From contig JANXYR010000079.1 of assembly GCA_025355965.1 (NCBI GenBank), positions 1 to 64,000 of the forward strand: DNA of 64,000 nt. Reading direction: 5' to 3'. Below the pieces are notes generated by a model. It was given only the letters and a program-made list of their open reading frames with translations. It was not told the DNA's origin and searched no databases. Position numbers and translations under genes: made by a program. The DNA is from Geobacteraceae bacterium (GTDB lineage: Bacteria > Desulfobacterota > Desulfuromonadia > Geobacterales > Pseudopelobacteraceae). Below, piece after piece: positions 1 through 64,000 of the stretch (position 1 is its first letter; each line of letters opens with the position of its first letter).

Positions 1-77
1 CTATTGTCACTGTCGGTGACCAGCTTGACCGTTTCAATTTTAAACTCGCGGGTAAAACGTCTTCTCCTCGATACCAT
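1..77 (-). mobile_element. IS3-family transposase OrfA, N-terminal fragment (continues beyond the left edge)
   Basis: Minus-strand ATG at 77 translates to MVSRRRRFTREFKIETVKLVTDSDN, typical of an IS3/IS911 OrfA N-terminus; a plausible IS end lies at 117-141. Confidence 0.75.
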
Positions 78-116
78 GACAGTCCTCCGTAATCTGTTTG
101 TAGCAGCTTTTCGGAC

Positions 117-141
117 TGTCCACAATTACGGGGGAGATTCA
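117..141 (-). repeat. Putative terminal inverted repeat of the IS3-family element
   Basis: Minus strand reads TGAATCTCCCCCGTAATTGTGGACA, resembling IS3-group ends (TGA..CCCC...TGGACA), located upstream of the orfA start. Confidence 0.6.
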
Positions 142-149
142 TATGTTTT

Positions 150-350
150 TTACAAATAAACTGGAATGCTTATCCTATAGCCAATCACATTTATGGGCGT
201 CATAATGCTGTGCTGCTTGTTCTTTGTCCCGCTATATCTAACCTCACCCACACATTTCTCACAAATTCCATGAGTAATTATTTCGTCTGAGTGAGTATCT
301 GAAAAAGAAGTTCCCATCACCGTTTGGCACCATGAGCAAACTCTTTTCAT
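150..350 (-). CDS. Small Cys-rich hypothetical protein (CSWC...HGICEKC)
   Basis: 66-aa ORF with CxxC / GICxxC pattern seen in small deltaproteobacterial proteins; abuts the IS end. Confidence 0.5.
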   Translation of the reverse strand: MKRVCSWCQTVMGTSFSDTHSDEIITHGICEKCVGEVRYSGTKNKQHSIMTPINVIGYRISIPVYL

Positions 351-600
351 ATGACGACCCTTTTAGATGACTGTAAGTTATATTGTAATAGAGCTTACGT
401 CCCTTATCGACCACTTAAGCGGCACCTTTAACCATAAAAATCAAACTTAAGTATCCTCTAACTTCTACAATCCATAATCCAACTTCTTGACCACGTCACC
501 CCGTTTCGGGACAACCTATGAAAACTGGGAGAAACGTGATGAACATGAAAAAGAAAAGCTCCCACATCTCAAAGAGACAGGAAGCTTATTCTGTAACTAA

Positions 601-687
601 TGGTGCCCGGGACTAGACTCGAACTAGCACACCCTTGCGAGCACAAGAACCTGAATCTTGCGTGTCTACCAATTCCACCACCCGGGC
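601..687 (-). tRNA. tRNA-Leu (anticodon CAG), CCA encoded
   Basis: Minus strand GCCCGGGTGGTGGAATTGGTAGACACGCAAGATTCAGGTTCTTG...TTCGAGTCTAGTCCCGGGCACCA; acceptor stem GCCCGGG/CCCGGGC, anticodon stem CAAGA/TCTTG with loop TTCAGGT. Confidence 0.93.
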
Positions 688-836
688 AAGTGAACTGATT
701 TCTTATCATCTCCATTTTCATATTGCAAGCAGAAAAAGACACCCCCCCGCAGAAAAGCCCTAAAAACTTGACAAACAGACGCACGTGGTGATATCAGAAG
801 TGTTCACATTTTCAGATACCTATCGGAGGAAACATC

Positions 837-1250
837 ATGGAACGTACATTTGCAATCATCAAACCGGATGCAGTTGAGCGCAAGCTGGCTGGCCAAATCC
901 TGGCAAGAATCGAAGAAAAAGGCTTCACGATCGCTGGCATGAAAAAAATTCAGCTGACCAAAAAACAGGCTGAAGGTTTTTACTGTGTGCACAGTGAACG
1001 ACCATTTTTCAAAGACCTGTGTGCTTTCATGTCCCGCAGCCCGGTTATCGTACTCTGCCTGGAAAAAGAGAATGCTATTGCTGATTGGCGCACTCTGATG
1101 GGTGCAACTAATCCTGCTAATGCAGAGCCAGGCACGATTCGCAAGGATTTTGCTATCAATATCGAAGAAAATTCATCCCACGGTTCTGATGCTCCTGAAA
1201 CAGCTGCTTTTGAAATTCCGTATTTCTTCAGCGCACTGGAATTGGTATAA
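837..1250 (+). CDS. ndk: Nucleoside diphosphate kinase
   Basis: 137 aa, [21 protein letters not shown]..., NDPK motif [12 protein letters not shown]. Confidence 0.97.
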
Positions 1251-1276
1251 ACCGTACATAAGTACCCAAAGCACAC

Positions 1277-1308
1277 AAAAAAGGCCCTGCGATTGCAGGG
1301 CCTTTTTT
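1277..1308 (+). terminator. Rho-independent terminator after ndk
   Basis: AAAAAAGGCCCTGC-GATT-GCAGGGCCTTTTTT. Confidence 0.9.
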
Positions 1309-1331
1309 GTGTTTCGGAGAGACAGTAAGAA

Positions 1332-2849
1332 TCAGGCGAAATGACTCTCTAGCGCTTCAGCCAAAGCATCAAGAGTGTAAGATTCCGGCTCGACATCAAC
1401 CTTCAGCCCCAGATCACGACAGCTTTTTGTAGTTATCGGACCGATTGATGCGACGGCCACCCCTTTCAGCATGTCCAGCATTAGCTCTTCTCCCAACATG
1501 GCGGCAAGGTTTTGAACCGTTGAAGATGACGTGAAGGTAATGCAGTCAACCGAACGTTTTTCAAGAGCAAAGAGAGTCTCGGGAGGAAGCCGGTCCGGAA
1601 AAACATTGCGGTACGCGACCGGACTGTCGACGTGCGCTCCCAGCCGCTTTAATTCCAGTGGAATAACTTCACGCGCCTTGTCGGCACGTGGGAAAAGCAC
1701 CCGGCTACCCTGCATATCCAAGCGGGAGAATTCGTCGACAACACCTTCTGCTTTATAATCGGTCGGAACTAGATCCGGTTTTATGCCAAACAAACGGATC
1801 TCAGCGGCAGTTTTTGGACCGACTGCGCAAATCTTGCAACCTGCAAACGCTCTGGCGTCAAACCCCAGCATATCCAGTCGCTGGAATAAGAATCGAACCG
1901 CATTTACTGAAGTCAACACGACCCAGTCATAGCTCGGTAATTCACGAATAGCCAGATCAAGCAGTTGCCAGCTCTCCGGCTCCACCAACCGAATTGTTGG
2001 ACATTCCAGTACCGTTGCACCGCGCGCCGCCAGCTTGGTGGAAAACTCACCTGCCTGTTCGGCAGCTCTGGTGACGACGATTTTCTTCCCACAAAGCCGG
2101 CGCTTTTCAAACCATTGCAGCTTCTCCCGCAACGCAACCACTTCGCCAACAATCGTGACCGCAGGAGGTTTAAAGGCACTTGCTTCGGCCCGGTCAGCAA
2201 TATCGGCCAATGTACCAACCAGCACCTGCTGACATGGGGTTGTTGCCCAGCGCACCAGCGCAACCGGCGTAGCAGGGGATCTGCCATGCTCTATCAGGCG
2301 CTGCATATTGCACCGCAGGGTAGTCACCCCCATATAAAACACAACCGTACCACCGCCTAAAGAAAGACGATCCCAGTCTATACTTGATTCGAACTTGTCC
2401 TTCCCCTCCTGGCCGGTTACAAATGCAACCGAGGCGGTTATATCCCGATGCGTCAGAGGGATACCGGAATATACAGAGGCTCCGACAGCAGCGGTAACAC
2501 CAGGTACTACCTCAAAAGTAATGCCGGCCTCGCGCAACGCTTCGCACTCTTCACCGCCACGCCCAAACACAAAGGGATCGCCACCCTTCAGGCGCACAAC
2601 AACCTTTCCTGACGACGCCTTTGCAACTAGCAAACTGTTTATCTCGTTCTGCCCCTGATTGTGACGACCGCCGATTTTACCGGCATAAATGCGCTCAGCA
2701 GCTTCAGGGGCGTGGTTGAGAAGCTGTTCATTGGCCAGATAGTCATAGACGACCACCTCGGCTTTTTTCAAACATTCCACCCCACGAAGCGTAATCAGGG
2801 ACGGGTCGCCAGGACCGGCGCCCACCAGATAAACGATTCCGTTACTCAC
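1332..2849 (-). CDS. cobA-hemD: Uroporphyrinogen-III C-methyltransferase / uroporphyrinogen-III synthase fusion
   Basis: 505 aa; N-terminal SUMT (VYLVGAGPGDPSLITLRG...) followed by a HemD-like C-terminal domain. Confidence 0.93.
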   Translation of the reverse strand: MSNGIVYLVGAGPGDPSLITLRGVECLKKAEVVVYDYLANEQLLNHAPEAAERIYAGKIGGRHNQGQNEINSLLVAKASSGKVVVRLKGGDPFVFGRGGEECEALREAGITFEVVPGVTAAVGASVYSGIPLTHRDITASVAFVTGQEGKDKFESSIDWDRLSLGGGTVVFYMGVTTLRCNMQRLIEHGRSPATPVALVRWATTPCQQVLVGTLADIADRAEASAFKPPAVTIVGEVVALREKLQWFEKRRLCGKKIVVTRAAEQAGEFSTKLAARGATVLECPTIRLVEPESWQLLDLAIRELPSYDWVVLTSVNAVRFLFQRLDMLGFDARAFAGCKICAVGPKTAAEIRLFGIKPDLVPTDYKAEGVVDEFSRLDMQGSRVLFPRADKAREVIPLELKRLGAHVDSPVAYRNVFPDRLPPETLFALEKRSVDCITFTSSSTVQNLAAMLGEELMLDMLKGVAVASIGPITTKSCRDLGLKVDVEPESYTLDALAEALESHFA

Positions 2850-3792
2850 CTATCGACCTCTGATATACCTCTTCCAGAATAGCCTTGCCCCCTTCGGCCA
2901 GCAACTGATCCGCAAGGCGTATACCTAATTGCTGACATTCAGCTACCGGGCCATTTATTTCGCCACGCACAGAGCGCTTGCCGTCGACAGCAGCAATGAA
3001 ACCGACCAACCGCAACTGGCCATCACTAACGGTGCCGTGGGCCGCAATTGGGACTTGGCAGCCGCCCTCACACCGCTTTAGCAAGGCTCGCTCAGCCCGG
3101 ACTGCGTGGCTGGTGTCCGGGTGATTGAAGAAGGCGATCGTTTCGGTTATTACCGGATCAGCCAGACGACATTCGATCCCCAAAGCACCCTGACCGATGG
3201 CCGGAATGGAGAGGTCAACATCCAGATATTCTCCGACACTCTCCGTAAAACCAAGCCGTTTTAATCCGGCGGCGGCCAGAATGACGGCATCCAGATTGTC
3301 CTCGGTAAGTTTTCTGATACGGGTTTCTACGTTACCGCGAATCATAACCATCTGCAGATCAGGGCGCACTTTCAAAAGCTGGGCTTGCCGGCGCAGAGCA
3401 CTTGTTCCGATACGTGCTCCCTGCGGCAGATCTGCAAATTTCACATTGCGCGAGATCACGGCGTCACGAGGGTCTTCACGCTCAGTAATACAGTGCAGGC
3501 CCAATCCTTCCGGGAAATCAGTCGGAACGTCTTTCATACTGTGTACGGCGATGTCGATCTCGCCCCGCAGCATGGCCTCTTCGATCTCCTTGACGAACAG
3601 CCCTTTACCACCTACCTGTGCCAAGGGGACATCCAGAATCTTGTCACCAATCGTTTTGATTTTGGTAAGGGTGACTTCCATACCGGGATAGCGTTTCTCA
3701 AGTTCTGATTTTACCCAGTTGGCCTGCCAGAGGGCCAGTTGACTAGCACGGGTTCCGATACGTAACTTCTTTGGTGGCATACTGTTCTCCAT
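2842..3792 (-). CDS. hemC: Porphobilinogen deaminase (hydroxymethylbilane synthase)
   Basis: LRIGTRASQLALWQA..., cofactor-Cys region RCEGGCQVPIAAH. Confidence 0.97.
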   Translation of the reverse strand: MENSMPPKKLRIGTRASQLALWQANWVKSELEKRYPGMEVTLTKIKTIGDKILDVPLAQVGGKGLFVKEIEEAMLRGEIDIAVHSMKDVPTDFPEGLGLHCITEREDPRDAVISRNVKFADLPQGARIGTSALRRQAQLLKVRPDLQMVMIRGNVETRIRKLTEDNLDAVILAAAGLKRLGFTESVGEYLDVDLSIPAIGQGALGIECRLADPVITETIAFFNHPDTSHAVRAERALLKRCEGGCQVPIAAHGTVSDGQLRLVGFIAAVDGKRSVRGEINGPVAECQQLGIRLADQLLAEGGKAILEEVYQRSIGE

Positions 3793-3813
3793 TTCTCATA
3801 TAATTAGATACCG

Positions 3814-5127
3814 TTATTCTTCAAGCTCCAACTCTTCATCGTCACGTTGCAATGATTCTAGCTCAAACAGCTGACGCAGGGCGTCGATATACAGATCTAC
3901 CCGCCCCCCCTGGCCCGCCTGCTTGAGGACAGATGTGGGGGTGTGAAGCAACTTGTTCATCATAGCAACCGTAAGCGCTTCCAGCCGTTTCTCGGCATCG
4001 GGAGGTAAATCCTTCCACCCTGCTATCGTCTTATCAAGCTCGGCTCGGCGAATTTCATCAAAACGGCTACGCAGAGCGACAATAGCGGGGGTGACTTCCA
4101 GTGTCGAAAGCCATTTATGAAACTGACCTATCTCCTGGTCAATTATCTCCTCGGCTTTTTCAGCCTCCAGACTGCGCTGCGCAAGATTGGCCTGGACAAT
4201 CTCCTGTAGGTGATCGACGGTAAATAGGTAGGCGTTCTCGACATCATCAACCTTTGGGTCGATATCGCGCGGAACGGCAATATCAATGAAAAAAATCGGC
4301 TTTGACCGGCGACGTTTGACTATTTCTTTGGCATCCTCCGGCCCGATAATACAGTGTGGGGCTCCGGTAGATGAAAGAACAATATCGGCCCGATGCAGAT
4401 GTTCAAGAAACGATTCAAAACGGACGGCCTCGCCGCCGAACTCCTCCGCCAGACGTTCTGCACGTTCAAAGGTACGGTTTGTAACTATCACTCCCTTCGC
4501 ACCACTGTTAAGGAAGTGTTTGGCAGCTAGCTCACACATTTCACCGGCGCCGATCAACATGACTGTCTTGTCAGACAGGTCCCCCAGAATTTTTTTGGCC
4601 AGCTCCACGGCGGCAAATGCAACAGAAACAGCGGAAGAAGCTATTTTTGTTTCCGTGCGCACCCGCTTGGCAACCGAAAATGCCTTGTGCAGAAAGCGAT
4701 TAAGAATAATTCCTGACGATTTGAATTCGGCTGCATAGCCATAGGAAGTTTTGATCTGGCCCAGGATCTGAGGTTCGCCAACGATCATCGAATCCAGACT
4801 GGAGGCAACCCTGAATACGTGACGGATAGCTGCTTCGGCGTGGTAACTGTACAAGTGTGGCTCAAGCGATTCAAATGGCAAACGATGATATTCCGCCATA
4901 AACCGTTTTATACGTGCTATGCCGCCAGCGACATCACGGGTTGTGGCATAAATCTCGACCCGATTGCAGGTAGAGACAATTACCCCCTCGATAATACCTT
5001 CAAGCCCGATCAATTCACCCAGCGGTTTTTCAATCTGGTTTGGAGAAAAAGCTACTTTTTCACGGATCTCAACTGTAGCAGTTTTGTGTGAAAGGCCGAC
5101 AACGATGATATTCATGATAGAGTACAA
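3814..5127 (-). CDS. hemA: Glutamyl-tRNA reductase
   Basis: [20 protein letters not shown]..., [10 protein letters not shown]; start may be the internal Met at 5115. Confidence 0.96.
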
Positions 5128-5160
5128 TCCATGTTTATTGATAAATTGCTGGAAGCAAAG

Positions 5161-5961
5161 CTACCAGATGATACTATGCTCCATAGCCAAAAATGAAAAC
5201 AATACAACAATAAAACCGAAAATTGAAAGGATCGCGGCACGCTTTCCGCGCCAGCCAATAGTAAGACGACCATGCAGGAGCGCCGCATAGATAAACCAGA
5301 TGATCAGCGACCATGTCTGTTTGTGGTCCCAAACCCAGTAGCTCCCTATTGCCTGCTCAGACCAAATCGCGCCGGATATAATGGCAACAGTCAAAAGGGG
5401 AAACCCAACCGTCAGGCAGCGATAACTAATCTCGTCCATTGTTTCAAGTGAAGGAAGCTTTTGGAAGAGCGCACCAAAATGTTTCGTTTTGAGAAAGCGT
5501 CGCTGGATAAGATACATAACATCAACACCGGCAGCGATTGTGAAGGAGGCATAACTGACAAAAGCCAGCATGGCGTGGAACCAGAACCAGTTACTCTGCA
5601 GAATGGGGTGAAGTTGGCGCACCGCAACATGTAAAGAACTTGACGCAATCAGCATCACAAGTGCGACAGGAGTAACAAATGAGCCAAGTGTCGTTACCTT
5701 GTATTTGCGCTCGAAAAAAATAAAACCACCTACAATGGCAAGACTGAAAAATGACAGTGATTCTTGCATATTGGTGAGCGGCAGATACTTCATCTTACTG
5801 GCCAGATGAATTGTTGATAGCAGATGTGCCGTGAAGCCAACAGCCAATATACGGCTGGCCCAGAGTGCTAGCGCCGGTAACGTACGCAGCAGACAGGTAA
5901 GATATGCAGCTGTAGCACAACCATATAAAGCAACCGTCAGAATGAAAAACATGTGAGTCAT
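5161..5961 (-). CDS. CcsA/HemX-like cytochrome c biogenesis membrane protein
   Basis: 266 aa multi-TM with the tryptophan-rich WVWDHKQTWSLIIWFIYA motif. Confidence 0.85.
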   Translation of the reverse strand: MTHMFFILTVALYGCATAAYLTCLLRTLPALALWASRILAVGFTAHLLSTIHLASKMKYLPLTNMQESLSFFSLAIVGGFIFFERKYKVTTLGSFVTPVALVMLIASSSLHVAVRQLHPILQSNWFWFHAMLAFVSYASFTIAAGVDVMYLIQRRFLKTKHFGALFQKLPSLETMDEISYRCLTVGFPLLTVAIISGAIWSEQAIGSYWVWDHKQTWSLIIWFIYAALLHGRLTIGWRGKRAAILSIFGFIVVLFSFLAMEHSIIW

Positions 5962-6554
5962 GGCATTGATTCCTTGCGTTCAGTGATCTCTGTAAGTAAA
6001 CGCTTGGCAAGTGAGCGTAAAACCCGTGTATTGTATGTACTGGGATGCCCATTCGTCAATAGCTTTTCTCGTTCTACTGCCAACTGGTTGAGGATATATC
6101 CATATTCATCGCCGATTTGTTCAGCAATACAGTCCCGAACATCAACCGCGAACGTTGGACAGTGCCCACCGGTTGAAACGGCTATTCCGAGATTGCCACG
6201 CTGCAACACAGCCGGGAAAGTGCAGTCTCCAGCGACCGGATTGTCGACAACAGCCACAAGAATACTCCGCTCATGGGCGTCGGCGGAAACCTGTTCGTTT
6301 ACCAGAACATCATCGGTTGCTGCAATCACCAGAAAAGCATTGTCCAGGTCTGATACGGAATAGCTGCCGACTCTTAAGGCAAACTTTCCCAAATTTTTCA
6401 GGGCAGCAATCTCAGGGCAAATATCTATAGCTACAATCCTGATGGAAGCACCTGATGTCAGCAATGTACGGAGCTTGCGAAGGGCAACGGCGCCACCGCC
6501 GATGATAACCGCCAGCTTACCCTCCATTCTTATGTTCAGCGCCAGCGTTGACAT
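5958..6554 (-). CDS. Precorrin-2 dehydrogenase / sirohydrochlorin ferrochelatase-like (CysG N-terminal domain, Met8-like)
   Basis: 198 aa, NIRMEGKLAVIIGGGAVALRKLRTLL... NAD-binding motif; adjacent to ccsA and hemA. Confidence 0.87.
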   Translation of the reverse strand: MSTLALNIRMEGKLAVIIGGGAVALRKLRTLLTSGASIRIVAIDICPEIAALKNLGKFALRVGSYSVSDLDNAFLVIAATDDVLVNEQVSADAHERSILVAVVDNPVAGDCTFPAVLQRGNLGIAVSTGGHCPTFAVDVRDCIAEQIGDEYGYILNQLAVEREKLLTNGHPSTYNTRVLRSLAKRLLTEITERKESMP

Positions 6555-6712
6555 GCTTTGTTCCTCAATGTGCCGGCATCATACTCTCCTCTTGCGCACT
6601 TTTCAACGATATGAACACACGATATTGGGGGTACAGAGTTTGCTCTTGATTTTTTTAGCGTCTGGTATATGATCCCGGGAAAGTTATCATGCACTCAAAG
6701 GAGAACTACCAG

Positions 6713-7042
6713 ATGGCCAATGAAAACGTAATCGCATTTACAGATGCAAATTTTGACCGCGATGTGTTGCAGTCTGACATTCCGGTACTCGTTGATTTTT
6801 GGGCTACGTGGTGTGCACCTTGCAAGGCAATTGCACCCCTTATTGATACAATAGCCGATGAATATGCTGGGAAAGTCAAAGTAGGCAAGGTGAATGTTGA
6901 TGAAAACCAGGCTACTCCAGGCAAATTTGGTGTGCGTGGCATCCCTACAATAATATTATTCAAGAATGGCGTAGTGCTCGATCAAGTTGTCGGAGCTGTA
7001 CCTAAATCACAGCTTGATGCACTGATCGCCAAAGCGCTCTAG
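6713..7042 (+). CDS. trxA: Thioredoxin
   Basis: [14 protein letters not shown] active site; RBS AAGGAG precedes the ATG at 6713. Confidence 0.95.
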
Positions 7043-7056
7043 TTTAGTAGGCACTG

Positions 7057-7575
7057 TTGAATACTGTATTTCCCTTCACCAGAATTCTGTTGTTCATCAT
7101 AGCCGCATCATCCATGATCGTACCCGGTCCGGTTGATGCGGCTCCTCGATCAGGACAGACCGCTCCGAATTTCAAAGTGACCTCTACGGCAGGACAGACG
7201 ATATCTCAGGAAAATTACCGTGGCCATGTGCTGGTACTTGATTTTTTTGCAACATGGTGCCTTCCATGTCGACAGTCGATCCCACATCTGGTTGAGATGA
7301 ACCGCAAGTATGGCAAGCAGGGTCTAGAAATTCTTGGACTTAGCGTGGATGAGGATGGGGAGCGAGTCGTAAAAGCATTTACAGATGAGTTCCGGGTTAA
7401 TTATCCGCTAGCATTGGTAAGAGATTCAACCACGAGTGATTTTGGCGTCCGTTCAATACCTGTCATGTATCTGATCGATAAAAAAGGGAAAATTGCAGAG
7501 GTTTATCGTGGTTACTCCGGTGAAATTGCCCGCTCAGTAGAGCAATCGATCAAACGCCTGTTGGCAGAGAAGTAA
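7057..7575 (+). CDS. TlpA/ResA-like thiol-disulfide oxidoreductase
   Basis: Signal-like N-terminus, AtpC/TSA-Trx fold with FFATWCLPCRQSIPHL. Confidence 0.88.
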   Translation: MNTVFPFTRILLFIIAASSMIVPGPVDAAPRSGQTAPNFKVTSTAGQTISQENYRGHVLVLDFFATWCLPCRQSIPHLVEMNRKYGKQGLEILGLSVDEDGERVVKAFTDEFRVNYPLALVRDSTTSDFGVRSIPVMYLIDKKGKIAEVYRGYSGEIARSVEQSIKRLLAEK

Positions 7576-7642
7576 ATTCCTTAGTAAGTTAGAAGTGATT
7601 TTTCTGAACTTTTATGGGCAGAAAATAACTTCGTTAACGCAC

Positions 7643-8398
7643 TTATTCATGTTTATCAAGGTCGGGGTAAACCACCTGCATCAGGCATAACCCACAAGCC
7701 GGGGCTGTACTGCCAGCCTCTTTTCTATCCCCACTCTGTAACAGCTTGTCTATATCCGCTGGCGTAAAGCGACCTTTTCCGATATCAACAAGTGTGCCGA
7801 CCATTACCCGCACCATATTTTTCAAAAAGCCACCACCGATAACATCAATGGTAATACGGGAGTTTTGACGAATGATCTCGACTGAATCTATCCGCCTGAC
7901 AGTGGTCTTGGCGACACAATTAGAAGCGCGGAACGCGGCAAAATCGTGACTGCCTACAAACCGGGATGCAGCTTCTGCCATTGCAGCAAGATCAAGTGGT
8001 TCCCGAACTTGCCAACTGTACAAGCGGTCCAGTGGTGAACGGACGGATGAATTGATGATGGTATAGCGATACTGTTTGGCATGTGCCATGGTAATTGGTT
8101 TGAATCCATCCGGCACAATGCGGGCACTCTGGATAGCAATATCTTGAGGAAGAAAGCGGTTTGTTCCCTCCACAAAAGCCCGCAATGGAAGGTTCTGACT
8201 CGTACTGAAGGCGGCCGCCATGGCACGGGCATGAACCCCGGCATCAGTTCTACCGGATGAGCGCACCTGTACGGGTTCCTTAAGTAATTGTTCAAGAGCT
8301 TCCTCAACAACCTGCTGTACCGCCAGACCGTTTGGCTGGACTTGCCAGCCGGAATAGTTTGTGCCGTCGTAGGCAATTGTCAAAAATACGGTTGGCAA
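7643..8398 (-). CDS. truA: tRNA pseudouridine synthase A
   Basis: TIAYDGTNYSGWQVQPN...SSGRTDAGVHA. Confidence 0.96.
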   Translation of the reverse strand: MPTVFLTIAYDGTNYSGWQVQPNGLAVQQVVEEALEQLLKEPVQVRSSGRTDAGVHARAMAAAFSTSQNLPLRAFVEGTNRFLPQDIAIQSARIVPDGFKPITMAHAKQYRYTIINSSVRSPLDRLYSWQVREPLDLAAMAEAASRFVGSHDFAAFRASNCVAKTTVRRIDSVEIIRQNSRITIDVIGGGFLKNMVRVMVGTLVDIGKGRFTPADIDKLLQSGDRKEAGSTAPACGLCLMQVVYPDLDKHE

Positions 8399-8399
8399 G

Positions 8400-9290
8400 C
8401 TAGCTCCCGGGGCGCTCTGAAGTAAGTAAGATCAATTTGTCCAGTTCCGTTGCGTCCAGATGATATGCTTTGCGGCAGAATTCGCAAATCACTTCAGCGC
8501 TACTCTCCTTTGACCGCATATCTCTTAATTCTTCAGCCCCCAGAGTAAGAAGAGCCCGCTCTACTTTTTCCTGTCCACATCCACAACGGAAAAAGATGTC
8601 ATGAGATTCAAGCACCGTATAAGGTATATCTCCAAAAAGTTCCTGTATGATCCTTTCTGCACCTCCATCTTCAAGCAGTCCGGACAACGCGGGAAGCTCT
8701 GCTATCCGCGCCATGATTTTTCCGATTTCACCATCATCTGCCTTTGGCAACGCTTGAACCAGAAAACCACAGCATGCAGCAATCAAACCGTCATCAGCCA
8801 GAGTCGCACCCAGTCCGACAGCGGAAGGTGTCTGCTCAGAATCGGTCAGGTAATAGGCAAGATCCTCACCAATCTCACTGCTGACGAGCTGCACAACACC
8901 CTGATACGGCTGCCCCCCCATGCCAAGGTCCTTGGATACAGTCAGAAAACCTGCCCTGCCGATCAGTCCGGCTACATTCCACTTCCCATTAAATGCTTCG
9001 AGATCTGCGGTCGGATTTCCGACACAGCCGCGTACCGCGCCATCACAGTCTGCTTCAATGATCATCTTGCGTAGCGGGCCATTCCCCTCAAACTTGAGAG
9101 CTGTCCTCTGTCCGTCCTTGAGAAGAGCACCCATCAGTGCCCCCCCTGCCAGCCCACGAGAAAGCGTTATACTTGCCGTCGCTGATGCCTGTTGAAGCAG
9201 GCAAATTTCGCGAGCAAGAATACTGGCATTGCAGACAAGAATCCTGATTCCACCTGACAGACATAAAGCACGAACGATCTGATCAGCCAT
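8400..9290 (-). CDS. hslO: Hsp33 redox-regulated chaperone
   Basis: Hsp33 fold; C-terminal FRCGCGQEKVERAL...CEFCRKAYHL zinc motif. Confidence 0.93.
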   Translation of the reverse strand: MADQIVRALCLSGGIRILVCNASILAREICLLQQASATASITLSRGLAGGALMGALLKDGQRTALKFEGNGPLRKMIIEADCDGAVRGCVGNPTADLEAFNGKWNVAGLIGRAGFLTVSKDLGMGGQPYQGVVQLVSSEIGEDLAYYLTDSEQTPSAVGLGATLADDGLIAACCGFLVQALPKADDGEIGKIMARIAELPALSGLLEDGGAERIIQELFGDIPYTVLESHDIFFRCGCGQEKVERALLTLGAEELRDMRSKESSAEVICEFCRKAYHLDATELDKLILLTSERPGS

Positions 9291-9361
9291 ATTTTATAAG
9301 ACCTCGTTATATTAATTTTGTAGAAGTGACACAGACTAGACTATACTACTGCAGCAGGCAC

Positions 9362-9394
9362 AAAAAAAGCCGCATCTTTCGATGCGGCTTTTTT
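9362..9394 (-). terminator. Rho-independent terminator
   Basis: AAAAAAGCCGCATC-TTTC-GATGCGGCTTTTTT directly downstream of the minus-strand ORF ending at 9415. Confidence 0.85.
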
Positions 9395-9414
9395 CAGTAT
9401 TCGCTAAAAGCGAA

Positions 9415-9651
9415 TTACTTTGCTTTAGGAGCTTCTGCAGGAGCAGCAGCGTCTTTTTTCTCTTCTACTTTTTTAGCTGCTTTTTTAGCTTTTTTAGCTT
9501 TTTTAGCAGGCTTTGCTTCTTTTTTCTCTACTGCAGGAGCAGCAGCGTCAGCAGGAGCAGCAGCTGGCTTAGCAGCATCAGCAGCGAAAACAACTGCGGA
9601 GAAGGAAAGGGCTACGAGGGCGGCTACGATTGTGGAAAGAACTTTTTTCAT
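9415..9651 (-). CDS. Secreted Lys/Ala/Pro-rich low-complexity protein
   Basis: MKKVLSTIVAALVALSFSAVVFA signal peptide, then AAKPAAAPADAAAPAVEKKEAKPAKKAKKAKKAAKKVEEKKDAAAPAEAPKAK; start taken at 9651, RBS AGGAGG upstream on minus. Confidence 0.8.
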   Translation of the reverse strand: MKKVLSTIVAALVALSFSAVVFAADAAKPAAAPADAAAPAVEKKEAKPAKKAKKAKKAAKKVEEKKDAAAPAEAPKAK

Positions 9652-9863
9652 TTGTACTACCTCCAAAGGGAATGTGTTTGATTGTTCTTACTGCAGAGTG
9701 CGTGCCAAAAAAAATAACACAATAACCAGCTGTTTTTTAACACTTTAGCATGTAGTAACTTCTTGAGACTCTTGCAGCAGATACCTCATACACAACATAC
9801 AATACCTTATATGCGGTATATTCACCATTGATATACGAACCTATAACTTAAAGTTACCCAGGG

Positions 9864-10946
9864 TTACCCATAATATTGACGGTACCAAGCAACAAATCTG
9901 GCAATACCGGCTTCGATGCTCGTGTCTGGCTTGAATCCGACCGCAGCGGCCAAATCAGCAACGTCGGCATACGTAACAAGTACTTCGCCAGGTTGCATCG
10001 GGAGAAGATTTTTTTCTGCTTTTTTACCAAGACACTCCTCCAGCACCTCAATAAAACGTCCAAGCTCAACCGGTTGATGATTGCCGATGTTATAGACGCG
10101 ATAAGGGGCAGAGCTTGTCGCCAGTCCTGGATTCTCGGCATCCCATGAGGGGTCTGGCTTCGGAATATGTTCCATCACCCGCACAACCCCCTCTATAATA
10201 TCATCAATGTAGGTGAAGTCGCGCTGCATCCTCCCATAGTTGAACACGTCGATTGGTCGCCCTTCCAGGATGGCTTTAGTAAAGGAGAAATAGGCCATAT
10301 CCGGGCGTCCCCATGGTCCATAAACGGTAAAGAAACGCAAACCGGTGACCGGTATGCCGAAGAGGTGCGAGTAAGTATGGGCCATAAGTTCGTTAGATTT
10401 CTTGGTTGCTGCATATAAGGATACCGGGTGGTCAACAGAATGGTGCTCTGAAAACGGCACCGTAGCATTGGCACCGTAAACAGAACTTGACGATGCATAA
10501 ACCAAATGCTTGACCTTCGTACTACGGCACCCCTCCAGAATATTCAGGAAACCGCAAATATTGCTGTCAATGTAGACGTGAGGGTTCTGAAGCGAATAGC
10601 GTACTCCCGCTTGGGCTGCAAGATTGATAACATAGTCAAACTGCCCTGACTGAAACAGACTTTCAACAATCGCGCGGTCTTCCAATCCCCCCCTGACAAA
10701 AGCAAAGCCGTCCAGCCCCTCCAGTTTAGCGAGGCGGTACTTTTTAAGAGAAACTTCATAATAGTCATTCAGGTTGTCAAATCCGGTAACCTGGTGCCCA
10801 TGCTGTAGAAGGCGCTGCACAAGATGAAAACCAATAAATCCGGCAGCGCCGGTAACAAGGATCTTGCTCATAGCACGTTCCTGCCCAGACGACGATACCG
10901 AAGCGTCCTGGCGGTGGTAAATATTACTACCGTTTTCAATCCACAC
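9864..10946 (-). CDS. NAD-dependent sugar epimerase (UDP-glucuronate 4-epimerase-like)
   Basis: [19 protein letters not shown]..., YxxxK as YAATKKSNE; likely start is the Met of MSKILVTG. Confidence 0.88.
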
Positions 10947-11024
10947 TCCCCTTCAACACGGCATAATACCGGTTGTCCAAATAGTATCGTCCTGCAAATC
11001 TGGCCCAGAGCAATCCGGTATTGT

Positions 11025-11675
11025 TCAGAATCCAAGCCGCAGGCCGAGAACGGCACTGTGGCAGGAATAATCCATATCTAATGTACGACCGTTGACTTCG
11101 CTAAACGTGGGCCGAGTGCTTCTGAAAAAGCGATAGCCAAGATCCAGATTCAGATAGTCTGTCAGCGCAACATCGACACCGCACCCCACCTGGTAGGCAA
11201 AGACAACTGCCGAGTCGCTACTCATGGGGTAACCGGCCACCTGTAGGTCAGAAGTCTCGATACGTGCCGCCCCGATGCCAACTCCGGCATACGGGGAGAA
11301 CCGCCCGTTGTCGTGGTATACACCAAAGAAGTTAAGCAGCAGACTGTCTGCAGTCACAGTGCCGCTACCCTTTAAACTCCCCTCAACTAACTTTACCTGA
11401 TCGAGCGGATTACTGCGCCTGGTGTATTCAAACTCGACCCGCCCCTCTCCCGCCGGATTGCCCGGCGCAAAATCCCACCCGATAACAGCACTCCCCTGCA
11501 GAGCCGGTTTGAATTTGAGGATGAAATCACCTTGATCGTCGGAAGCCTTGGCGTTCATCAGCGCATTCCCCCCAAATAAAGCCCCGACGTAGGGGCCTGA
11601 GTGCTGTGCCTGTACCTGTCCGCAGAGCAATAGCGGCAAGCAGAGGGTAATTATCGTCTGCCAAATTCGTTTCAT
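11025..11675 (-). CDS. Outer-membrane beta-barrel protein
   Basis: Signal peptide; alternating beta pattern; GVGIGAARIE; C-terminal SAVLGLRLGF ending in Phe. Confidence 0.8.
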   Translation of the reverse strand: MKRIWQTIITLCLPLLLCGQVQAQHSGPYVGALFGGNALMNAKASDDQGDFILKFKPALQGSAVIGWDFAPGNPAGEGRVEFEYTRRSNPLDQVKLVEGSLKGSGTVTADSLLLNFFGVYHDNGRFSPYAGVGIGAARIETSDLQVAGYPMSSDSAVVFAYQVGCGVDVALTDYLNLDLGYRFFRSTRPTFSEVNGRTLDMDYSCHSAVLGLRLGF

Positions 11676-11754
11676 GTAATTCCCTTCCCGAAATAATCCC
11701 CTCCCCCCTGAAAAAGGGGAGACTGAGTGGGGTTAGATGCTAATATTAGAGGCT

Positions 11755-13515
11755 CTACGGTCCTGTGACCGTGATAGTTGCGGCTTGGGTCTTGCCTTCG
11801 AAAATTGCCGTAATCGTGGTCGAACCTCTATCAACCGCCACTACCTGCCCCGGCTGGTTCAGATTGTCGGCCAGGATTGCGACGTTTGAGTTATCGATCG
11901 ACCAGACCGCATCTTCGGTCACATCCTTGGTAGTGCCATCGCTGTAGCTTGCCATTGCTGTGAATGTGACTTGATTACCGGCAATCACGCTAGAAGTGGC
12001 CGGTGAAATTGTCAGACTTTGAAGGCTCCGAGACTTGACCGCAACTGTGTTTGGACCCAGAACAGAGACCGTTTTACCGTTATTAGTATACGTGGCACTG
12101 ACAGTGGTGGAACCGGTGGCAACCCCCGTGACGCGCCCCGCTGCAAGCCCGCTGGTTCCGACTGTCGCTGTTGTCGCGTCTTTCGATGTCCAGACACTGA
12201 GAGCAGTCACATCCTGAGTCGTACCGTCGTCAAAAGTGGCGGTCGCGGTAAAGCGAGCGCTGGTTCCGGCAGTCAGAGTTCCGGCTGTCAGCTCCGGACT
12301 GGCCGTAATAATTGCAATGGACAGGAGTTGTGGTGCGGTAATCGTCAGAGTCGCTGGGGAGGGGATCAACGTGCCAGATGTTGCCGTAATTACGGTCGTT
12401 GGTGTTACCGCAAGGGCGTTGAGCCACACCAAATTGCCTCCATCGGCCGTCACCGATGCAATGGATGTATTGGCCGCCGTCCACTGAACCGCTCCGGTGA
12501 TATCCCGTATGCTGCCATTACTAAAGGTGCCGGTGGCAATTATGCGACGAGTGTTGTCTTTGACCAGTGTAACGATGGACGGTGATACGGTAAATTGGGT
12601 CAGATTTCCCCCCGTCGCCTTGAGGGTCATCGATTTACTGATCTTCCCATCCGGACTAGTGGCACTGATAGTGGTCGTTCCCTGCGTGAGTATTGTAACC
12701 GTTCCGTCGACTTTAATTGTAGCTATTGCGGGATTTGAGGATCCCCAGGTAACCTGCGAGGAAATATCAGGAGTAGAACCATCGGAATAGGTCCCGGTAG
12801 CCGTGATTTTTTTAGTGGACAACGTAAGGATCGAGGGGTTGTTAGGCGAGAGTTCAATTGATTGCAGCACCGGTTCCGTGACAGTCAGTGGCGTACTTCC
12901 ACTGGCATCCTTAAAAGTCGCCGTAATCGTAGACTTACCAACGGCCAGGGCTTTGACTAAACCTTTGCTGACAACCTCGTCGCTAACAGTCGCCACATCG
13001 GTTGCACTCGAACTCCAGTTCACGTCCTCCGTCAGATTCTGAACCGTTGCGTCCGAGAAGGTACCGCTTACTAAAAACTGTCTGCTCAACCCCTTGGCAA
13101 TGGATGGAGCGTCAGGAGTAATAGTCAAAGGATTGGTTATGGTAGCCGAGCTTACCTTCAACGTGAAATCAGCCGAAACACTCCCCACTTTAGCGGTAAT
13201 AATTGCGATGCCTCCCGGGGCAAGCCCACCAACCACCTGGTTCTTGTTCGGAGCCGTTGAATAAGGAAACGAAGCCACGAGTGTCGAATCGCTTGACCAG
13301 ACCACCTGGTCGGTAATGTCACGGGTGTACAAACCTGAATAGTCGCCTGTTGCCGTGAACCTGGTGGATGTTTGAGCAGCAATTGTCGAGTAAAACGCAC
13401 TAATCTTGATCGAAGTAAGCGGAACGAAATCGTTGTGCCGAGTCGGAGTTCCATCCCAACCGCAGCCGGATAACAGCAGCAGTAATATAAAACATGACCT
13501 TATCAGGTTATCCAT
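11755..13515 (-). CDS. Lipoprotein with tandem BIG2-type Ig-like domains
   Basis: Lipobox LLLLSGCGW; repeated units of the type SIxxGxxxQFTATGTYSDGTTxDIT...WSSSNxxVATV. Confidence 0.88.
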   Translation of the reverse strand: MDNLIRSCFILLLLLSGCGWDGTPTRHNDFVPLTSIKISAFYSTIAAQTSTRFTATGDYSGLYTRDITDQVVWSSDSTLVASFPYSTAPNKNQVVGGLAPGGIAIITAKVGSVSADFTLKVSSATITNPLTITPDAPSIAKGLSRQFLVSGTFSDATVQNLTEDVNWSSSATDVATVSDEVVSKGLVKALAVGKSTITATFKDASGSTPLTVTEPVLQSIELSPNNPSILTLSTKKITATGTYSDGSTPDISSQVTWGSSNPAIATIKVDGTVTILTQGTTTISATSPDGKISKSMTLKATGGNLTQFTVSPSIVTLVKDNTRRIIATGTFSNGSIRDITGAVQWTAANTSIASVTADGGNLVWLNALAVTPTTVITATSGTLIPSPATLTITAPQLLSIAIITASPELTAGTLTAGTSARFTATATFDDGTTQDVTALSVWTSKDATTATVGTSGLAAGRVTGVATGSTTVSATYTNNGKTVSVLGPNTVAVKSRSLQSLTISPATSSVIAGNQVTFTAMASYSDGTTKDVTEDAVWSIDNSNVAILADNLNQPGQVVAVDRGSTTITAIFEGKTQAATITVTGP

Positions 13516-13650
13516 ACGTGTCGTGTCCTCTAAGAAAAGTAAGTGGCTAGTATTGTAACCGGGTACAGTTAAGCAATTATTCCGCTGAGTTGAAATTTAG
13601 AAATAGCGTAAAACAGGATGGTGGTGGAGTAGAACTATCCCTCTTACATT

Positions 13651-13760
13651 TCACTGGCTTTTCCGGTACGGACTCCGATACTGGATCGCCTCTACGATAT
13701 GCTGCTCGTGCATTGTATCACTTCCGTCAAGATCTGCAATAGTGCGGGCAGAGAAAAGGT
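13651..13760 (-). pseudogene. comM 3'-end remnant
   Basis: Minus strand encodes [32 protein letters not shown], matching the C-terminus of the intact comM at 33542 ([32 protein letters not shown]); no full ORF, in-frame stop upstream. Confidence 0.85.
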
Positions 13761-13840
13761 GCAGACTCAATTTACGAGTAAAATCGATCCTGCTACTCTT
13801 TCAAGGCCGACTGACTTTCAGCGGCTGACTATTTTCCAAG

Positions 13841-13862
13841 TCAATTATTGAAAAATAATTGA
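13841..13862. repeat. AT-rich perfect hairpin
   Basis: TCAATTATT-GAAA-AATAATTGA just upstream of the operon start. Confidence 0.7.
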
Positions 13863-13962
13863 TTTGGGTAAATATATAATCCTTGTCAAGTGCAATTTTT
13901 TTGGTAAACTCGTTTCTCTTATACTCTATGCGTCCTGGCAAATCTACTTCAAGGAGTCAGAA

Positions 13963-14304
13963 ATGTACTGTTTCCACAAGAAAATCCCAAAAGAGGATAT
14001 CGGTGATGGCGTTCTTTTTCAGCATTTGGGGACTGGCAATGACATGACGGTTTTTCACTGGAATATGCCAGATGGATCTGTAGTGGAACTCCACCAGCAT
14101 CCGAATGAACAGTTCGGCTATGTGATAAAGGGTGGTTTCAAAATGACCATCGGTGCTGAGATTTCAGAACTATCAGTCGGAGATGCCTATTTTATCCCGC
14201 CCGACGTTCCACATACCTTCATCGCTGTCGGGGAGACAGAAGCTATCGATGTCTTTAACCCCAAGCGGGCAGAAGAAAATTTCCCGAACAAGAAAAAACA
14301 GTGA
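13963..14304 (+). CDS. Cupin-domain protein
   Basis: DGSVVELHQHPNEQFGYVIKGGFKMTIG...IPPDVPHTF; RBS AAGGAG before ATG 13963. Confidence 0.88.
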   Translation: MYCFHKKIPKEDIGDGVLFQHLGTGNDMTVFHWNMPDGSVVELHQHPNEQFGYVIKGGFKMTIGAEISELSVGDAYFIPPDVPHTFIAVGETEAIDVFNPKRAEENFPNKKKQ

Positions 14305-14365
14305 ACCGTTCCAGTTAAAAATATTCCGCATTTTTGCGGAAAATAACCCACTTAAGGAGAAGACC

Positions 14366-15139
14366 ATGGCAAAAAAAGTGATCATTCTGGCGACTAACTA
14401 TGGAACATGGGGCGAAGAGCTTCAAGCACCTTGGGACATCATCAAAAAGGCTGGCCATGAAGTGACGCTGGCTACTCCGCTTGGCAAGAAACCACTCCCG
14501 CTTAAAGTGAGTTGCGATCCGGATTTTTTTGATCCGATCATCAAGGTTCACACAAATCCTCCCGATGTCTGCAAGCGTATCAAGGAACTGACCGACGGTG
14601 ACGAGTGGGCCAATCCGCTTAAATATAAAGATGTCAAGATGGTAGATTATGACGCCATTGTTCTGACAGGCGGTTTGGGCGCCATGATAGATATGTGCAA
14701 CAACTACAATGTTCACAAGCTGATTATGGAAGCGTTCAACAGCAACAAGCTTATCGGCGCTCTGTGCTACTCGGTCACCACTCTGGTTTTCTGCCGTAAT
14801 TCTCTGAACGATCACAAGAGCATAATCTGGGGCAAGCAGATCGCCGCCCATCCGGACAAGTGGGATTTCTACGGTCCGGATTTTGACTTCACCTACGACC
14901 TCTATAACGAAACCGAAGACAACAAGATGACCGATGTTCACACCCCCGGCTTCCTCTGGCCGCTGGAACCGTTGGTGCGTGATGCGGTTGGTCCCGAAGG
15001 CAAATGCATTGCCAACATCTGGGCGAACCGCGACCATCCGACTGTCGTATATGATTGGCCATTTGTGACTGGCACATCGGTAGAGTCTTCCATTGCATAC
15101 GGAAAGAAACTCGTCGAAGTCCTTGCTACTCTCAAATAA
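14366..15139 (+). CDS. DJ-1/PfpI family protein
   Basis: KKVIILATNYGTWGEELQAPWDIIKKAGHEV..., nucleophile-elbow-like GALCYSVTTL; RBS AAGGAGA before ATG 14366. Confidence 0.82.
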   Translation: MAKKVIILATNYGTWGEELQAPWDIIKKAGHEVTLATPLGKKPLPLKVSCDPDFFDPIIKVHTNPPDVCKRIKELTDGDEWANPLKYKDVKMVDYDAIVLTGGLGAMIDMCNNYNVHKLIMEAFNSNKLIGALCYSVTTLVFCRNSLNDHKSIIWGKQIAAHPDKWDFYGPDFDFTYDLYNETEDNKMTDVHTPGFLWPLEPLVRDAVGPEGKCIANIWANRDHPTVVYDWPFVTGTSVESSIAYGKKLVEVLATLK

Positions 15140-15220
15140 ACTTTTTTTTAAATGCCTTCTCTCCCTCGCCTGGCGTAGCGGGGAGAAGGCATTTTTTTAG
15201 TCAAAGAAGGGAGGATTTCC

Positions 15221-15448
15221 ATGCCTTGCATCACCATACAAAGCCTTGAGTTGAACGACGACCAGAAAGTTTATCTGGCAGAAAACTTTAACAGGATGTT
15301 TTCCGAGGTCACTGGCGTCCCCGATGATCGAATCTATATTTTTTTTGATGGGTATCCCCTTGATTGTGCTGCAAAGAGTGGCAAACTTTTTTCCAAGAAC
15401 CCGCCTCAATTTGCCAAGGGAGCATTCTCGTTACCGGAGGCAAAGTGA
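15221..15448 (+). CDS. Tautomerase/MIF-like protein (Pro1)
   Basis: MPCITIQSLELNDDQKVYLAENFNRMFSEVTGVPDDRIYIFFDGYP. Confidence 0.75.
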   Translation: MPCITIQSLELNDDQKVYLAENFNRMFSEVTGVPDDRIYIFFDGYPLDCAAKSGKLFSKNPPQFAKGAFSLPEAK

Positions 15449-17109
15449 TGACAAACCTGGATGTAAATGAAGCTATTGTCAAAATTATTGAGAACATCGG
15501 AGTAACCCACGTTTTTGGCGGCAGCGGTCAGGTGAATGCCAGCATGTTACTAGCTCTGGACGAATCCAAAAAGGTGAAAACTGTCATTGTCCGTAACGAG
15601 CAAGCGGCCTCTTTCATGGCCTGCGGTTATGCAATGTTTTCTGATCGACTGGGCGTTTGTTTTGCTACCGGTGGCCCTGGAGCTTTCAATCTTCTTTCAG
15701 GCATGGCTGTGGCATTGTCCGATTCTCTTCCTGTGTTGGCTATCACCGGCTACACGTCAAAGGGGCAGCGCGGTAAAGGTGCGCTTAACGAGTCCACCGG
15801 CCTGCACAGAACACCTGATTCGCATGCTATGTTCATGGCCACCACCAAAAAATCGTTCATCATTGAAAGCGCGGATCAAACCTGCGACATCCTTGAAGAA
15901 GCTCTCAACCTGGCGTTTGAAGGTCGTCCTGGCCCTGTTCACATCCATATTCCCAAGGATATAACCATCGCCAAGGTGACAAATTTCAGAGAAATCAAGC
16001 TCAACATCAAGCCAATTCTGCCCGATCCTGACAAGATGGTTTTGATAGCCGAGTGTCTCGCCCAGGCAATTGAAAAGAAAGATCCGGTTATGCTGCTGGT
16101 TGGATACGGCTGCATTCGTAGTCACTCACAAAAAGAATTGTTGTATCTAATCGACAAGTTTCAGATTCCGTGGGCTAGTTCGATGGATGCCAAAGGCTTC
16201 CTTCCTGAAGATCATCCTTTAAGTTTGGGTGTATATGGAACATCAGGAGATCCAGGCGCCAAAAAATATTTCCAGACGGCAAAGGTTGTATTAGCGATCG
16301 GCAACTCCTTCCCCCAGAACGCCACCTTCGCCTTCAAGCCAGACCTGTATGCGGGTAAGACTCTTCTTCATATCAACATCGATCCAGACGAGATCGACAA
16401 GGTATACAAAGCTGATGTCGGCCTGGTTAGTGATGCGAAACCCGCCATCGTCGGGATAATTGAGGAGTTGTTCAAGCATGTTAAAAATATCGAGCCGGCC
16501 AGTATCGTGAGAGAAAAATACTACGATCTTCCTGTGACTTCTCCCGGGAGTAAAATTCACCCGGCCGAACTGGTTCGAGCCATATCCCGGAATCTGCCGG
16601 ATAACGCTATCACTCTAGGGGATGCCGGTTCCAATATGCTGTGGATGAATTGCTACCTGAATCTGACCGCTAATCAACGCTATCAGAACCCAGGCAGTTT
16701 CGGGCCCATGGCAAGCCATGTCAACGCAGCAATCGGTATCAAGGCGGCCAACCCTGACAAGGCGGTTGTTGCCTGTGTTGGTGATGGGGATTATCTGATG
16801 TCCGGGTTTGAGTTATTAACCGCTGTGGAATACAACATTCCGGTTGTGTGGATCATCATGAACAACGGAGAATTTAACGTCATCAAGAAGTTTTTGATTG
16901 ATTCGTTCGGCAAACATGCCTTCATGAAGTTCCTGAATCCTGATTTTGCCATGTATGCCAAGGCGTGCGGAGCTGAAGGTTACCGGGTTGAGAAGCTTGA
17001 GGATTTTGAACCGATCTTCAAGAATGCTATCGCCAGCAATAAACCCACTCTGATTGATGTGGTCATCGAATCTGAAGTCTATCCCCCGTTTGACATGGGG
17101 AAAGTGTGA
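15448..17109 (+). CDS. Thiamine-diphosphate-dependent enzyme (acetolactate synthase / 2-oxoacid decarboxylase-like)
   Basis: VRNEQAASFMACGYA, C-terminal TPP motif GDGDYLMSGFELLTAVEYNIPVVWIIMNN; start overlaps the upstream stop (GTGATG). Confidence 0.88.
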   Translation: MTNLDVNEAIVKIIENIGVTHVFGGSGQVNASMLLALDESKKVKTVIVRNEQAASFMACGYAMFSDRLGVCFATGGPGAFNLLSGMAVALSDSLPVLAITGYTSKGQRGKGALNESTGLHRTPDSHAMFMATTKKSFIIESADQTCDILEEALNLAFEGRPGPVHIHIPKDITIAKVTNFREIKLNIKPILPDPDKMVLIAECLAQAIEKKDPVMLLVGYGCIRSHSQKELLYLIDKFQIPWASSMDAKGFLPEDHPLSLGVYGTSGDPGAKKYFQTAKVVLAIGNSFPQNATFAFKPDLYAGKTLLHINIDPDEIDKVYKADVGLVSDAKPAIVGIIEELFKHVKNIEPASIVREKYYDLPVTSPGSKIHPAELVRAISRNLPDNAITLGDAGSNMLWMNCYLNLTANQRYQNPGSFGPMASHVNAAIGIKAANPDKAVVACVGDGDYLMSGFELLTAVEYNIPVVWIIMNNGEFNVIKKFLIDSFGKHAFMKFLNPDFAMYAKACGAEGYRVEKLEDFEPIFKNAIASNKPTLIDVVIESEVYPPFDMGKV

Positions 17110-17116
17110 GTTATTT

Positions 17117-17464
17117 ATGAATAAACTTGTCATCCCGGGCTTTAACCAGTCCGCCTTCGCCAACCGGTTTATCGGCAACCAGGAAAAGTTGAACGAGGGC
17201 ATAGATATACCGGATTGTTGCGACCAGATATTTCTGCTCACTTTCAATCCGGGTGACAAGCGCCCAATGCATTCTCACGAAGAGATCCGCCTGACCTTCG
17301 TCCGGTCGGGGCGGATGATGCTCACCTTTGAGCATTCCGTGCAAGAAATGGGGCAGGGGGATTTTTTTTCCTCTTTCCCCAATATGTTACACAGCCTCGA
17401 AGTTCTGGGGGATCAGCCGTTGAACCTTCTCGAAATAATCATTCCAAACCCTTGTGAAAAATAA
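17117..17464 (+). CDS. Cupin-domain protein
   Basis: PMHSHEEIRLTFVRSGRMMLTFE...FFSSFPNMLHSLEVLG. Confidence 0.8.
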   Translation: MNKLVIPGFNQSAFANRFIGNQEKLNEGIDIPDCCDQIFLLTFNPGDKRPMHSHEEIRLTFVRSGRMMLTFEHSVQEMGQGDFFSSFPNMLHSLEVLGDQPLNLLEIIIPNPCEK

Positions 17465-17483
17465 CCACTAACAGGAGATAAGC

Positions 17484-18341
17484 ATGAAGTTAATCAAGTT
17501 TGCCAATGTATGTTTTGTGCTGTTTTTAGCTCTTTCACTTTTTACCCTTTCGGGATGTGGTAGCAATGATTCTGACACCCCGGCGGTTACCGTTGCCCCT
17601 ATCGTCGTCCTGACCAAGATGAACGTTAAAACCGGCCAGGAAACTGCCGCAAAAACGGCGATCGTTAATTTTGTAACCGAAACCCATAAGGAAGCGGGCG
17701 TAATTTCTTACGATGTTTATCAGGGTAACGGAACTGAAGACCATACATTTTGGTTTCGCGAAGTCTGGAAGGATGCGGCTGCCATTTCTACTCATTTTGG
17801 AACCACTCAATTCGGAACTTTGGTGACTGCCGCCCCATCTCTTTTTAACGTTCAATTTACCGGTGGAGATGGAACACCTCAATATTTTATAGTGACAACC
17901 CAGACAACAACTGCCAGTGCCAAATCGCTTCTTACCGGTGCTGTCGCGATCGAGTACTTTAAGGCCAAAACAGGCAAAGACGTTGAGGCTCAAACCCTTT
18001 TGACTACTCTTGCCCAGTCCGCCCTGACACAAACAGGCAATGTTTCTTTTGATCTTTTCAAGTATGAGGCTAATTATGGGATGCCTGAGGGAACCTATCA
18101 GACTTTTTCAAAATGGCAGGGTTCAAACGCCTACGACACCTACTTGGCTTCAACCGCATACACGACATTCAAAACACAATCTGCAGCCTTGTCTGATACG
18201 GATACAGCCACTCTTGCGACCATGTTCACAACTCCGAAGACTCTTGCGCTTAAGGCAGAACAAATCGCCGATCCTCAACCACTTTCTGTAGAAAGCAAGA
18301 ATACTTTGAAAGAATACGTAAAGAAAATGGCAGGTCAATGA
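17484..18341 (+). CDS. Lipoprotein with two ABM-like (antibiotic biosynthesis monooxygenase fold) domains
   Basis: Lipobox FTLSGCGS; two repeats each with (K)MNVKTGQE.../FKAKTGKD... followed by ISYDVYQ.../VSFDLFKYE...; W motif FREVWKD / FSKWQGS. Confidence 0.75.
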   Translation: MKLIKFANVCFVLFLALSLFTLSGCGSNDSDTPAVTVAPIVVLTKMNVKTGQETAAKTAIVNFVTETHKEAGVISYDVYQGNGTEDHTFWFREVWKDAAAISTHFGTTQFGTLVTAAPSLFNVQFTGGDGTPQYFIVTTQTTTASAKSLLTGAVAIEYFKAKTGKDVEAQTLLTTLAQSALTQTGNVSFDLFKYEANYGMPEGTYQTFSKWQGSNAYDTYLASTAYTTFKTQSAALSDTDTATLATMFTTPKTLALKAEQIADPQPLSVESKNTLKEYVKKMAGQ

Positions 18342-18369
18342 GCTAATTGAGAAAATGAGGATTTTAGAT

Positions 18370-18741
18370 ATGCCAAAAAAGAAACTTACCCCGCAGGACA
18401 ACGCAGTTCTTGGTGATGAAGAATTGATGGCAGGCCTTCGGAAGCTTGATCCTGAATGGGGGGATTACTGCATCAGGGTATCAGGGGAAGCATATTCAAA
18501 ACCGCTTATCAGCCAGAAGACCAAGGTTATGATTGCCCTTGTCGTTGATATCGTCGAACAGCTTCACGGTCCACAGTTCGCCAACCATGTGAACATGGCC
18601 AAGAAGCAGGGCATCACACGCGAAGAGATCGAGGAGCTTCTCTACTTCATGACCGTCTACGTCGGTTTTAATAAAGCAGGCGGTTATTTCCCCGCTATTA
18701 AAGAGATTTTTGGCCCAAAACAGAATACTTCGCCCGACTAA
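18370..18741 (+). CDS. Carboxymuconolactone decarboxylase (CMD/AhpD-like) family protein
   Basis: ISQKTKVMIALVVDIVEQLHGPQFANHVNMAKKQGITREEIEELLYFMTVYVGFN; start may alternatively be 18355. Confidence 0.8.
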   Translation: MPKKKLTPQDNAVLGDEELMAGLRKLDPEWGDYCIRVSGEAYSKPLISQKTKVMIALVVDIVEQLHGPQFANHVNMAKKQGITREEIEELLYFMTVYVGFNKAGGYFPAIKEIFGPKQNTSPD

Positions 18742-18770
18742 AACAACATCTATCTTACCAGGAGGTTTTT

Positions 18771-19019
18771 ATGCCAGTTATTCAGATCAGCACACTTGAA
18801 CTCACCGATGAGCAGAAAATGGACATCGCAAGTAAGTTCACCAAGATTCTTTCCGATTCAACCAAAGTTCCCGAAGATCGGATCTATTGCATGTTCCATG
18901 ATTTTCCGCTCAACAGCATCGCAGCCGGAGGACACTTGGTCTCCGAGTTCCCTCCAGGCCCCGATGATTTTAACATCAAATACACCGCCGAACTTAAGAA
19001 AAAACGGGACAATCCTTAA
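18771..19019 (+). CDS. Tautomerase/MIF-like protein (Pro1), second copy
   Basis: MPVIQISTLELTDEQKMDIASKFTKILSDSTKVPEDRIYCMFHDFP; paralogue of 15221. Confidence 0.75.
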   Translation: MPVIQISTLELTDEQKMDIASKFTKILSDSTKVPEDRIYCMFHDFPLNSIAAGGHLVSEFPPGPDDFNIKYTAELKKKRDNP

Positions 19020-19034
19020 TAAGAGGAGCTTTCA

Positions 19035-19610
19035 ATGACGCTTAAAGGAAAAAAAATAGCGATTCTGATGGAAGGGGACTGGTATGAACCGGAAATCTGG
19101 TACTACCGTCTTCGCTTTGCTGAAGAAGGTGCAGAGGTTCATTTTCTTACCCGTATGTGGGGCCAGCCAGTTCTCACTTTTCTCGGCCATGAATTCCGCG
19201 CCCCTTTTGAGGTTACGGAATCTTTCGAGGGGATGGATGATGAAACGCTTAGAAGTTTTTCTGCTGTAATTGTTCCGGCTGGAATGGTTGCCGACCGGCT
19301 TCGCTATACCGAGGATATCAACAAGCTTCCACCTGCTGTGGAATTCATGAAGCGAGCGTTCGCCGAAAAAACTATTATCAAGGGAATAATCTGCCACGGG
19401 CTGTGGCTTGTTGCATCTGCCCCAGAGCTGGTTCGAGGGCGGAGTTTGGTTGTCCATAATAACCTTCTGGGAGATGCCCGTAACATGGGGGCACAATATG
19501 TCGATAATGATGTAGTGGTTGATGGTGACCTTGTCACTGCCCGCAGTGGCGGGCAGTGCAATCATTTTGCCCGTAAAATAATCGAGATGATTGCAGAAAG
19601 TTCAGGCTGA
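19035..19610 (+). CDS. DJ-1/PfpI family protein, second copy
   Basis: GKKIAILMEGDWYEPEIWYYRLRFAEEGAEV..., IKGIICHGLWLVASA (Cys elbow). Confidence 0.88.
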   Translation: MTLKGKKIAILMEGDWYEPEIWYYRLRFAEEGAEVHFLTRMWGQPVLTFLGHEFRAPFEVTESFEGMDDETLRSFSAVIVPAGMVADRLRYTEDINKLPPAVEFMKRAFAEKTIIKGIICHGLWLVASAPELVRGRSLVVHNNLLGDARNMGAQYVDNDVVVDGDLVTARSGGQCNHFARKIIEMIAESSG

Positions 19611-19619
19611 AGGGTATTT

Positions 19620-20021
19620 ATGGATACGCCAATCTATGCCCACATGGGTCTTAACTGCAAGGATATGGAAGCAACAGAAGCGTTTTACTGCACACACTTT
19701 GGTTTTCATCGTGCACGAGCAATTCCGCTAGGAGATGATCAAATCATCTTTCTGAAATCCGGGGAGATTTATCTTGAACTTTTCAAAGCCAAGGGCGATT
19801 CACCGGAGACTCCCTACACCAATGACGGCCCGCAGTACGCTGGATTTCGCCATATTTCTTTTACCGTAGAGGATGTAGACGCCACATTGAAAGCTATTAG
19901 TGCGGAGTTGACCTTGGGACCACTTGTTTTAGACGACATTACCGGCTGGAAAGCAGCCTGGATAAAAGATCCTGACGGTAGAATCATTGAAATTTGCCAA
20001 GGTTACAAGGACGACATGTAG
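19620..20021 (+). CDS. VOC-superfamily (glyoxalase/dioxygenase-like) protein
   Basis: HMGLNCKDMEATEAFYCTHFGFHRAR...FRHISFTVEDVDAT...KDPDGRIIEICQ. Confidence 0.9.
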   Translation: MDTPIYAHMGLNCKDMEATEAFYCTHFGFHRARAIPLGDDQIIFLKSGEIYLELFKAKGDSPETPYTNDGPQYAGFRHISFTVEDVDATLKAISAELTLGPLVLDDITGWKAAWIKDPDGRIIEICQGYKDDM

Positions 20022-20063
20022 AAGCTGCAATACATCCATTAAAACATGAAACAGGAGGAAAAG

Positions 20064-21890
20064 ATGGGACAGTTAAAATTCACTTTTTCGGACACCATCG
20101 CCGGCTATGTTACCAGCTTCAACCGCACGGAGCGTTCTTTTGGCCTCAAAACCTCTGAAGGGAAAGAATATACTCTCTTCATAACACCAATGACCTATGC
20201 CAAGGTTACCCAGAATCTTGATGAGGGCTACATCGATGCCACCGGCAGGCTTGCCGAACTGCTTGATGAGGGCAATCTGGTCTACGCCTACTGCATCTTC
20301 TACCCAAAGGGTGACGATTACCGGATTGAGGTAAAATCGATGATCTTCCCCGGAAACAATGTTGGCACATATCGCCATGAAGAGCAGGACTGGTGGATTA
20401 AACAGGTTCGCTCTATCGCAGACAGTTACCTGAAATGGCAGTTCAATTATCCTGAAACCCCGATTGATTTTAAAAATTACCGTACATTCCTGCATCTAGG
20501 TGGTGGCAAGAAGGGGGATTACCTTCAGGAAACAGACACAATTTCGCGTCTAGTATACGGCTTTGCTTCTGCATATCTGATGACCGGCGAGGATCGTTTT
20601 CTGGAAGGAGCCGAAATAGGCACTGCTTATCTGCGCGAACATGTCCGCTTCTATGATAATGATGAAGACCTTGTTTACTGGTATCACGGCCTGCAGGTTT
20701 CCGGCGATCGTGAGCAAAAATTGCTGACATCGGAATTCGGCGACGATTACGACTCGCTCCCTATGTATGAGCAGATTTATGCCCTGGCCGGGCCAACACA
20801 AACCTACAGGATCACCGGCGATCCAGCAATCATGTTTGACATCGAAAAAACCATTAGCCTCTTTGAGAAATATTACAAAGACAACGACAAGGAGGGGTAT
20901 TTCTCCCACATCGATCCGATCACACTGGATCCCCGTTCCGCGACTCTTGACAAAGGAAATAACCGCGCCAAGAAAAACTGGAACTCCGTCGGCGACCACG
21001 CCCCTGCATATCTAATCAACCTCTGGCTGGCTACGGGGGAAGAAAAGTATGCCGATTTCCTGGAATATACTTTTGATACTATCGAAGAGCATTTTAAGGA
21101 CTATGAGAACAGCCCCTTTGTCCAGGAGCGTTTCTTTGAAGACTGGAGCCACGACAAAACCTGGGGGTGGCAGCAGGATAACGCCGTTGTCGGCCACAAC
21201 CTGAAGATATCCTGGAACCTGATGAGGATGAACAGCCTCCGTCCTAAAGACAAATATGTGTCTTTTGCCAAGAAAATTGCAGAACTTATGCCGGAAGCCG
21301 GAAGCGACCGGCAGCGCGGCGGCTGGTATGACGTGGTTGCAAGAACATTAGCGCCCGGCGAGGAATATCACCGCTTTACCTGGCACGACCGCAAAGCGTG
21401 GTGGCAGCAAGAGCAGGCCATCCTGGCTTACATGATCCTGAACGGCGTACTGAAAGACGACGAATACCTGCGTCATGCACGCGAAGCAGCCGCCTTCTAC
21501 AATGCACACTTTCTCGACCATGATGACGGAGCGGTCTATTTCAACGTGCTGGCAAACGGAGTGCCGTATCTGATGGGAAATGAGCGTTTTAAAGGAAGTC
21601 ATTCCATGAGCGGCTATCACTCCACAGAACTTTGCTATCTTTCGGCCGTTTATACTAATCTGCTGATCAACAAAGTTCCGATGGATCTTTATTTCAAGCC
21701 GAAACCTGGCGGATTCAAGGACAATATCCTGAGAGTTTCCCCTGACATTCTGCCCAAAGGAAGCGTAAAGCTGACCGCAGTCGAAATCGACGAAAAACCT
21801 TATACTAATTTCAATGCCGATGAGCTGTTTGTAACGCTTCCGGTATCGGACAAAGATCTCAAAGTGAAAGTTACAATTACGCCGGCATAG
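20064..21890 (+). CDS. AGE-fold ((alpha/alpha)6 barrel, N-acylglucosamine 2-epimerase-like) protein with extra N- and C-terminal beta domains
   Basis: Barrel motifs WGWQQDNAVVGHNLKISWNLMRM and AWWQQEQAILAYMIL; RBS AGGAGG before ATG 20064. Confidence 0.72.
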   Translation: MGQLKFTFSDTIAGYVTSFNRTERSFGLKTSEGKEYTLFITPMTYAKVTQNLDEGYIDATGRLAELLDEGNLVYAYCIFYPKGDDYRIEVKSMIFPGNNVGTYRHEEQDWWIKQVRSIADSYLKWQFNYPETPIDFKNYRTFLHLGGGKKGDYLQETDTISRLVYGFASAYLMTGEDRFLEGAEIGTAYLREHVRFYDNDEDLVYWYHGLQVSGDREQKLLTSEFGDDYDSLPMYEQIYALAGPTQTYRITGDPAIMFDIEKTISLFEKYYKDNDKEGYFSHIDPITLDPRSATLDKGNNRAKKNWNSVGDHAPAYLINLWLATGEEKYADFLEYTFDTIEEHFKDYENSPFVQERFFEDWSHDKTWGWQQDNAVVGHNLKISWNLMRMNSLRPKDKYVSFAKKIAELMPEAGSDRQRGGWYDVVARTLAPGEEYHRFTWHDRKAWWQQEQAILAYMILNGVLKDDEYLRHAREAAAFYNAHFLDHDDGAVYFNVLANGVPYLMGNERFKGSHSMSGYHSTELCYLSAVYTNLLINKVPMDLYFKPKPGGFKDNILRVSPDILPKGSVKLTAVEIDEKPYTNFNADELFVTLPVSDKDLKVKVTITPA

Positions 21891-21899
21891 GAGATTTTC

Positions 21900-22232
21900 A
21901 TGGCCATAGAAACAAAAATAGATGGAACGAACGTAATCGCTACTGTAAGCGGCGAGATCGATGGCAAGAGTGCGCCTCAGTTGCAGTCTGAATTATTGGC
22001 CGCCTTGCAGGACGGGAACCGGCTGCTGGTAGATATGAAGGGCGTTACTTATCTATCAAGCGCCGGCCTGAGAATGCTGTTGCTACTGTATCGTCAGATA
22101 GCCACCAAGAAAGGCAAGGTTGTGCTCGTAGGCGTTTCCGATGAGATAAGAGACACCATGTCCATGACAGGATTTATCAATTTTTTCACACTTGTTGACA
22201 CCCAGGAAGCCGGTATTTCGGCACTTTCCTGA
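21900..22232 (+). CDS. STAS-domain anti-sigma-factor antagonist (SpoIIAA/RsbV-like)
   Basis: ATVSGEIDGKSAPQLQSELL...VDMKGVTYLSSAGLRMLLLL. Confidence 0.92.
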   Translation: MAIETKIDGTNVIATVSGEIDGKSAPQLQSELLAALQDGNRLLVDMKGVTYLSSAGLRMLLLLYRQIATKKGKVVLVGVSDEIRDTMSMTGFINFFTLVDTQEAGISALS

Positions 22233-22252
22233 TTTTCCGGAGGAGCTGTATA

Positions 22253-24415
22253 ATGACGACCGCAAATGCCGCACCTGGACGAATCGACTCGTTGGAAGCG
22301 AGGATTGATTATTATCCGACCCATGAAATTGCCGGTTTCAGGTTACGCCCCGGAAAACCGTTCCCCTTCGGCGCTACCCTGGTTCCCGGTGGCGTCAATT
22401 TCTCGATTTTTTCCAGCCATGCCTTTTCCTGCATCCTGGTACTGTTCGAGAAGGGTGCAAAAGAGCCACTTGCAGAGATCCCCTTTCCGGATTCTTTCAG
22501 GATTGGCCACGTTTGGAGCATGATGGTTTTCGATCTGGACTGCGAGACCATTGAATATGGATATCGTATGGATGGCCCGTTTGATCCGCTAGTCGGCCAT
22601 CGCTTCGACAAAAGCAAAATCCTGCTCGACCCTTACGCCAAGGCTGTAGGCGGCAGGGATGTCTGGGGTACTCCTCCTAATTGGGACAATCTCTTTCCCT
22701 ACCGTGGGCGGCTGGTGTTCGAGGATTTTGACTGGGAGGACGACCGTCCACTGGAGATCCCTATCGAGGATCTGATCATTTACGAGATGCATGTGCGCAG
22801 CTTTACCCAACACTCTTCGTCAGGGGCCAAACATCCCGGAACATTTGCGGCCATGCGCGACAAAATTCCCTATATCAAGGAGCTGGGCGTCAACTGCGTT
22901 GAACTGATGCCGGTTTATGAGTTCGACGAATTCGAAAACAGCCGTCTCCATCCTGAAACCGGCGAGATGCTCTATAACTACTGGGGGTACAGCACGGTCA
23001 ACTTTTTTGCGCCAAAGGCCGGTTTTGCAGCTACCGGTCGTCTCGGCATGCAGGTGGACGAGCTGAAGACGCTGGTGAAAGAGCTGCATAAAAACAATAT
23101 CGAGGTAATTCTCGATGTTGTCTTCAATCATACCGCAGAGGGTGACGAGAGGGGACCTACCTTCTCATTCCGTGGCATTGATAACAAAACCTATTACATG
23201 CTAACCCCTGAAGGGTATTACTACAATTTTTCTGGCTGCGGGAATACCCTCAACTGCAACAACCCGATCGTCCGCAGCATAGTACTGGACTGTCTGCGCT
23301 ACTGGGCATCCGAGTATCATATTGACGGTTTCCGTTTCGATTTAGCCGCCATACTTGGGCGTGATCCTTGGGGCGCACCGCTCTCGAATCCGCCACTGCT
23401 CGAGTCACTGGCCTTTGACCCTGTTCTGGGCAAATGCAAGCTGATTGCCGAGGCTTGGGACGCGGGGGGACTCTATCAGGTGGGTTCGTTCCCCGCATTT
23501 GGCCGCTGGGCCGAGTGGAACGGCAAATACCGAGACGACCTGCGTTGTTTTCTGAAAGGGGATGCTGGAAAAGTGGGTGCGCTGGCTCAGAGGATACAGG
23601 GTTCTCCGGACCTGTACGGCTGGAACGGCAGGGGGCCGACCGCATCTATCAACTTCATCACTTGTCACGACGGCTTTACTTTGTACGATATGTTTGCCTA
23701 CAACGAAAAGCACAACGACGCCAACGGCGAGCACAACAACGACGGCGGTAATGACAACGACAGCTGGAATTGCGGCTGTGAAGGTGAGACCGACAACCCC
23801 TGGATAAACGATTTGCGCAAGCGGCTCATCAGAAATGCCTGGACGATCCTGATGGTCAGCCACGGAGTACCGATGGTGTTGATGGGTGACGAAATGGGGC
23901 GCACCCAGTACGGCAACAACAACACATACTGCCAGGACAATGACCTGAATTGGCTCGACTGGAGCCTTGCAGAAAAGAATGCCGACCTGCTCCGTTTCAC
24001 CAGCTACATGGTTGCCTTCCGCAAAGCGCATCCAGCCTTGCGTAGCCGTTATCACTTGAGCAACCAGGATTTTATGGGAAGCGGTTATGCAGATATAAGC
24101 TGGCATGGAGAAAGTGCATGGAATGCAGATTGGTCTGACGAGAGCCGCACATTGGCATTTATGCTCTGCGGAAAACATGCCAAGAGCGGGACGGTCTGCG
24201 ACGACTATATCTACGTCGCCATGAACAGCCATTGGGATACAAAGTATATTGAAATTCCGATGCCAGCTCCAGGCAGTGGCAAATGGTATGTAGCGGTTAA
24301 TACCGGAATGCCGTCGCCTGAGGATATCTTTGAACCGGGAAGCGAGCCGGAGCTTGGCGACCAGCGACATTTTCTCATCCCTGCGTATTCAGTGGTCGTG
24401 CTGGTGGCGCGATAA
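22253..24415 (+). CDS. glgX: Glycogen debranching enzyme / isoamylase (GH13, GlgX-like)
   Basis: GKPFPFGATLVPGGVNFSIFS..., IIYEMHVRSFTQ, ILDVVFNHTAEG, DGFRFDLAAILG, LIAEAWDAGGLYQVG. Confidence 0.93.
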   Translation: MTTANAAPGRIDSLEARIDYYPTHEIAGFRLRPGKPFPFGATLVPGGVNFSIFSSHAFSCILVLFEKGAKEPLAEIPFPDSFRIGHVWSMMVFDLDCETIEYGYRMDGPFDPLVGHRFDKSKILLDPYAKAVGGRDVWGTPPNWDNLFPYRGRLVFEDFDWEDDRPLEIPIEDLIIYEMHVRSFTQHSSSGAKHPGTFAAMRDKIPYIKELGVNCVELMPVYEFDEFENSRLHPETGEMLYNYWGYSTVNFFAPKAGFAATGRLGMQVDELKTLVKELHKNNIEVILDVVFNHTAEGDERGPTFSFRGIDNKTYYMLTPEGYYYNFSGCGNTLNCNNPIVRSIVLDCLRYWASEYHIDGFRFDLAAILGRDPWGAPLSNPPLLESLAFDPVLGKCKLIAEAWDAGGLYQVGSFPAFGRWAEWNGKYRDDLRCFLKGDAGKVGALAQRIQGSPDLYGWNGRGPTASINFITCHDGFTLYDMFAYNEKHNDANGEHNNDGGNDNDSWNCGCEGETDNPWINDLRKRLIRNAWTILMVSHGVPMVLMGDEMGRTQYGNNNTYCQDNDLNWLDWSLAEKNADLLRFTSYMVAFRKAHPALRSRYHLSNQDFMGSGYADISWHGESAWNADWSDESRTLAFMLCGKHAKSGTVCDDYIYVAMNSHWDTKYIEIPMPAPGSGKWYVAVNTGMPSPEDIFEPGSEPELGDQRHFLIPAYSVVVLVAR

Positions 24416-24453
24416 CAGAAACTAACATAATAAAATCAAAGGAGAATTACATC

Positions 24454-24777
24454 ATGGCATTCGACGCACAATTGGCAATGGCAGACCACATAGCAAAAAT
24501 CACCCTCATCGGCTCGCTTGACGCCAGCTCTGCTCCTCGCTTTAAAGAGGTAATAGAGGAGGCCGCGGTTCAATCACCCACTAAACTTGTTCTTCTGATG
24601 GATAGCCTTGATTTTTTGGCCAGTGCCGGTCTGCGGGTACTTATCTTTGCTAAGCAGAAAATGGGCGCAGGCGTTGATATTTATGTTGTAGGCAGTCAGG
24701 GGCCGGTGCTGGCGACCTTAGAAATGAGCGGATTCCACCATAGTGTATATATACAGGAAACCTACGTGGAGGCCTGA
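24454..24777 (+). CDS. STAS-domain protein, second copy
   Basis: ITLIGSLDASSAPRFKEVIEEA...LDFLASAGLRVLIFAKQKM. Confidence 0.9.
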   Translation: MAFDAQLAMADHIAKITLIGSLDASSAPRFKEVIEEAAVQSPTKLVLLMDSLDFLASAGLRVLIFAKQKMGAGVDIYVVGSQGPVLATLEMSGFHHSVYIQETYVEA

Positions 24778-24811
24778 TTCACGTTGTAATTATGACTTCA
24801 AAGGGAATTTT

Positions 24812-25240
24812 ATGATACCACTATGCCTTCCCGCAACATTGGATTCACTTGATGAAATAGGAAAATACATTGTTGCGGCGACTACCGAGGCAAAACTCGA
24901 AACTAAACCCGCCTACGGGTTACGGCTCGCTGTCGACGAAATCGCCACCAATATAATTACCCACGGTTATGAGGAAACGGGTAAAGCCGGGAATGTCACA
25001 GTAAGCGGAGAAATTACCGATTCTTCACTTACTATTGTGCTTGAGGACAGTGGTATTCCGTTTGACCCTTTGAGCAGGAAGCTCCCCAGCGAAGATGAGT
25101 TGAATCTTCCCCTCGAAGAACGTGATATCGGTGGGCTTGGAATTTTCCTGGTGCTTAAAGGAGTAGATAGTTTCAGCTACGAATTTATCAATGGTAAAAA
25201 CAGAAACATGTTTACCATGAATCTACCAGGAAAGGCCTGA
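24812..25240 (+). CDS. RsbW/SpoIIAB-like anti-sigma serine kinase (HATPase_c)
   Basis: N box AVDEIATNIITHGY, G1 LEDSGIPFDP, G2 IGGLGIFLV. Confidence 0.9.
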   Translation: MIPLCLPATLDSLDEIGKYIVAATTEAKLETKPAYGLRLAVDEIATNIITHGYEETGKAGNVTVSGEITDSSLTIVLEDSGIPFDPLSRKLPSEDELNLPLEERDIGGLGIFLVLKGVDSFSYEFINGKNRNMFTMNLPGKA

Positions 25241-25241
25241 T

Positions 25242-25775
25242 ATGGAGACGATAGACACCATATTCACCCGCAGAAGCATTAGAAATTTCCTTGGCAAACC
25301 TGTTGAACCTGAACATGTTAAAACTCTTCTGAAAGCCGCCATGTATGCCCCTTCGGCTGTGAATGAACAACCATGGCGTTTTCTGGTTCTCAGCGACAGG
25401 ACACTTTTCCCGGGCATAATAAAGATTCACCCATATGCAACAATGTTGAAAACCGCGCCTCTGGCGATACTTGTCTGTGGCGATCTGAACCTGGAGAAAG
25501 TTCCCGGAAACTGGGTTCTGGACTGTTCATGCGCGTCTCAGAATATTCTTCTTGCAGCACATTCAATCGGACTTGGTGCGGTATGGACCGGTGTGTATCC
25601 TGAAGAGGATAGAATGAGTGGGCTTACTGAACTGTTCCATCTACCGGGAAAAGTTCTTCCCTTTGCGCTCATCGGGGTAGGTTATCCTGAGGGAGAACCC
25701 CCGAAACAACCAGAACGCTTCAAACCTGAAAGAATTTCGATGAACAGTTGGGAAAACGCATATTTAGTAGAATAG
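25242..25775 (+). CDS. Nitroreductase-family protein
   Basis: IFTRRSIRNFLGKPVEPEHVKTLLKAAMYAPSAVNEQPWRFLVL. Confidence 0.93.
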   Translation: METIDTIFTRRSIRNFLGKPVEPEHVKTLLKAAMYAPSAVNEQPWRFLVLSDRTLFPGIIKIHPYATMLKTAPLAILVCGDLNLEKVPGNWVLDCSCASQNILLAAHSIGLGAVWTGVYPEEDRMSGLTELFHLPGKVLPFALIGVGYPEGEPPKQPERFKPERISMNSWENAYLVE

Positions 25776-25785
25776 GAGATGTCTC

Positions 25786-27936
25786 ATGCTGAACAGATTC
25801 CTTTCAAAAGGAAACATCCGTTCCCGAATTCTTAAAGCACTGCTTGGCGTTGCCTCTATTTCACTGATTAGCTTTGCAATTGTTTCGCTGGACGGGATGA
25901 TGCGTCTGGGAGATTTTTCTGTTAAATCAAGTACCGGACTGGGGCAAGAAACACTCAAAATAAGCAAATCTGCTCTTGAATCATTAGCCCAGGATGGCTT
26001 ACAACGAATTGCTACTGATCGCGCCAATCTCTGTAACGCTGAATTCAAAGAGGTTGAGGGGGCTGTCAACGTCCTGGCGGATATCAGTGAAAAACTTTGG
26101 GCCAACCCGACATTGTATCCCAGAAATCGCTCCTATTCGGCTGCCCAGCAACCGCCTAATCCCAAACTAAGCTCCGTATACCAGTATCCCATTGGGGTTG
26201 ATTTCAAGAAGGTAAAGAGCGATCTGGAGTTGTCGTCCGCCATGGACTCAATTTTCATGCCGTTCATTGCCAACAACTCAAACATCAACGACTTTAATCT
26301 TGCTACACCGGATGGTCTGTTCCGGCGTTTTCCTTGGGGAACAGTTGCAGATGATTATGATGTGCGTAAACGGGACTGGTTCAAGCGTGCGGTTGAATCT
26401 GGCAAAGGCGGTTGGAGCACCCCGTATATCGGTGTTATTGCTAAAAATCTGCGTATCAATTACTCAAAGCCGATCTATCGCAATAAAAAACTGGTAGCAG
26501 TAGTAGCTATCAATGTGCCGCTCCAGACTATTAATGAGAGAATAATTTCGACCAGACTGAACAATCAGGGTAGCGCAGTGCTTGTTGACAACAATCGCAA
26601 GATTATCGCACGAGAGGGGATGATTACAAATTCAGAAAACTGGGCGGATCCGCAAAAGGCAGAACACTTCGCCCTAGATTCAGATTCTTTGGGTAATAAG
26701 AATTTCGAGGAGGATCTGCTTGCTGCGAAACCTGGAATTCACCGTGCAAAATACAAGGGTAAAGATTGCTATATCGCATATGCACCGGTAACATCCACCC
26801 ACTGGTCTGTACTCTTTATAATGCCGGTAGATGCGATAAATGCACCGATTATTCCGACTGAAAAGGCAATCATACATCAGGCTGAAACAGTCAAAGGGCA
26901 AGTAACAGACAAAATTCGGTTTTCCATTGTGGTGTTGTCCGTTGTGTTCTTGATAATTGTCTTTGCGGTGTATGTTGTAGCAAGACGCATGGCTGAATTT
27001 GTAACCGGGCCGATCATGGAACTGGACAAGGGTGTTCGCATAATCGGTAACGGCAATCTTGAACACAAAATTGAGATAGATTCAGGGGACGAGATTGAAG
27101 AACTAGCCGGCACCTTCAATAAAATGACTTCCGACCTACGCGAATATATTCGCGATTTGACCGAGACTACCGCTGCCAAAGAGCGTATTCAGAGCGAGTT
27201 GAAGGTCGCGACAGATATCCAGGCAAGCCTGCTGCCTCGACTATTTCCAGCGTTTCCGGATCGTCCAGAGTTCGATATTTTTGCCACGATGGACCCTGCC
27301 AAAGAGGTTGGTGGTGATTTCTACGATTTCTTCTTTATTGACGATAATAACCTCTGCTTTATTATTGCTGACGTTGCCGATAAAGGCGTGCCTGCTGCCC
27401 TCTATATGATGGTATCAAAAACCCTGCTGAAATCCGAGGGGCAGCGACTTGGCGAGCCTGACCAGATACTTAGATATGTGAATAATATTCTTGCCGCAGA
27501 CAATGAAAACTGCATGTTCGTTACGGTATTCTGTGCCATTCTGAATACAAGAACCGGGGAGGTCCGTTTTGCCAATGCCGGACATAATCCTCCGCTGATA
27601 ATAGAATCACAGGGGATTCGGTATCTGACGGTGAAAGCAGGTTTTGTACTGGGTCCTATTACGGATTCGGCCTATGAAACCGAGCTGATCACCATGCTGC
27701 CAGGTGACACCCTGTTTCTCTATACGGACGGGGTAACTGAGGCGAAAAATCCAGAAGCGGAACTTTACGGAGAGCCGCGTTTGTTGAACGCACTTGAATG
27801 TGGCCCTAAAGAAGATCTTGCAGAAATGATCCACAATATTCGCACCGCCGTGACAAAGCACGCCAACGGTGCTCCTCAATCAGATGATGTGACCCTGCTG
27901 GCCATAAAATACAAGGGAGTTGTAGCTGATGTTTAA
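25786..27936 (+). CDS. SpoIIE-family PP2C serine phosphatase with Cache-like extracellular sensor and HAMP
   Basis: N-terminal TM + Cache-like region (DVRKRDWFKRAVESGKGGWSTPYIG), HAMP, PP2C motifs AKEVGGDFYDFF and GDTLFLYTDGVTEA. Confidence 0.93.
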   Translation: MLNRFLSKGNIRSRILKALLGVASISLISFAIVSLDGMMRLGDFSVKSSTGLGQETLKISKSALESLAQDGLQRIATDRANLCNAEFKEVEGAVNVLADISEKLWANPTLYPRNRSYSAAQQPPNPKLSSVYQYPIGVDFKKVKSDLELSSAMDSIFMPFIANNSNINDFNLATPDGLFRRFPWGTVADDYDVRKRDWFKRAVESGKGGWSTPYIGVIAKNLRINYSKPIYRNKKLVAVVAINVPLQTINERIISTRLNNQGSAVLVDNNRKIIAREGMITNSENWADPQKAEHFALDSDSLGNKNFEEDLLAAKPGIHRAKYKGKDCYIAYAPVTSTHWSVLFIMPVDAINAPIIPTEKAIIHQAETVKGQVTDKIRFSIVVLSVVFLIIVFAVYVVARRMAEFVTGPIMELDKGVRIIGNGNLEHKIEIDSGDEIEELAGTFNKMTSDLREYIRDLTETTAAKERIQSELKVATDIQASLLPRLFPAFPDRPEFDIFATMDPAKEVGGDFYDFFFIDDNNLCFIIADVADKGVPAALYMMVSKTLLKSEGQRLGEPDQILRYVNNILAADNENCMFVTVFCAILNTRTGEVRFANAGHNPPLIIESQGIRYLTVKAGFVLGPITDSAYETELITMLPGDTLFLYTDGVTEAKNPEAELYGEPRLLNALECGPKEDLAEMIHNIRTAVTKHANGAPQSDDVTLLAIKYKGVVADV

Positions 27937-28891
27937 CAGCAGATTTATACAATTGCCAATACTGCTGTTTATGGCAGTTTTGTTGTCCACTTCGGTGGCT
28001 TGGGGAGCAGAACGGGAAGTAAAGCGAGTTGCAATGATTCTTTTCCGGGGAGAAACTCCTGCTGAAAAAGGCTTCCGCAGTACCCTGTCTGCCTCAAAGG
28101 ATTTTGATGTCAAAATTACGGTTTTTGACGCAAACCAGAATAAGGACAAACTCAAAAGCATTATTAGCGGACTTGACCAGGATCAATTTGATCTTTTCTA
28201 CGTTTTTGGCACCATGGCCGCTCAGGTGGCAATGGAAAAGATAACGGATAAACCGGTTATCTTCAATGTTGTACAGCGACCCGTCGAGGCAAAACTCGTT
28301 AATAGCTGGGAGAGTTCCGGCAACAACATAACCGGGGCGTCGAATATAGTTTCGATGGAAAGTGCCTTCAGGACGCTGTCTCTGGTTATGAATATCCGCA
28401 AGCTGGCCTTTATCTATTACGAAAAAGATCCTGCTCCAAAGTTTCAGAAAACAGAGGTTGAAAGAGTCCGCAAAAATTTCGGTTTCAAAATAATTGATGT
28501 TCCGGTACGTGACGTGGAGGCTATCCCTGCTGCACTGAAACAGATCGTAAGCGCGAGAGTTGATGCTGTCATGTTCCCATCAGACTCGTTCATAAAAGTT
28601 AATGCAAACAGAATAATGAAGGTTCTCAACCAACACCGGATACCTACCGTAGTGATAATTCCTGAGATGGTAACAGAAAATGGAGCGCTGATTTCCCTGG
28701 GTCCTGATTACCAAAAGCTGGGTGAGCTTGCCGGGATCAGTGCTATTGATATATTGAAAGGGAAAAAACCTGCCGATATACCGATCAAAAGAGTGCAAAA
28801 TCTGAACATCAGCGTAAATCTGAAAACCGCCGATAAACTGGGGATAAATTTACCCATACAACTACTTTCTCTTTCAACAGTCATTCACTGA
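27929..28891 (+). CDS. ABC-transporter substrate-binding-like protein (ABC_sub_bind type)
   Basis: Signal peptide; VAMILFRGETPAEKGFRSTL..., FYVFGTMAAQVA, NITGASNIV; overlaps upstream ORF. Confidence 0.82.
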   Translation: MFNSRFIQLPILLFMAVLLSTSVAWGAEREVKRVAMILFRGETPAEKGFRSTLSASKDFDVKITVFDANQNKDKLKSIISGLDQDQFDLFYVFGTMAAQVAMEKITDKPVIFNVVQRPVEAKLVNSWESSGNNITGASNIVSMESAFRTLSLVMNIRKLAFIYYEKDPAPKFQKTEVERVRKNFGFKIIDVPVRDVEAIPAALKQIVSARVDAVMFPSDSFIKVNANRIMKVLNQHRIPTVVIIPEMVTENGALISLGPDYQKLGELAGISAIDILKGKKPADIPIKRVQNLNISVNLKTADKLGINLPIQLLSLSTVIH

Positions 28892-28901
28892 AGGATCTTT
28901 T

Positions 28902-29906
28902 GTGACATCAGATAACTTATTATCATTGGTTACACCTATCGAAATATATATGATGTTGCGTGGCTTCATTCCTGTTGTCACTATTGTAATCGTAGGAATA
29001 GTCATAGGCCGATGGGACTCCTCCAAGCACCAGAAAACCTTAATAAAACTGACAAATTATATATTTCTTCCCTGCCTTGCCTTTTCTGCACTACACAAAC
29101 ATGCTTTTGATCCTGCCGAAATATTTCGTATTGCCCTTGCCGTGCTAATAATAATAGCCGTTACCACGTTTGTTTCAGTTGCAGTATTGCGGCAAAAAAT
29201 CCGGGGAGGTTCGAAAAATATACTTGCCGCTGTTTATATGAGCAGTGGAACACTGTTGCTGCCACTCAGCTACGTACTCTTTGGTAATGAGGGGCTTGCA
29301 AAAGCGATATATTTTCATCTTTTTATCATTCTTGCCTATCATACGGTCGGACTCTGGATGGTCGATGGCAAGACCGATCTGAAAGTTGTTTTAAAGACAC
29401 CCTTTATCTACCTTATTGCTCTGGGGGTTGCAGCACGGATATTCCCTTTCTCAATGCCTGAAACCATCGAGGAATTTGCCTGGCTTTTCGAAAAAGGTAT
29501 TGATCTTACTGCGATGGGGGCGCTCCCGCTACTGCTTATAAGTTTCGGTTATCCTCTAGGACTTTTGAAATTTTCTGACGCAAGAGGCGGGTTAAAGGGG
29601 GGATTGTTAAGGGTCATAGTCGGTCCGACAGTTGCCTTGCTGGTAGTCTACATCTACAGAAAGACCGGCTTGATAAGCATGGAAAGGGGATACGATGTGC
29701 TGGGATACCTGGATCAGCGTACAACTGAAGCTATACTGGTTTTGGCGGCTGCCTTGCCGACCTCAAATTCTGCCATGCGATTGGTGGGGGATGAGGTAAA
29801 GGCCGGAAAAGCGGAAACAGGAACACTTCTGGTCAGTGCGATAACCTGCATTATAACAATCCCGGCTGTGCTGATGCTTATACTGATGTTTATTTTTACA
29901 GATTAA
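28902..29906 (+). CDS. AEC-family transporter
   Basis: 334 aa multi-TM; LTNYIFLPCLAFSALHKHAF, ALPTSNSAM; GTG start. Confidence 0.85.
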   Translation: MTSDNLLSLVTPIEIYMMLRGFIPVVTIVIVGIVIGRWDSSKHQKTLIKLTNYIFLPCLAFSALHKHAFDPAEIFRIALAVLIIIAVTTFVSVAVLRQKIRGGSKNILAAVYMSSGTLLLPLSYVLFGNEGLAKAIYFHLFIILAYHTVGLWMVDGKTDLKVVLKTPFIYLIALGVAARIFPFSMPETIEEFAWLFEKGIDLTAMGALPLLLISFGYPLGLLKFSDARGGLKGGLLRVIVGPTVALLVVYIYRKTGLISMERGYDVLGYLDQRTTEAILVLAAALPTSNSAMRLVGDEVKAGKAETGTLLVSAITCIITIPAVLMLILMFIFTD

Positions 29907-29919
29907 GGGCTGGTACATC

Positions 29920-30912
29920 ATGAACATCGTTTCAACTGAAATGCTCATTATCATACGGGCGGTACTTCCATCCTTCACCATTGCGCTCCTTGGTTTCATG
30001 CTCGGCAAGCTCGACAGCATGAGAGAGATGAACCAAAAAACCATCTCCAATATGGTTTATTACTTCTTCACGCCATGTCTTGTGTTTTCGTCCCTCCACA
30101 AAAGAAGTTTTGATTTTCAGGAGTTCGCCGTAATCGGCGGGGCAGCCTTACTGTTGATTGCCATAATGACGCCAGTGGCTTTTTTCTTTAAAAAACAGGC
30201 TGGTGTACGGGAAAACGGTTATGTTCTACCGATTATTTTTATGAATACCGGAAATATTTCACTCCCGATTGCGCTGCTTATGTTCGGCAACGAAGGACTG
30301 GCAAAATCCATCATGTTCCATATGATGAACATCCTTGTGCTTTACTCATATGGCGTATACCTGGTTAGCGGCAAATCTGATCTGATGCAATTTTTCAAGA
30401 TACCTGCTCTCTGGGCAACTATATTGGGCGTTGTGGCAGCAACATGCAATCCAGCGCTTCCAGGATTAGTCAGCGATAGCTATGACATTCTGAATAAAGG
30501 CATCGACGTGCTCGCACTAGGCGCTATTCCATTGCTCATCATCAATCTCGGTTATTCCATGAGTGATACAAAGCTTTCCACCTTAAAGGATGGCTTTACC
30601 GGTGCGACTCTGCGCCTGCTTGCAGGCCCGCTTTTGGCCTTCGGCTTGGTTTACGCTTACAGACTGATTGGCTGGATTCCTGCGTTTACTCAGGGTATGG
30701 ATCCTCTTACATCATTTGGATATCGTACTACTGAAGCGATCATTGTCATTAACGCAGCTATGCCTGGGCCAGTAATGGCATATTTGCTGAACGTAAAGTT
30801 TGACAACTGTCCTCAAAAAGCCGCTTCTATGCTGGCTGTTGGAACATTGGGGGGCATTGCTACAATACCGCTGATACTCAGCCTTATCACCCGATACATT
30901 GTCGGTGGGTGA
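29920..30912 (+). CDS. AEC-family transporter, second copy
   Basis: 330 aa multi-TM; ISNMVYYFFTPCLVFSSLHKRSF, NAAMPGPVMAYLL; paralogue of 28902. Confidence 0.85.
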   Translation: MNIVSTEMLIIIRAVLPSFTIALLGFMLGKLDSMREMNQKTISNMVYYFFTPCLVFSSLHKRSFDFQEFAVIGGAALLLIAIMTPVAFFFKKQAGVRENGYVLPIIFMNTGNISLPIALLMFGNEGLAKSIMFHMMNILVLYSYGVYLVSGKSDLMQFFKIPALWATILGVVAATCNPALPGLVSDSYDILNKGIDVLALGAIPLLIINLGYSMSDTKLSTLKDGFTGATLRLLAGPLLAFGLVYAYRLIGWIPAFTQGMDPLTSFGYRTTEAIIVINAAMPGPVMAYLLNVKFDNCPQKAASMLAVGTLGGIATIPLILSLITRYIVGG

Positions 30913-30974
30913 TTATGCGACTACCGCCAAAGAAGGATTTCCCATGAAAGTTACATTCATGGAACGGGGGATAA

Positions 30975-32243
30975 ATGCGCTATCCGCCTGACCAACTGCT
31001 ACAGTTGCGGGAACGCTGGAACTTGTCACTGATTGACCCGGTCACTGAATTGACGGTCGTAATCGAAGAATGCAAAACCTTCGGCGAATTATTACGCCTG
31101 CGCCTCACCACTATTGGACTGCTTTCAGGCAAGAGTGTTCCTCACATCACGGGTGTGGAAAAACTTGAAGCATGGCGAACCCGTCTGCATAATGAGTGGG
31201 TGGATACATGTGATACTCCGTTTGCCGACATTATTGCTGAATTGCGACTTTATGGCTTGTCCGAGATTATCAAGATTGAGGCTGCGCGGTACGAAATCAG
31301 GGATACTTACGACCTGCGCGGGGCATACTTGAAAGATGTGGTTTTTGCTGGCGCATATCTTGAAAATGCCCACTTCGAAGGCGCAGACCTGACCAAGTCA
31401 TGCTTAGCGGGGGCACGCTGCTTCGAGACTCATTTTGAGGACGCTTTGTGTGAGCATGCATCGTTCATGGGAGCGGAATGTCACTTTGCTACTTTTATCG
31501 GAGCTAACTGCGACCATGCCTCATTTGAACAGGCCGATTGCACCATGGTTCGTTTTGATCTTACTCGTCTCCGCCAGGCCTCTTTCGATGGCGCCACCTG
31601 CTTTGCTGCAATATTTAACGATGCCTATCTAAACCACGCCTCGCTTGAAACCATGCATATAAATCATCTAACACGCTTTGGTAAACCGGGAGAACAGAAC
31701 GAGGCAGAACGGTCTAAGCCATCACGTAAAAAGGAGACTACCGAGGGAGACGACTGGTATATCGTCGAACTTTTCCCTGTTTGGCTACAAGCCGCCGAAG
31801 TCAATTCAAAGATACGCCTCCTTCTCAAGTCACATGGCTATTTTTGGGAAGCGGATGAGTACCAATATCTGGAGATGGTCTGTAGGCGTCACGTTTTACA
31901 TCAGAGCAGGGTGAGTGAGTTTTTTGAATGGTTCTTTAAAGACCTGATGTTCGGTTACGGATTGAAGTGGAAACGCCCATTGATCAGCGTCCTGATCATC
32001 ATACTGTTATGGGCACTTGGTTTTACACTCCATTTCAGGTTAAACGTGTTGCATGATCTTTTTACCAGCATCGGCTACGGTCTCTACTATTCTGTAATAT
32101 CCTTTACGACGCTTGGATTTGGCAACGCGCCAGACCTGGAAGGTGTCTGGCCAAAGCTGTTACTCTGTTCCGAAGCACTGATCGGGACAATACTCATGCC
32201 GCTGTTCCTGCTGGCATACGCGAGAAAGATTTTACAGGATTGA
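30975..32243 (+). CDS. Pentapeptide-repeat protein fused to a two-TM K+-channel-like domain
   Basis: Repeats AYLENAHFEGADLTKSCLAGARCFETHFEDA...; C-terminal pore SVISFTTLGFGNAPD between TM helices. Confidence 0.85.
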   Translation: MRYPPDQLLQLRERWNLSLIDPVTELTVVIEECKTFGELLRLRLTTIGLLSGKSVPHITGVEKLEAWRTRLHNEWVDTCDTPFADIIAELRLYGLSEIIKIEAARYEIRDTYDLRGAYLKDVVFAGAYLENAHFEGADLTKSCLAGARCFETHFEDALCEHASFMGAECHFATFIGANCDHASFEQADCTMVRFDLTRLRQASFDGATCFAAIFNDAYLNHASLETMHINHLTRFGKPGEQNEAERSKPSRKKETTEGDDWYIVELFPVWLQAAEVNSKIRLLLKSHGYFWEADEYQYLEMVCRRHVLHQSRVSEFFEWFFKDLMFGYGLKWKRPLISVLIIILLWALGFTLHFRLNVLHDLFTSIGYGLYYSVISFTTLGFGNAPDLEGVWPKLLLCSEALIGTILMPLFLLAYARKILQD

Positions 32244-32294
32244 CACAACGATGGTTTGTGTTTTGCATTTATTCACTTTTATGGAGATACGGTT

Positions 32295-32744
32295 ATGATA
32301 TTTGATTCTTTAGATAACTTTCGGATGTATGTAGATCTTAATCCCGGGTTTTCAGATATTCAAACATTTCTATCAAAGACAGATTTGGCGGGGCTTGCCA
32401 TTGGTAAACATCCCATAAATGACAACGGTGGATATGCTTCAGTAAACGAGTACAACACCAAGTCAATTGAAGATTCCTTTATCGAATGTCACCGAAAGTT
32501 TATAGATGTTCAGATAATCGCCTGGGGCGAAGAGAAAATAGGTGTGACTCATAAACAGTTTTGCGTTGAACAGCCGTATGATGACGCAAAGGATTTACAA
32601 AAACTCACAGGGAAGCTTGATTTCATGACGTTATTGCCGGAATTGTTTGCGGTTTTCTTCCCTCATGATGCCCATGAGCCTGGCATTAGTAGTGGAGCAG
32701 GAGCAGTTGCTGTCAAGAAGATTGTATTTAAAATTCCTGTCTAA
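32295..32744 (+). CDS. YhcH/YjgK/YiaL family protein
   Basis: KHPINDNGGYASVNEYNTKSIEDSFIECHRKFIDVQIIAWGEEKIGV...FFPHDAHEPG. Confidence 0.88.
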   Translation: MIFDSLDNFRMYVDLNPGFSDIQTFLSKTDLAGLAIGKHPINDNGGYASVNEYNTKSIEDSFIECHRKFIDVQIIAWGEEKIGVTHKQFCVEQPYDDAKDLQKLTGKLDFMTLLPELFAVFFPHDAHEPGISSGAGAVAVKKIVFKIPV

Positions 32745-32783
32745 TTCCAAACTGTATTCAAGCTGACAAGTGGAGAGTGCCAT

Positions 32784-33521
32784 ATGAAACAGATTGGGAT
32801 CACTGGTGCTGCGGGCAATGTTGGATGCACACTCCAAAGAGGATTGGGTAACCTGTACGCACTTAGGCTATTCGATATTAAAGGTAGGAGATCTCCGGCA
32901 GGTGGAGAGGTTGTTCGAGTGGATGCCGGGGAACGAAGCCAACTTGCTGGTCTGTTCGATGGTCTGGATGTCCTTATCCACCTTGCTGGCAACCCTAGCC
33001 CAAGTGCCTTGAAAGAGTCAACCAGCCGCAATAACTTTGTCGCCACCAGCTATGTTTTTGAGGAAGCCAGGCAAGCGGGAGTTAAAAAGATCATCTTCGC
33101 CAGTTCCAATTTTTATCATGAAGGAGATATCGGAAAACTGCTGCATGGTCAGGACAAGGGGCATTTGATCACTCTGGACACGCCACCAACCCCTCAGTGC
33201 CTCTACGGAGAATCAAAGGTGTTCGGCGAGACCGTTGGCCGCCATCTTTCACATCTTGGTGTCCAGTTTGTTGCATTACGTATCGGCTGGACCGTCCCTG
33301 AGGACGATCCGGCGCTCTATCGCAGTCCATATATGCGTGCCGTTTTTTGCAGTAATCGTGACCTTGTCCAGGCTTTTTCGAGAGCTATTGAAATAGAGAC
33401 CGATTTCATGACGGCGTTTGCAGTAAGCAATAACAGTAGTGCCGTATTTGACCTCGAAGAAACAAGAAAAAAACTGGGCTTTATTCCGCAGGACAATGCT
33501 GAGAACTATGTCGGTGCGTAA
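32784..33521 (+). CDS. NAD-dependent epimerase/dehydratase family SDR (uronate-dehydrogenase-like)
   Basis: IGITGAAGNVGCTLQRGL..., LIHLAGNPSP, YGESKVFGE. Confidence 0.85.
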   Translation: MKQIGITGAAGNVGCTLQRGLGNLYALRLFDIKGRRSPAGGEVVRVDAGERSQLAGLFDGLDVLIHLAGNPSPSALKESTSRNNFVATSYVFEEARQAGVKKIIFASSNFYHEGDIGKLLHGQDKGHLITLDTPPTPQCLYGESKVFGETVGRHLSHLGVQFVALRIGWTVPEDDPALYRSPYMRAVFCSNRDLVQAFSRAIEIETDFMTAFAVSNNSSAVFDLEETRKKLGFIPQDNAENYVGA

Positions 33522-33541
33522 TCCTGATTGTAGTTAATAGA

Positions 33542-35071
33542 TCAATTCGTCTTCCGATCCAGACTCCGATACTGAATAGCCTCGGCGATATGTTGCTCAT
33601 GAATGGAAACAGTGCCGTCAAGGTCGGCAATGGTGCGTGCTACTTTGAGGATGCGGGTGTAGGTCCGGGCAGAAAAGCCGAGGCGATCGGTCACCAACTC
33701 CAGCATGCGATTGCCGGAGGCGTCCAGCTCGCAATATTTTTTGATGAAGCGGGGCGTCATCTGGGCGTTGCAATGGATTTTGGTGCCTTTGTAGCGCTCA
33801 AGTTGGATTTCCCGGGAGTGTTCAACCCGCTTGGCTATTGCTGCCGAACTTTCAGCTTCACCCCGATCGGCCAGATCGCGATATTTAACTGCGGGGACTT
33901 CGATATGGATGTCGATTCGGTCAAGAAGCGGGCCGGAGATGCGTGAACGGTAACGATGAATGGCAACCGGGGTGCAGGTACAGGGATGGGTCGGGTCGGA
34001 AAGATAACCACACGGACAGGGATTCATGGCAGCCACCAGCATGACACGCGCCGGGTAGGTCAACGATAGCAGCGAGCGGGATATGGTAACTTTGCCATCT
34101 TCAAGCGGTTGCCGCAATACTTCTAGAACGTTTTTCTTGAACTCCGGCAACTCGTCTAAAAACAGGACTCCATTGTGCGCCAGGGATACCTCACCCGGCT
34201 TCGGAGTTGTGCCGCCACCGATCAGCCCAACATCAGAGATAGTGTGATGAGGAGCCCGGAAAGGTCGAACCGCTAGTAGCGCCCGTTCCTTTTCCAGCAT
34301 GCCGCTGACACTGAAGATCTTGGTCGTCTCGATCGCCTCGTCAAATGACATACGCGGCAAAATCGTCGGGATACGGCGGGCGATCATCGTCTTTCCGGAG
34401 CCTGGTGGGCCGATCATAAGAATATTATGCGAACCACTTGCCGCTATTTCCAAGGCACGCTTGGCATTCTCCTGCCCCTTGACCTCGCTGAAATCCTCAC
34501 CATATTCACAACCACTGGTAAACAGCGCCTGCAGGTCAACCCGGCAAGGTTCAATAATCTCCCGCCCACTCAAAAATTCAACAACTTGGGAAAGAGACGT
34601 GGCACCGATAACGTCAATCCCTTCGACTACTGCCGCTTCAGGGGCGTTTTCCGCCGGCAGGATCAGGCCGACCAGACCGGCACGCTTGGCGGCAACCGCC
34701 ATCGACAGTGCACCACGAATAGCTTTAAGTCCGCCATCCAGAGATAATTCGCCCAGCAGAATATAATCGTGAAGCCGAATACCCTTGATGATACCAGTGG
34801 CGGCCAAAATACCGATCGAAATCGGCAGATCGTAAGCGGTGCCCTCTTTTTTGATATCGGCCGGGGCAAGGTTCGCGGTGATACGCCTCGCCGGGAAGTC
34901 ATAACCGGAGTTTTTAAGCGCTGCCTTAACGCGATCCTTGCTTTCCTTGACGGCACCATCCGGTAGTCCGACAGTAGCAAAGGCGGGCAAACCTGGAGCA
35001 ATATCAATCTCGACATCGACCATTATTGCATCAATACCGATCAGGGCACTGCTGAAAACTTTTGCGAGCAC
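33542..35071 (-). CDS. comM: ComM / YifB Mg-chelatase-like AAA ATPase
   Basis: 509 aa; [36 protein letters not shown]. Confidence 0.96.
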
Positions 35072-35093
35072 GAATAACCCCCCAATGTTGCTG

Positions 35094-35891
35094 TTAAGGT
35101 TTTAGCATTATAAAGCCCATCTGGCGCCCCGACTCTTCCTTATCCCTGCGATACGAGAAAAATTGTTCACTGTGACAGCAGACACACTGATCGGAGATTT
35201 GAATCGCATCTGATGTGAGACCGGCTTGCATCAGCAGTTCGCGGTTGGCAGCGGCCAGATCGAGTTGCCACTTGCCGGGATTAGTCGACTCTGCACACGA
35301 ATCCCAAGGTATACCACTTTTTTGGAAAGCCTGTCTGACTGGTTCATCAACTTCGTAGCAGCATTTTTTTATGCAAGGGCCTATCGCAGCTTGAATTTGG
35401 CCAGAATCTGAACCAAATTCCGACTGCATACCGGCCACCGCCTTTAAAACCAGTCTGTCAGCGGTACCTTTCCAACCGGCGTGAACAACGGCTATGATCT
35501 TTTTGTCAGGATCACAGAGCAGGATAGGGGCACAGTCCGCTACACAAACACCTATCATGACGTTCGGTTGATTGGTAATGACTGCATCTCCCTCTACGGA
35601 AAGGAAATGGCTGAAATCTTCATTTGCTTCGTTGATTACCAGAATGTCACTGCCATGGACCTGACGCGGGGTAACCAGCGCCTCTTGGTTGACACCAAAG
35701 GCGCGGGCAAGAAGACTGCGGTTCCCCTCAACAGTTGCCTGCTGGTCCTGCGTGTTCATCCCCAGGTTAAGCGAGTTATAGGGGGGGCGAGAGACACCTT
35801 CATGGCGGGTAGTAAAGCCTTGTGTTGAGCATTGTGCCCCTGGAAAATTTACTTCAACATATTGGATACGGCCGATACGATTCATCTGCAT
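35094..35891 (-). CDS. pgeF: PgeF/YfiH (LACC1-like) multicopper-oxidase-fold protein
   Basis: [55 protein letters not shown]. Confidence 0.93.
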
Positions 35892-36006
35892 TGTACTTCC
35901 TCCAACCCGATAAACGGGATAAGTGCGTTAACGAAGTTGTCTTATGCCACGAACCGCAGAAAACAACTTCTAACTTACTAAAATTCCTTTTGCCTTCTGG
36001 ACCAAA

Positions 36007-36612
36007 TTAGGCTTTACTGCTGTTGCGTTGTCGCCAGATGTATACCGCTACCAGAGCGGCACTGAACAGAACAACCCAAAGTAGTGCCTTATGTGAATAC
36101 TGCATAATCAGCTGTTGGTTCTCGCCGATTGCATAGCCGATCAACGTCAGGATAGTACACCAGATACCGGCACCAAGAAGAGTATAAACGGTAAATTTGA
36201 GGTGGTTCATCCCCGCTACACCGGCCGGAATTGAAATTAGATGACGAATTACCGGCAGGAGACGGCCGATGAAGGTAGATATCTCACCATGCTGCAAAAA
36301 GAACCGCTCTACCCTTTCGAATTTGTCAGGCGGAATCAGTACGTACTTGCCATATTTGAGGATCAGCGGCCGACCGAGATAGTGAGAAACGTAATAGTTG
36401 GCATATGCCCCGATCATACTGCCGACTGTGCCGCACAGAATGGCAACCCCCATGTTCATCTTACCCTGATAGGCCAGATATCCGGCAGGCGGCATAACCA
36501 GCTCACTCGGCACCGGAATGATTGAGCTTTCCATGGCCATCAGCAGTACAATACCGGGGTAACCCATCGTACCAATCGTGTCCAACAACCACTGGATAAG
36601 GGTGTGTATCAA
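36007..36612 (-). CDS. DedA-family membrane protein
   Basis: MESSIIPVPSELVMPPAGYLA, IGRLLPVIRHLISIPAGVAGM; TTG start at 36612 with upstream GGGAG preferred over the longer ORF. Confidence 0.87.
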   Translation of the reverse strand: MIHTLIQWLLDTIGTMGYPGIVLLMAMESSIIPVPSELVMPPAGYLAYQGKMNMGVAILCGTVGSMIGAYANYYVSHYLGRPLILKYGKYVLIPPDKFERVERFFLQHGEISTFIGRLLPVIRHLISIPAGVAGMNHLKFTVYTLLGAGIWCTILTLIGYAIGENQQLIMQYSHKALLWVVLFSAALVAVYIWRQRNSSKA

Positions 36613-36699
36613 GCAAACTCCCTTCGTAAATAGATTAGGATGCCCTTTATACCCCAACTGAACCATTCGGGCAACAGCAGATAAAAAGGAGAAATAACA

Positions 36700-37110
36700 A
36701 TGACAAGGCTGGTAAAAGGATTTCTGGTTATTATCTGTCTGACTTTGACCGCCTGTGCCACCCAGACAGGCCTTAGTGAAGAATTCGATCGGAGCGTGAA
36801 AGAATATAACCGCTTGCTCCGATGGCATGAGATTGAAAGCGCCGGTGTTACCTACATTGATCCGGAACTGCGGGAAGATTATCTGAATCAGGCTGAAACT
36901 CTGAAAAAAAGAGGCCTATCCGTTACTGATTTTCGCATACTCTCCTCTAAATACATTCCGGATAAAAAGTCAGGTGATGTGATTGCTGAATTCGATTATT
37001 ACATTCTGCCTTCAAACAGAATAAAAACGATTTCGTATCGCCAAGATTGGGTCTATCAGGAGAGCATCAAAAGCTGGAAACTTAAAAGCAAGTTGCCGGT
37101 CTTCGAATAA
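36700..37110 (+). CDS. Small lipoprotein, unknown function
   Basis: Lipobox LTLTACATQ. Confidence 0.75.
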
Positions 37111-37126
37111 CCAGGAATTATCAAGC

Positions 37127-38041
37127 ATGACACTATCTGAGCAGATTCAACATTTTACTGACTATCTTCAAACCGAGCGTGATGTGTCACCGCACACGGT
37201 GGCTGCCTATAGTAGTGACCTGTCGCAACTGTTGACATTCGTTATGCGTGAAAAAGGAGAGACTGCCTCCGCTCAAGACGTTGACCATCTGCTCCTCAGG
37301 CGCTTTCTGGCCGGACTTTCAAAGGACGCCAAGAAAAGCTCCATTGGCCGTAAACTGGCTGCAATTCGTTCGTTTTTCCGCTTCCTGCTCCGACGCGGCT
37401 CTATTGCCGGAAACCCTGCCGAACTGGTCGCAACGCCAAAAAAAGAGCAGCGACTACCGTTTCATCTCGATATCGATCAGGCTACGACTTTGATGGAAGC
37501 ACCTGACGACCAGCAAAAATACGCCCTGCGCGACCGAGCAATTCTGGAACTGCTTTATTCAAGCGGTCTCCGTGTCTCCGAGCTTACCGGTCTGGATATT
37601 GATGGCCTTGATCTGGTTGGTGGCATGGTGCGAGTGACCGGGAAGGGAGGGAAGGAGCGCATTGTCCCGGTTGGCAGTCGCGCCCTGCAAGCACTACGAA
37701 GCTATCTGGAGACAAGGGGCGATTATGTGTCTAAAGGCGCTCTTTTTCTCAACACTCGCGGTGGCCGCATCAACCGCCGTAGCGTTGCAAGGGTCGTAGA
37801 TGCCCATGTCACCAGAATCGCGGCATTCAAGCGTATCTCACCACACACCCTCAGGCACACCTTTGCCACCCACATGCTGGAGGGGGGTGCAGATCTACGC
37901 GCCATTCAGGAGCTGCTCGGTCACGCTTCACTCTCCACCACACAGAAATACACCCATGTTAGCATCGACCGACTGATGGAAGTCTACGATAAAGCCCACC
38001 CTAAGGCCCACCCTAAGGCCCATACTAAAAGCGGGGAATAA
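37127..38041 (+). CDS. xerC: Tyrosine recombinase XerC
   Basis: Phage_int_SAM N-terminus, R...[39 protein letters not shown]; short AHPK repeat tail. Confidence 0.93.
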
Positions 38042-38098
38042 GTCGCCTTACTCCCCGCCGTTGATTAAATTGTAATGGCATGCTGCCACTTAGCACCA

Positions 38099-38785
38099 TC
38101 AGCCGATTTTGACTTCTACCTTATCACCTTCACTCACCTTGAGCTTTTTCTCTATTCCGGGGCCAACAACAACTGAGCCATCATATTGGTGGTCCATTTC
38201 TTTCAAGATCATAACCGGAAAGGTGCCGCTGGTGCCTGCAGCAGTATTTGTCAGGATCAGTTTTTTGAAGGGAGTCTTGTAATAGTCCGAGATATATTGA
38301 GATGTAGACTGGCTGACGGCAACCATGCCTAGTGCATCGAAACTCGCACTGGTCTCTTTGTTGGCCAGGTGGCTGATTTTCATCCGCAGCAGGCCTTCGC
38401 CAGACCCTGAGTCTTCTGTAGCTGGTGATTGGACAGATGAAGGAACATCGCTTGGAAGTTTTGCTTCGAGCTTTTTCACTGCGAGTTTAAGCGTTATCGA
38501 CAGAATCTGAAGATTTATGCCGTTGGCACATAACAGAAAGAGCATCGCTCCCGGAAACGCTTTAACAAGGACGTGACCGTCTGTATAGCGAAAATCCAGA
38601 AGATCAAGCGTTTGAGATATTTGCAGACCATGGGTACACTCCAGGGTCAATGAGGCCGCCTGCTTTAGTGATGCTGCATCAATAAGAGCAGAACATGCGT
38701 GTGCAAGCACCTCTCCTTTGGGACTAAAGAGAGCACTGCCCATAACGCCATCTACGCTGTTTATATGTTGCAGGATGTCCTTCAT
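38099..38785 (-). CDS. Roadblock/LC7 (MglB-like) domain protein
   Basis: INSVDGVMGSALFSPKGEVLAHACSALIDAASLKQAASLTL. Confidence 0.65.
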   Translation of the reverse strand: MKDILQHINSVDGVMGSALFSPKGEVLAHACSALIDAASLKQAASLTLECTHGLQISQTLDLLDFRYTDGHVLVKAFPGAMLFLLCANGINLQILSITLKLAVKKLEAKLPSDVPSSVQSPATEDSGSGEGLLRMKISHLANKETSASFDALGMVAVSQSTSQYISDYYKTPFKKLILTNTAAGTSGTFPVMILKEMDHQYDGSVVVGPGIEKKLKVSEGDKVEVKIG

Positions 38786-38797
38786 GATACGGTTCCC

Positions 38798-39508
38798 CTA
38801 CTTGGTCTGCACAAATGCAGACTTGATCTCAGCTTCAACGCCGTCCAGACTGCAGTCCGATTTGACCGCGATACTCAAATAGTGCTGTTTGGAATCATAC
38901 AATAGCAGATTGTAATTTGTAGTATGTACTGCGGCAACCTTGATTTCACCCAACCCCATCAGGTCACCGATACCGTTGCCGGTTTTGGCTAACAATACAC
39001 CCTTGGCCGCCAGTGATACCGCTTCGATACTGGAGTCCTGAATCGGTGCGCCCTGTTTATCAAGCAGAACAGCGTAGGTGACATTATTTATTTCCTGCAG
39101 ACGTGCAGCTATTTTACTCATAGTGCGACGTGGCGTAACTGCGGGGCCGGCAGATTTATTGGCTGTTGCACCCGCATTTTCTTCATCAAGGCGCCGCAAT
39201 GCCTCAAGTAGCAAAAAATCGGTGCGATAATGGATGGTGCATACGGTAGAAGTCATTTCCGGGTGAATATTAAACATGCCGCCCGGCCACTTGATAATTT
39301 CATAAATAGCCTGCTCGCCAGATTCCTCACCCTGCACAGCATGTATAATCTCGCCGTCAACAAAATAAATTACACCCTGGCTGTCTCCATATTCTACAGA
39401 AATTGCCCCGGTATATTTATTTTGCCCTTTAAGCTGAATAACATCAGTCAGGGAAAGACCGTCCACCGAACCTTTAAAACCGCTTGTGTCTGGAGACATT
39501 TGTGCCAA
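38798..39508 (-). CDS. DUF4388/PATAN-like protein with C-terminal roadblock-like region
   Basis: FKGSVDGLSLTDVIQLKGQNKYTGAISVEYGDSQGVIYFVDGEIIHA. Confidence 0.78.
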   Translation of the reverse strand: MAQMSPDTSGFKGSVDGLSLTDVIQLKGQNKYTGAISVEYGDSQGVIYFVDGEIIHAVQGEESGEQAIYEIIKWPGGMFNIHPEMTSTVCTIHYRTDFLLLEALRRLDEENAGATANKSAGPAVTPRRTMSKIAARLQEINNVTYAVLLDKQGAPIQDSSIEAVSLAAKGVLLAKTGNGIGDLMGLGEIKVAAVHTTNYNLLLYDSKQHYLSIAVKSDCSLDGVEAEIKSAFVQTK

Positions 39509-39612
39509 CCTGTAGAAGGGGGATAACTTACATACTATTTACTTGTAACGGCACTACTTAAACCATAACTGCGGAACAAGTTCAAGTATGAATGTTAGTT
39601 AGCCAGATAAAA

Positions 39613-39640
39613 AGACCCCGCCGGTTTCCCGGCGGGGTCT
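39613..39640 (-). terminator. Rho-independent terminator of the 39667-41265 gene
   Basis: AGACCCCGCCGG-TTT(C)-CCGGCGGGGTCT; minus strand followed by a T run. Confidence 0.88.
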
Positions 39641-39666
39641 CATTAATATCTCTAGTAACTAAACTT

Positions 39667-41265
39667 CTAGCCTTCGCAGAGGTCAACCTTGACATCCCAG
39701 TTCTTAAGCTTCATGGTGCCGTTTTTCTCTAGATTGAGATGCATCTTGAAGGCGCGATCCCACATCTGCGGCTCGTGACCAACCTTGCGCTTGAGACAGT
39801 CAGCTTCGGCAATTTTCAGATACTCGTTCAGCTGATCCTTGTAATCCGGGTGAGCACACTTCTCGATTATCAGACGAGCGCGCTCCTTCGGTGCAACTCC
39901 GCGCAAGTCGGCCAGACCCTGCTCAGTGATTACGCAGTCGAGGTCGTGCTCTGTGTGGTCGATGTGCGAGCAGTGTGGTACGACGCAGGAAATGCCTGTC
40001 GGATCAGTCTTGGAAGGACGACTCGACGGAGTATGCATCATCTTTAGATAACCGTTACGCAGGAAGTCGCCGGAACCGCCGAGACCGTTGATCATACGGG
40101 TACCGCCAACCAGAGTGGAGTTGGCGTGTGCATAGATATCAATTTCAACAGGAGTGTTCATGGCGATACAGCCCAAACGACGGATTGGCTCCGGTGCATT
40201 GGAGATCGAGAGCGGACGCAGGGTAATCTTGTCGAAATATTTGTCCATGTTCGCGAAAAATTTCGGGAAACCTGGTTCTGCTGACAGTGAGAGCGAGCAA
40301 GAAGAAGCGTGGTCCAGCTTGCCGGAATCAAACAGGTCGAGCATGGTGTCTTGCAGAACTTCAGTAAAGACGGTCAGATTGGTGAAAGGGCCTTTAGCCA
40401 GACCGCCAATAACAGCGTTGGCGATGGAGCCAACACCTGATTGCAGCGGCAGCAGGTTCTTCGGCAGACGCCCGGCCTTGACTTCCTGGGTAAAAAATTC
40501 GATGACATGGTTAGCAATCGCTTCGGAGGTATCATCCTGCTCGGCAAAAGCGCGGCCCTGGTCACGGAGTTTGGACTCGACCACAGCGATTACCTTGCTT
40601 GGATCGCATGGGATCGAAGTAGAACCAATTCTGGAACCTGCCGATGTGATATTGAAAACCTGACGGTTGGGTGGAGTCAGCGGGGTAATCAGGTCGTGGA
40701 TACCTTTGAAAGATGGCTGTCCGGTGTTTACCTCGATAATGATTTTGTCGCAGATCATCAAGATTTCTGGAATAACACCGCATGATGAGGTTGGTACCAA
40801 GCTACCATCTTCTAGTATTTCGGAAACTTCAATGATGGCGAGGTCTAGCTTGCCGGTTGCGGAATCCTTGGTGTAAAAACCGTAGCCCAAATCCTGAGCA
40901 AACAGGGAAAGATGCTTGTCACCCATACGGATGCGCCCCTGGTTGATACCGGCGGCGATGTCTTTGCCGGTCTGATACGGCCAGCGACGGTCGATCATGT
41001 CATTTATAGCCCAACGGTTTTCAGTCTCGGCTCCAACAGAAGCACCAATGAACAGGTTGAATTTAAGCTTGCCCTGAAGGTTATTTTTTTCAACGTGCTC
41101 AGCAAGAGCGATCGGTACTACTTTTGGATAACCGGCCGGTGTAAAGCCTGACCAACCCAGATTCATGCCATCCTTGAAAAAATCTACGGTCTGCTCGGCG
41201 GGCATTACCTTGCTTAAAAGAGACTTGCATTTTACTCGGTCTTGAAGAGTTCCGTAATCCGACAT
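39667..41265 (-). CDS. Acetyl-CoA hydrolase/transferase family (succinyl-CoA:acetate CoA-transferase-like)
   Basis: 532 aa; [49 protein letters not shown]. Confidence 0.92.
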
Positions 41266-41465
41266 TTACTACCTCCAGTTTGTTTATTGTGTTTACAGGC
41301 TAACGACCTGCGCTGAAAAACTTCTGAAACAAGTCTTATGTTTAATAATAACTTCATTAATATCAATGCGTTACCTAAAAGCACACTGCGGTTGTGCCGA
41401 AGTAGAACCGGATTTTACGCATACCGATATGTTTCGTCAAGCTAAAAAGTATACATAGAATAACA

Positions 41466-41756
41466 TCAACTTTCGTAATCAACCGCCACAATAGATGAGC
41501 AGACCGCCTTCATGTGAGGAAGTACCTCTCCGGCGTGATACGGATGAACCTGATAGGCCTGCAGATCTTCAAGCAAATCAAAACGGGTTGTGAGCGCAAT
41601 GTCATATGAACGCTCCGATCTGATCAAATCGACACCGACCTCAAGATGGCGAAGCAGATCGATCTTGCCATCCATACTAAGTAGCTTGCTTCTGGTAACC
41701 GCCAGATTTTCAGCGGTGGGATCCGACAGTTTGAATAAAACGATGTGGGTAATCAT
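41466..41756 (-). CDS. Dabb (stress-responsive A/B barrel) domain protein
   Basis: MITHIVLFKLSDPT...DLQAYQVHPYHAGEVLPHMK. Confidence 0.88.
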   Translation of the reverse strand: MITHIVLFKLSDPTAENLAVTRSKLLSMDGKIDLLRHLEVGVDLIRSERSYDIALTTRFDLLEDLQAYQVHPYHAGEVLPHMKAVCSSIVAVDYES

Positions 41757-41812
41757 GGGTCGATTCCTTTCTTTGTTAAGAGTGAGTTTAGTGTTCTGCT
41801 TGAATATCTAAT

Positions 41813-42517
41813 TTATGCAGGAGGAGGAAGTTGTCGCAGAAAAACTACATACGCACCGCTACCACCCATTCCACTGGGAGCCGGAGTGAATTCCAGAACC
41901 GTCGCCCGCCCTGAATCTCGCAACCATGAAGCAACAGCCTGATGAAGCACAGGTTCTTCGGCTGAATGGATACCTTTACCGGTAATCACCAAAACGGCCT
42001 TTTGTCCCTTCTTTTGGGCAGAAAGCAAAAAACGGGGCAGCGCATCCAGAGCTTCTTCACGCGTCAGGCCATGCAGATCAAGCTGATGACTGACTGAAAC
42101 TACGCCACGTTTCACCTGCCTGAGCCGGTTTCCAGTCAGAGCCTGCAACTCACCTTCATCAGGGACAGAATCGGTAAATTTTGTATCCAGTTTTAGCCTG
42201 CCAATCTCCTCGAGAAAGGCAACCTCTTCTACAATCAGAAACTCTTCTACTGCCTTCCTGGCTGTTTTTTGCAGCGGATGCGATCCTGCTTGAGCCGGTT
42301 TTTTTCCGGAGGATTGAAAAGGTCGCACATCGGCAACCGCTCGCAGGAACAGATCCAGGCTGTTATCAGCCGCTTCAGAGGTTTTTTGAACGGCAGGCTT
42401 AATAGGCTTTACCGGCTCTTTATCCGAAACAGCGATCCCCTTCAGAGCACCAAAAGGGGTAACCTGAAACTCTTTCGCTTTAGGGGAATTGTGATGCTGT
42501 TGCTTTTTCTTTGCCAC
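41813..42517 (-). CDS. Smr-domain protein
   Basis: QLDLHGLTREEALDALPRFL...VLVITGKGIHSAEEPVLHQAVASWL. Confidence 0.9.
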   Translation of the reverse strand: MAKKKQQHHNSPKAKEFQVTPFGALKGIAVSDKEPVKPIKPAVQKTSEAADNSLDLFLRAVADVRPFQSSGKKPAQAGSHPLQKTARKAVEEFLIVEEVAFLEEIGRLKLDTKFTDSVPDEGELQALTGNRLRQVKRGVVSVSHQLDLHGLTREEALDALPRFLLSAQKKGQKAVLVITGKGIHSAEEPVLHQAVASWLRDSGRATVLEFTPAPSGMGGSGAYVVFLRQLPPPA

Positions 42518-42523
42518 TTGTCT

Positions 42524-43372
42524 TTAGTCCTTTGCTACCAGCGTAATTTCAATTCTGCGGTTCTTCGCCCGTCCTTCCTTGGTACCGTTATCAGCTACCG
42601 GTTTATGCTCGGCAAAAGCGGCGGCAGAAAGATTGAGAGGATCAATCCCCTGCTGTTGCAAAAACTTGGTTACATTGATAGCACGAGCGGCTGACAGCTC
42701 CCAATTTGTAGGAAAGGTGCGGGTCAACGCACCAGTGATCTGAACCACATCTGTATGCCCCTCAATACGAATAGCCTTATCAGTTACTTTTTTCAGCGTT
42801 TCAACCATCTTGTTCAGAATCTCCAACCCTTCCGGCTTGACGTCAGCCCTACCGGAATCAAACAGAATGGCAGCCTCCATGTTAACCGTCAGCTTACCCT
42901 TCAACTCGGATATGGTAACCTGCCCCTGCGCAATTTCGTTCTTCATATTGGCGAGAAGTTGCTCGTATGTACCGCTGACCTCTTTAACTTTTTCCTCTTT
43001 TACCCTCTGTAGCTCAGAAATATTATCGTTCAATTTACTGTTTTCAACCTTCAGCTCCGCCACCTGTTGGCGTAATTCACTGATATTATTCAATAAAGTA
43101 TCCGACTTTGCTCTAAGGATCCCTTCCAGCTGTTTTTTATCAGCGGCAAGCACAGCAGCATCCTCGGTAAGACGGTTAAATTTGGCTTTTAAGGCGGTAT
43201 TTTCAAGAACAAGCTTATTGTACGTCTCCTGTAACTCCGTCTGCGCTTTGGACAGTGCATCTGCTTCTTCAACTTTTTTCAAGTACTTGCTTTCGGCAAC
43301 CAGACAGCCACTGGCAGACAGCATAAAAAGGGAACAAACCAGATAAACAAGCAAACGTTTGATCATGACCAA
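42524..43372 (-). CDS. OmpA-family lipoprotein with coiled-coil region
   Basis: Lipobox MLSASGCLV; OmpA_C: ILFDSGRADVKPEG...IEGHTDVV...LSAARAINVTKFL. Confidence 0.9.
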   Translation of the reverse strand: MVMIKRLLVYLVCSLFMLSASGCLVAESKYLKKVEEADALSKAQTELQETYNKLVLENTALKAKFNRLTEDAAVLAADKKQLEGILRAKSDTLLNNISELRQQVAELKVENSKLNDNISELQRVKEEKVKEVSGTYEQLLANMKNEIAQGQVTISELKGKLTVNMEAAILFDSGRADVKPEGLEILNKMVETLKKVTDKAIRIEGHTDVVQITGALTRTFPTNWELSAARAINVTKFLQQQGIDPLNLSAAAFAEHKPVADNGTKEGRAKNRRIEITLVAKD

Positions 43373-43552
43373 ACCTCCTGATAAATATTTACCTTGGTCT
43401 TATACCATACAATCCGGATTTTGGTAGCACCTAAATATGCAACTTCCTGAATTTATAGACGTAACAAAACCGGCTCCAGCTTGACATAGCGGCACTTTAA
43501 GACTACAAGAACAACACTAATTCTGTTGAACTTACGCCGTGACGGAGAGCCA

Positions 43553-44332
43553 ATGGCAGCCAAAATATCATTTGTAGGTGCCGGACCTGGAGCGGCCGAC
43601 CTCATCACCATCCGTGGCGCCAGACTACTGCGACATGCCGATGTCGTCATCTTTGCCGGAAGCCTGGTAGACCGGAAGCTCGTGCAACTCTATGCTACCA
43701 AGGCCGATATCTATGATTCAGCCGGAATGACTCTTTCCGAGGTCATAACCGTCATGATGGATGCAGTAGGATCAGGGCAGAGTGTTGTCCGGCTGCACAC
43801 CGGTGATCCATCCATATACGGAGCTATCCAGGAACAGATGGAGGCGTTAGACAGGCTTGGGATCGATTTCCATGTCGTACCTGGCGTAACCAGCGCCTTC
43901 GCCGCAGCGGCAGCGCTTAAGCAGGAACTGACCCTGCCGGAGGTTTCGCAGACGGTCATCATCACTCGTATTGAAGGGCGTACTCCGGTACCGGAGAATG
44001 AGCAGTTGCACGCAATCGCAGCTATAGGTGCCACGATGGTGATCTACCTTTCGGTCGGCATGGTTGAAAAGGTTGTTGATCAATTATTGCAAGGCGCCTA
44101 TACGCCGACCACTCCAGCAGCGGTCGTTTGCCGGGCCTCATGGGATGACGAGCAGATTATTCAATGCACTCTGTCCGATCTTGCCGAAAAAGTTCAGCAG
44201 GCGGGCATTGATCGCCAGGCACTCATAATCGTCGGCGATGTACTGGCCGCCCGCCGTGAAGGCCTCAAGGCAAAATCACTGTTGTACGATGCCGAATTTT
44301 CGCATGGATTCCGGGAGGGGCACATTGCCTGA
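43553..44332 (+). CDS. cobM: Precorrin-4 C11-methyltransferase
   Basis: ISFVGAGPGAADLITIRGARLL...HTGDPSIYGAIQEQM; RBS GGAG before ATG 43553. Confidence 0.92.
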   Translation: MAAKISFVGAGPGAADLITIRGARLLRHADVVIFAGSLVDRKLVQLYATKADIYDSAGMTLSEVITVMMDAVGSGQSVVRLHTGDPSIYGAIQEQMEALDRLGIDFHVVPGVTSAFAAAAALKQELTLPEVSQTVIITRIEGRTPVPENEQLHAIAAIGATMVIYLSVGMVEKVVDQLLQGAYTPTTPAAVVCRASWDDEQIIQCTLSDLAEKVQQAGIDRQALIIVGDVLAARREGLKAKSLLYDAEFSHGFREGHIA

Positions 44333-44333
44333 A

Positions 44334-45398
44334 ATGCGGGTCGCAATTGTTGCCATAACCAGAAGGGGAGCTCAGCTGGGCCAGAGGTTATCTGAAAATA
44401 TGGCAGGGCTGGAGTTATATGTATCGCATCGCTACGCAGCTTATGCCGGCAACCGTTACAACAGTTTCGAGCCGACCGAACTGAAATCACAGCTTTCATC
44501 GCTCTGGAATCAGTATGATGGGCTTATATTGATCATGGCAACAGGTATCGTGGTGCGGGTGATAGCCCCGCTGCTGGAGTCAAAGGAAACAGATCCGGCA
44601 ATTGTAGTCATGGATGATGCAGGCAGATTTGCCATTGCTCTCCTTTCCGGACATCTGGGGGGTGCCAACGAGTTGGCCGGGCGCTGTGCCTTCGCCACCG
44701 GAGCCTGTGCTGTCATAACTACCGCCACAGATGCCAACGATCTCCCCTCCTTCGACATGCTAGCCAAGGAGCAAGGATGGGTTATCGATGACATCAACAG
44801 GGTGAAAGCTCTCAACACGCTACTGCTCGATAACGATGAGATTGCCGCCTTTGATCCGACCGGAAAAACCAGCTCCTGGCTACATGGCCAAGGCAACATC
44901 ACCTTTTATGAAACTATTGCCGAGGCTGCCAACAGCGGAGCGCGTGGTTTTTTGTTTATCACCAATCATCAGTTGCCAGAGCAGATCAAACTGAAAAACA
45001 CCCTGATCCTTCGTCCCCGCAATTTGGTACTAGGTATTGGCTGCAATCGCGGCACACCGGCTGATGAAATCGATGAGTTTGTTACGACCCATCTCAAGGA
45101 GCTTTCCCTCTCCCCGAAAAGTATATGCTGCGTCGCCTCGGTAGCGGCTAAACGTGATGAAGCCGGCTTGGTAGAATTTGCCGGACGATTGGCTGTCCCG
45201 CTGCGCTGTTTTGAGGCTGATGAACTGAATCAAATCGCCTTTCCCTCGCCGCCCTCGAAGCATGCTCAGGCAGCAGTTGGTGCCGCCGGTGTCGCTGAAC
45301 CGGCCGCTATTATCGCCTCCGGTGGGGGGCTGTTGCTGCTGGAAAAGGTAAAAACCACGAATGTCACCCTGGCGGTGGCGGAGCTGGAGGAGGGGTAA
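44334..45398 (+). CDS. cbiG: Cobalt-precorrin-5A hydrolase (CbiG)
   Basis: ILIMATGIVVRVIAPLLESKETDPAIVVMDDAGRFAIALLSGHLGGANELA; C-terminal LGIGCNRGTPADEI. Start 44334 or TTG 44325. Confidence 0.92.
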   Translation: MRVAIVAITRRGAQLGQRLSENMAGLELYVSHRYAAYAGNRYNSFEPTELKSQLSSLWNQYDGLILIMATGIVVRVIAPLLESKETDPAIVVMDDAGRFAIALLSGHLGGANELAGRCAFATGACAVITTATDANDLPSFDMLAKEQGWVIDDINRVKALNTLLLDNDEIAAFDPTGKTSSWLHGQGNITFYETIAEAANSGARGFLFITNHQLPEQIKLKNTLILRPRNLVLGIGCNRGTPADEIDEFVTTHLKELSLSPKSICCVASVAAKRDEAGLVEFAGRLAVPLRCFEADELNQIAFPSPPSKHAQAAVGAAGVAEPAAIIASGGGLLLLEKVKTTNVTLAVAELEEG

Positions 45399-45403
45399 TT
45401 GAT

Positions 45404-46399
45404 ATGACGAAACTACCGATTATCGCGATCACGATGGGAGACCCCTCTGGGATCGGCCCTGAAATAATCATAAAAGCTCTGCAGTCGCCTGAGATCGCAA
45501 AAATCTGTGTACCGCTGGTAATCGGCGACCGGGCGACACTGGAACGGGCGCTTTTCGTCTGCAACTCCGTTCTAAAGATCTGTGAAGTAGCTGCAACCGA
45601 AGATGCCCGGTCCGTCCCGGATAGCAAGATTCCCTTGCTGGCTATATCAAATCTGGTTGAAGCGGACATGGCGTATGGCGCGCCGTCGATTGCGGCCGGG
45701 GATGCGGTCTTCCACTACATCTGTAAAGCGGCGGAACTCTGCCAGGGCGGCCGGGTAGCGGCCATGGCGACCGCCCCGATCAGCAAGGAGGCGATGCACC
45801 GGGCCGGTCACAACTACCCCGGCCATACTGAACTGTTGGCGGAACTGTGTGGGACCGACAACTTCGTCATGATGCTTGCCGGGGATATACTGCGGGTCAG
45901 TCTGGTGACTATCCACGAGGCGCTGGCCGATGTCCCACGCCTCGTCACTTTCGACCAGGTACTGAAAACGATCCGTATCACCGCCGAAGGGATCGGACGC
46001 CTGACCGGGAAGGTGGCGCCGAAGTTGGCGGTCCTGGCCCTCAACCCGCATTGCAGCGAAGGGGGCAAGTTCGGCAGTGAAGAAACGGAGGTCATCACAC
46101 CAGCGATACAGGCCGCCCGGCAGGAGGGGATTGACGCCGAGGGGCCGCTGTCGGCCGACACCCTGTTCCACTTCGCCCAGCAGGGTGCCTATGACGGCGT
46201 GGTGGCGATGTACCACGATCAGGGGTTGATCCCCCTCAAGATGCTGCACTTCGATGACGCGGTCAACATAACACTGGGGCTACCGATTGTGCGCACTTCC
46301 GTTGATCACGGCACCGCCTATAACCTCGCTGGGACCGGAAAGGCCTCGGAGAAGAGTTTGCTGGCGGCAATCAGGATGGCCGTTAATATGGTGCGATAG
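45404..46399 (+). CDS. pdxA: 4-hydroxythreonine-4-phosphate dehydrogenase
   Basis: IAITMGDPSGIGPEIIIKAL...GHTELLAEL...MYHDQGLIPLK...VDHGTAYNLAGTGKA. Confidence 0.96.
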   Translation: MTKLPIIAITMGDPSGIGPEIIIKALQSPEIAKICVPLVIGDRATLERALFVCNSVLKICEVAATEDARSVPDSKIPLLAISNLVEADMAYGAPSIAAGDAVFHYICKAAELCQGGRVAAMATAPISKEAMHRAGHNYPGHTELLAELCGTDNFVMMLAGDILRVSLVTIHEALADVPRLVTFDQVLKTIRITAEGIGRLTGKVAPKLAVLALNPHCSEGGKFGSEETEVITPAIQAARQEGIDAEGPLSADTLFHFAQQGAYDGVVAMYHDQGLIPLKMLHFDDAVNITLGLPIVRTSVDHGTAYNLAGTGKASEKSLLAAIRMAVNMVR

Positions 46400-46834
46400 C
46401 CTGGTGTATATTAAGTCCCCTGCTGGGCCCTCTCTGAAAGCCGCCATCTACTGATATTCCAGTACCCGTTTTCACCTCAATAAACCCTTCTTTCTTTGCA
46501 GACTTTCTCCAATTGATATCATTTACGAACTATTTTTATTGCCTTCGGAGTACCGATTCGCAATCATTTACAATATCTTTCCAATTAAGAATGATATATG
46601 TTTGCACAATTTGCGCATTTAATACCGTTGAATGGTCAGTTTGAAGTCAAGCCTATCAGTTATTGTTGCATTCCAAGATCGTTCCGGATGTACTGGTTAC
46701 GAGTGGCTGGAGCGCCGGGGATGGGTTGATGGGGCAGTTGAGCAGGTTGTTGCTGGGAGTTGATTGGGGACGTTGGTTAAGAATGGCACCGACTAGGCAC
46801 TTAAACTAGGGAGAAAATTGTCATGCTAAAGGAC

Positions 46835-47170
46835 ATGAAAGCTTATGCCCACCTGAAACCGGGTCAGAAAGGAACAATGCGGTTACAGGAGAAGTATGGA
46901 GATTCACTTCTTTGTGTTCGGTATCGTTTCGATGAGATCCGCCAGGTAAAGCTGAAGACGGTGGAGATTGTCGTGGAGGAAAGACCGTTGCATACTCCCC
47001 GTTATAAGGATTATGAGGTTGTACAAGTTACGGTAGCCTTTGAAGAGAATGAATTACGCCAACAGCTTCGAAAGGTGCATGCCAAGTGGGATCCAAAGGT
47101 TAAAGGATGGTTTGTGCCGTATGGGCTAATTCGCGGCACACCTCTCGAATCGAGAATATCGGTAGGATAA
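46835..47170 (+). CDS. Conserved hypothetical protein (about 110 aa, WDPKVKGWFVPYG C-terminus)
   Basis: MKAYAHLKPGQKGTMRLQEKYGDSLLCVRYRFDEIRQVKLKTVEIVVEERPL...AKWDPKVKGWFVPYGLIRGTPLESRI; start could be 46823. Confidence 0.65.
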   Translation: MKAYAHLKPGQKGTMRLQEKYGDSLLCVRYRFDEIRQVKLKTVEIVVEERPLHTPRYKDYEVVQVTVAFEENELRQQLRKVHAKWDPKVKGWFVPYGLIRGTPLESRISVG

Positions 47171-47187
47171 CGTTCTGGCAAAAGTAA

Positions 47188-47260
47188 CTTATATAGGCTA
47201 CCACGGTGGTTACTTATATAAACAACATGTTTCTTATATAGGTAGCAAGTTACTTATATA
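47188..47260. repeat. Four CTTATATA repeats (47188, 47213, 47233, 47253)
   Basis: Consensus GTTACTTATATAGG; start-to-start spacings 25, 20, 20. Confidence 0.85.
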
Positions 47261-47298
47261 CGGAAACCGATGATCAACGAGTTATGCGGAGGAAAGAA

Positions 47299-48315
47299 AT
47301 GGAAATGACAGTTCAAGACGAGATTTCGCAAATCAAAATGGGAAAACCTCATGTCGTCATTTTAGGCGCTGGTGCGAGCTATGCTGCATTCCCCAACGGT
47401 GATAAGTACGGCAAGAGGCTCCCACTGATGAACAATTTTATTCAGGTATTGGGACTCGAAAAACTGCTTGCCGACGCGCTAACTGAGTTTAAAACCGACA
47501 ATTTTGAAGAAATATATGACCAACTGCATAAGAACTCAAAGTACGACACAGTTCGAGCGGAGCTGGAAAAGCTAATTTATACGTACTTCAAAGACATGGA
47601 CATTCCCGATCAACCGACTATCTACGACCACCTCCTCCTATCGCTGAGGGGGAAGGATGTTGTTGCAACGTTCAATTGGGACCCATTCCTGATCCAGGCC
47701 TACCGCCGGATCGGATCAAGGTTCTCACTGCCGCGTTTAATCTTTTTGCATGGTAACGTCATGGTAGGCTGCTGCGAAAAGTGCAAAGTAACGGGCGTCA
47801 ACGGAAACGTATGCAGCAAATGCGGAACACTACTGCAGCCTACAAAGCTGCTATACCCAATTGGCGAAAAAAATTATCACCTTGACGGGTTCATCTCAAG
47901 CCAGTGGAAAGAGTTACAGTATTTTCTGAAAGAGGCCTTCATGATTACCGTCTTTGGTTATGGTGCGCCTGTATCAGACGTCAGTGCCGTAGAACTAATG
48001 AAAGAGGCGTGGGGCGATACTGAAGAGAGAGAAATGGAGCAAACTGAAATTATTGATATAAGAGACGAGGACGATTTACAAAAAACTTGGGATAAGTTTA
48101 TCCACACACATCACTACGAAGTGCATTCTAGTTTTTATGATTCATGGATTGCTAATCATCCAAGACGAACTGGTGAAGCGTATATCAACCAGTACTGGGA
48201 AGCTCAGTTCATTGACAACAACCCCCTGCCCAAAGACCTTTCATTCCCCCGGCTATGGGAGTGGCTAACTCCACTCAAAGAAGTCGAAGATAAGGCCGCA
48301 CTTCAAAACGCATAA
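47299..48315 (+). CDS. SIR2-like protein with Cys4 zinc-ribbon motif
   Basis: HVVILGAGASYAAF, VVATFNWDPFLIQAYRRIG, LIFLHGN, CCEKC...CSKC, MITVFGYGAPVSDVSA; RBS GGAGG before ATG 47299. Confidence 0.75.
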   Translation: MEMTVQDEISQIKMGKPHVVILGAGASYAAFPNGDKYGKRLPLMNNFIQVLGLEKLLADALTEFKTDNFEEIYDQLHKNSKYDTVRAELEKLIYTYFKDMDIPDQPTIYDHLLLSLRGKDVVATFNWDPFLIQAYRRIGSRFSLPRLIFLHGNVMVGCCEKCKVTGVNGNVCSKCGTLLQPTKLLYPIGEKNYHLDGFISSQWKELQYFLKEAFMITVFGYGAPVSDVSAVELMKEAWGDTEEREMEQTEIIDIRDEDDLQKTWDKFIHTHHYEVHSSFYDSWIANHPRRTGEAYINQYWEAQFIDNNPLPKDLSFPRLWEWLTPLKEVEDKAALQNA

Positions 48316-48380
48316 CCAGGAGGCGGCACGCAGTCGGCGCGGTGAAGCCGCGCCGCTGGTGCGCCCCGCCACCGTTGGAC
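48310..48380 (+). repeat. attC-like integron recombination site 1
   Basis: GCATAAC...CAGTCGGCGCGG-TGAAG-CCGCGCCGCTG...GTTGGAC; 71 bp imperfect palindrome with unpaired bases in one arm; R' box fits GTTRRRY, R'' is one mismatch from RYYYAAC. Confidence 0.75.
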
Positions 48381-48432
48381 AATAAATCAGATATATTTTT
48401 TGTAGTCTCTACCTAAGGTTAAGGAGAATTCG

Positions 48433-48921
48433 ATGACACTCCCAACACTTCCACCACCCTACCGGCATGAACACGGCCCGATAAAAAATGCTAACGAAGT
48501 TGTCAATGAACAACTTACATTTGGACAGAGAGCGTCTGACTGGATTGCCGACAAAGTGGGCTCTTGGGGATTCATCATCGGGCAGTCTACACTTCTCTTC
48601 ATTTGGGCAATACTGAATGTCACTGCTTGGGTTCAGCATTGGGACCCGTATCCGTTTATCTTGATGAATCTTGTACTATCACTACAGGCTGCGTACACGG
48701 CTCCAATGATCATGATGAGTCAAAACCGCAAGGCTGATCGTGATCGCATCGAAGCGCACATTGATTATGAAATCAATCTAAAGGCAGAGACCGAAATCAA
48801 AGCAATTTTGGAGAATCTTGATGCACAGAACCTTGTCATAGCCGAGCTGCATCAAATGCTTGAGGAATTGACTAACAATAAAACGGATAAAATGAATGTC
48901 CAACCAGAAAGATGCACCTGA
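48433..48921 (+). CDS. DUF1003-family membrane protein
   Basis: FGQRASDWIADKVGSWGFIIGQSTLLFIWAILNV...YPFILMNLVLSLQAAYTAPMIMMSQNRKADRDR. Confidence 0.9.
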   Translation: MTLPTLPPPYRHEHGPIKNANEVVNEQLTFGQRASDWIADKVGSWGFIIGQSTLLFIWAILNVTAWVQHWDPYPFILMNLVLSLQAAYTAPMIMMSQNRKADRDRIEAHIDYEINLKAETEIKAILENLDAQNLVIAELHQMLEELTNNKTDKMNVQPERCT

Positions 48922-48957
48922 CCTAAAACTGTCAGGTGATCTTCCACACCGTTAGGC
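48898..48957 (+). repeat. attC-like integron recombination site 2
   Basis: GTCCAAC-CAGAAAGATGCACCTGACCTAAAACTGTCAGGTGATCTTCCACACC-GTTAGGC; both boxes fit consensus, CACCTGAC/GTCAGGTG stem, extrahelical G between AGAT and CACCTGAC; 60 bp; overlaps the end of the upstream ORF. Confidence 0.85.
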
Positions 48958-48970
48958 TACAAAGGAAGAA

Positions 48971-49603
48971 ATGAAAATTAACCCACCGGCAAAAAGACCA
49001 CGTTGGAGCATTCAAGCCCATTTCTGGGCCGCTTTGAGTATTGTCCTTCTGACAAGTTCAATCGTAATCTTCGTAATGAAGAGAGCTCTTTGGGTTGAAC
49101 TTGAAATAGTGGTCGGTTTAGTGAGCATATTTCATCTGATCTATATGTACCTGCTCGTCTTTAAAGGAGTAAGAGTCAATAAAAATGAATCATTTAGCAT
49201 CGACTGGAAACCATTTAAGCTAGAGAACTCCAGAGTTGAGCATCTTGGTGTTGTTGACACAGGAGGAGCTTTTACAACTGCACTCGCAGAGGCAGGCCCG
49301 GCAGGATGTTTAGCTGGTATCTTGCTGGATATTGTTGTCTCCATTTTCTTGGTAGTAATCATCGCCTTTCTGCTTTGGCTTGGAATAAATGTTATGACAA
49401 GCGGAATCATGGTCCTATCACTCCCCATTTTTATACTTTTCAAACACAGCTTAAGAGTTTCGATCGCAAGAGGGAGAACCTATCAGGGACACGCAGGCAA
49501 ATCATTAGTGTATGCGGCTTGGTCAACATTGTTGAACATAACATGGCTATACGTCGTCATATATTTAGGCCATCAACTGCATGAGTGGATCAAAGTCAAA
49601 TAG
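48971..49603 (+). CDS. Multi-TM hypothetical membrane protein (cassette gene)
   Basis: 210 aa with several hydrophobic segments, RBS AGGAAG upstream. Confidence 0.6.
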   Translation: MKINPPAKRPRWSIQAHFWAALSIVLLTSSIVIFVMKRALWVELEIVVGLVSIFHLIYMYLLVFKGVRVNKNESFSIDWKPFKLENSRVEHLGVVDTGGAFTTALAEAGPAGCLAGILLDIVVSIFLVVIIAFLLWLGINVMTSGIMVLSLPIFILFKHSLRVSIARGRTYQGHAGKSLVYAAWSTLLNITWLYVVIYLGHQLHEWIKVK

Positions 49604-49608
49604 CCAAC

Positions 49609-49758
49609 CAGCCGGTTGTAGCTGCCGTTATTCTCGCGATCGTGTTCAGACGGCGTAAGCATTTCCCCACCGCAAAGATGTACTGGAAAGCGCTGCTTCC
49701 TGATGTGTTACTGCCGCCATTCGTCTTGGTACTTGGCTGGGTCATCATCCTCATCTGA
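49609..49758 (+). pseudogene. C-terminal remnant of a membrane-protein gene
   Basis: VVAAVILAIVFRRRKHFPTAKMYWKALLPDVLLPPFVLVLGWVIILI* with no start codon or upstream reading frame. Confidence 0.55.
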
Positions 49759-49815
49759 CCGAAAAAGTTTTATTTCCCGCTTGCAGCTACTGCGTCAATG
49801 GCGTATATTTATCTC

Positions 49816-50139
49816 ATGGTCATCATCGAAACCCCAATATTTACCAAGCAGCTTTTATCCACCCTGTCCGACGAGGAATATCGTCTGTTTCAGGCAACTC
49901 TGCTGGAGCGACCAGATGCCGGAAAGGTCATTCCCGGCGGTGGGGGACTTCGTAAAGTACGATGGGGTTTGGAAGGGCGAGGCAAGAGCGGCGGAGCACG
50001 AGTAATCTACTATTGGTTTACGGCGAGGGGAACCATTCTGCTTCTGTTCATGTATCCGAAAAACGTACAGGAAAACCTTACCCAAGACCAACTCAAACAA
50101 CTCAAGAGGATTATTGAGGAGGAATATCATGAAGGATGA
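49816..50139 (+). CDS. RelE/HigB-like toxin
   Basis: VIIETPIFTKQLLSTLSDEEYRLFQATLLERPDAGKVIPGGGGLRKVRWGLEGRGKSGGARVIYYWF. Confidence 0.88.
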   Translation: MVIIETPIFTKQLLSTLSDEEYRLFQATLLERPDAGKVIPGGGGLRKVRWGLEGRGKSGGARVIYYWFTARGTILLLFMYPKNVQENLTQDQLKQLKRIIEEEYHEG

Positions 50140-50482
50140 TCTTTTTCAGGAATTGTTGGCAAGCGTGAAACAAGGCGCGGCGATCATGAAAGGCACAATG
50201 CAGCCTTCTCGATCATTTGAATTCCCAGAAACCGAGGTTCGCGCTCTACGTGAACAATTCGGTCTTTCACAAGATAAGTTTGCAAACCTTGTGGGAATCA
50301 GCGTAGGAACATTGAGAAACTGGGAACAAGGTCGTCGTAAACCGGAAGGCCCGGCACGGGTGCTTTTGCGGGTTGCCTCCCGTCACCCGGAGGCCCTTCT
50401 GGATATTGGAGGCGAGCAGCCCCAAAGAGCAGACCGCACAACTCGCTCAACCGGACGCGCAAAAAAGCTGCAAGCCGCTTAA
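50129..50482 (+). CDS. XRE-family (NadS/HigA-like) antitoxin
   Basis: VRALREQFGLSQDKFANLVGISVGTLRNWEQGRRKPEGPA; overlaps toxin stop. Confidence 0.88.
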   Translation: MKDDLFQELLASVKQGAAIMKGTMQPSRSFEFPETEVRALREQFGLSQDKFANLVGISVGTLRNWEQGRRKPEGPARVLLRVASRHPEALLDIGGEQPQRADRTTRSTGRAKKLQAA

Positions 50483-50514
50483 ATCCTCATTCTGCCCCAC
50501 AGAAAAAGAACAAT

Positions 50515-50585
50515 GTCCAACTTAGTGCAGCACCGGTCAGCGAGAAAAAGACCCCGCCGAGCCGGTGTGCCTTATCACGTTGGAA
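50515..50585 (+). repeat. attC-like integron recombination site 3
   Basis: GTCCAAC...GCA-G-CACCGG...CCGGTG-TGC...GTTGGAA; 71 bp, one extrahelical G, R'' fits consensus, R' one mismatch. Confidence 0.75.
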
Positions 50586-50688
50586 AACGAAAATATTATT
50601 TATACCCATCGGAACTACCATCAGTAGGAAATTGCCCTCCAAAGATTGTTCAACCACGACAAGTAAATCATGACCCAACTAATTCAAC

Positions 50689-50704
50689 TTGCATGATCAT
50701 GCAA
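50689..50704. promoter_or_regulatory. 16-bp perfect palindrome upstream of the RloA-like gene
   Basis: TTGCATGATCATGCAA. Confidence 0.5.
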
Positions 50705-50773
50705 ATTAATATTTGGTTTTTGCATAAAATATGTAATATTTAGTCTTATATTTCAATAGAAAGGAAATCAGCC

Positions 50774-52042
50774 ATGCTAATTGAATTCAGTGTTACCAAT
50801 TTCAAATCGATTCAGACTACACAAACGCTCAGCTTAGTGGCTAGTCCTGCCACAGAGCTACAGGAGCAAAACTGTTTCACTACTTCTGAAAAAGGCATGC
50901 CGCGCCTACTGCGTTCTATCGCTATTTACGGACCGAATGCCTCAGGAAAAAGCAACCTCCTAGAAGCAATGGAATTTATGGAGCGTTTTGTCACGGAATC
51001 ATCCAAAGAGGGCCAGGAAGGGGAACCAATCGAGGTTAAACCGTTCTTGTTCAATACCGTAAACCGAGCTGAGCCGAGTGAATTTGAAGTACTGTTCCTG
51101 CAAGAAGAGGTTCGTTACCAGTATGGTTTTGCCGTCAACCAAACGCGAGTCACTCATGAATGGCTGATTGCCTACCCGGAAGGCCGTCCCCAGCGATGGT
51201 TTGAACGGGAATATGATGCTGCTGATAACAAGGAAAGCTGGTATTTCGGTAGCAAGTTCAAAGGTCATAAAGCCATATTTCAAGAAACAACGCGTGCTAA
51301 TGCTCTATTCCTTTCAACTGCCGTCCAACTTAACAACGAGCAGTTAAAGCCGATTTACAACTGGTTCCATCAGAGACTTCGCACTATTGGTGTAGGCGGT
51401 CTTGCACCGACATATTCGGCTTCTATGTGTAAAACAGAGGCTGGTAGAAGAAAAATTCTAGAGCTGCTGAATGCAGCGGATTTGAGTATTACAGACCTCA
51501 AAGTTGAAATGATGAAATTTGATTTAAACGATTTGCCATCCGACATGCCAAAGCCACTTAAGGAAGTTATTCATAAAGAACTGGATGGCAAGGAAATGCC
51601 AGAGATTAAATTTCTGCACAAGGTTGAAGGTTCAGAAGAGTTAGTTGCTCTTGATTCAGACGATGAATCCGTAGGGACAAGGAGGCTGTTTACCCTTGCC
51701 GGACCTTGGCTTAATGTGCTTGAAAACGGTTATGTGCTGTTCGTGGATGAACTTAACAACAGCATGCACCCTTTGATGGTGCGCTTTCTCATCAGCTTAA
51801 TTAACAACCCGCAAATCAACCGAAAAAATGCACAACTGATTTTTTCGACTCATGATACATCAGTTCTCGATAATGAACTTTTTCGCCGTGATCAAATCTG
51901 GTTTACGGAAAAAGACAAAAATAATTCGACCAAGCTATATCCTCTATCCGACTTCACCCCTCGCAAAGGTGAAGCCTTGGAAAAAGGCTATCTAAAGGGT
52001 CGTTATGGAGCTTTGCCTTATATCGGCGAGTTGAGGTTCTAA
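50774..52042 (+). CDS. RloA/AbiLi-like AAA ATPase
   Basis: IEFSVTNFKSIQ, Walker A IYGPNASGKSNLLEA, YVLFVDELNNSMHPLMVRFLI, H-loop LIFSTHDTSVLD. Confidence 0.9.
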   Translation: MLIEFSVTNFKSIQTTQTLSLVASPATELQEQNCFTTSEKGMPRLLRSIAIYGPNASGKSNLLEAMEFMERFVTESSKEGQEGEPIEVKPFLFNTVNRAEPSEFEVLFLQEEVRYQYGFAVNQTRVTHEWLIAYPEGRPQRWFEREYDAADNKESWYFGSKFKGHKAIFQETTRANALFLSTAVQLNNEQLKPIYNWFHQRLRTIGVGGLAPTYSASMCKTEAGRRKILELLNAADLSITDLKVEMMKFDLNDLPSDMPKPLKEVIHKELDGKEMPEIKFLHKVEGSEELVALDSDDESVGTRRLFTLAGPWLNVLENGYVLFVDELNNSMHPLMVRFLISLINNPQINRKNAQLIFSTHDTSVLDNELFRRDQIWFTEKDKNNSTKLYPLSDFTPRKGEALEKGYLKGRYGALPYIGELRF

Positions 52043-52458
52043 TGGGCTCAGATGATCTCTTCCATAAACGTAAACAGCGGCTTGCGGCTTCATTGAAAAG
52101 AAATAAAGCAAAGAAAGCGCCCTATGACAGGGTACTTATCGTCTGTGAGGGAGCTAAAACAGAACCGAACTACTTCAGGGAGATTCGGGATGCCTACCGG
52201 CTAAATACTGCCAACATTGATATCTGCGGACAAGAGTGCGCTTCTGATCCACTCAGTGTAGTCAATTATGCCATCAGAAAATTCCGGGAAGATACGGATT
52301 ATGATCGTGTCTTTTGCGTGTTTGATCGGGATAAACACACTTCTTTTGATGCTGCCATTGACAAACTGGGCCAAACGAGACTGGGGAAGGACGTTGTTTT
52401 CAAGGCCATAACATCAGAACCCTGTTTCGAGTTCTGGTTGCTACTACACTTCGGTTAG
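52042..52458 (+). CDS. RloB-like TOPRIM-type protein, C-terminally shortened
   Basis: VLIVCEGAKTEPNYFREIRDAYRL, FCVFDRDKH, ITSEPCFEFWLLLHFG then TAG; 138 aa, ends where RloB family members normally continue. Confidence 0.82.
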   Translation: MGSDDLFHKRKQRLAASLKRNKAKKAPYDRVLIVCEGAKTEPNYFREIRDAYRLNTANIDICGQECASDPLSVVNYAIRKFREDTDYDRVFCVFDRDKHTSFDAAIDKLGQTRLGKDVVFKAITSEPCFEFWLLLHFG

Positions 52459-52513
52459 TGTCAACATCACAATTTTGGGAAAGGTCGGAATTTGTGATCT
52501 GCTGGGAGTCAGT

Positions 52514-52801
52514 ATGAAGCCCGAATTTACTGCCCCTTGGCTTTATCAACGAATGATCTGGGGTGGCATATGGATGCTTTTGCTACTTCTGCCATTATGG
52601 AAAAAACAAACAATTCTTCGTGGATGCCTATTCAGTCTGCTGCCATCGTCAATGATGCTTTTCATGGTCTTGCCAAGTATGGGTAAAGGACTTCTCGGTC
52701 TTGGTTTCGGCACTCTGACACCTGTGGTAGTCATTGGCTTGAACTTTATCTACGGCATTGTTGCTTCCTATTGGTATGAGTCTACAGAAAAAGTAGCCTA
52801 A
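52514..52801 (+). CDS. Small multi-TM membrane protein (cassette gene)
   Basis: MKPEFTAPWLYQRMIWGGIWMLLLLLPLW...; stop overlaps attC-like site 4. Confidence 0.65.
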   Translation: MKPEFTAPWLYQRMIWGGIWMLLLLLPLWKKQTILRGCLFSLLPSSMMLFMVLPSMGKGLLGLGFGTLTPVVVIGLNFIYGIVASYWYESTEKVA

Positions 52802-52865
52802 CATGCGCTCAAACCATGACCGGGCAAGAAACTGCCCGCGCAGGTCAGCGCCCACATCGTTACAT
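52796..52865 (+). repeat. attC-like integron recombination site 4
   Basis: GCCTAAC-ATGCGCT...TGACCGGGCA-AGAAAC-TGCCCG...GTCAGCGC...-GTTACAT; 70 bp; R'' fits consensus, R' one mismatch, nested GCGCT/AGCGC and CGGGCA/TGCCCG stems. Confidence 0.75.
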
Positions 52866-52882
52866 AAGAGGATGGTGAGCTT

Positions 52883-53485
52883 ATGTTCAATAATATTACC
52901 TGCCTCCGAACAAGGATTGAGAGTTTATTCATAACGTTCGTATTATTCTGCTATTTGGCCGGTTTTGCCCATGCCAAGCCGTCAGTTTTCATCAGGCACA
53001 CTTTTTACTCTATTTCGGGTCTTACCCCACATGACCTAAGGACACAAATGGATAAAAACGGCCCTGGAGCCAAGAGTAATATCGAGGGAGATGCTCGCAC
53101 GAAGTGGGCAGTAAACTGTAGATTTGGATTAAGACAGGATACTGGAGGATGTCGCATTCATAATGTCACCACTTCCGTTAAAGTTACGTTCATCATGCCC
53201 CGATGGAAAAACGCCGACAAAGGGAGCCCGGAACTGAGGGAACATTGGCAGAACTATATGAAGGCTCTCCAGAATCATGAAAACGGACATAGTGACATTG
53301 GGATAAAAGCTGCGCAGGAAATCGAATCCGTACTTACCGGTCTTAGCCCGATGCGTAGTTGCAGCGAGATGGATCGCAAAGCTAATTCAACAGCTAGTGA
53401 CATATTGAATTCGTATAAAAAAAAGGAAATGTATTACGATATTTATACGTTACATGGCAAGACTCAAGGTGCATCTTTCCATTGA
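52883..53485 (+). CDS. Secreted DUF922-type putative zinc protease
   Basis: Signal peptide ...YLAGFAHA; WQNYMKALQNHENGHSDIGIKAAQEI (HExxH-like HENGH). Confidence 0.75.
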   Translation: MFNNITCLRTRIESLFITFVLFCYLAGFAHAKPSVFIRHTFYSISGLTPHDLRTQMDKNGPGAKSNIEGDARTKWAVNCRFGLRQDTGGCRIHNVTTSVKVTFIMPRWKNADKGSPELREHWQNYMKALQNHENGHSDIGIKAAQEIESVLTGLSPMRSCSEMDRKANSTASDILNSYKKKEMYYDIYTLHGKTQGASFH

Positions 53486-53604
53486 ATCTAGATTTGACAA
53501 TCGAAAGCTTCTTACATTCGCAATGCCGAATAAAAAACAAGTGGAGCATGGAAGGGTCAAATCTCCGAATATCAAAAAACAGGAAGATGCGCGGCTATGA
53601 CGAC

Positions 53605-53638
53605 GGAGAGACCGGGACAGTTTATTACCGGTCTCTCC
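53605..53638. terminator. Stem-loop, probable terminator
   Basis: GGAGAGACCGG-12 nt-CCGGTCTCTCC between convergent genes. Confidence 0.65.
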
Positions 53639-53643
53639 AGACT

Positions 53644-54090
53644 TCAGCTCGCAACGCGGCGAAAGACCAGCCAGCCGCCGGCCATCAGGAGGGCGACACC
53701 AATCATGCGGCTTGAATCAAGCGGGATCTGGCGACCACCGAACAGGCCGAAGTGGTCCATCAGCACACCGGCGGCAAGCTGCCCCGCAATGATGGCAGCC
53801 ATGGCGGCGGCGGTGCCGATCCGCGGCACCACGAAAATCGTCATGGTTACGAAGAAAGCTCCCAATAAGCCGCCGGTCAACTCCCACCACGTCGCTCCGG
53901 CAACTCCCCGCATACTTCCACGTCCGACCAGCAGCACCATCATGAACAGCGCAACCGTACCCACGGCAAACGAGATGCATGAACTCTCCAATACGCCGAC
54001 GATCCGGGCCAGACGGACATTAATGGAAGGTTGAACGGCCACGACAACGCCTCCGCAGAGCATCAGCAGATAGAGGATATAATTATTCAC
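53644..54090 (-). CDS. DMT/YdcZ (DUF606)-family transporter
   Basis: 148 aa four/five TM; VVAVQPSINVRLARIVG, VVPRIGTAAAMAAIIAGQLAAGVLMDHFGLFG. Confidence 0.88.
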   Translation of the reverse strand: MNNYILYLLMLCGGVVVAVQPSINVRLARIVGVLESSCISFAVGTVALFMMVLLVGRGSMRGVAGATWWELTGGLLGAFFVTMTIFVVPRIGTAAAMAAIIAGQLAAGVLMDHFGLFGGRQIPLDSSRMIGVALLMAGGWLVFRRVAS

Positions 54091-54268
54091 CGGGAATCTC
54101 CTTTGGACTGTTACTCAAATCAACGGCACTATACCTGCCACGATTCAAAATGTCACAGGGAGAAATGCTCGCGGAAGGAGGAGCTGCTGAGGTAAAGAGA
54201 GGGGATGCATGTTGAAAGATTAAGCTTTCCGCTTGCACTCACGGCCTGTTTTTCGTAGACTCCCGCTT

Positions 54269-55348
54269 ATGACAACCTTCGAAACCATTTCCGCAAAAAT
54301 CCGTGCCGCTCAGCGTATCACCTCTGATGAGGCGCTGTTTCTGTTCAGATCCAACGACCTGCTGGGGATCGGCGAACTGGCCGCGCTGGCCAACGAACGC
54401 AAAAACGGTACCAACGTTTATTTTAACGTCAACCGCCACATAAATCCGACCAACGTCTGTGTTAATCGCTGTGCATTCTGTGCCTTTTCTCGCACCGCCG
54501 GCGAAGATGGCGCCTATACCCTGGCACTGGACGAAATCTGCCGCCGGGCTCTTGAAGCGGAGAAAGAAGGGGCCACCGAGGTGCATATTGTAGGCGGCCT
54601 GCACCCGGATCTGGCCTTCGAGTACTATGAAGAAGCCCTGCGGGCCATTCGCCACTCAGCACCAAAACTGCACATCAAAGCTTTTACCGCCGTAGAGATC
54701 GAATATTTTTCCCGCATTTCCGGCCTGACAATTGAACAGGTGTTTGATCGTCTTATGGGCGCCGGGCTCGGCTCCATGCCGGGTGGAGGCGCCGAAATTC
54801 TTGTTGAAGAGGTCCGGGAGAAAATCTGCCCAGAAAAAATTTCGGGGGCACGCTGGTTGGAGATCATCCGCCTGGCACATCTGGCTGGGCTAAAGACCAA
54901 CGCCACCATGCTCTACGGCCACGTTGAGACTGTTGACGACCGTGTGTCACATATGGAAATGCTACGGGTTCTGCAGGACGAGACAAACGGGTTTCAGGCC
55001 TTTATCCCGCTGGCATTTCAGGCTGAAAACTCAGACCTGAAACTGGATATCAAGGGGACTTCAGGCCTGGATGACTTAAAGACATTGGCAATCGCACGTA
55101 TTTTTCTGGATAATTTCGACCACATTAAAGCCTACTGGATCATGCTGGGTGAGAAGATCGCCCAGGTTTCGCTTGCCTTCGGGGTCAACGATCTCGACGG
55201 CACCGTGGTGGAAGAGAAGATTGGCCACGACGCCGGGGCCCAAACTCCGCAAGCACTTACAAAGGACGGCATCATCCGCCTGATCAGAAAAGCCGGTAAA
55301 GTCCCAGTGGAGCGGGACACCCTGTATCACCCCATTCGTAGTTACTGA
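54269..55348 (+). CDS. mqnE: Aminofutalosine synthase (radical SAM)
   Basis: NRHINPTNVCVNRCAFCAFSR radical-SAM CxxxCxxC, VHIVGGLHPDL, GGGAEIL. Confidence 0.93.
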   Translation: MTTFETISAKIRAAQRITSDEALFLFRSNDLLGIGELAALANERKNGTNVYFNVNRHINPTNVCVNRCAFCAFSRTAGEDGAYTLALDEICRRALEAEKEGATEVHIVGGLHPDLAFEYYEEALRAIRHSAPKLHIKAFTAVEIEYFSRISGLTIEQVFDRLMGAGLGSMPGGGAEILVEEVREKICPEKISGARWLEIIRLAHLAGLKTNATMLYGHVETVDDRVSHMEMLRVLQDETNGFQAFIPLAFQAENSDLKLDIKGTSGLDDLKTLAIARIFLDNFDHIKAYWIMLGEKIAQVSLAFGVNDLDGTVVEEKIGHDAGAQTPQALTKDGIIRLIRKAGKVPVERDTLYHPIRSY

Positions 55349-56418
55349 TGTCGGTGACTACCGGCGCCTTGACAAAAGTTGAATCTGACGCTCTGGATAA
55401 TTTGCTTGCTTCCGTCGACAAAAGCTGCTTTCAGAGTGCACTCCGCCGTCTACATACTCAATTCAATATCTATGCTAATACCTCTCCTGTACCGCTTCCC
55501 GCTCCGGGCCTGTTAATCACTACGGAAATCCGTGCCCAATGTGAGCTTTACCTGCCGATTGCCGATATAGCCGCAGTTTTCAATCATCTCTATTCTGCCT
55601 CACTAACTTATCCACCAATCTTTTCCAGCACACCGTTCCACAATGCCTTGAGCTGGGCTGACTGTTTCGCCGCCCTGCTAACGCAGTTCCAGTTCAGTGC
55701 CAATCCGGCGCGGCTTCTTGAATCATTGCTAGCGGACAGAGTTTTGCTGAGACGCTTTCTGTTTGCCTCGTTCCTACCTGATCGCTTCTATGGTGGCATC
55801 GGGCGCTATCCTGGACAGCAGCAATTTATCAGGGAGTTGCTAACAACCCGAAAAACTGCAACTCTGCGCTGCCTCGACGCCGCCTGCGGCACCGGTGAAG
55901 ACAGCTACGCTCTGGCCATACTGCTGTCAGAGAGAGGGTTGCCACCAAAACATGTCCGGATCGATGGCTGGACATTGGAACCTTTGGAGGTCTGGTCTGC
56001 GACTCATCGTCGTTTCCCGCATGACCAACCACGCGAAGAGTTGCTTAGGGAAGCAACTTCGTCTCTACTTCAGCAAGGATTCGGGGGACGTATTAGTTTC
56101 CGCTGCGTTGATTTGACTAAAAGCCGCCTCTACCCACATTTGCCAAAGGCGGAGACAGCTGGAGTTGGCCTTTTTGATCTTATTCTCTGCAACGGACTTC
56201 TGGGTGGACCGATCATTTACGAAAACAATCAATTAAGCCAGACTGTGAGCCTATTGGCACAGCGGCTGGCTCCAGGCGGAATTCTACTGGCTGCAGACAA
56301 TTTTCACGGAGGGTGGAAACAGCAATGCCCGCAGGCAAAGCTACGGGCATTGTTTGAAACACATGGATTACAGTATATTGATACCGGTGAAGGTCTCGGT
56401 GGTCTAAAACCTGATTAA
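55348..56418 (+). CDS. CheR-like SAM-dependent methyltransferase
   Basis: CLDAACGTGEDSYALAILL, FDLILCNGLLGG, LAPGGILLA; start overlaps mqnE stop. Confidence 0.75.
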   Translation: MSVTTGALTKVESDALDNLLASVDKSCFQSALRRLHTQFNIYANTSPVPLPAPGLLITTEIRAQCELYLPIADIAAVFNHLYSASLTYPPIFSSTPFHNALSWADCFAALLTQFQFSANPARLLESLLADRVLLRRFLFASFLPDRFYGGIGRYPGQQQFIRELLTTRKTATLRCLDAACGTGEDSYALAILLSERGLPPKHVRIDGWTLEPLEVWSATHRRFPHDQPREELLREATSSLLQQGFGGRISFRCVDLTKSRLYPHLPKAETAGVGLFDLILCNGLLGGPIIYENNQLSQTVSLLAQRLAPGGILLAADNFHGGWKQQCPQAKLRALFETHGLQYIDTGEGLGGLKPD

Positions 56419-57408
56419 CAGCCCGCCCCAAGTCAAGCCGCCACCAAAACCCATAGCCAGGACCAGATGACCAGGCTTGATTGTGCCGTTACGCAGATTT
56501 TCATCCAGAACCAACGCCACCGAAGCGGCCGAGGTATTGCCACACCGATCAAGATTGAGCAGGAAGCGTTCCTTAGGGAAACCACTTTTTTTGGAGATGA
56601 AGTCGATCATGCGCACGTTGGCTTGATGTGGAATTATGTAATCAAGATCAGTCGCGATGATTCCGGCTTTCGCGCAGAGGGTGTTGATAATATCCGGAAT
56701 AACATCGGTTGCAAATATGTAGACCTGCTTACCCGCCATCTGGAAATAGACTTCACGGGCCTCTATCGAGTCGGGCGTAACCGGCTTGCGCGAGCCGGAA
56801 GATGGCACCTGAATCAGTGGCCACCCCTTGCCGTCACTGCGCATGTAGGTGTGTTGAACCCCCGTTGTGGCGTCACCGCCGCTGCTCAGGATGGCGGCAC
56901 CGGCCCCGTCGCCAAATAGAGGACAGCTGTTCTTGTCGTTGAAGTCAAGAATTTTGGAATAGGTGTCAGCACCAATGGCCATGACAGTTTTGTATTTACC
57001 GCACTTGATAAAGTTGTCGGCAATTTCCAGGGCATAAACAAAACTGGAGCATACAGCGTTGACATCAAATGCAAAGGCGTTCTTGGCGCCAATATTCTCC
57101 TGTACAATGCAGCCGGTTGAAGGGAGGCTCATATCAGGTGTTGAAGTACCGACGATGATGCAGTCGATTTCTGACGCATCAATACCGGCAGCTTCCAGTG
57201 CTTTTTTTGCGGCAACAGTGGCCAGATCAGAGGTCGCCTGATCAGCATTAACAAAGCGCCGCTCGCGAATTCCGGTGCGGCTATAAATCCACTCGTCCGC
57301 ATTTTCGACCAGATAATCAAAATGACTGTTTGGTATCACCCGATCCGGCAGACATGAACCGCTTCCGATGATTTTTGAAATGATCATTGTTTCCCCGATT
57401 CCACTCAC
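56404..57408 (-). CDS. fabH: 3-oxoacyl-ACP synthase III
   Basis: IIGSGSCLPDRVIPN..., DVNAVCSSFVYALEIAD, IIPHQANVRMID, GNTSAASVALVLDE; likely start MIISKI at 57387. Confidence 0.95.
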   Translation of the reverse strand: MSGIGETMIISKIIGSGSCLPDRVIPNSHFDYLVENADEWIYSRTGIRERRFVNADQATSDLATVAAKKALEAAGIDASEIDCIIVGTSTPDMSLPSTGCIVQENIGAKNAFAFDVNAVCSSFVYALEIADNFIKCGKYKTVMAIGADTYSKILDFNDKNSCPLFGDGAGAAILSSGGDATTGVQHTYMRSDGKGWPLIQVPSSGSRKPVTPDSIEAREVYFQMAGKQVYIFATDVIPDIINTLCAKAGIIATDLDYIIPHQANVRMIDFISKKSGFPKERFLLNLDRCGNTSAASVALVLDENLRNGTIKPGHLVLAMGFGGGLTWGGLLIRF

Positions 57409-57497
57409 ACTGGCGAGCGAATTTCATTTTAAATAAATACTTTTCACTTATCTCACAAAATAACACCGTTTGTCAAGATCGGCACTCAAGGCATAAG

Positions 57498-57821
57498 TTA
57501 CGGTATTTCTTTGATTCTGAGTATATCGACTATTGAAAACGTCCACACCAGAAAAAAAGCCGCGAGAACAATTTTACCAAAGCCGGTTGCTCCATCAAGT
57601 GATTTCATCACATCAGATGGCGTTATGCTTATCGCACCACCGGCAATCTGAGCCGCGATCACCGGTGAAAGCCCCCGAAGCAGAACAAACAAAGCCATTA
57701 TCAGCACTATATTGACAAGTACAATAATGATCCCACCGACCATTTTACGACCGAGATAGAGTTGCCCGAGTCCCGGCAGTACCAAGGCCGAAAGCAGCAG
57801 GGCCGTCAACTTTTTATTCAT
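57498..57821 (-). CDS. Small membrane protein (DUF5683/TM2-like)
   Basis: LLLSALVLPGLGQLYLGRKMVGGIIIVLVNI. Confidence 0.75.
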   Translation of the reverse strand: MNKKLTALLLSALVLPGLGQLYLGRKMVGGIIIVLVNIVLIMALFVLLRGLSPVIAAQIAGGAISITPSDVMKSLDGATGFGKIVLAAFFLVWTFSIVDILRIKEIP

Positions 57822-57979
57822 AATCTGTCTCCCATGTCCCCGGAACTCAATAATTTCATCAGACTTTCAAGCACTGGATTATTTTTGGGCACCCCAGTGA
57901 CAGCCGTTTCTGTTTTGACTTTGCCTTAGCATTAAGGCATAGTGAAGACGATTTTAACCTGCATTTCAGGAGCAGACCG

Positions 57980-58306
57980 ATGGTTCTATTTGCAAACATA
58001 CTGCTGGCTCTAGCCAAACTGGTTGAACTAACCAGCGGACTTCTAACTATTTACAAATACATACTACTGGCCAGCGTTGTAGTTTCATGGGTTAACGCAG
58101 ACCCCTACAATCCGCTTGTTAACTTTATCTATCGCGTCACAGATCCGATACTGCGCCGTATCCGGCGGCATATGCCAGACACCGGAATGCTGGACCTATC
58201 ACCACTGGTCGCTTTTGCCGCAATATATGTCCTGCAGATTATTGTTTTGGATACGGCCTACCATTATCTGATAAGTACCAGTATGTCGCTAAAAATGGGG
58301 CAATGA
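57980..58306 (+). CDS. YggT-family membrane protein
   Basis: VVSWVNADPYNPLVNFIYRVTDPILRRIRR. Confidence 0.92.
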   Translation: MVLFANILLALAKLVELTSGLLTIYKYILLASVVVSWVNADPYNPLVNFIYRVTDPILRRIRRHMPDTGMLDLSPLVAFAAIYVLQIIVLDTAYHYLISTSMSLKMGQ

Positions 58307-58374
58307 TGCTCTAATCTATTTTTTCAGCAAACAGGGTTCATTTTACATCTTCTGTTTTTCGCATAAAATAAACC

Positions 58375-58406
58375 AAAAAAAAACCCCGGAGAGTATCCGG
58401 GGTTTT
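58375..58406 (-). terminator. Rho-independent terminator (possibly bidirectional)
   Basis: AAAAAAAAACCCCGGA-GAGTA-TCCGGGGTTTT. Confidence 0.85.
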
Positions 58407-58428
58407 CGGTTTTGAATTGAAGTTGGCC

Positions 58429-58629
58429 TTAAATTCTTGTTACGTTCGCGGCCTGAAGCCCTTTCGGACCCTTTGTTACTCCAAAAGTTACTCTATCGCC
58501 TTCTGCAAGGGATTTGAAACCTTCGCCTGCGATTGCGGAGAAATGGCAAAATACATCCTCGCCACCTTCCTGCTCAAGAAATCCAAAACCCTTGCTGTCG
58601 TTAAACCATTTTACTGTTCCGTTTACCAT
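58429..58629 (-). CDS. Cold-shock protein
   Basis: [33 protein letters not shown]; start at 58629 rather than the longer ORF. Confidence 0.96.
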
Positions 58630-58728
58630 GTGCTTACTTCTCCTGATTCTTCTTAATGATTTTATCCGGAAATATCCGAACTTTTTATACCCTATCAGTA
58701 TCGCGTAAACGATGTCAAGCAAATTAAA

Positions 58729-59652
58729 TCATGATTTGAATTTATTTTGAATAATTTCCCGGGCCTGTGCCAACTGGTCTCCATTACCCTCGATCCAGTT
58801 TACAACTATACCATTTTGCTCCATACGACGAAACCAGTTCCCCTGACGTTTTGCAAAATTATGGATTGCACTGTTCAATCTCTGAAACAGGTCGTTTTTA
58901 TTAATGTCGCCACGGAGATATGCACCTACGTATCGATACTCAAGCCCGTAATAATCGAGACGCTCCCACGCTATGCCACTGACATGCAGACGCTGCACCT
59001 CTTCTATCATGCCATTATCGAGGCGTTCCCTCAGTCGAGCGGTTATACGTTTGCGCAACTCTTCACGCTCCCAGCGGATGCCGATAACAGAACTATTCAG
59101 GTGTGGGAGCGGCTCATAGCCCAATGGGTTTTCGACCTCTCCATGTGCAATTTCAATCGCCCTGACAGTACGCTCCCGGTCCAATATGTCCGTACTATTA
59201 TGTTGGTCCGGCTTCAGGCGCCACAACTCATCCACCAGTTCGCCATCTGTTTTTAACGCCAGCTCACCTCGCAGAGCTCCGTTATATGGTACTTCAACCA
59301 TGCGATAACCTCGCAGAGCGGCGTCCAGATACATACCGCTACCGCCGCAAAGAATAGGAACAGCCCTCCGTTCATTAATTTCTGCAAAGGCCTTCAGAAA
59401 CCTGCGCTGAAAGTCGAATACACTAAATTCATTCCCGGCATTCAGGATATCGATCAGGTGGTACGGAACCTGTCCATATTCATGGAGATCCTTGCCGCTG
59501 CCAATGTCCATGCCCCGAAATACCTGGCGCGAGTCGGCAGAAATGATCTCTCCGCCAAACTCCTCCGCCAGAGCAACAGCAAGGCGTGTCTTACCGGAAG
59601 CGGTCGGTCCGATAACCGCTATGAGATCTAGATCGGCAGATGGCTCAGTCAT
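58729..59652 (-). CDS. miaA: tRNA dimethylallyltransferase
   Basis: LIAVIGPTASGKTRLAVALA, EIISADSRQVFRGMDIGSGK. Confidence 0.96.
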   Translation of the reverse strand: MTEPSADLDLIAVIGPTASGKTRLAVALAEEFGGEIISADSRQVFRGMDIGSGKDLHEYGQVPYHLIDILNAGNEFSVFDFQRRFLKAFAEINERRAVPILCGGSGMYLDAALRGYRMVEVPYNGALRGELALKTDGELVDELWRLKPDQHNSTDILDRERTVRAIEIAHGEVENPLGYEPLPHLNSSVIGIRWEREELRKRITARLRERLDNGMIEEVQRLHVSGIAWERLDYYGLEYRYVGAYLRGDINKNDLFQRLNSAIHNFAKRQGNWFRRMEQNGIVVNWIEGNGDQLAQAREIIQNKFKS

Positions 59653-61477
59653 CGTGCAGTCCCCTCTGGATAGCCTCAGCTATTGTTCGATTCATCCCCG
59701 GAATAGATATAATGTCCTCCACAGTTGCCTCCTTGATACGTTGCAGGCTACCAAAATGCTTCAGCAGCGCAATGCGCCGTTTGGGACCGACCCCTGGAAT
59801 TTTTTCTATCCCCGAGACAAGCCCTTCTTTTCCACGCAATTTGCGGTGATACCCAATGGCAAACCGGTGCGCCTCATCACGGATGGCCGCCAACAGGAGT
59901 AACGGCTTTGAGTTTTGCCGCAACACCACCGGATTTTTCCTGCCGGGGATAAACACCCGTTCATCACTTTTCCTGACGGCGGACGCCGATGCATCATGCA
60001 ACACACGACTCTTTGCCAGCGACACGAGATCAAAGCTTCCCGTCAAGTCAAGCTCGGTAAGTATCTCCTGTACGGCATTCAACTGCCCGATCCCGCCATC
60101 AACTACAACAAGATCTGGCATAGCTCCCTTTTCTCTGTTATCAACGCGAAATCTCCGGAGAAATACTTCTCGCAGCATGGCAAAATCATCCTGACCGCTA
60201 ACGGTTTGAATGCGATAGTGGCGATAGTTATTATGGTCCGCCTTTCCAGAGGTGAACACGACGCAGCTCCCCACCGAAAAACGGCCCTGAATGGTGGAAA
60301 TGTCATAGCACTCGATCCGCTTGGGAATCCGGGCCAACTGCAGCCTTTTGGAGAGTTCAACCAGCACAGCTTCTGCTGTTGCCTCTTTTTTATCCCGTTC
60401 CCGGTAAGCAGACATGGCATTCTTACCCGCCATAGCTACCAGTTCCCGCTTTGTTCCCCGTTGCGGGATGAGAAGCGACACCTTATTACCCTTCAACTCC
60501 CCGAACAGTTCGGCAAGCACAACGCGGTCATCAATATCCAGTGGCAGCAGAATCTCTTCCGGAATAAAAACTGCTCCTGAGTAATACTGCTGTAGAAAGG
60601 CGGAAATAGCTGTCTCGTCGGCCAGCTCCCAAGAAATATTGAACAAGCGGCTCCCGGAAAGAATCCCGGCGCGAATAAACAACAGAGCAAGCTCAATCCG
60701 GCTACCGTCACGATAAAAACCGACAACGTCGCTGTCTCCGCCACTTAGCACTACTTTCTGCTTTTCGACCGTCACTTCAATGGAGCGGAGCAGGTTTCGC
60801 CAGCGTGCGGCCTCTTCATATAGCATGCACTCTGAAGCATCGACCATGCGGCGCTTGAACTCAGCGACAAGCTGTCTACCTTTACCCTCCAGAAAAAGCG
60901 TCGCACCGTCAACAAGAATAGCGTACGCCTCTCGCGTTATCAGGCCATGACAGGGGGCACTGCACTGACCAATCTGATGGTACAGACAGGGACGCTTGCG
61001 AGACATACATGTGCCAAGCGGATAGTGCCGCAGCGGAAACATCCGGATCATCTGCCGCAAGACCTCCCGTGCTGCAGAACCAGAGGAATACGGGCCAAAA
61101 TAGAGTGCACCATCGCGAGGACGCTTACGCACAATTGTAAAGCGTGCAAAAGTTTCATGCGGGTCAAGCCGCAACGAAAAATATGTCTTGTCATCCTTAA
61201 GGTTCAGATTATAGCGGGGATGGTGCTGCTTGATGAGTGTATTCTCAAGCAGCAGAGCCTCTTTCTCGGTATCAGTCAGTACAACTTCGATATCAACAAC
61301 TTTGGCCATTAAGAACTTGACATGATAGCGAGAATCGCCCGACTGATTAAAGTACGAACGCACCCGCTGACGAAGACTGCGAGCCTTACCGATATATATA
61401 ATTTCACCGGCGGCATCGCGCATCAGGTATACGCCCGGCGAGGCCGGAAACTGCTGTATCTTTTCTTCAAGGCTCAT
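59645..61477 (-). CDS. uvrC: Excinuclease ABC subunit C
   Basis: GIY-YIG domain PASPGVYLMRDAAGEIIYIGKARSLRQRVRSYF; ECYDISTIQGRFSVGS; HhH C-terminus. Confidence 0.97.
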   Translation of the reverse strand: MSLEEKIQQFPASPGVYLMRDAAGEIIYIGKARSLRQRVRSYFNQSGDSRYHVKFLMAKVVDIEVVLTDTEKEALLLENTLIKQHHPRYNLNLKDDKTYFSLRLDPHETFARFTIVRKRPRDGALYFGPYSSGSAAREVLRQMIRMFPLRHYPLGTCMSRKRPCLYHQIGQCSAPCHGLITREAYAILVDGATLFLEGKGRQLVAEFKRRMVDASECMLYEEAARWRNLLRSIEVTVEKQKVVLSGGDSDVVGFYRDGSRIELALLFIRAGILSGSRLFNISWELADETAISAFLQQYYSGAVFIPEEILLPLDIDDRVVLAELFGELKGNKVSLLIPQRGTKRELVAMAGKNAMSAYRERDKKEATAEAVLVELSKRLQLARIPKRIECYDISTIQGRFSVGSCVVFTSGKADHNNYRHYRIQTVSGQDDFAMLREVFLRRFRVDNREKGAMPDLVVVDGGIGQLNAVQEILTELDLTGSFDLVSLAKSRVLHDASASAVRKSDERVFIPGRKNPVVLRQNSKPLLLLAAIRDEAHRFAIGYHRKLRGKEGLVSGIEKIPGVGPKRRIALLKHFGSLQRIKEATVEDIISIPGMNRTIAEAIQRGLHDD

Positions 61478-61523
61478 AATTGTAATCCTACCTGTTTGCA
61501 TCTCGAATGGGAAGTACCTTCAT

Positions 61524-61539
61524 TGGCCGAAAATCTGCC
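61524..61539 (+). promoter_or_regulatory. Candidate sigma-54 (-24/-12) promoter of amtB
   Basis: TGGCCGAAAATCTGCC: GG-N10-GC spacing. Confidence 0.5.
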
Positions 61540-61572
61540 TTATTATGCAGCAGATGCTAATTATTAAGGCAG
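61533..61572. repeat. Inverted repeat in amtB leader
   Basis: ATCTGCCTTA - 20 nt - TAAGGCAGAT, perfect 10-bp arms. Confidence 0.75.
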
Positions 61573-61705
61573 ATGATGCGGGTTATAAATCGTCATAGTG
61601 TCTTGTATAATCAATAGTTTAACAAGATAGCGCGATTGGCCGCTTTCTTGCTTTAGAACAGGTTCGCCCAACGATGGGCAACAGACACCAACGGGGGTAA
61701 TCTGT

Positions 61706-62926
61706 ATGGAAACCATGTCAACGATGACTGGCCTGAAGAGTAGTGCGGATGTTCTTTTTCTGATGTTAGGCGCAGCAATGGTATTCGCGATGCATGCCGG
61801 TTTTGCGTTTCTTGAAGTCGGCACCGTACGCAAAAAGAACCAGGTGAATGCCCTGGTAAAAATTCTTACCGACTGGGCGGTTTCAACCGTCGTCTACTTT
61901 GTCATAGGTTTTCCAATTTCCTATGGCATTTCGTTTTTAAAACCAGCCGAGGAACTGCTCGGAAAAACTCAAGGATATGATCTCGTCCATTACTTCTTCC
62001 TGCTCTGTTTTGCAGCTTGCATACCCGCTATTATCTCCGGCGGCATCGCTGAACGCGCCAAATTCTGGCCGCAAGTGATCGCCGGTGCAATATTTGCGGG
62101 GATAACCTACCCTATCTTTGAATCGCTGATTTGGGGGCAAAACTCCTCCGGTTTACAGGCACTATTTAAATCAATCGGAGGGGCAGAGTTTCACGACTAT
62201 GCTGGTTCGGTGGTTGTTCACTCCATCGGCGGCTGGCTAGCACTTCCGGCGGTTCTGATCCTTGGACCACGAATGGGCCGTTATGTTCGCGGCAAATCCC
62301 ACCCCTTCCCGGCCAGCAACATTCCATTTCTGGCTCTCGGTTCATGGATTCTGGCAGTCGGTTGGTTCGGTTTTAATGTCATGAGCGCAGGGAATCTGGA
62401 AAAAATATCGGGCTTGGTTGCGGTTAACTCGCTGATGGCGATGGTTGGTGGCATTCTTGTCGCGCTCATCGTCGGCAAGAACGACCCCGGTTTTATTCAC
62501 AACGGCGCGCTGGCTGGACTGATCGCGGTCTGTGCAGGCAGTGACCTGATGCACCCGCTAGGAGCTTTTGTGGTTGGTGGAATCGCCTCGATAATTTTTG
62601 TGTATGGATTCCACTTTGAGCAGGAAAAACTCAAAATTGACGATGTACTGGGAGTATGGCCGCTTCACGGAGTCATCGGAACCTGGGGCGGCATCGCCGC
62701 AGGCATCTTCGGCCAGAAAGCTCTCGGGGGAATAGGTGGCGTGACCTTTGTTTCACAACTTAGCGGGAGTCTTCTTGCTGTTGTCTTCGCCCTGGCCAGC
62801 AGCGCCATCGTCTACGGAGCTCTGAGCAAAACTGTCGGTATCCGCCTAACTGAAGAAGATGAATATCACGGTGCAGATCTTGCCATACATAGCATTGGAG
62901 CATATCCGGAAGACAGTATTCGTTAA
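61706..62926 (+). CDS. amtB: Ammonium transporter
   Basis: AAMVFAMHAGFAFLEVGTVRKKN, DYAGSVVVHSIGGWLAL, PLHGVIGTWGG. Confidence 0.95.
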   Translation: METMSTMTGLKSSADVLFLMLGAAMVFAMHAGFAFLEVGTVRKKNQVNALVKILTDWAVSTVVYFVIGFPISYGISFLKPAEELLGKTQGYDLVHYFFLLCFAACIPAIISGGIAERAKFWPQVIAGAIFAGITYPIFESLIWGQNSSGLQALFKSIGGAEFHDYAGSVVVHSIGGWLALPAVLILGPRMGRYVRGKSHPFPASNIPFLALGSWILAVGWFGFNVMSAGNLEKISGLVAVNSLMAMVGGILVALIVGKNDPGFIHNGALAGLIAVCAGSDLMHPLGAFVVGGIASIIFVYGFHFEQEKLKIDDVLGVWPLHGVIGTWGGIAAGIFGQKALGGIGGVTFVSQLSGSLLAVVFALASSAIVYGALSKTVGIRLTEEDEYHGADLAIHSIGAYPEDSIR

Positions 62927-63030
62927 CATCGGAGGTGATAGTTTTTTGCTGGAATGCCCCATTAGATTGACCAGCTTCATCGGATTCATGCCTATGCTCA
63001 ATGACCAGGCACAAAAGTATGACGTGTGAT

Positions 63031-64000
63031 TCACGGAATCACCGCCTCACGCCCCATCAACCCGACGCCTGCCAACAATCGCAGCCTGGCCGATCTCCAT
63101 TCTGCCAGGCTGCGAATACGTTCCTGCTTCGCATCCGACAGTGCCGATTGAGTATTGAGAATTTCCAGGATGTCTGCGGCGCCTTTATCGTATTTTCGCT
63201 GCGAGGTATTCAAAGACTCCTGCGCTGCACTGAGCAGATTTTCCGATGCCTGGAGATTCTGCAAAGAGGCCGCAGCATCCGCATGAGCTTTGACAACTTC
63301 CATCATGGTGCTCTGTTCAGTATCCTGTAACTCAGCAGTACGTTGCTCCGCCAGGGCTTCGGCACCCCGTATCTTGTAGGTACGCGAGAAACCGTCAAAG
63401 AAAGGAATGGATATGGATATGCCGATACTATTTACTTGCGACTGAGTAGACGACAGGCCTTGGCCCGGGTAGCCATTCTGGTAATAGCTGTCCGATAAAT
63501 CCAAAGTTGGCAAACCTTCAGAACGTGTCAAAGTGATTCTCTGTTTTGAAGATTCCCATTGGGCCCGCGCCGACAAAACTGCCGGATGGCTCTCCGTAGC
63601 AATTTTCAACCAATCATCCAGACTCCTTGATTCCAACGCCTCCTTGTCTCTTAGATCGTCGGATAAGATGATGCGCGTTTGGGTGGGCACGCCGAGAGCA
63701 TACACCAACAGTGACAATGTTTTCTGATAAGCGCCGATGGCACGATTCTTTTCGAGTGATGCCTTGGCCAGTGCCGTGGTGGCCTGCAGCGTATCGCCTC
63801 GCGAAACGGCACCACGGGCTTCTCGTCGTTGAGCCGTTTCAAAAGTGTTTTTGGCAATCGCCTCATTCTGCTCTTTTGCCTGTAGTGTGGTCTTTGCCGT
63901 ATGGGCATCAAAATAGGCCTGTACTACATCAGACAGGGTCTTTTGAAGCGCGGCATCGTGATGTGCTATCGCAGCCACAAGGAGGCTGTTGGCGGACTTG
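63031..64000 (-). CDS. TolC-family outer-membrane efflux protein (partial, 5' end beyond window)
   Basis: OEP repeats; frame remains open through position 64000 (KSANSLLVAAIAHHDAALQKTLSDVVQAYFD...). Confidence 0.88.
   Translation of the reverse strand, partial: KSANSLLVAAIAHHDAALQKTLSDVVQAYFDAHTAKTTLQAKEQNEAIAKNTFETAQRREARGAVSRGDTLQATTALAKASLEKNRAIGAYQKTLSLLVYALGVPTQTRIILSDDLRDKEALESRSLDDWLKIATESHPAVLSARAQWESSKQRITLTRSEGLPTLDLSDSYYQNGYPGQGLSSTQSQVNSIGISISIPFFDGFSRTYKIRGAEALAEQRTAELQDTEQSTMMEVVKAHADAAASLQNLQASENLLSAAQESLNTSQRKYDKGAADILEILNTQSALSDAKQERIRSLAEWRSARLRLLAGVGLMGREAVIP

Follow-up and report, generated by a model that had tools for sequence, protein, structure and literature searches.

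The window analysed here, a stretch of 64,000 nucleotides from a Geobacteraceae bacterium, probably carries a membrane-sensed partner-switching cluster of the icfG type, which is linked to glycogen debranching and accompanied by co-recruited carbonyl enzymes. Sequence comparisons indicate that the centre of the cluster is the icfG gene set, which is spread over many bacterial phyla and combined there with sensors and carbonyl enzymes that can be exchanged. The original prediction knew of no described pathway with this composition; however, the core was already known from Synechocystis as the icfG operon (PMC8670252, PMC12329169).

Organisation of the gene run

An ORF check of the window revealed 23 genes between positions 13963 and 33521, all on the + strand, as originally predicted; the largest intergenic gaps measure 81, 62, 61 and 51 nt, with overlaps of 1 and 8 nt at two further junctions. 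The predicted gene families agreed with Pfam and NCBIfam profile searches of all 23 genes, with tautomerase 1 just below its Pfam cut-off. The 23 co-oriented genes are thus real, but calling them a single supercluster is an oversimplification, since the run is pieced together from modules of differing history and contains an internal terminator-like hairpin. This strong hairpin (15150-15194, + strand; dG -29.1 kcal/mol, z -5.7, 0 of 200 shuffles as good) is followed by T7, as expected for an intrinsic terminator or attenuator, and was the sole one of its kind among the intergenic gaps examined. Because it sits between genes 2 and 3, a single transcript is doubtful at this junction, and the hairpin may separate genes 1-2 from the remaining genes. 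It is absent from the list of an automatic terminator scan, whose counts were at chance (19 found versus 18.7 expected). The mere 26 nt that separate the hairpin from gene 3 yielded no promoter match.

The icfG-type core

In Synechocystis sp. PCC 6803, the icfG cluster slr1852-slr1862 has been treated as one operon and as a cyanobacterial carbon/photosynthesis regulator; it includes genes for a carboxymuconolactone-decarboxylase (CMD) family protein (slr1853), an AGE-fold protein (Slr1855), two STAS proteins (Slr1856 and Slr1859), a glycogen-active GlgX/isoamylase (slr1857), the SpoIIE-type phosphatase IcfG (Slr1860) and the RsbW-type kinase Slr1861 (PMC8670252, PMC12329169). Slr1861 is the kinase for both STAS proteins, while IcfG dephosphorylates only Slr1856; Slr1861 also acts as an anti-sigma factor by binding SigC, a sigma factor of group 2, and the operon as listed does not include the SigC gene (PMC12329169). 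All these families are also found in the window, where the AGE, STAS, GlgX, STAS, kinase and phosphatase genes lie on one strand (20046-27936). The order CMD-DJ1-AGE-STAS-GlgX-STAS-RsbW-SpoIIE at a cyanobacterial locus (L046) matches slr1852-1862. Unlike icfG, the window belongs to a non-cyanobacterial host and adds a DJ-1/TPP/cupin/tautomerase module, VOC, nitroreductase, ion-channel, YhcH and SDR genes; its phosphatase is of the dCache-HAMP type, with an overlapping binding protein and AEC transporters, whereas that of the cyanobacterial locus L043 is REC-GAF. Our search of a partial literature collection found no paper on a glycogen/partner-switch operon outside cyanobacteria.

The first gene of the run common to all four same-genus clusters encodes the DJ-1/PfpI protein DJ-1b (19035-19610, 191 aa, PF01965), followed by a VOC/glyoxalase-fold protein (19620-20021, 133 aa, PF00903) and by the AGE-fold protein (20046-21890, 614 aa, PF07221), which has the glucose/GlcNAc/cellobiose 2-epimerase fold. 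The model of the latter (pLDDT 84.8) has as its best PDB match the glucose-2-epimerase Runsl_4512 (PDB 8h1k-8h1n; Foldseek E 5.8e-17), with which it shares the (alpha/alpha)6 fold (TM-score 0.72 on target), and its GHN..W and WQQ motifs align with those of 8h1k. In contrast to Runsl_4512, it carries a beta domain of about 90 residues at the N-terminus (residues 14-105), and Lys387 takes the place of the Glu in the 8h1k motif GHNSE, with GHNLK present in 80 of 80 loci. The Glu of His-x-x-Glu is the catalytic residue in the AGE superfamily. The protein is a member of the fold, but 2-epimerase activity is not supported.

The two anti-anti-sigma-type phosphoproteins, STAS1 (21900-22232, 110 aa) and STAS2 (24454-24777, 107 aa), both match PF01740 and score above the TIGR00377 cut-off; the phospho-acceptor motif SSAG of STAS1 (residues 53-56) is invariant in 74 of 74 sequences, and the phospho-acceptor position Ser57 of STAS2 is Ser in 66 and Thr in 6 of 72. 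Between them lies the glycogen debranching enzyme GlgX (22253-24415, 720 aa; TIGR02100, 704.9 bits versus a cut-off of 640.9), the only GlgX match in its own genome, which also encodes GlgP and GlgA. The RsbW/SpoIIAB-type serine kinase (24812-25240, 142 aa, PF13581) scores under the RsbW equivalog cut-offs, and its Glu43, Asn47 (N-box), Asp79 (G1-box), Gly108 and Gly110 (G2-box) are invariant in 61 of 61 homologues. A nitroreductase-family protein (25242-25775, 177 aa, PF00881) separates it from the membrane sensor phosphatase (25786-27936, 716 aa), composed of dCache, HAMP and SpoIIE/PP2C domains (PF02743, PF00672, PF07228); metal-binding Asp511, Asp529 and Asp648 are conserved, and Asp514 is Asn in 3 of 36 sequences. 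The PP2C phosphatase, the STAS phosphoprotein and a serine kinase with signature residues are shared with RsbU-RsbV-RsbW and SpoIIE-SpoIIAA-SpoIIAB; unlike these systems, the window has two STAS genes interleaved with metabolic enzymes and no sigma gene. The SiaABCD biofilm switch of Pseudomonas aeruginosa likewise has a membrane sensor phosphatase with HAMP and PP2C domains, and SiaA is the best NCBIfam equivalog of the window phosphatase, although at 81.5 bits it is far under the 700-bit cut-off. The SiaA system acts on a diguanylate cyclase, whereas none was identified among the 23 genes.

Distribution and exchange of modules

We surveyed the best 80 AGE-fold loci, which span 11 named phyla and were picked solely by the AGE-fold gene. 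Within the fetched flanks, homologues were present of GlgX in 80, STAS1 in 74, STAS2 in 71, DJ-1b in 65, RsbW in 61, VOC in 44, TPP in 39, DJ-1a in 38 and SpoIIE in 37 loci, while seven window genes flanking the cluster, used as a control, were found in none of the 80; chance adjacency of the core was rejected on these grounds. The order and strand AGE-STAS1-GlgX-STAS2-RsbW is kept in 60 of the 61 loci having all five genes (median gaps 26-88 nt), and the core genes track AGE (Mantel r 0.67-0.84), indicating at the sequence level that they co-evolve with it. Since carbonyl/2-oxoacid-type enzymes recur beside the switch in many phyla, the originally predicted families do occur together in other genomes, far above chance. 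The scarcity of the SpoIIE gene within the fetched stretches, fewer than half of the loci, counts against our best explanation.

The distribution of the cluster is patchy: 5 of 37 genomes in the genus have it, none of 21 from the order's other families, and 9 of 395 in a phylum sample, some of these only distant. Most phyla fall into one or two groups of the AGE tree, with 11 changes against a minimum of 10, and the genus contributes a single clade of five sequences (100*); recent promiscuous transfer is thus not the general pattern. At three distant AGE loci (L027-L029), AGE keeps DJ-1 and GH13-like genes as neighbours, and two of these loci also have a TPP-like gene; no partner-switch core was found there.

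Downstream of the core, an ABC-type periplasmic binding protein (27929-28891, 320 aa, PF04392, E=5.8e-41), whose gene overlaps that of the phosphatase by 8 nt, precedes two AEC-family transporters (28902-29906, 334 aa, and 29920-30912, 330 aa; both PF03547); no ABC permease or ATPase was found among the cluster's genes. They are followed by a pentapeptide-repeat protein with a C-terminal ion-channel domain (30975-32243, 422 aa; PF00805, PF07885), homologues of which stand after the phosphatase in G010 and G021, by a YhcH/DUF386 sugar anomerase-like protein (32295-32744, 149 aa; PF04074, TIGR00022 above cut-off) and by an SDR of the NAD-dependent epimerase/dehydratase family (32784-33521, 245 aa, PF01370, E=4.3e-13), which has a homologue of 79% identity at the same place in G003.

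The upstream genes 1-8 encode cupin A (13963-14304, 113 aa, PF07883, E=3.5e-16), the DJ-1/PfpI-like DJ-1a (14366-15139, 257 aa, PF17124/PF01965), tautomerase 1 (15221-15448, 75 aa, Pro-1 kept; PF01361, 20.4 bits, below the 22-bit cut-off), a TPP-dependent enzyme of the acetolactate synthase superfamily (15448-17109, 553 aa, PF02775/PF00205/PF02776), cupin B (17117-17464, 115 aa, PF07883, E=3e-11), an ABM-domain lipoprotein (17484-18341, 285 aa, PF03992) with an N-terminal lipobox-like motif, LTLSGC, read from the sequence, a CMD family protein (18355-18741, 128 aa, PF02627) and tautomerase 2 (18771-19019, 82 aa, Pro-1 kept; PF01361, E=1.4e-9). The TPP enzyme scores below the cut-off of every NCBIfam equivalog shown, and its assignment as an ordinary acetolactate synthase was rejected as unproven; its best PDB matches are BbmA/CsmA, on which our literature search from these matches found no paper.

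Genes 1-8 differ in history from the core. The closest relatives of DJ-1a and the TPP enzyme, the two tested among them, are in Omnitrophota, Bacteroidota and Balneolota, and genes 5-8 were not found in the four same-genus clusters. The order cupinA-DJ1a-taut1-TPP recurs adjoining the same core, there downstream of it, in an Omnitrophota contig (L105), and together with CMD and cupin B in a Bacteroidota contig (L087); DJ-1a is 80% and 75% identical to its respective relatives there, and tautomerase 1 homologues are present in both and in a further sibling cluster (L077). The window is modular: two genomes of the same genus share its core and its sensor/transport genes, and the carbonyl enzyme set is an exchangeable accessory module. 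The carbonyl genes differ between loci and follow AGE less closely than the core genes do (Mantel r 0.33-0.43 for DJ-1a and TPP), so that their chemical coupling would be loose, a further point against our best explanation.

Proposed switch and alternative explanations

The phosphatase would sense a ligand through its periplasmic dCache domain, to which the overlapping binding protein perhaps delivers it; the phosphatase would then strip phosphate from STAS1 and/or STAS2, and the kinase would restore it, as the conserved residues and the Synechocystis biochemistry suggest. A dephosphorylated STAS protein may capture the kinase, freeing its other partner. Searches with the five sigma factors of the genome gave no homologue in the window, in the relatives' regions or in 1.46 Mb of the 80 sibling loci. 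Since the cluster thus contains no cognate sigma gene, the best candidate partner would be an RpoS-like factor of group 2, whose gene lies outside the cluster, after pcm. The circuit would tune carbon use, with GlgX and GlgP opening glycogen, the AGE-fold protein possibly acting on some sugar or glucan, and the DJ-1, VOC, TPP, cupin and tautomerase enzymes perhaps handling carbonyl/2-oxoacid by-products or feed-in. The original hypothesis of a membrane-sensed stress response coupling glucan/sugar turnover to reactive-carbonyl or 2-oxoacid chemistry is partly supported: sensor phosphatase, partner switch and glucan debranching are linked and carbonyl/2-oxoacid-type enzymes recur alongside, but a stress output, and reactive carbonyls as substrates or signals, are conjectural, and the core composition is not new.

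The output might involve no sigma factor: depending on whether they are phosphorylated, STAS1/STAS2 would bind the AGE-fold protein and/or GlgX and regulate these directly, a mode of action of STAS proteins in some non-sigma switches. The interleaved, nearly always contiguous AGE-STAS1-GlgX-STAS2-RsbW genes, the lack of sigma homologues, the distant likeness of the phosphatase to SiaA (far below cut-off), whose system targets a diguanylate cyclase, and the missing catalytic Glu of the AGE-fold family all favour this, but we regard it as unlikely; the characterised relative Slr1861 binds SigC, whose gene is likewise absent from the listed operon genes (PMC12329169). We would only tentatively, and with slightly less conviction still, generalise to a widespread multi-phylum switch that controls glycogen debranching, not necessarily via sigma, in which the STAS proteins, in their phosphorylated or their dephosphorylated form, gate GlgX and/or the Lys-variant epimerase-fold protein, and sensor and carbonyl modules are exchanged between lineages.

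It is similarly doubtful that genes 1-8 form an unrelated upstream operon on the same strand, leaving only the icfG-type core, sensor and transporters as the functional unit. The hairpin after gene 2, the absence of genes 5-8 from the same-genus clusters and the fact that DJ-1a and TPP have their nearest relatives in other phyla (those of the core being in the genus) fit such a division, whereas the recurrence of the four-gene order beside the same core in Omnitrophota, and with CMD/cupin B in Bacteroidota, the TPP or DJ-1a homologues in about half of the 80 loci, and the short stretch of 26 nt before gene 3, without a promoter match, do not. Least probable is a mobile cluster that lacks shared regulation and owes its cohesion solely to repeated horizontal transfer: its patchiness agrees with this, but the AGE tree groups mostly by phylum, with the genus as one clade, and core gene order is kept across phyla.

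We therefore favour the icfG-type, membrane-sensed switch. Clusters of this type are found in non-phototrophs, namely Accumulibacter, Competibacter-type bacteria, Bacteroidota, Nitrospirota and the host of the window, which suggests that their ancestral job concerned storage glucan and the use of carbon, not photosynthesis. Across loci the sensors are swapped (dCache-HAMP, REC-GAF, cNMP, or nSTAND-WD40 beside a TonB receptor), and together with the conserved Lys-variant AGE-fold protein they offer handles on the signal and target of the switch, also for Synechocystis.

The gene block and its icfG-type centre

All 23 plus-strand open reading frames of the cluster at 13963-33521 were found again, start sites and gaps included. 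The widest intergenic gap is 81 nt, and every family name in the original prediction is backed by Pfam and NCBIfam. Since minus-strand genes border the block on both sides (Ig-like upstream, comM- and pgeF-like downstream, named from sequence only), its edges are clear. The proposal that the cluster forms a single unit is weakened at one junction: no barrier comparable to the hairpin described here was seen in genes 3 to 23, but a strong hairpin followed by T7 (15150-15194) separates DJ-1a (gene 2) from the first tautomerase (gene 3). With a dG of -29.1 kcal/mol against -14.0 +/- 2.7 for shuffles, it is the sole structure of such kind among the intergenic gaps examined. Because the tautomerase start codon lies just 26 nt 3' of it, the hairpin may attenuate transcription without stopping it altogether.

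Genes 9-17 encode DJ-1 (DJ-1b), VOC, AGE-fold, STAS, GlgX, STAS, RsbW-type kinase, nitroreductase and SpoIIE-type phosphatase proteins. With VOC and the nitroreductase set aside, the composition matches that of the icfG operon in Synechocystis sp. PCC 6803, a carbon-metabolism partner switch; hence, the earlier view that no described pathway has such a gene set fails for the centre. The operon, slr1852-1862, includes Slr1855 (AGE), Slr1856 (STAS), GlgX1 and IcfG (PMC8670252). Within it, slr1861 is the anti-SigC kinase, slr1856 and slr1859 are STAS proteins, slr1860 is the IcfG phosphatase and slr1857 an isoamylase, and growth on glucose at low carbon is affected in icfG mutants (PMC12329169); for slr1853, the annotation given is carboxymuconolactone decarboxylase (PMC3564720). 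The cyanobacterial loci of our survey carry a DJ-1 gene at the slr1854-equivalent place. We take slr1854 itself to be a DJ-1 protein.

Distribution and modular history

Searched with a profile of the AGE-fold protein, named genomes gave at least 419 relatives, of which the best 80 were surveyed with up to 10 kb on either side. GlgX is present in 80/80 of these loci, and STAS1, STAS2, RsbW and DJ-1b each in most of them; the seven genes flanking the window's cluster occur in none of the 80. Core order and strand are the same in 60 of the 61 loci with all five core genes (AGE-fold, STAS1, GlgX, STAS2, RsbW). The hosts comprise 11 named groups in all, including Cyanobacteriota, Chloroflexota, Bacteroidota, Pseudomonadota (Accumulibacter, Contendobacter, Competibacteraceae), Nitrospirota, Acidobacteriota and Omnitrophota, so the co-occurrence in other genomes that had been proposed as a check is borne out for the core gene set. 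The cluster occurs in 5/37 genomes of the window's genus, the five AGE sequences forming one clade, and in 0/21 genomes of the order's other families.

The distances of STAS1, STAS2, RsbW, GlgX and SpoIIE follow those of AGE (Mantel r 0.67-0.84; SpoIIE with 8 sequences only), and tracking by DJ-1a (r 0.33) and TPP (gene 4; r 0.43) is weak. The nearest relatives of the latter two in the set are not from the window's genus; they belong to Omnitrophota (L105), Bacteroidota (L087, L077, L074) and Balneolota (L079). Two same-genus genomes, G003 and G025, possess genes 9-20 and 22 at 63-95% identity, with genes 5-8 not found and divergent relatives in place of the window's DJ-1a and TPP. Moreover, the cupinA-DJ1a-taut1-TPP set recurs in L105, where it lies 3' of the core and is accompanied by another copy of DJ-1a, and in L087, where it lies upstream of the core together with CMD and cupinB. 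Hence, we conclude that the upstream part of the cluster is an exchangeable accessory module. Other lineages have GMC oxidoreductase, SnoaL-like or EthD proteins attached instead. The line between genes that the same-genus clusters share and those that they do not share runs between tautomerase 2 (gene 8) and DJ-1b (window 18771-19610); this is likely the graft point.

GlgX and the AGE-fold protein

The window's GlgX scores above the curated cut-off and is the sole GlgX match in the genome, in which glycogen phosphorylase and glycogen synthase family genes are also present. The model of the AGE-fold protein is of good quality (pLDDT 84.8) and best matches the glucose-2-epimerase Runsl_4512; we do not call the protein a 2-epimerase, because the Glu of the GHNSE motif is replaced by Lys387, invariant in 80/80. 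Three same-phylum loci with distant AGE homologues (L027, L028, L029) keep DJ-1-like and GH13-like genes alongside, two of them also a TPP-like gene, and the partner-switch core was not detected there, which hints at a metabolic association independent of the switch. At L024:2035-3855, an in-frame stop interrupts the AGE-fold frame (open to 3576) shortly before its end; the gene may be truly truncated, or the assembly may be in error.

The predicted switch, its inputs and its output

Phosphorylation-site and catalytic residues are retained. All 74 STAS1 sequences have SSAG and all 72 STAS2 sequences a Ser or Thr; the Glu, Asn, Asp and two Gly residues of the kinase are kept in 61/61, and the metal aspartates of the phosphatase with few exceptions. 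The sensor, like the upstream module, is exchanged among lineages: the window has dCache-HAMP-PP2C, a cyanobacterium has REC-GAF-PP2C, Omnitrophota have cNMP-PP2C and HAMP-PP2C, and Bacteroidota have nSTAND-WD40 adjoining a TonB receptor. In 19 Bacteroidota loci (L063-L097, e.g., L097:15357-21156), an nSTAND-WD40 NTPase and then a TonB-dependent receptor occupy the phosphatase position, which suggests that the switch is the same but its input differs. The window's gene for an ABC-type binding protein (27929-28891) shares 8 nt with the sensor phosphatase gene, and neither an ABC permease nor an ATPase is encoded nearby; the protein may act as a co-sensor and not as a component of a transporter. 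In a Nostocaceae subgroup (L101, L104, L106, L108, L109), the cluster is rearranged, with GlgX before AGE and STAS1 and RsbW not detected; beside it stand, judged by sequence reading, a cyclic-nucleotide-domain histidine kinase look-alike and a response-regulator/thioredoxin-reductase-like protein.

The genome encodes five sigma-70-family factors (RpoD-like, RpoS-like, FliA and two short ones, probably ECF-type). No homologue of these was found in the window, the relatives' regions or the 80 loci; therefore, the switch either has its output in trans or works through something other than a sigma factor. The RpoS-like gene lies directly 3' of pcm, and its product is a group 2 factor, as is SigC. 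A second, unrelated partner switch is located on another contig of the same genome (L116, contig C17, ~48-50 kb); it consists of a SpoIIE-domain membrane protein, a STAS protein with a DSSG motif and an RsbW-type kinase, and adjoins a gene resembling a hydrogenase maturation protease.

The cluster is thus real, conserved and centred on a known system, and is new as a variant and in the breadth of its distribution. Its gene content and order, their conservation, the retained phosphorylation-site and catalytic residues and the modular history are seen in the sequences themselves. By analogy with Synechocystis, the chemistry of kinase and phosphatase would be retained, as would the binding of a sigma factor; the dCache domain would sense a ligand, the RpoS-like factor could be the target, glycogen use would be regulated by the switch, and the accessory enzymes may serve in a carbonyl role.
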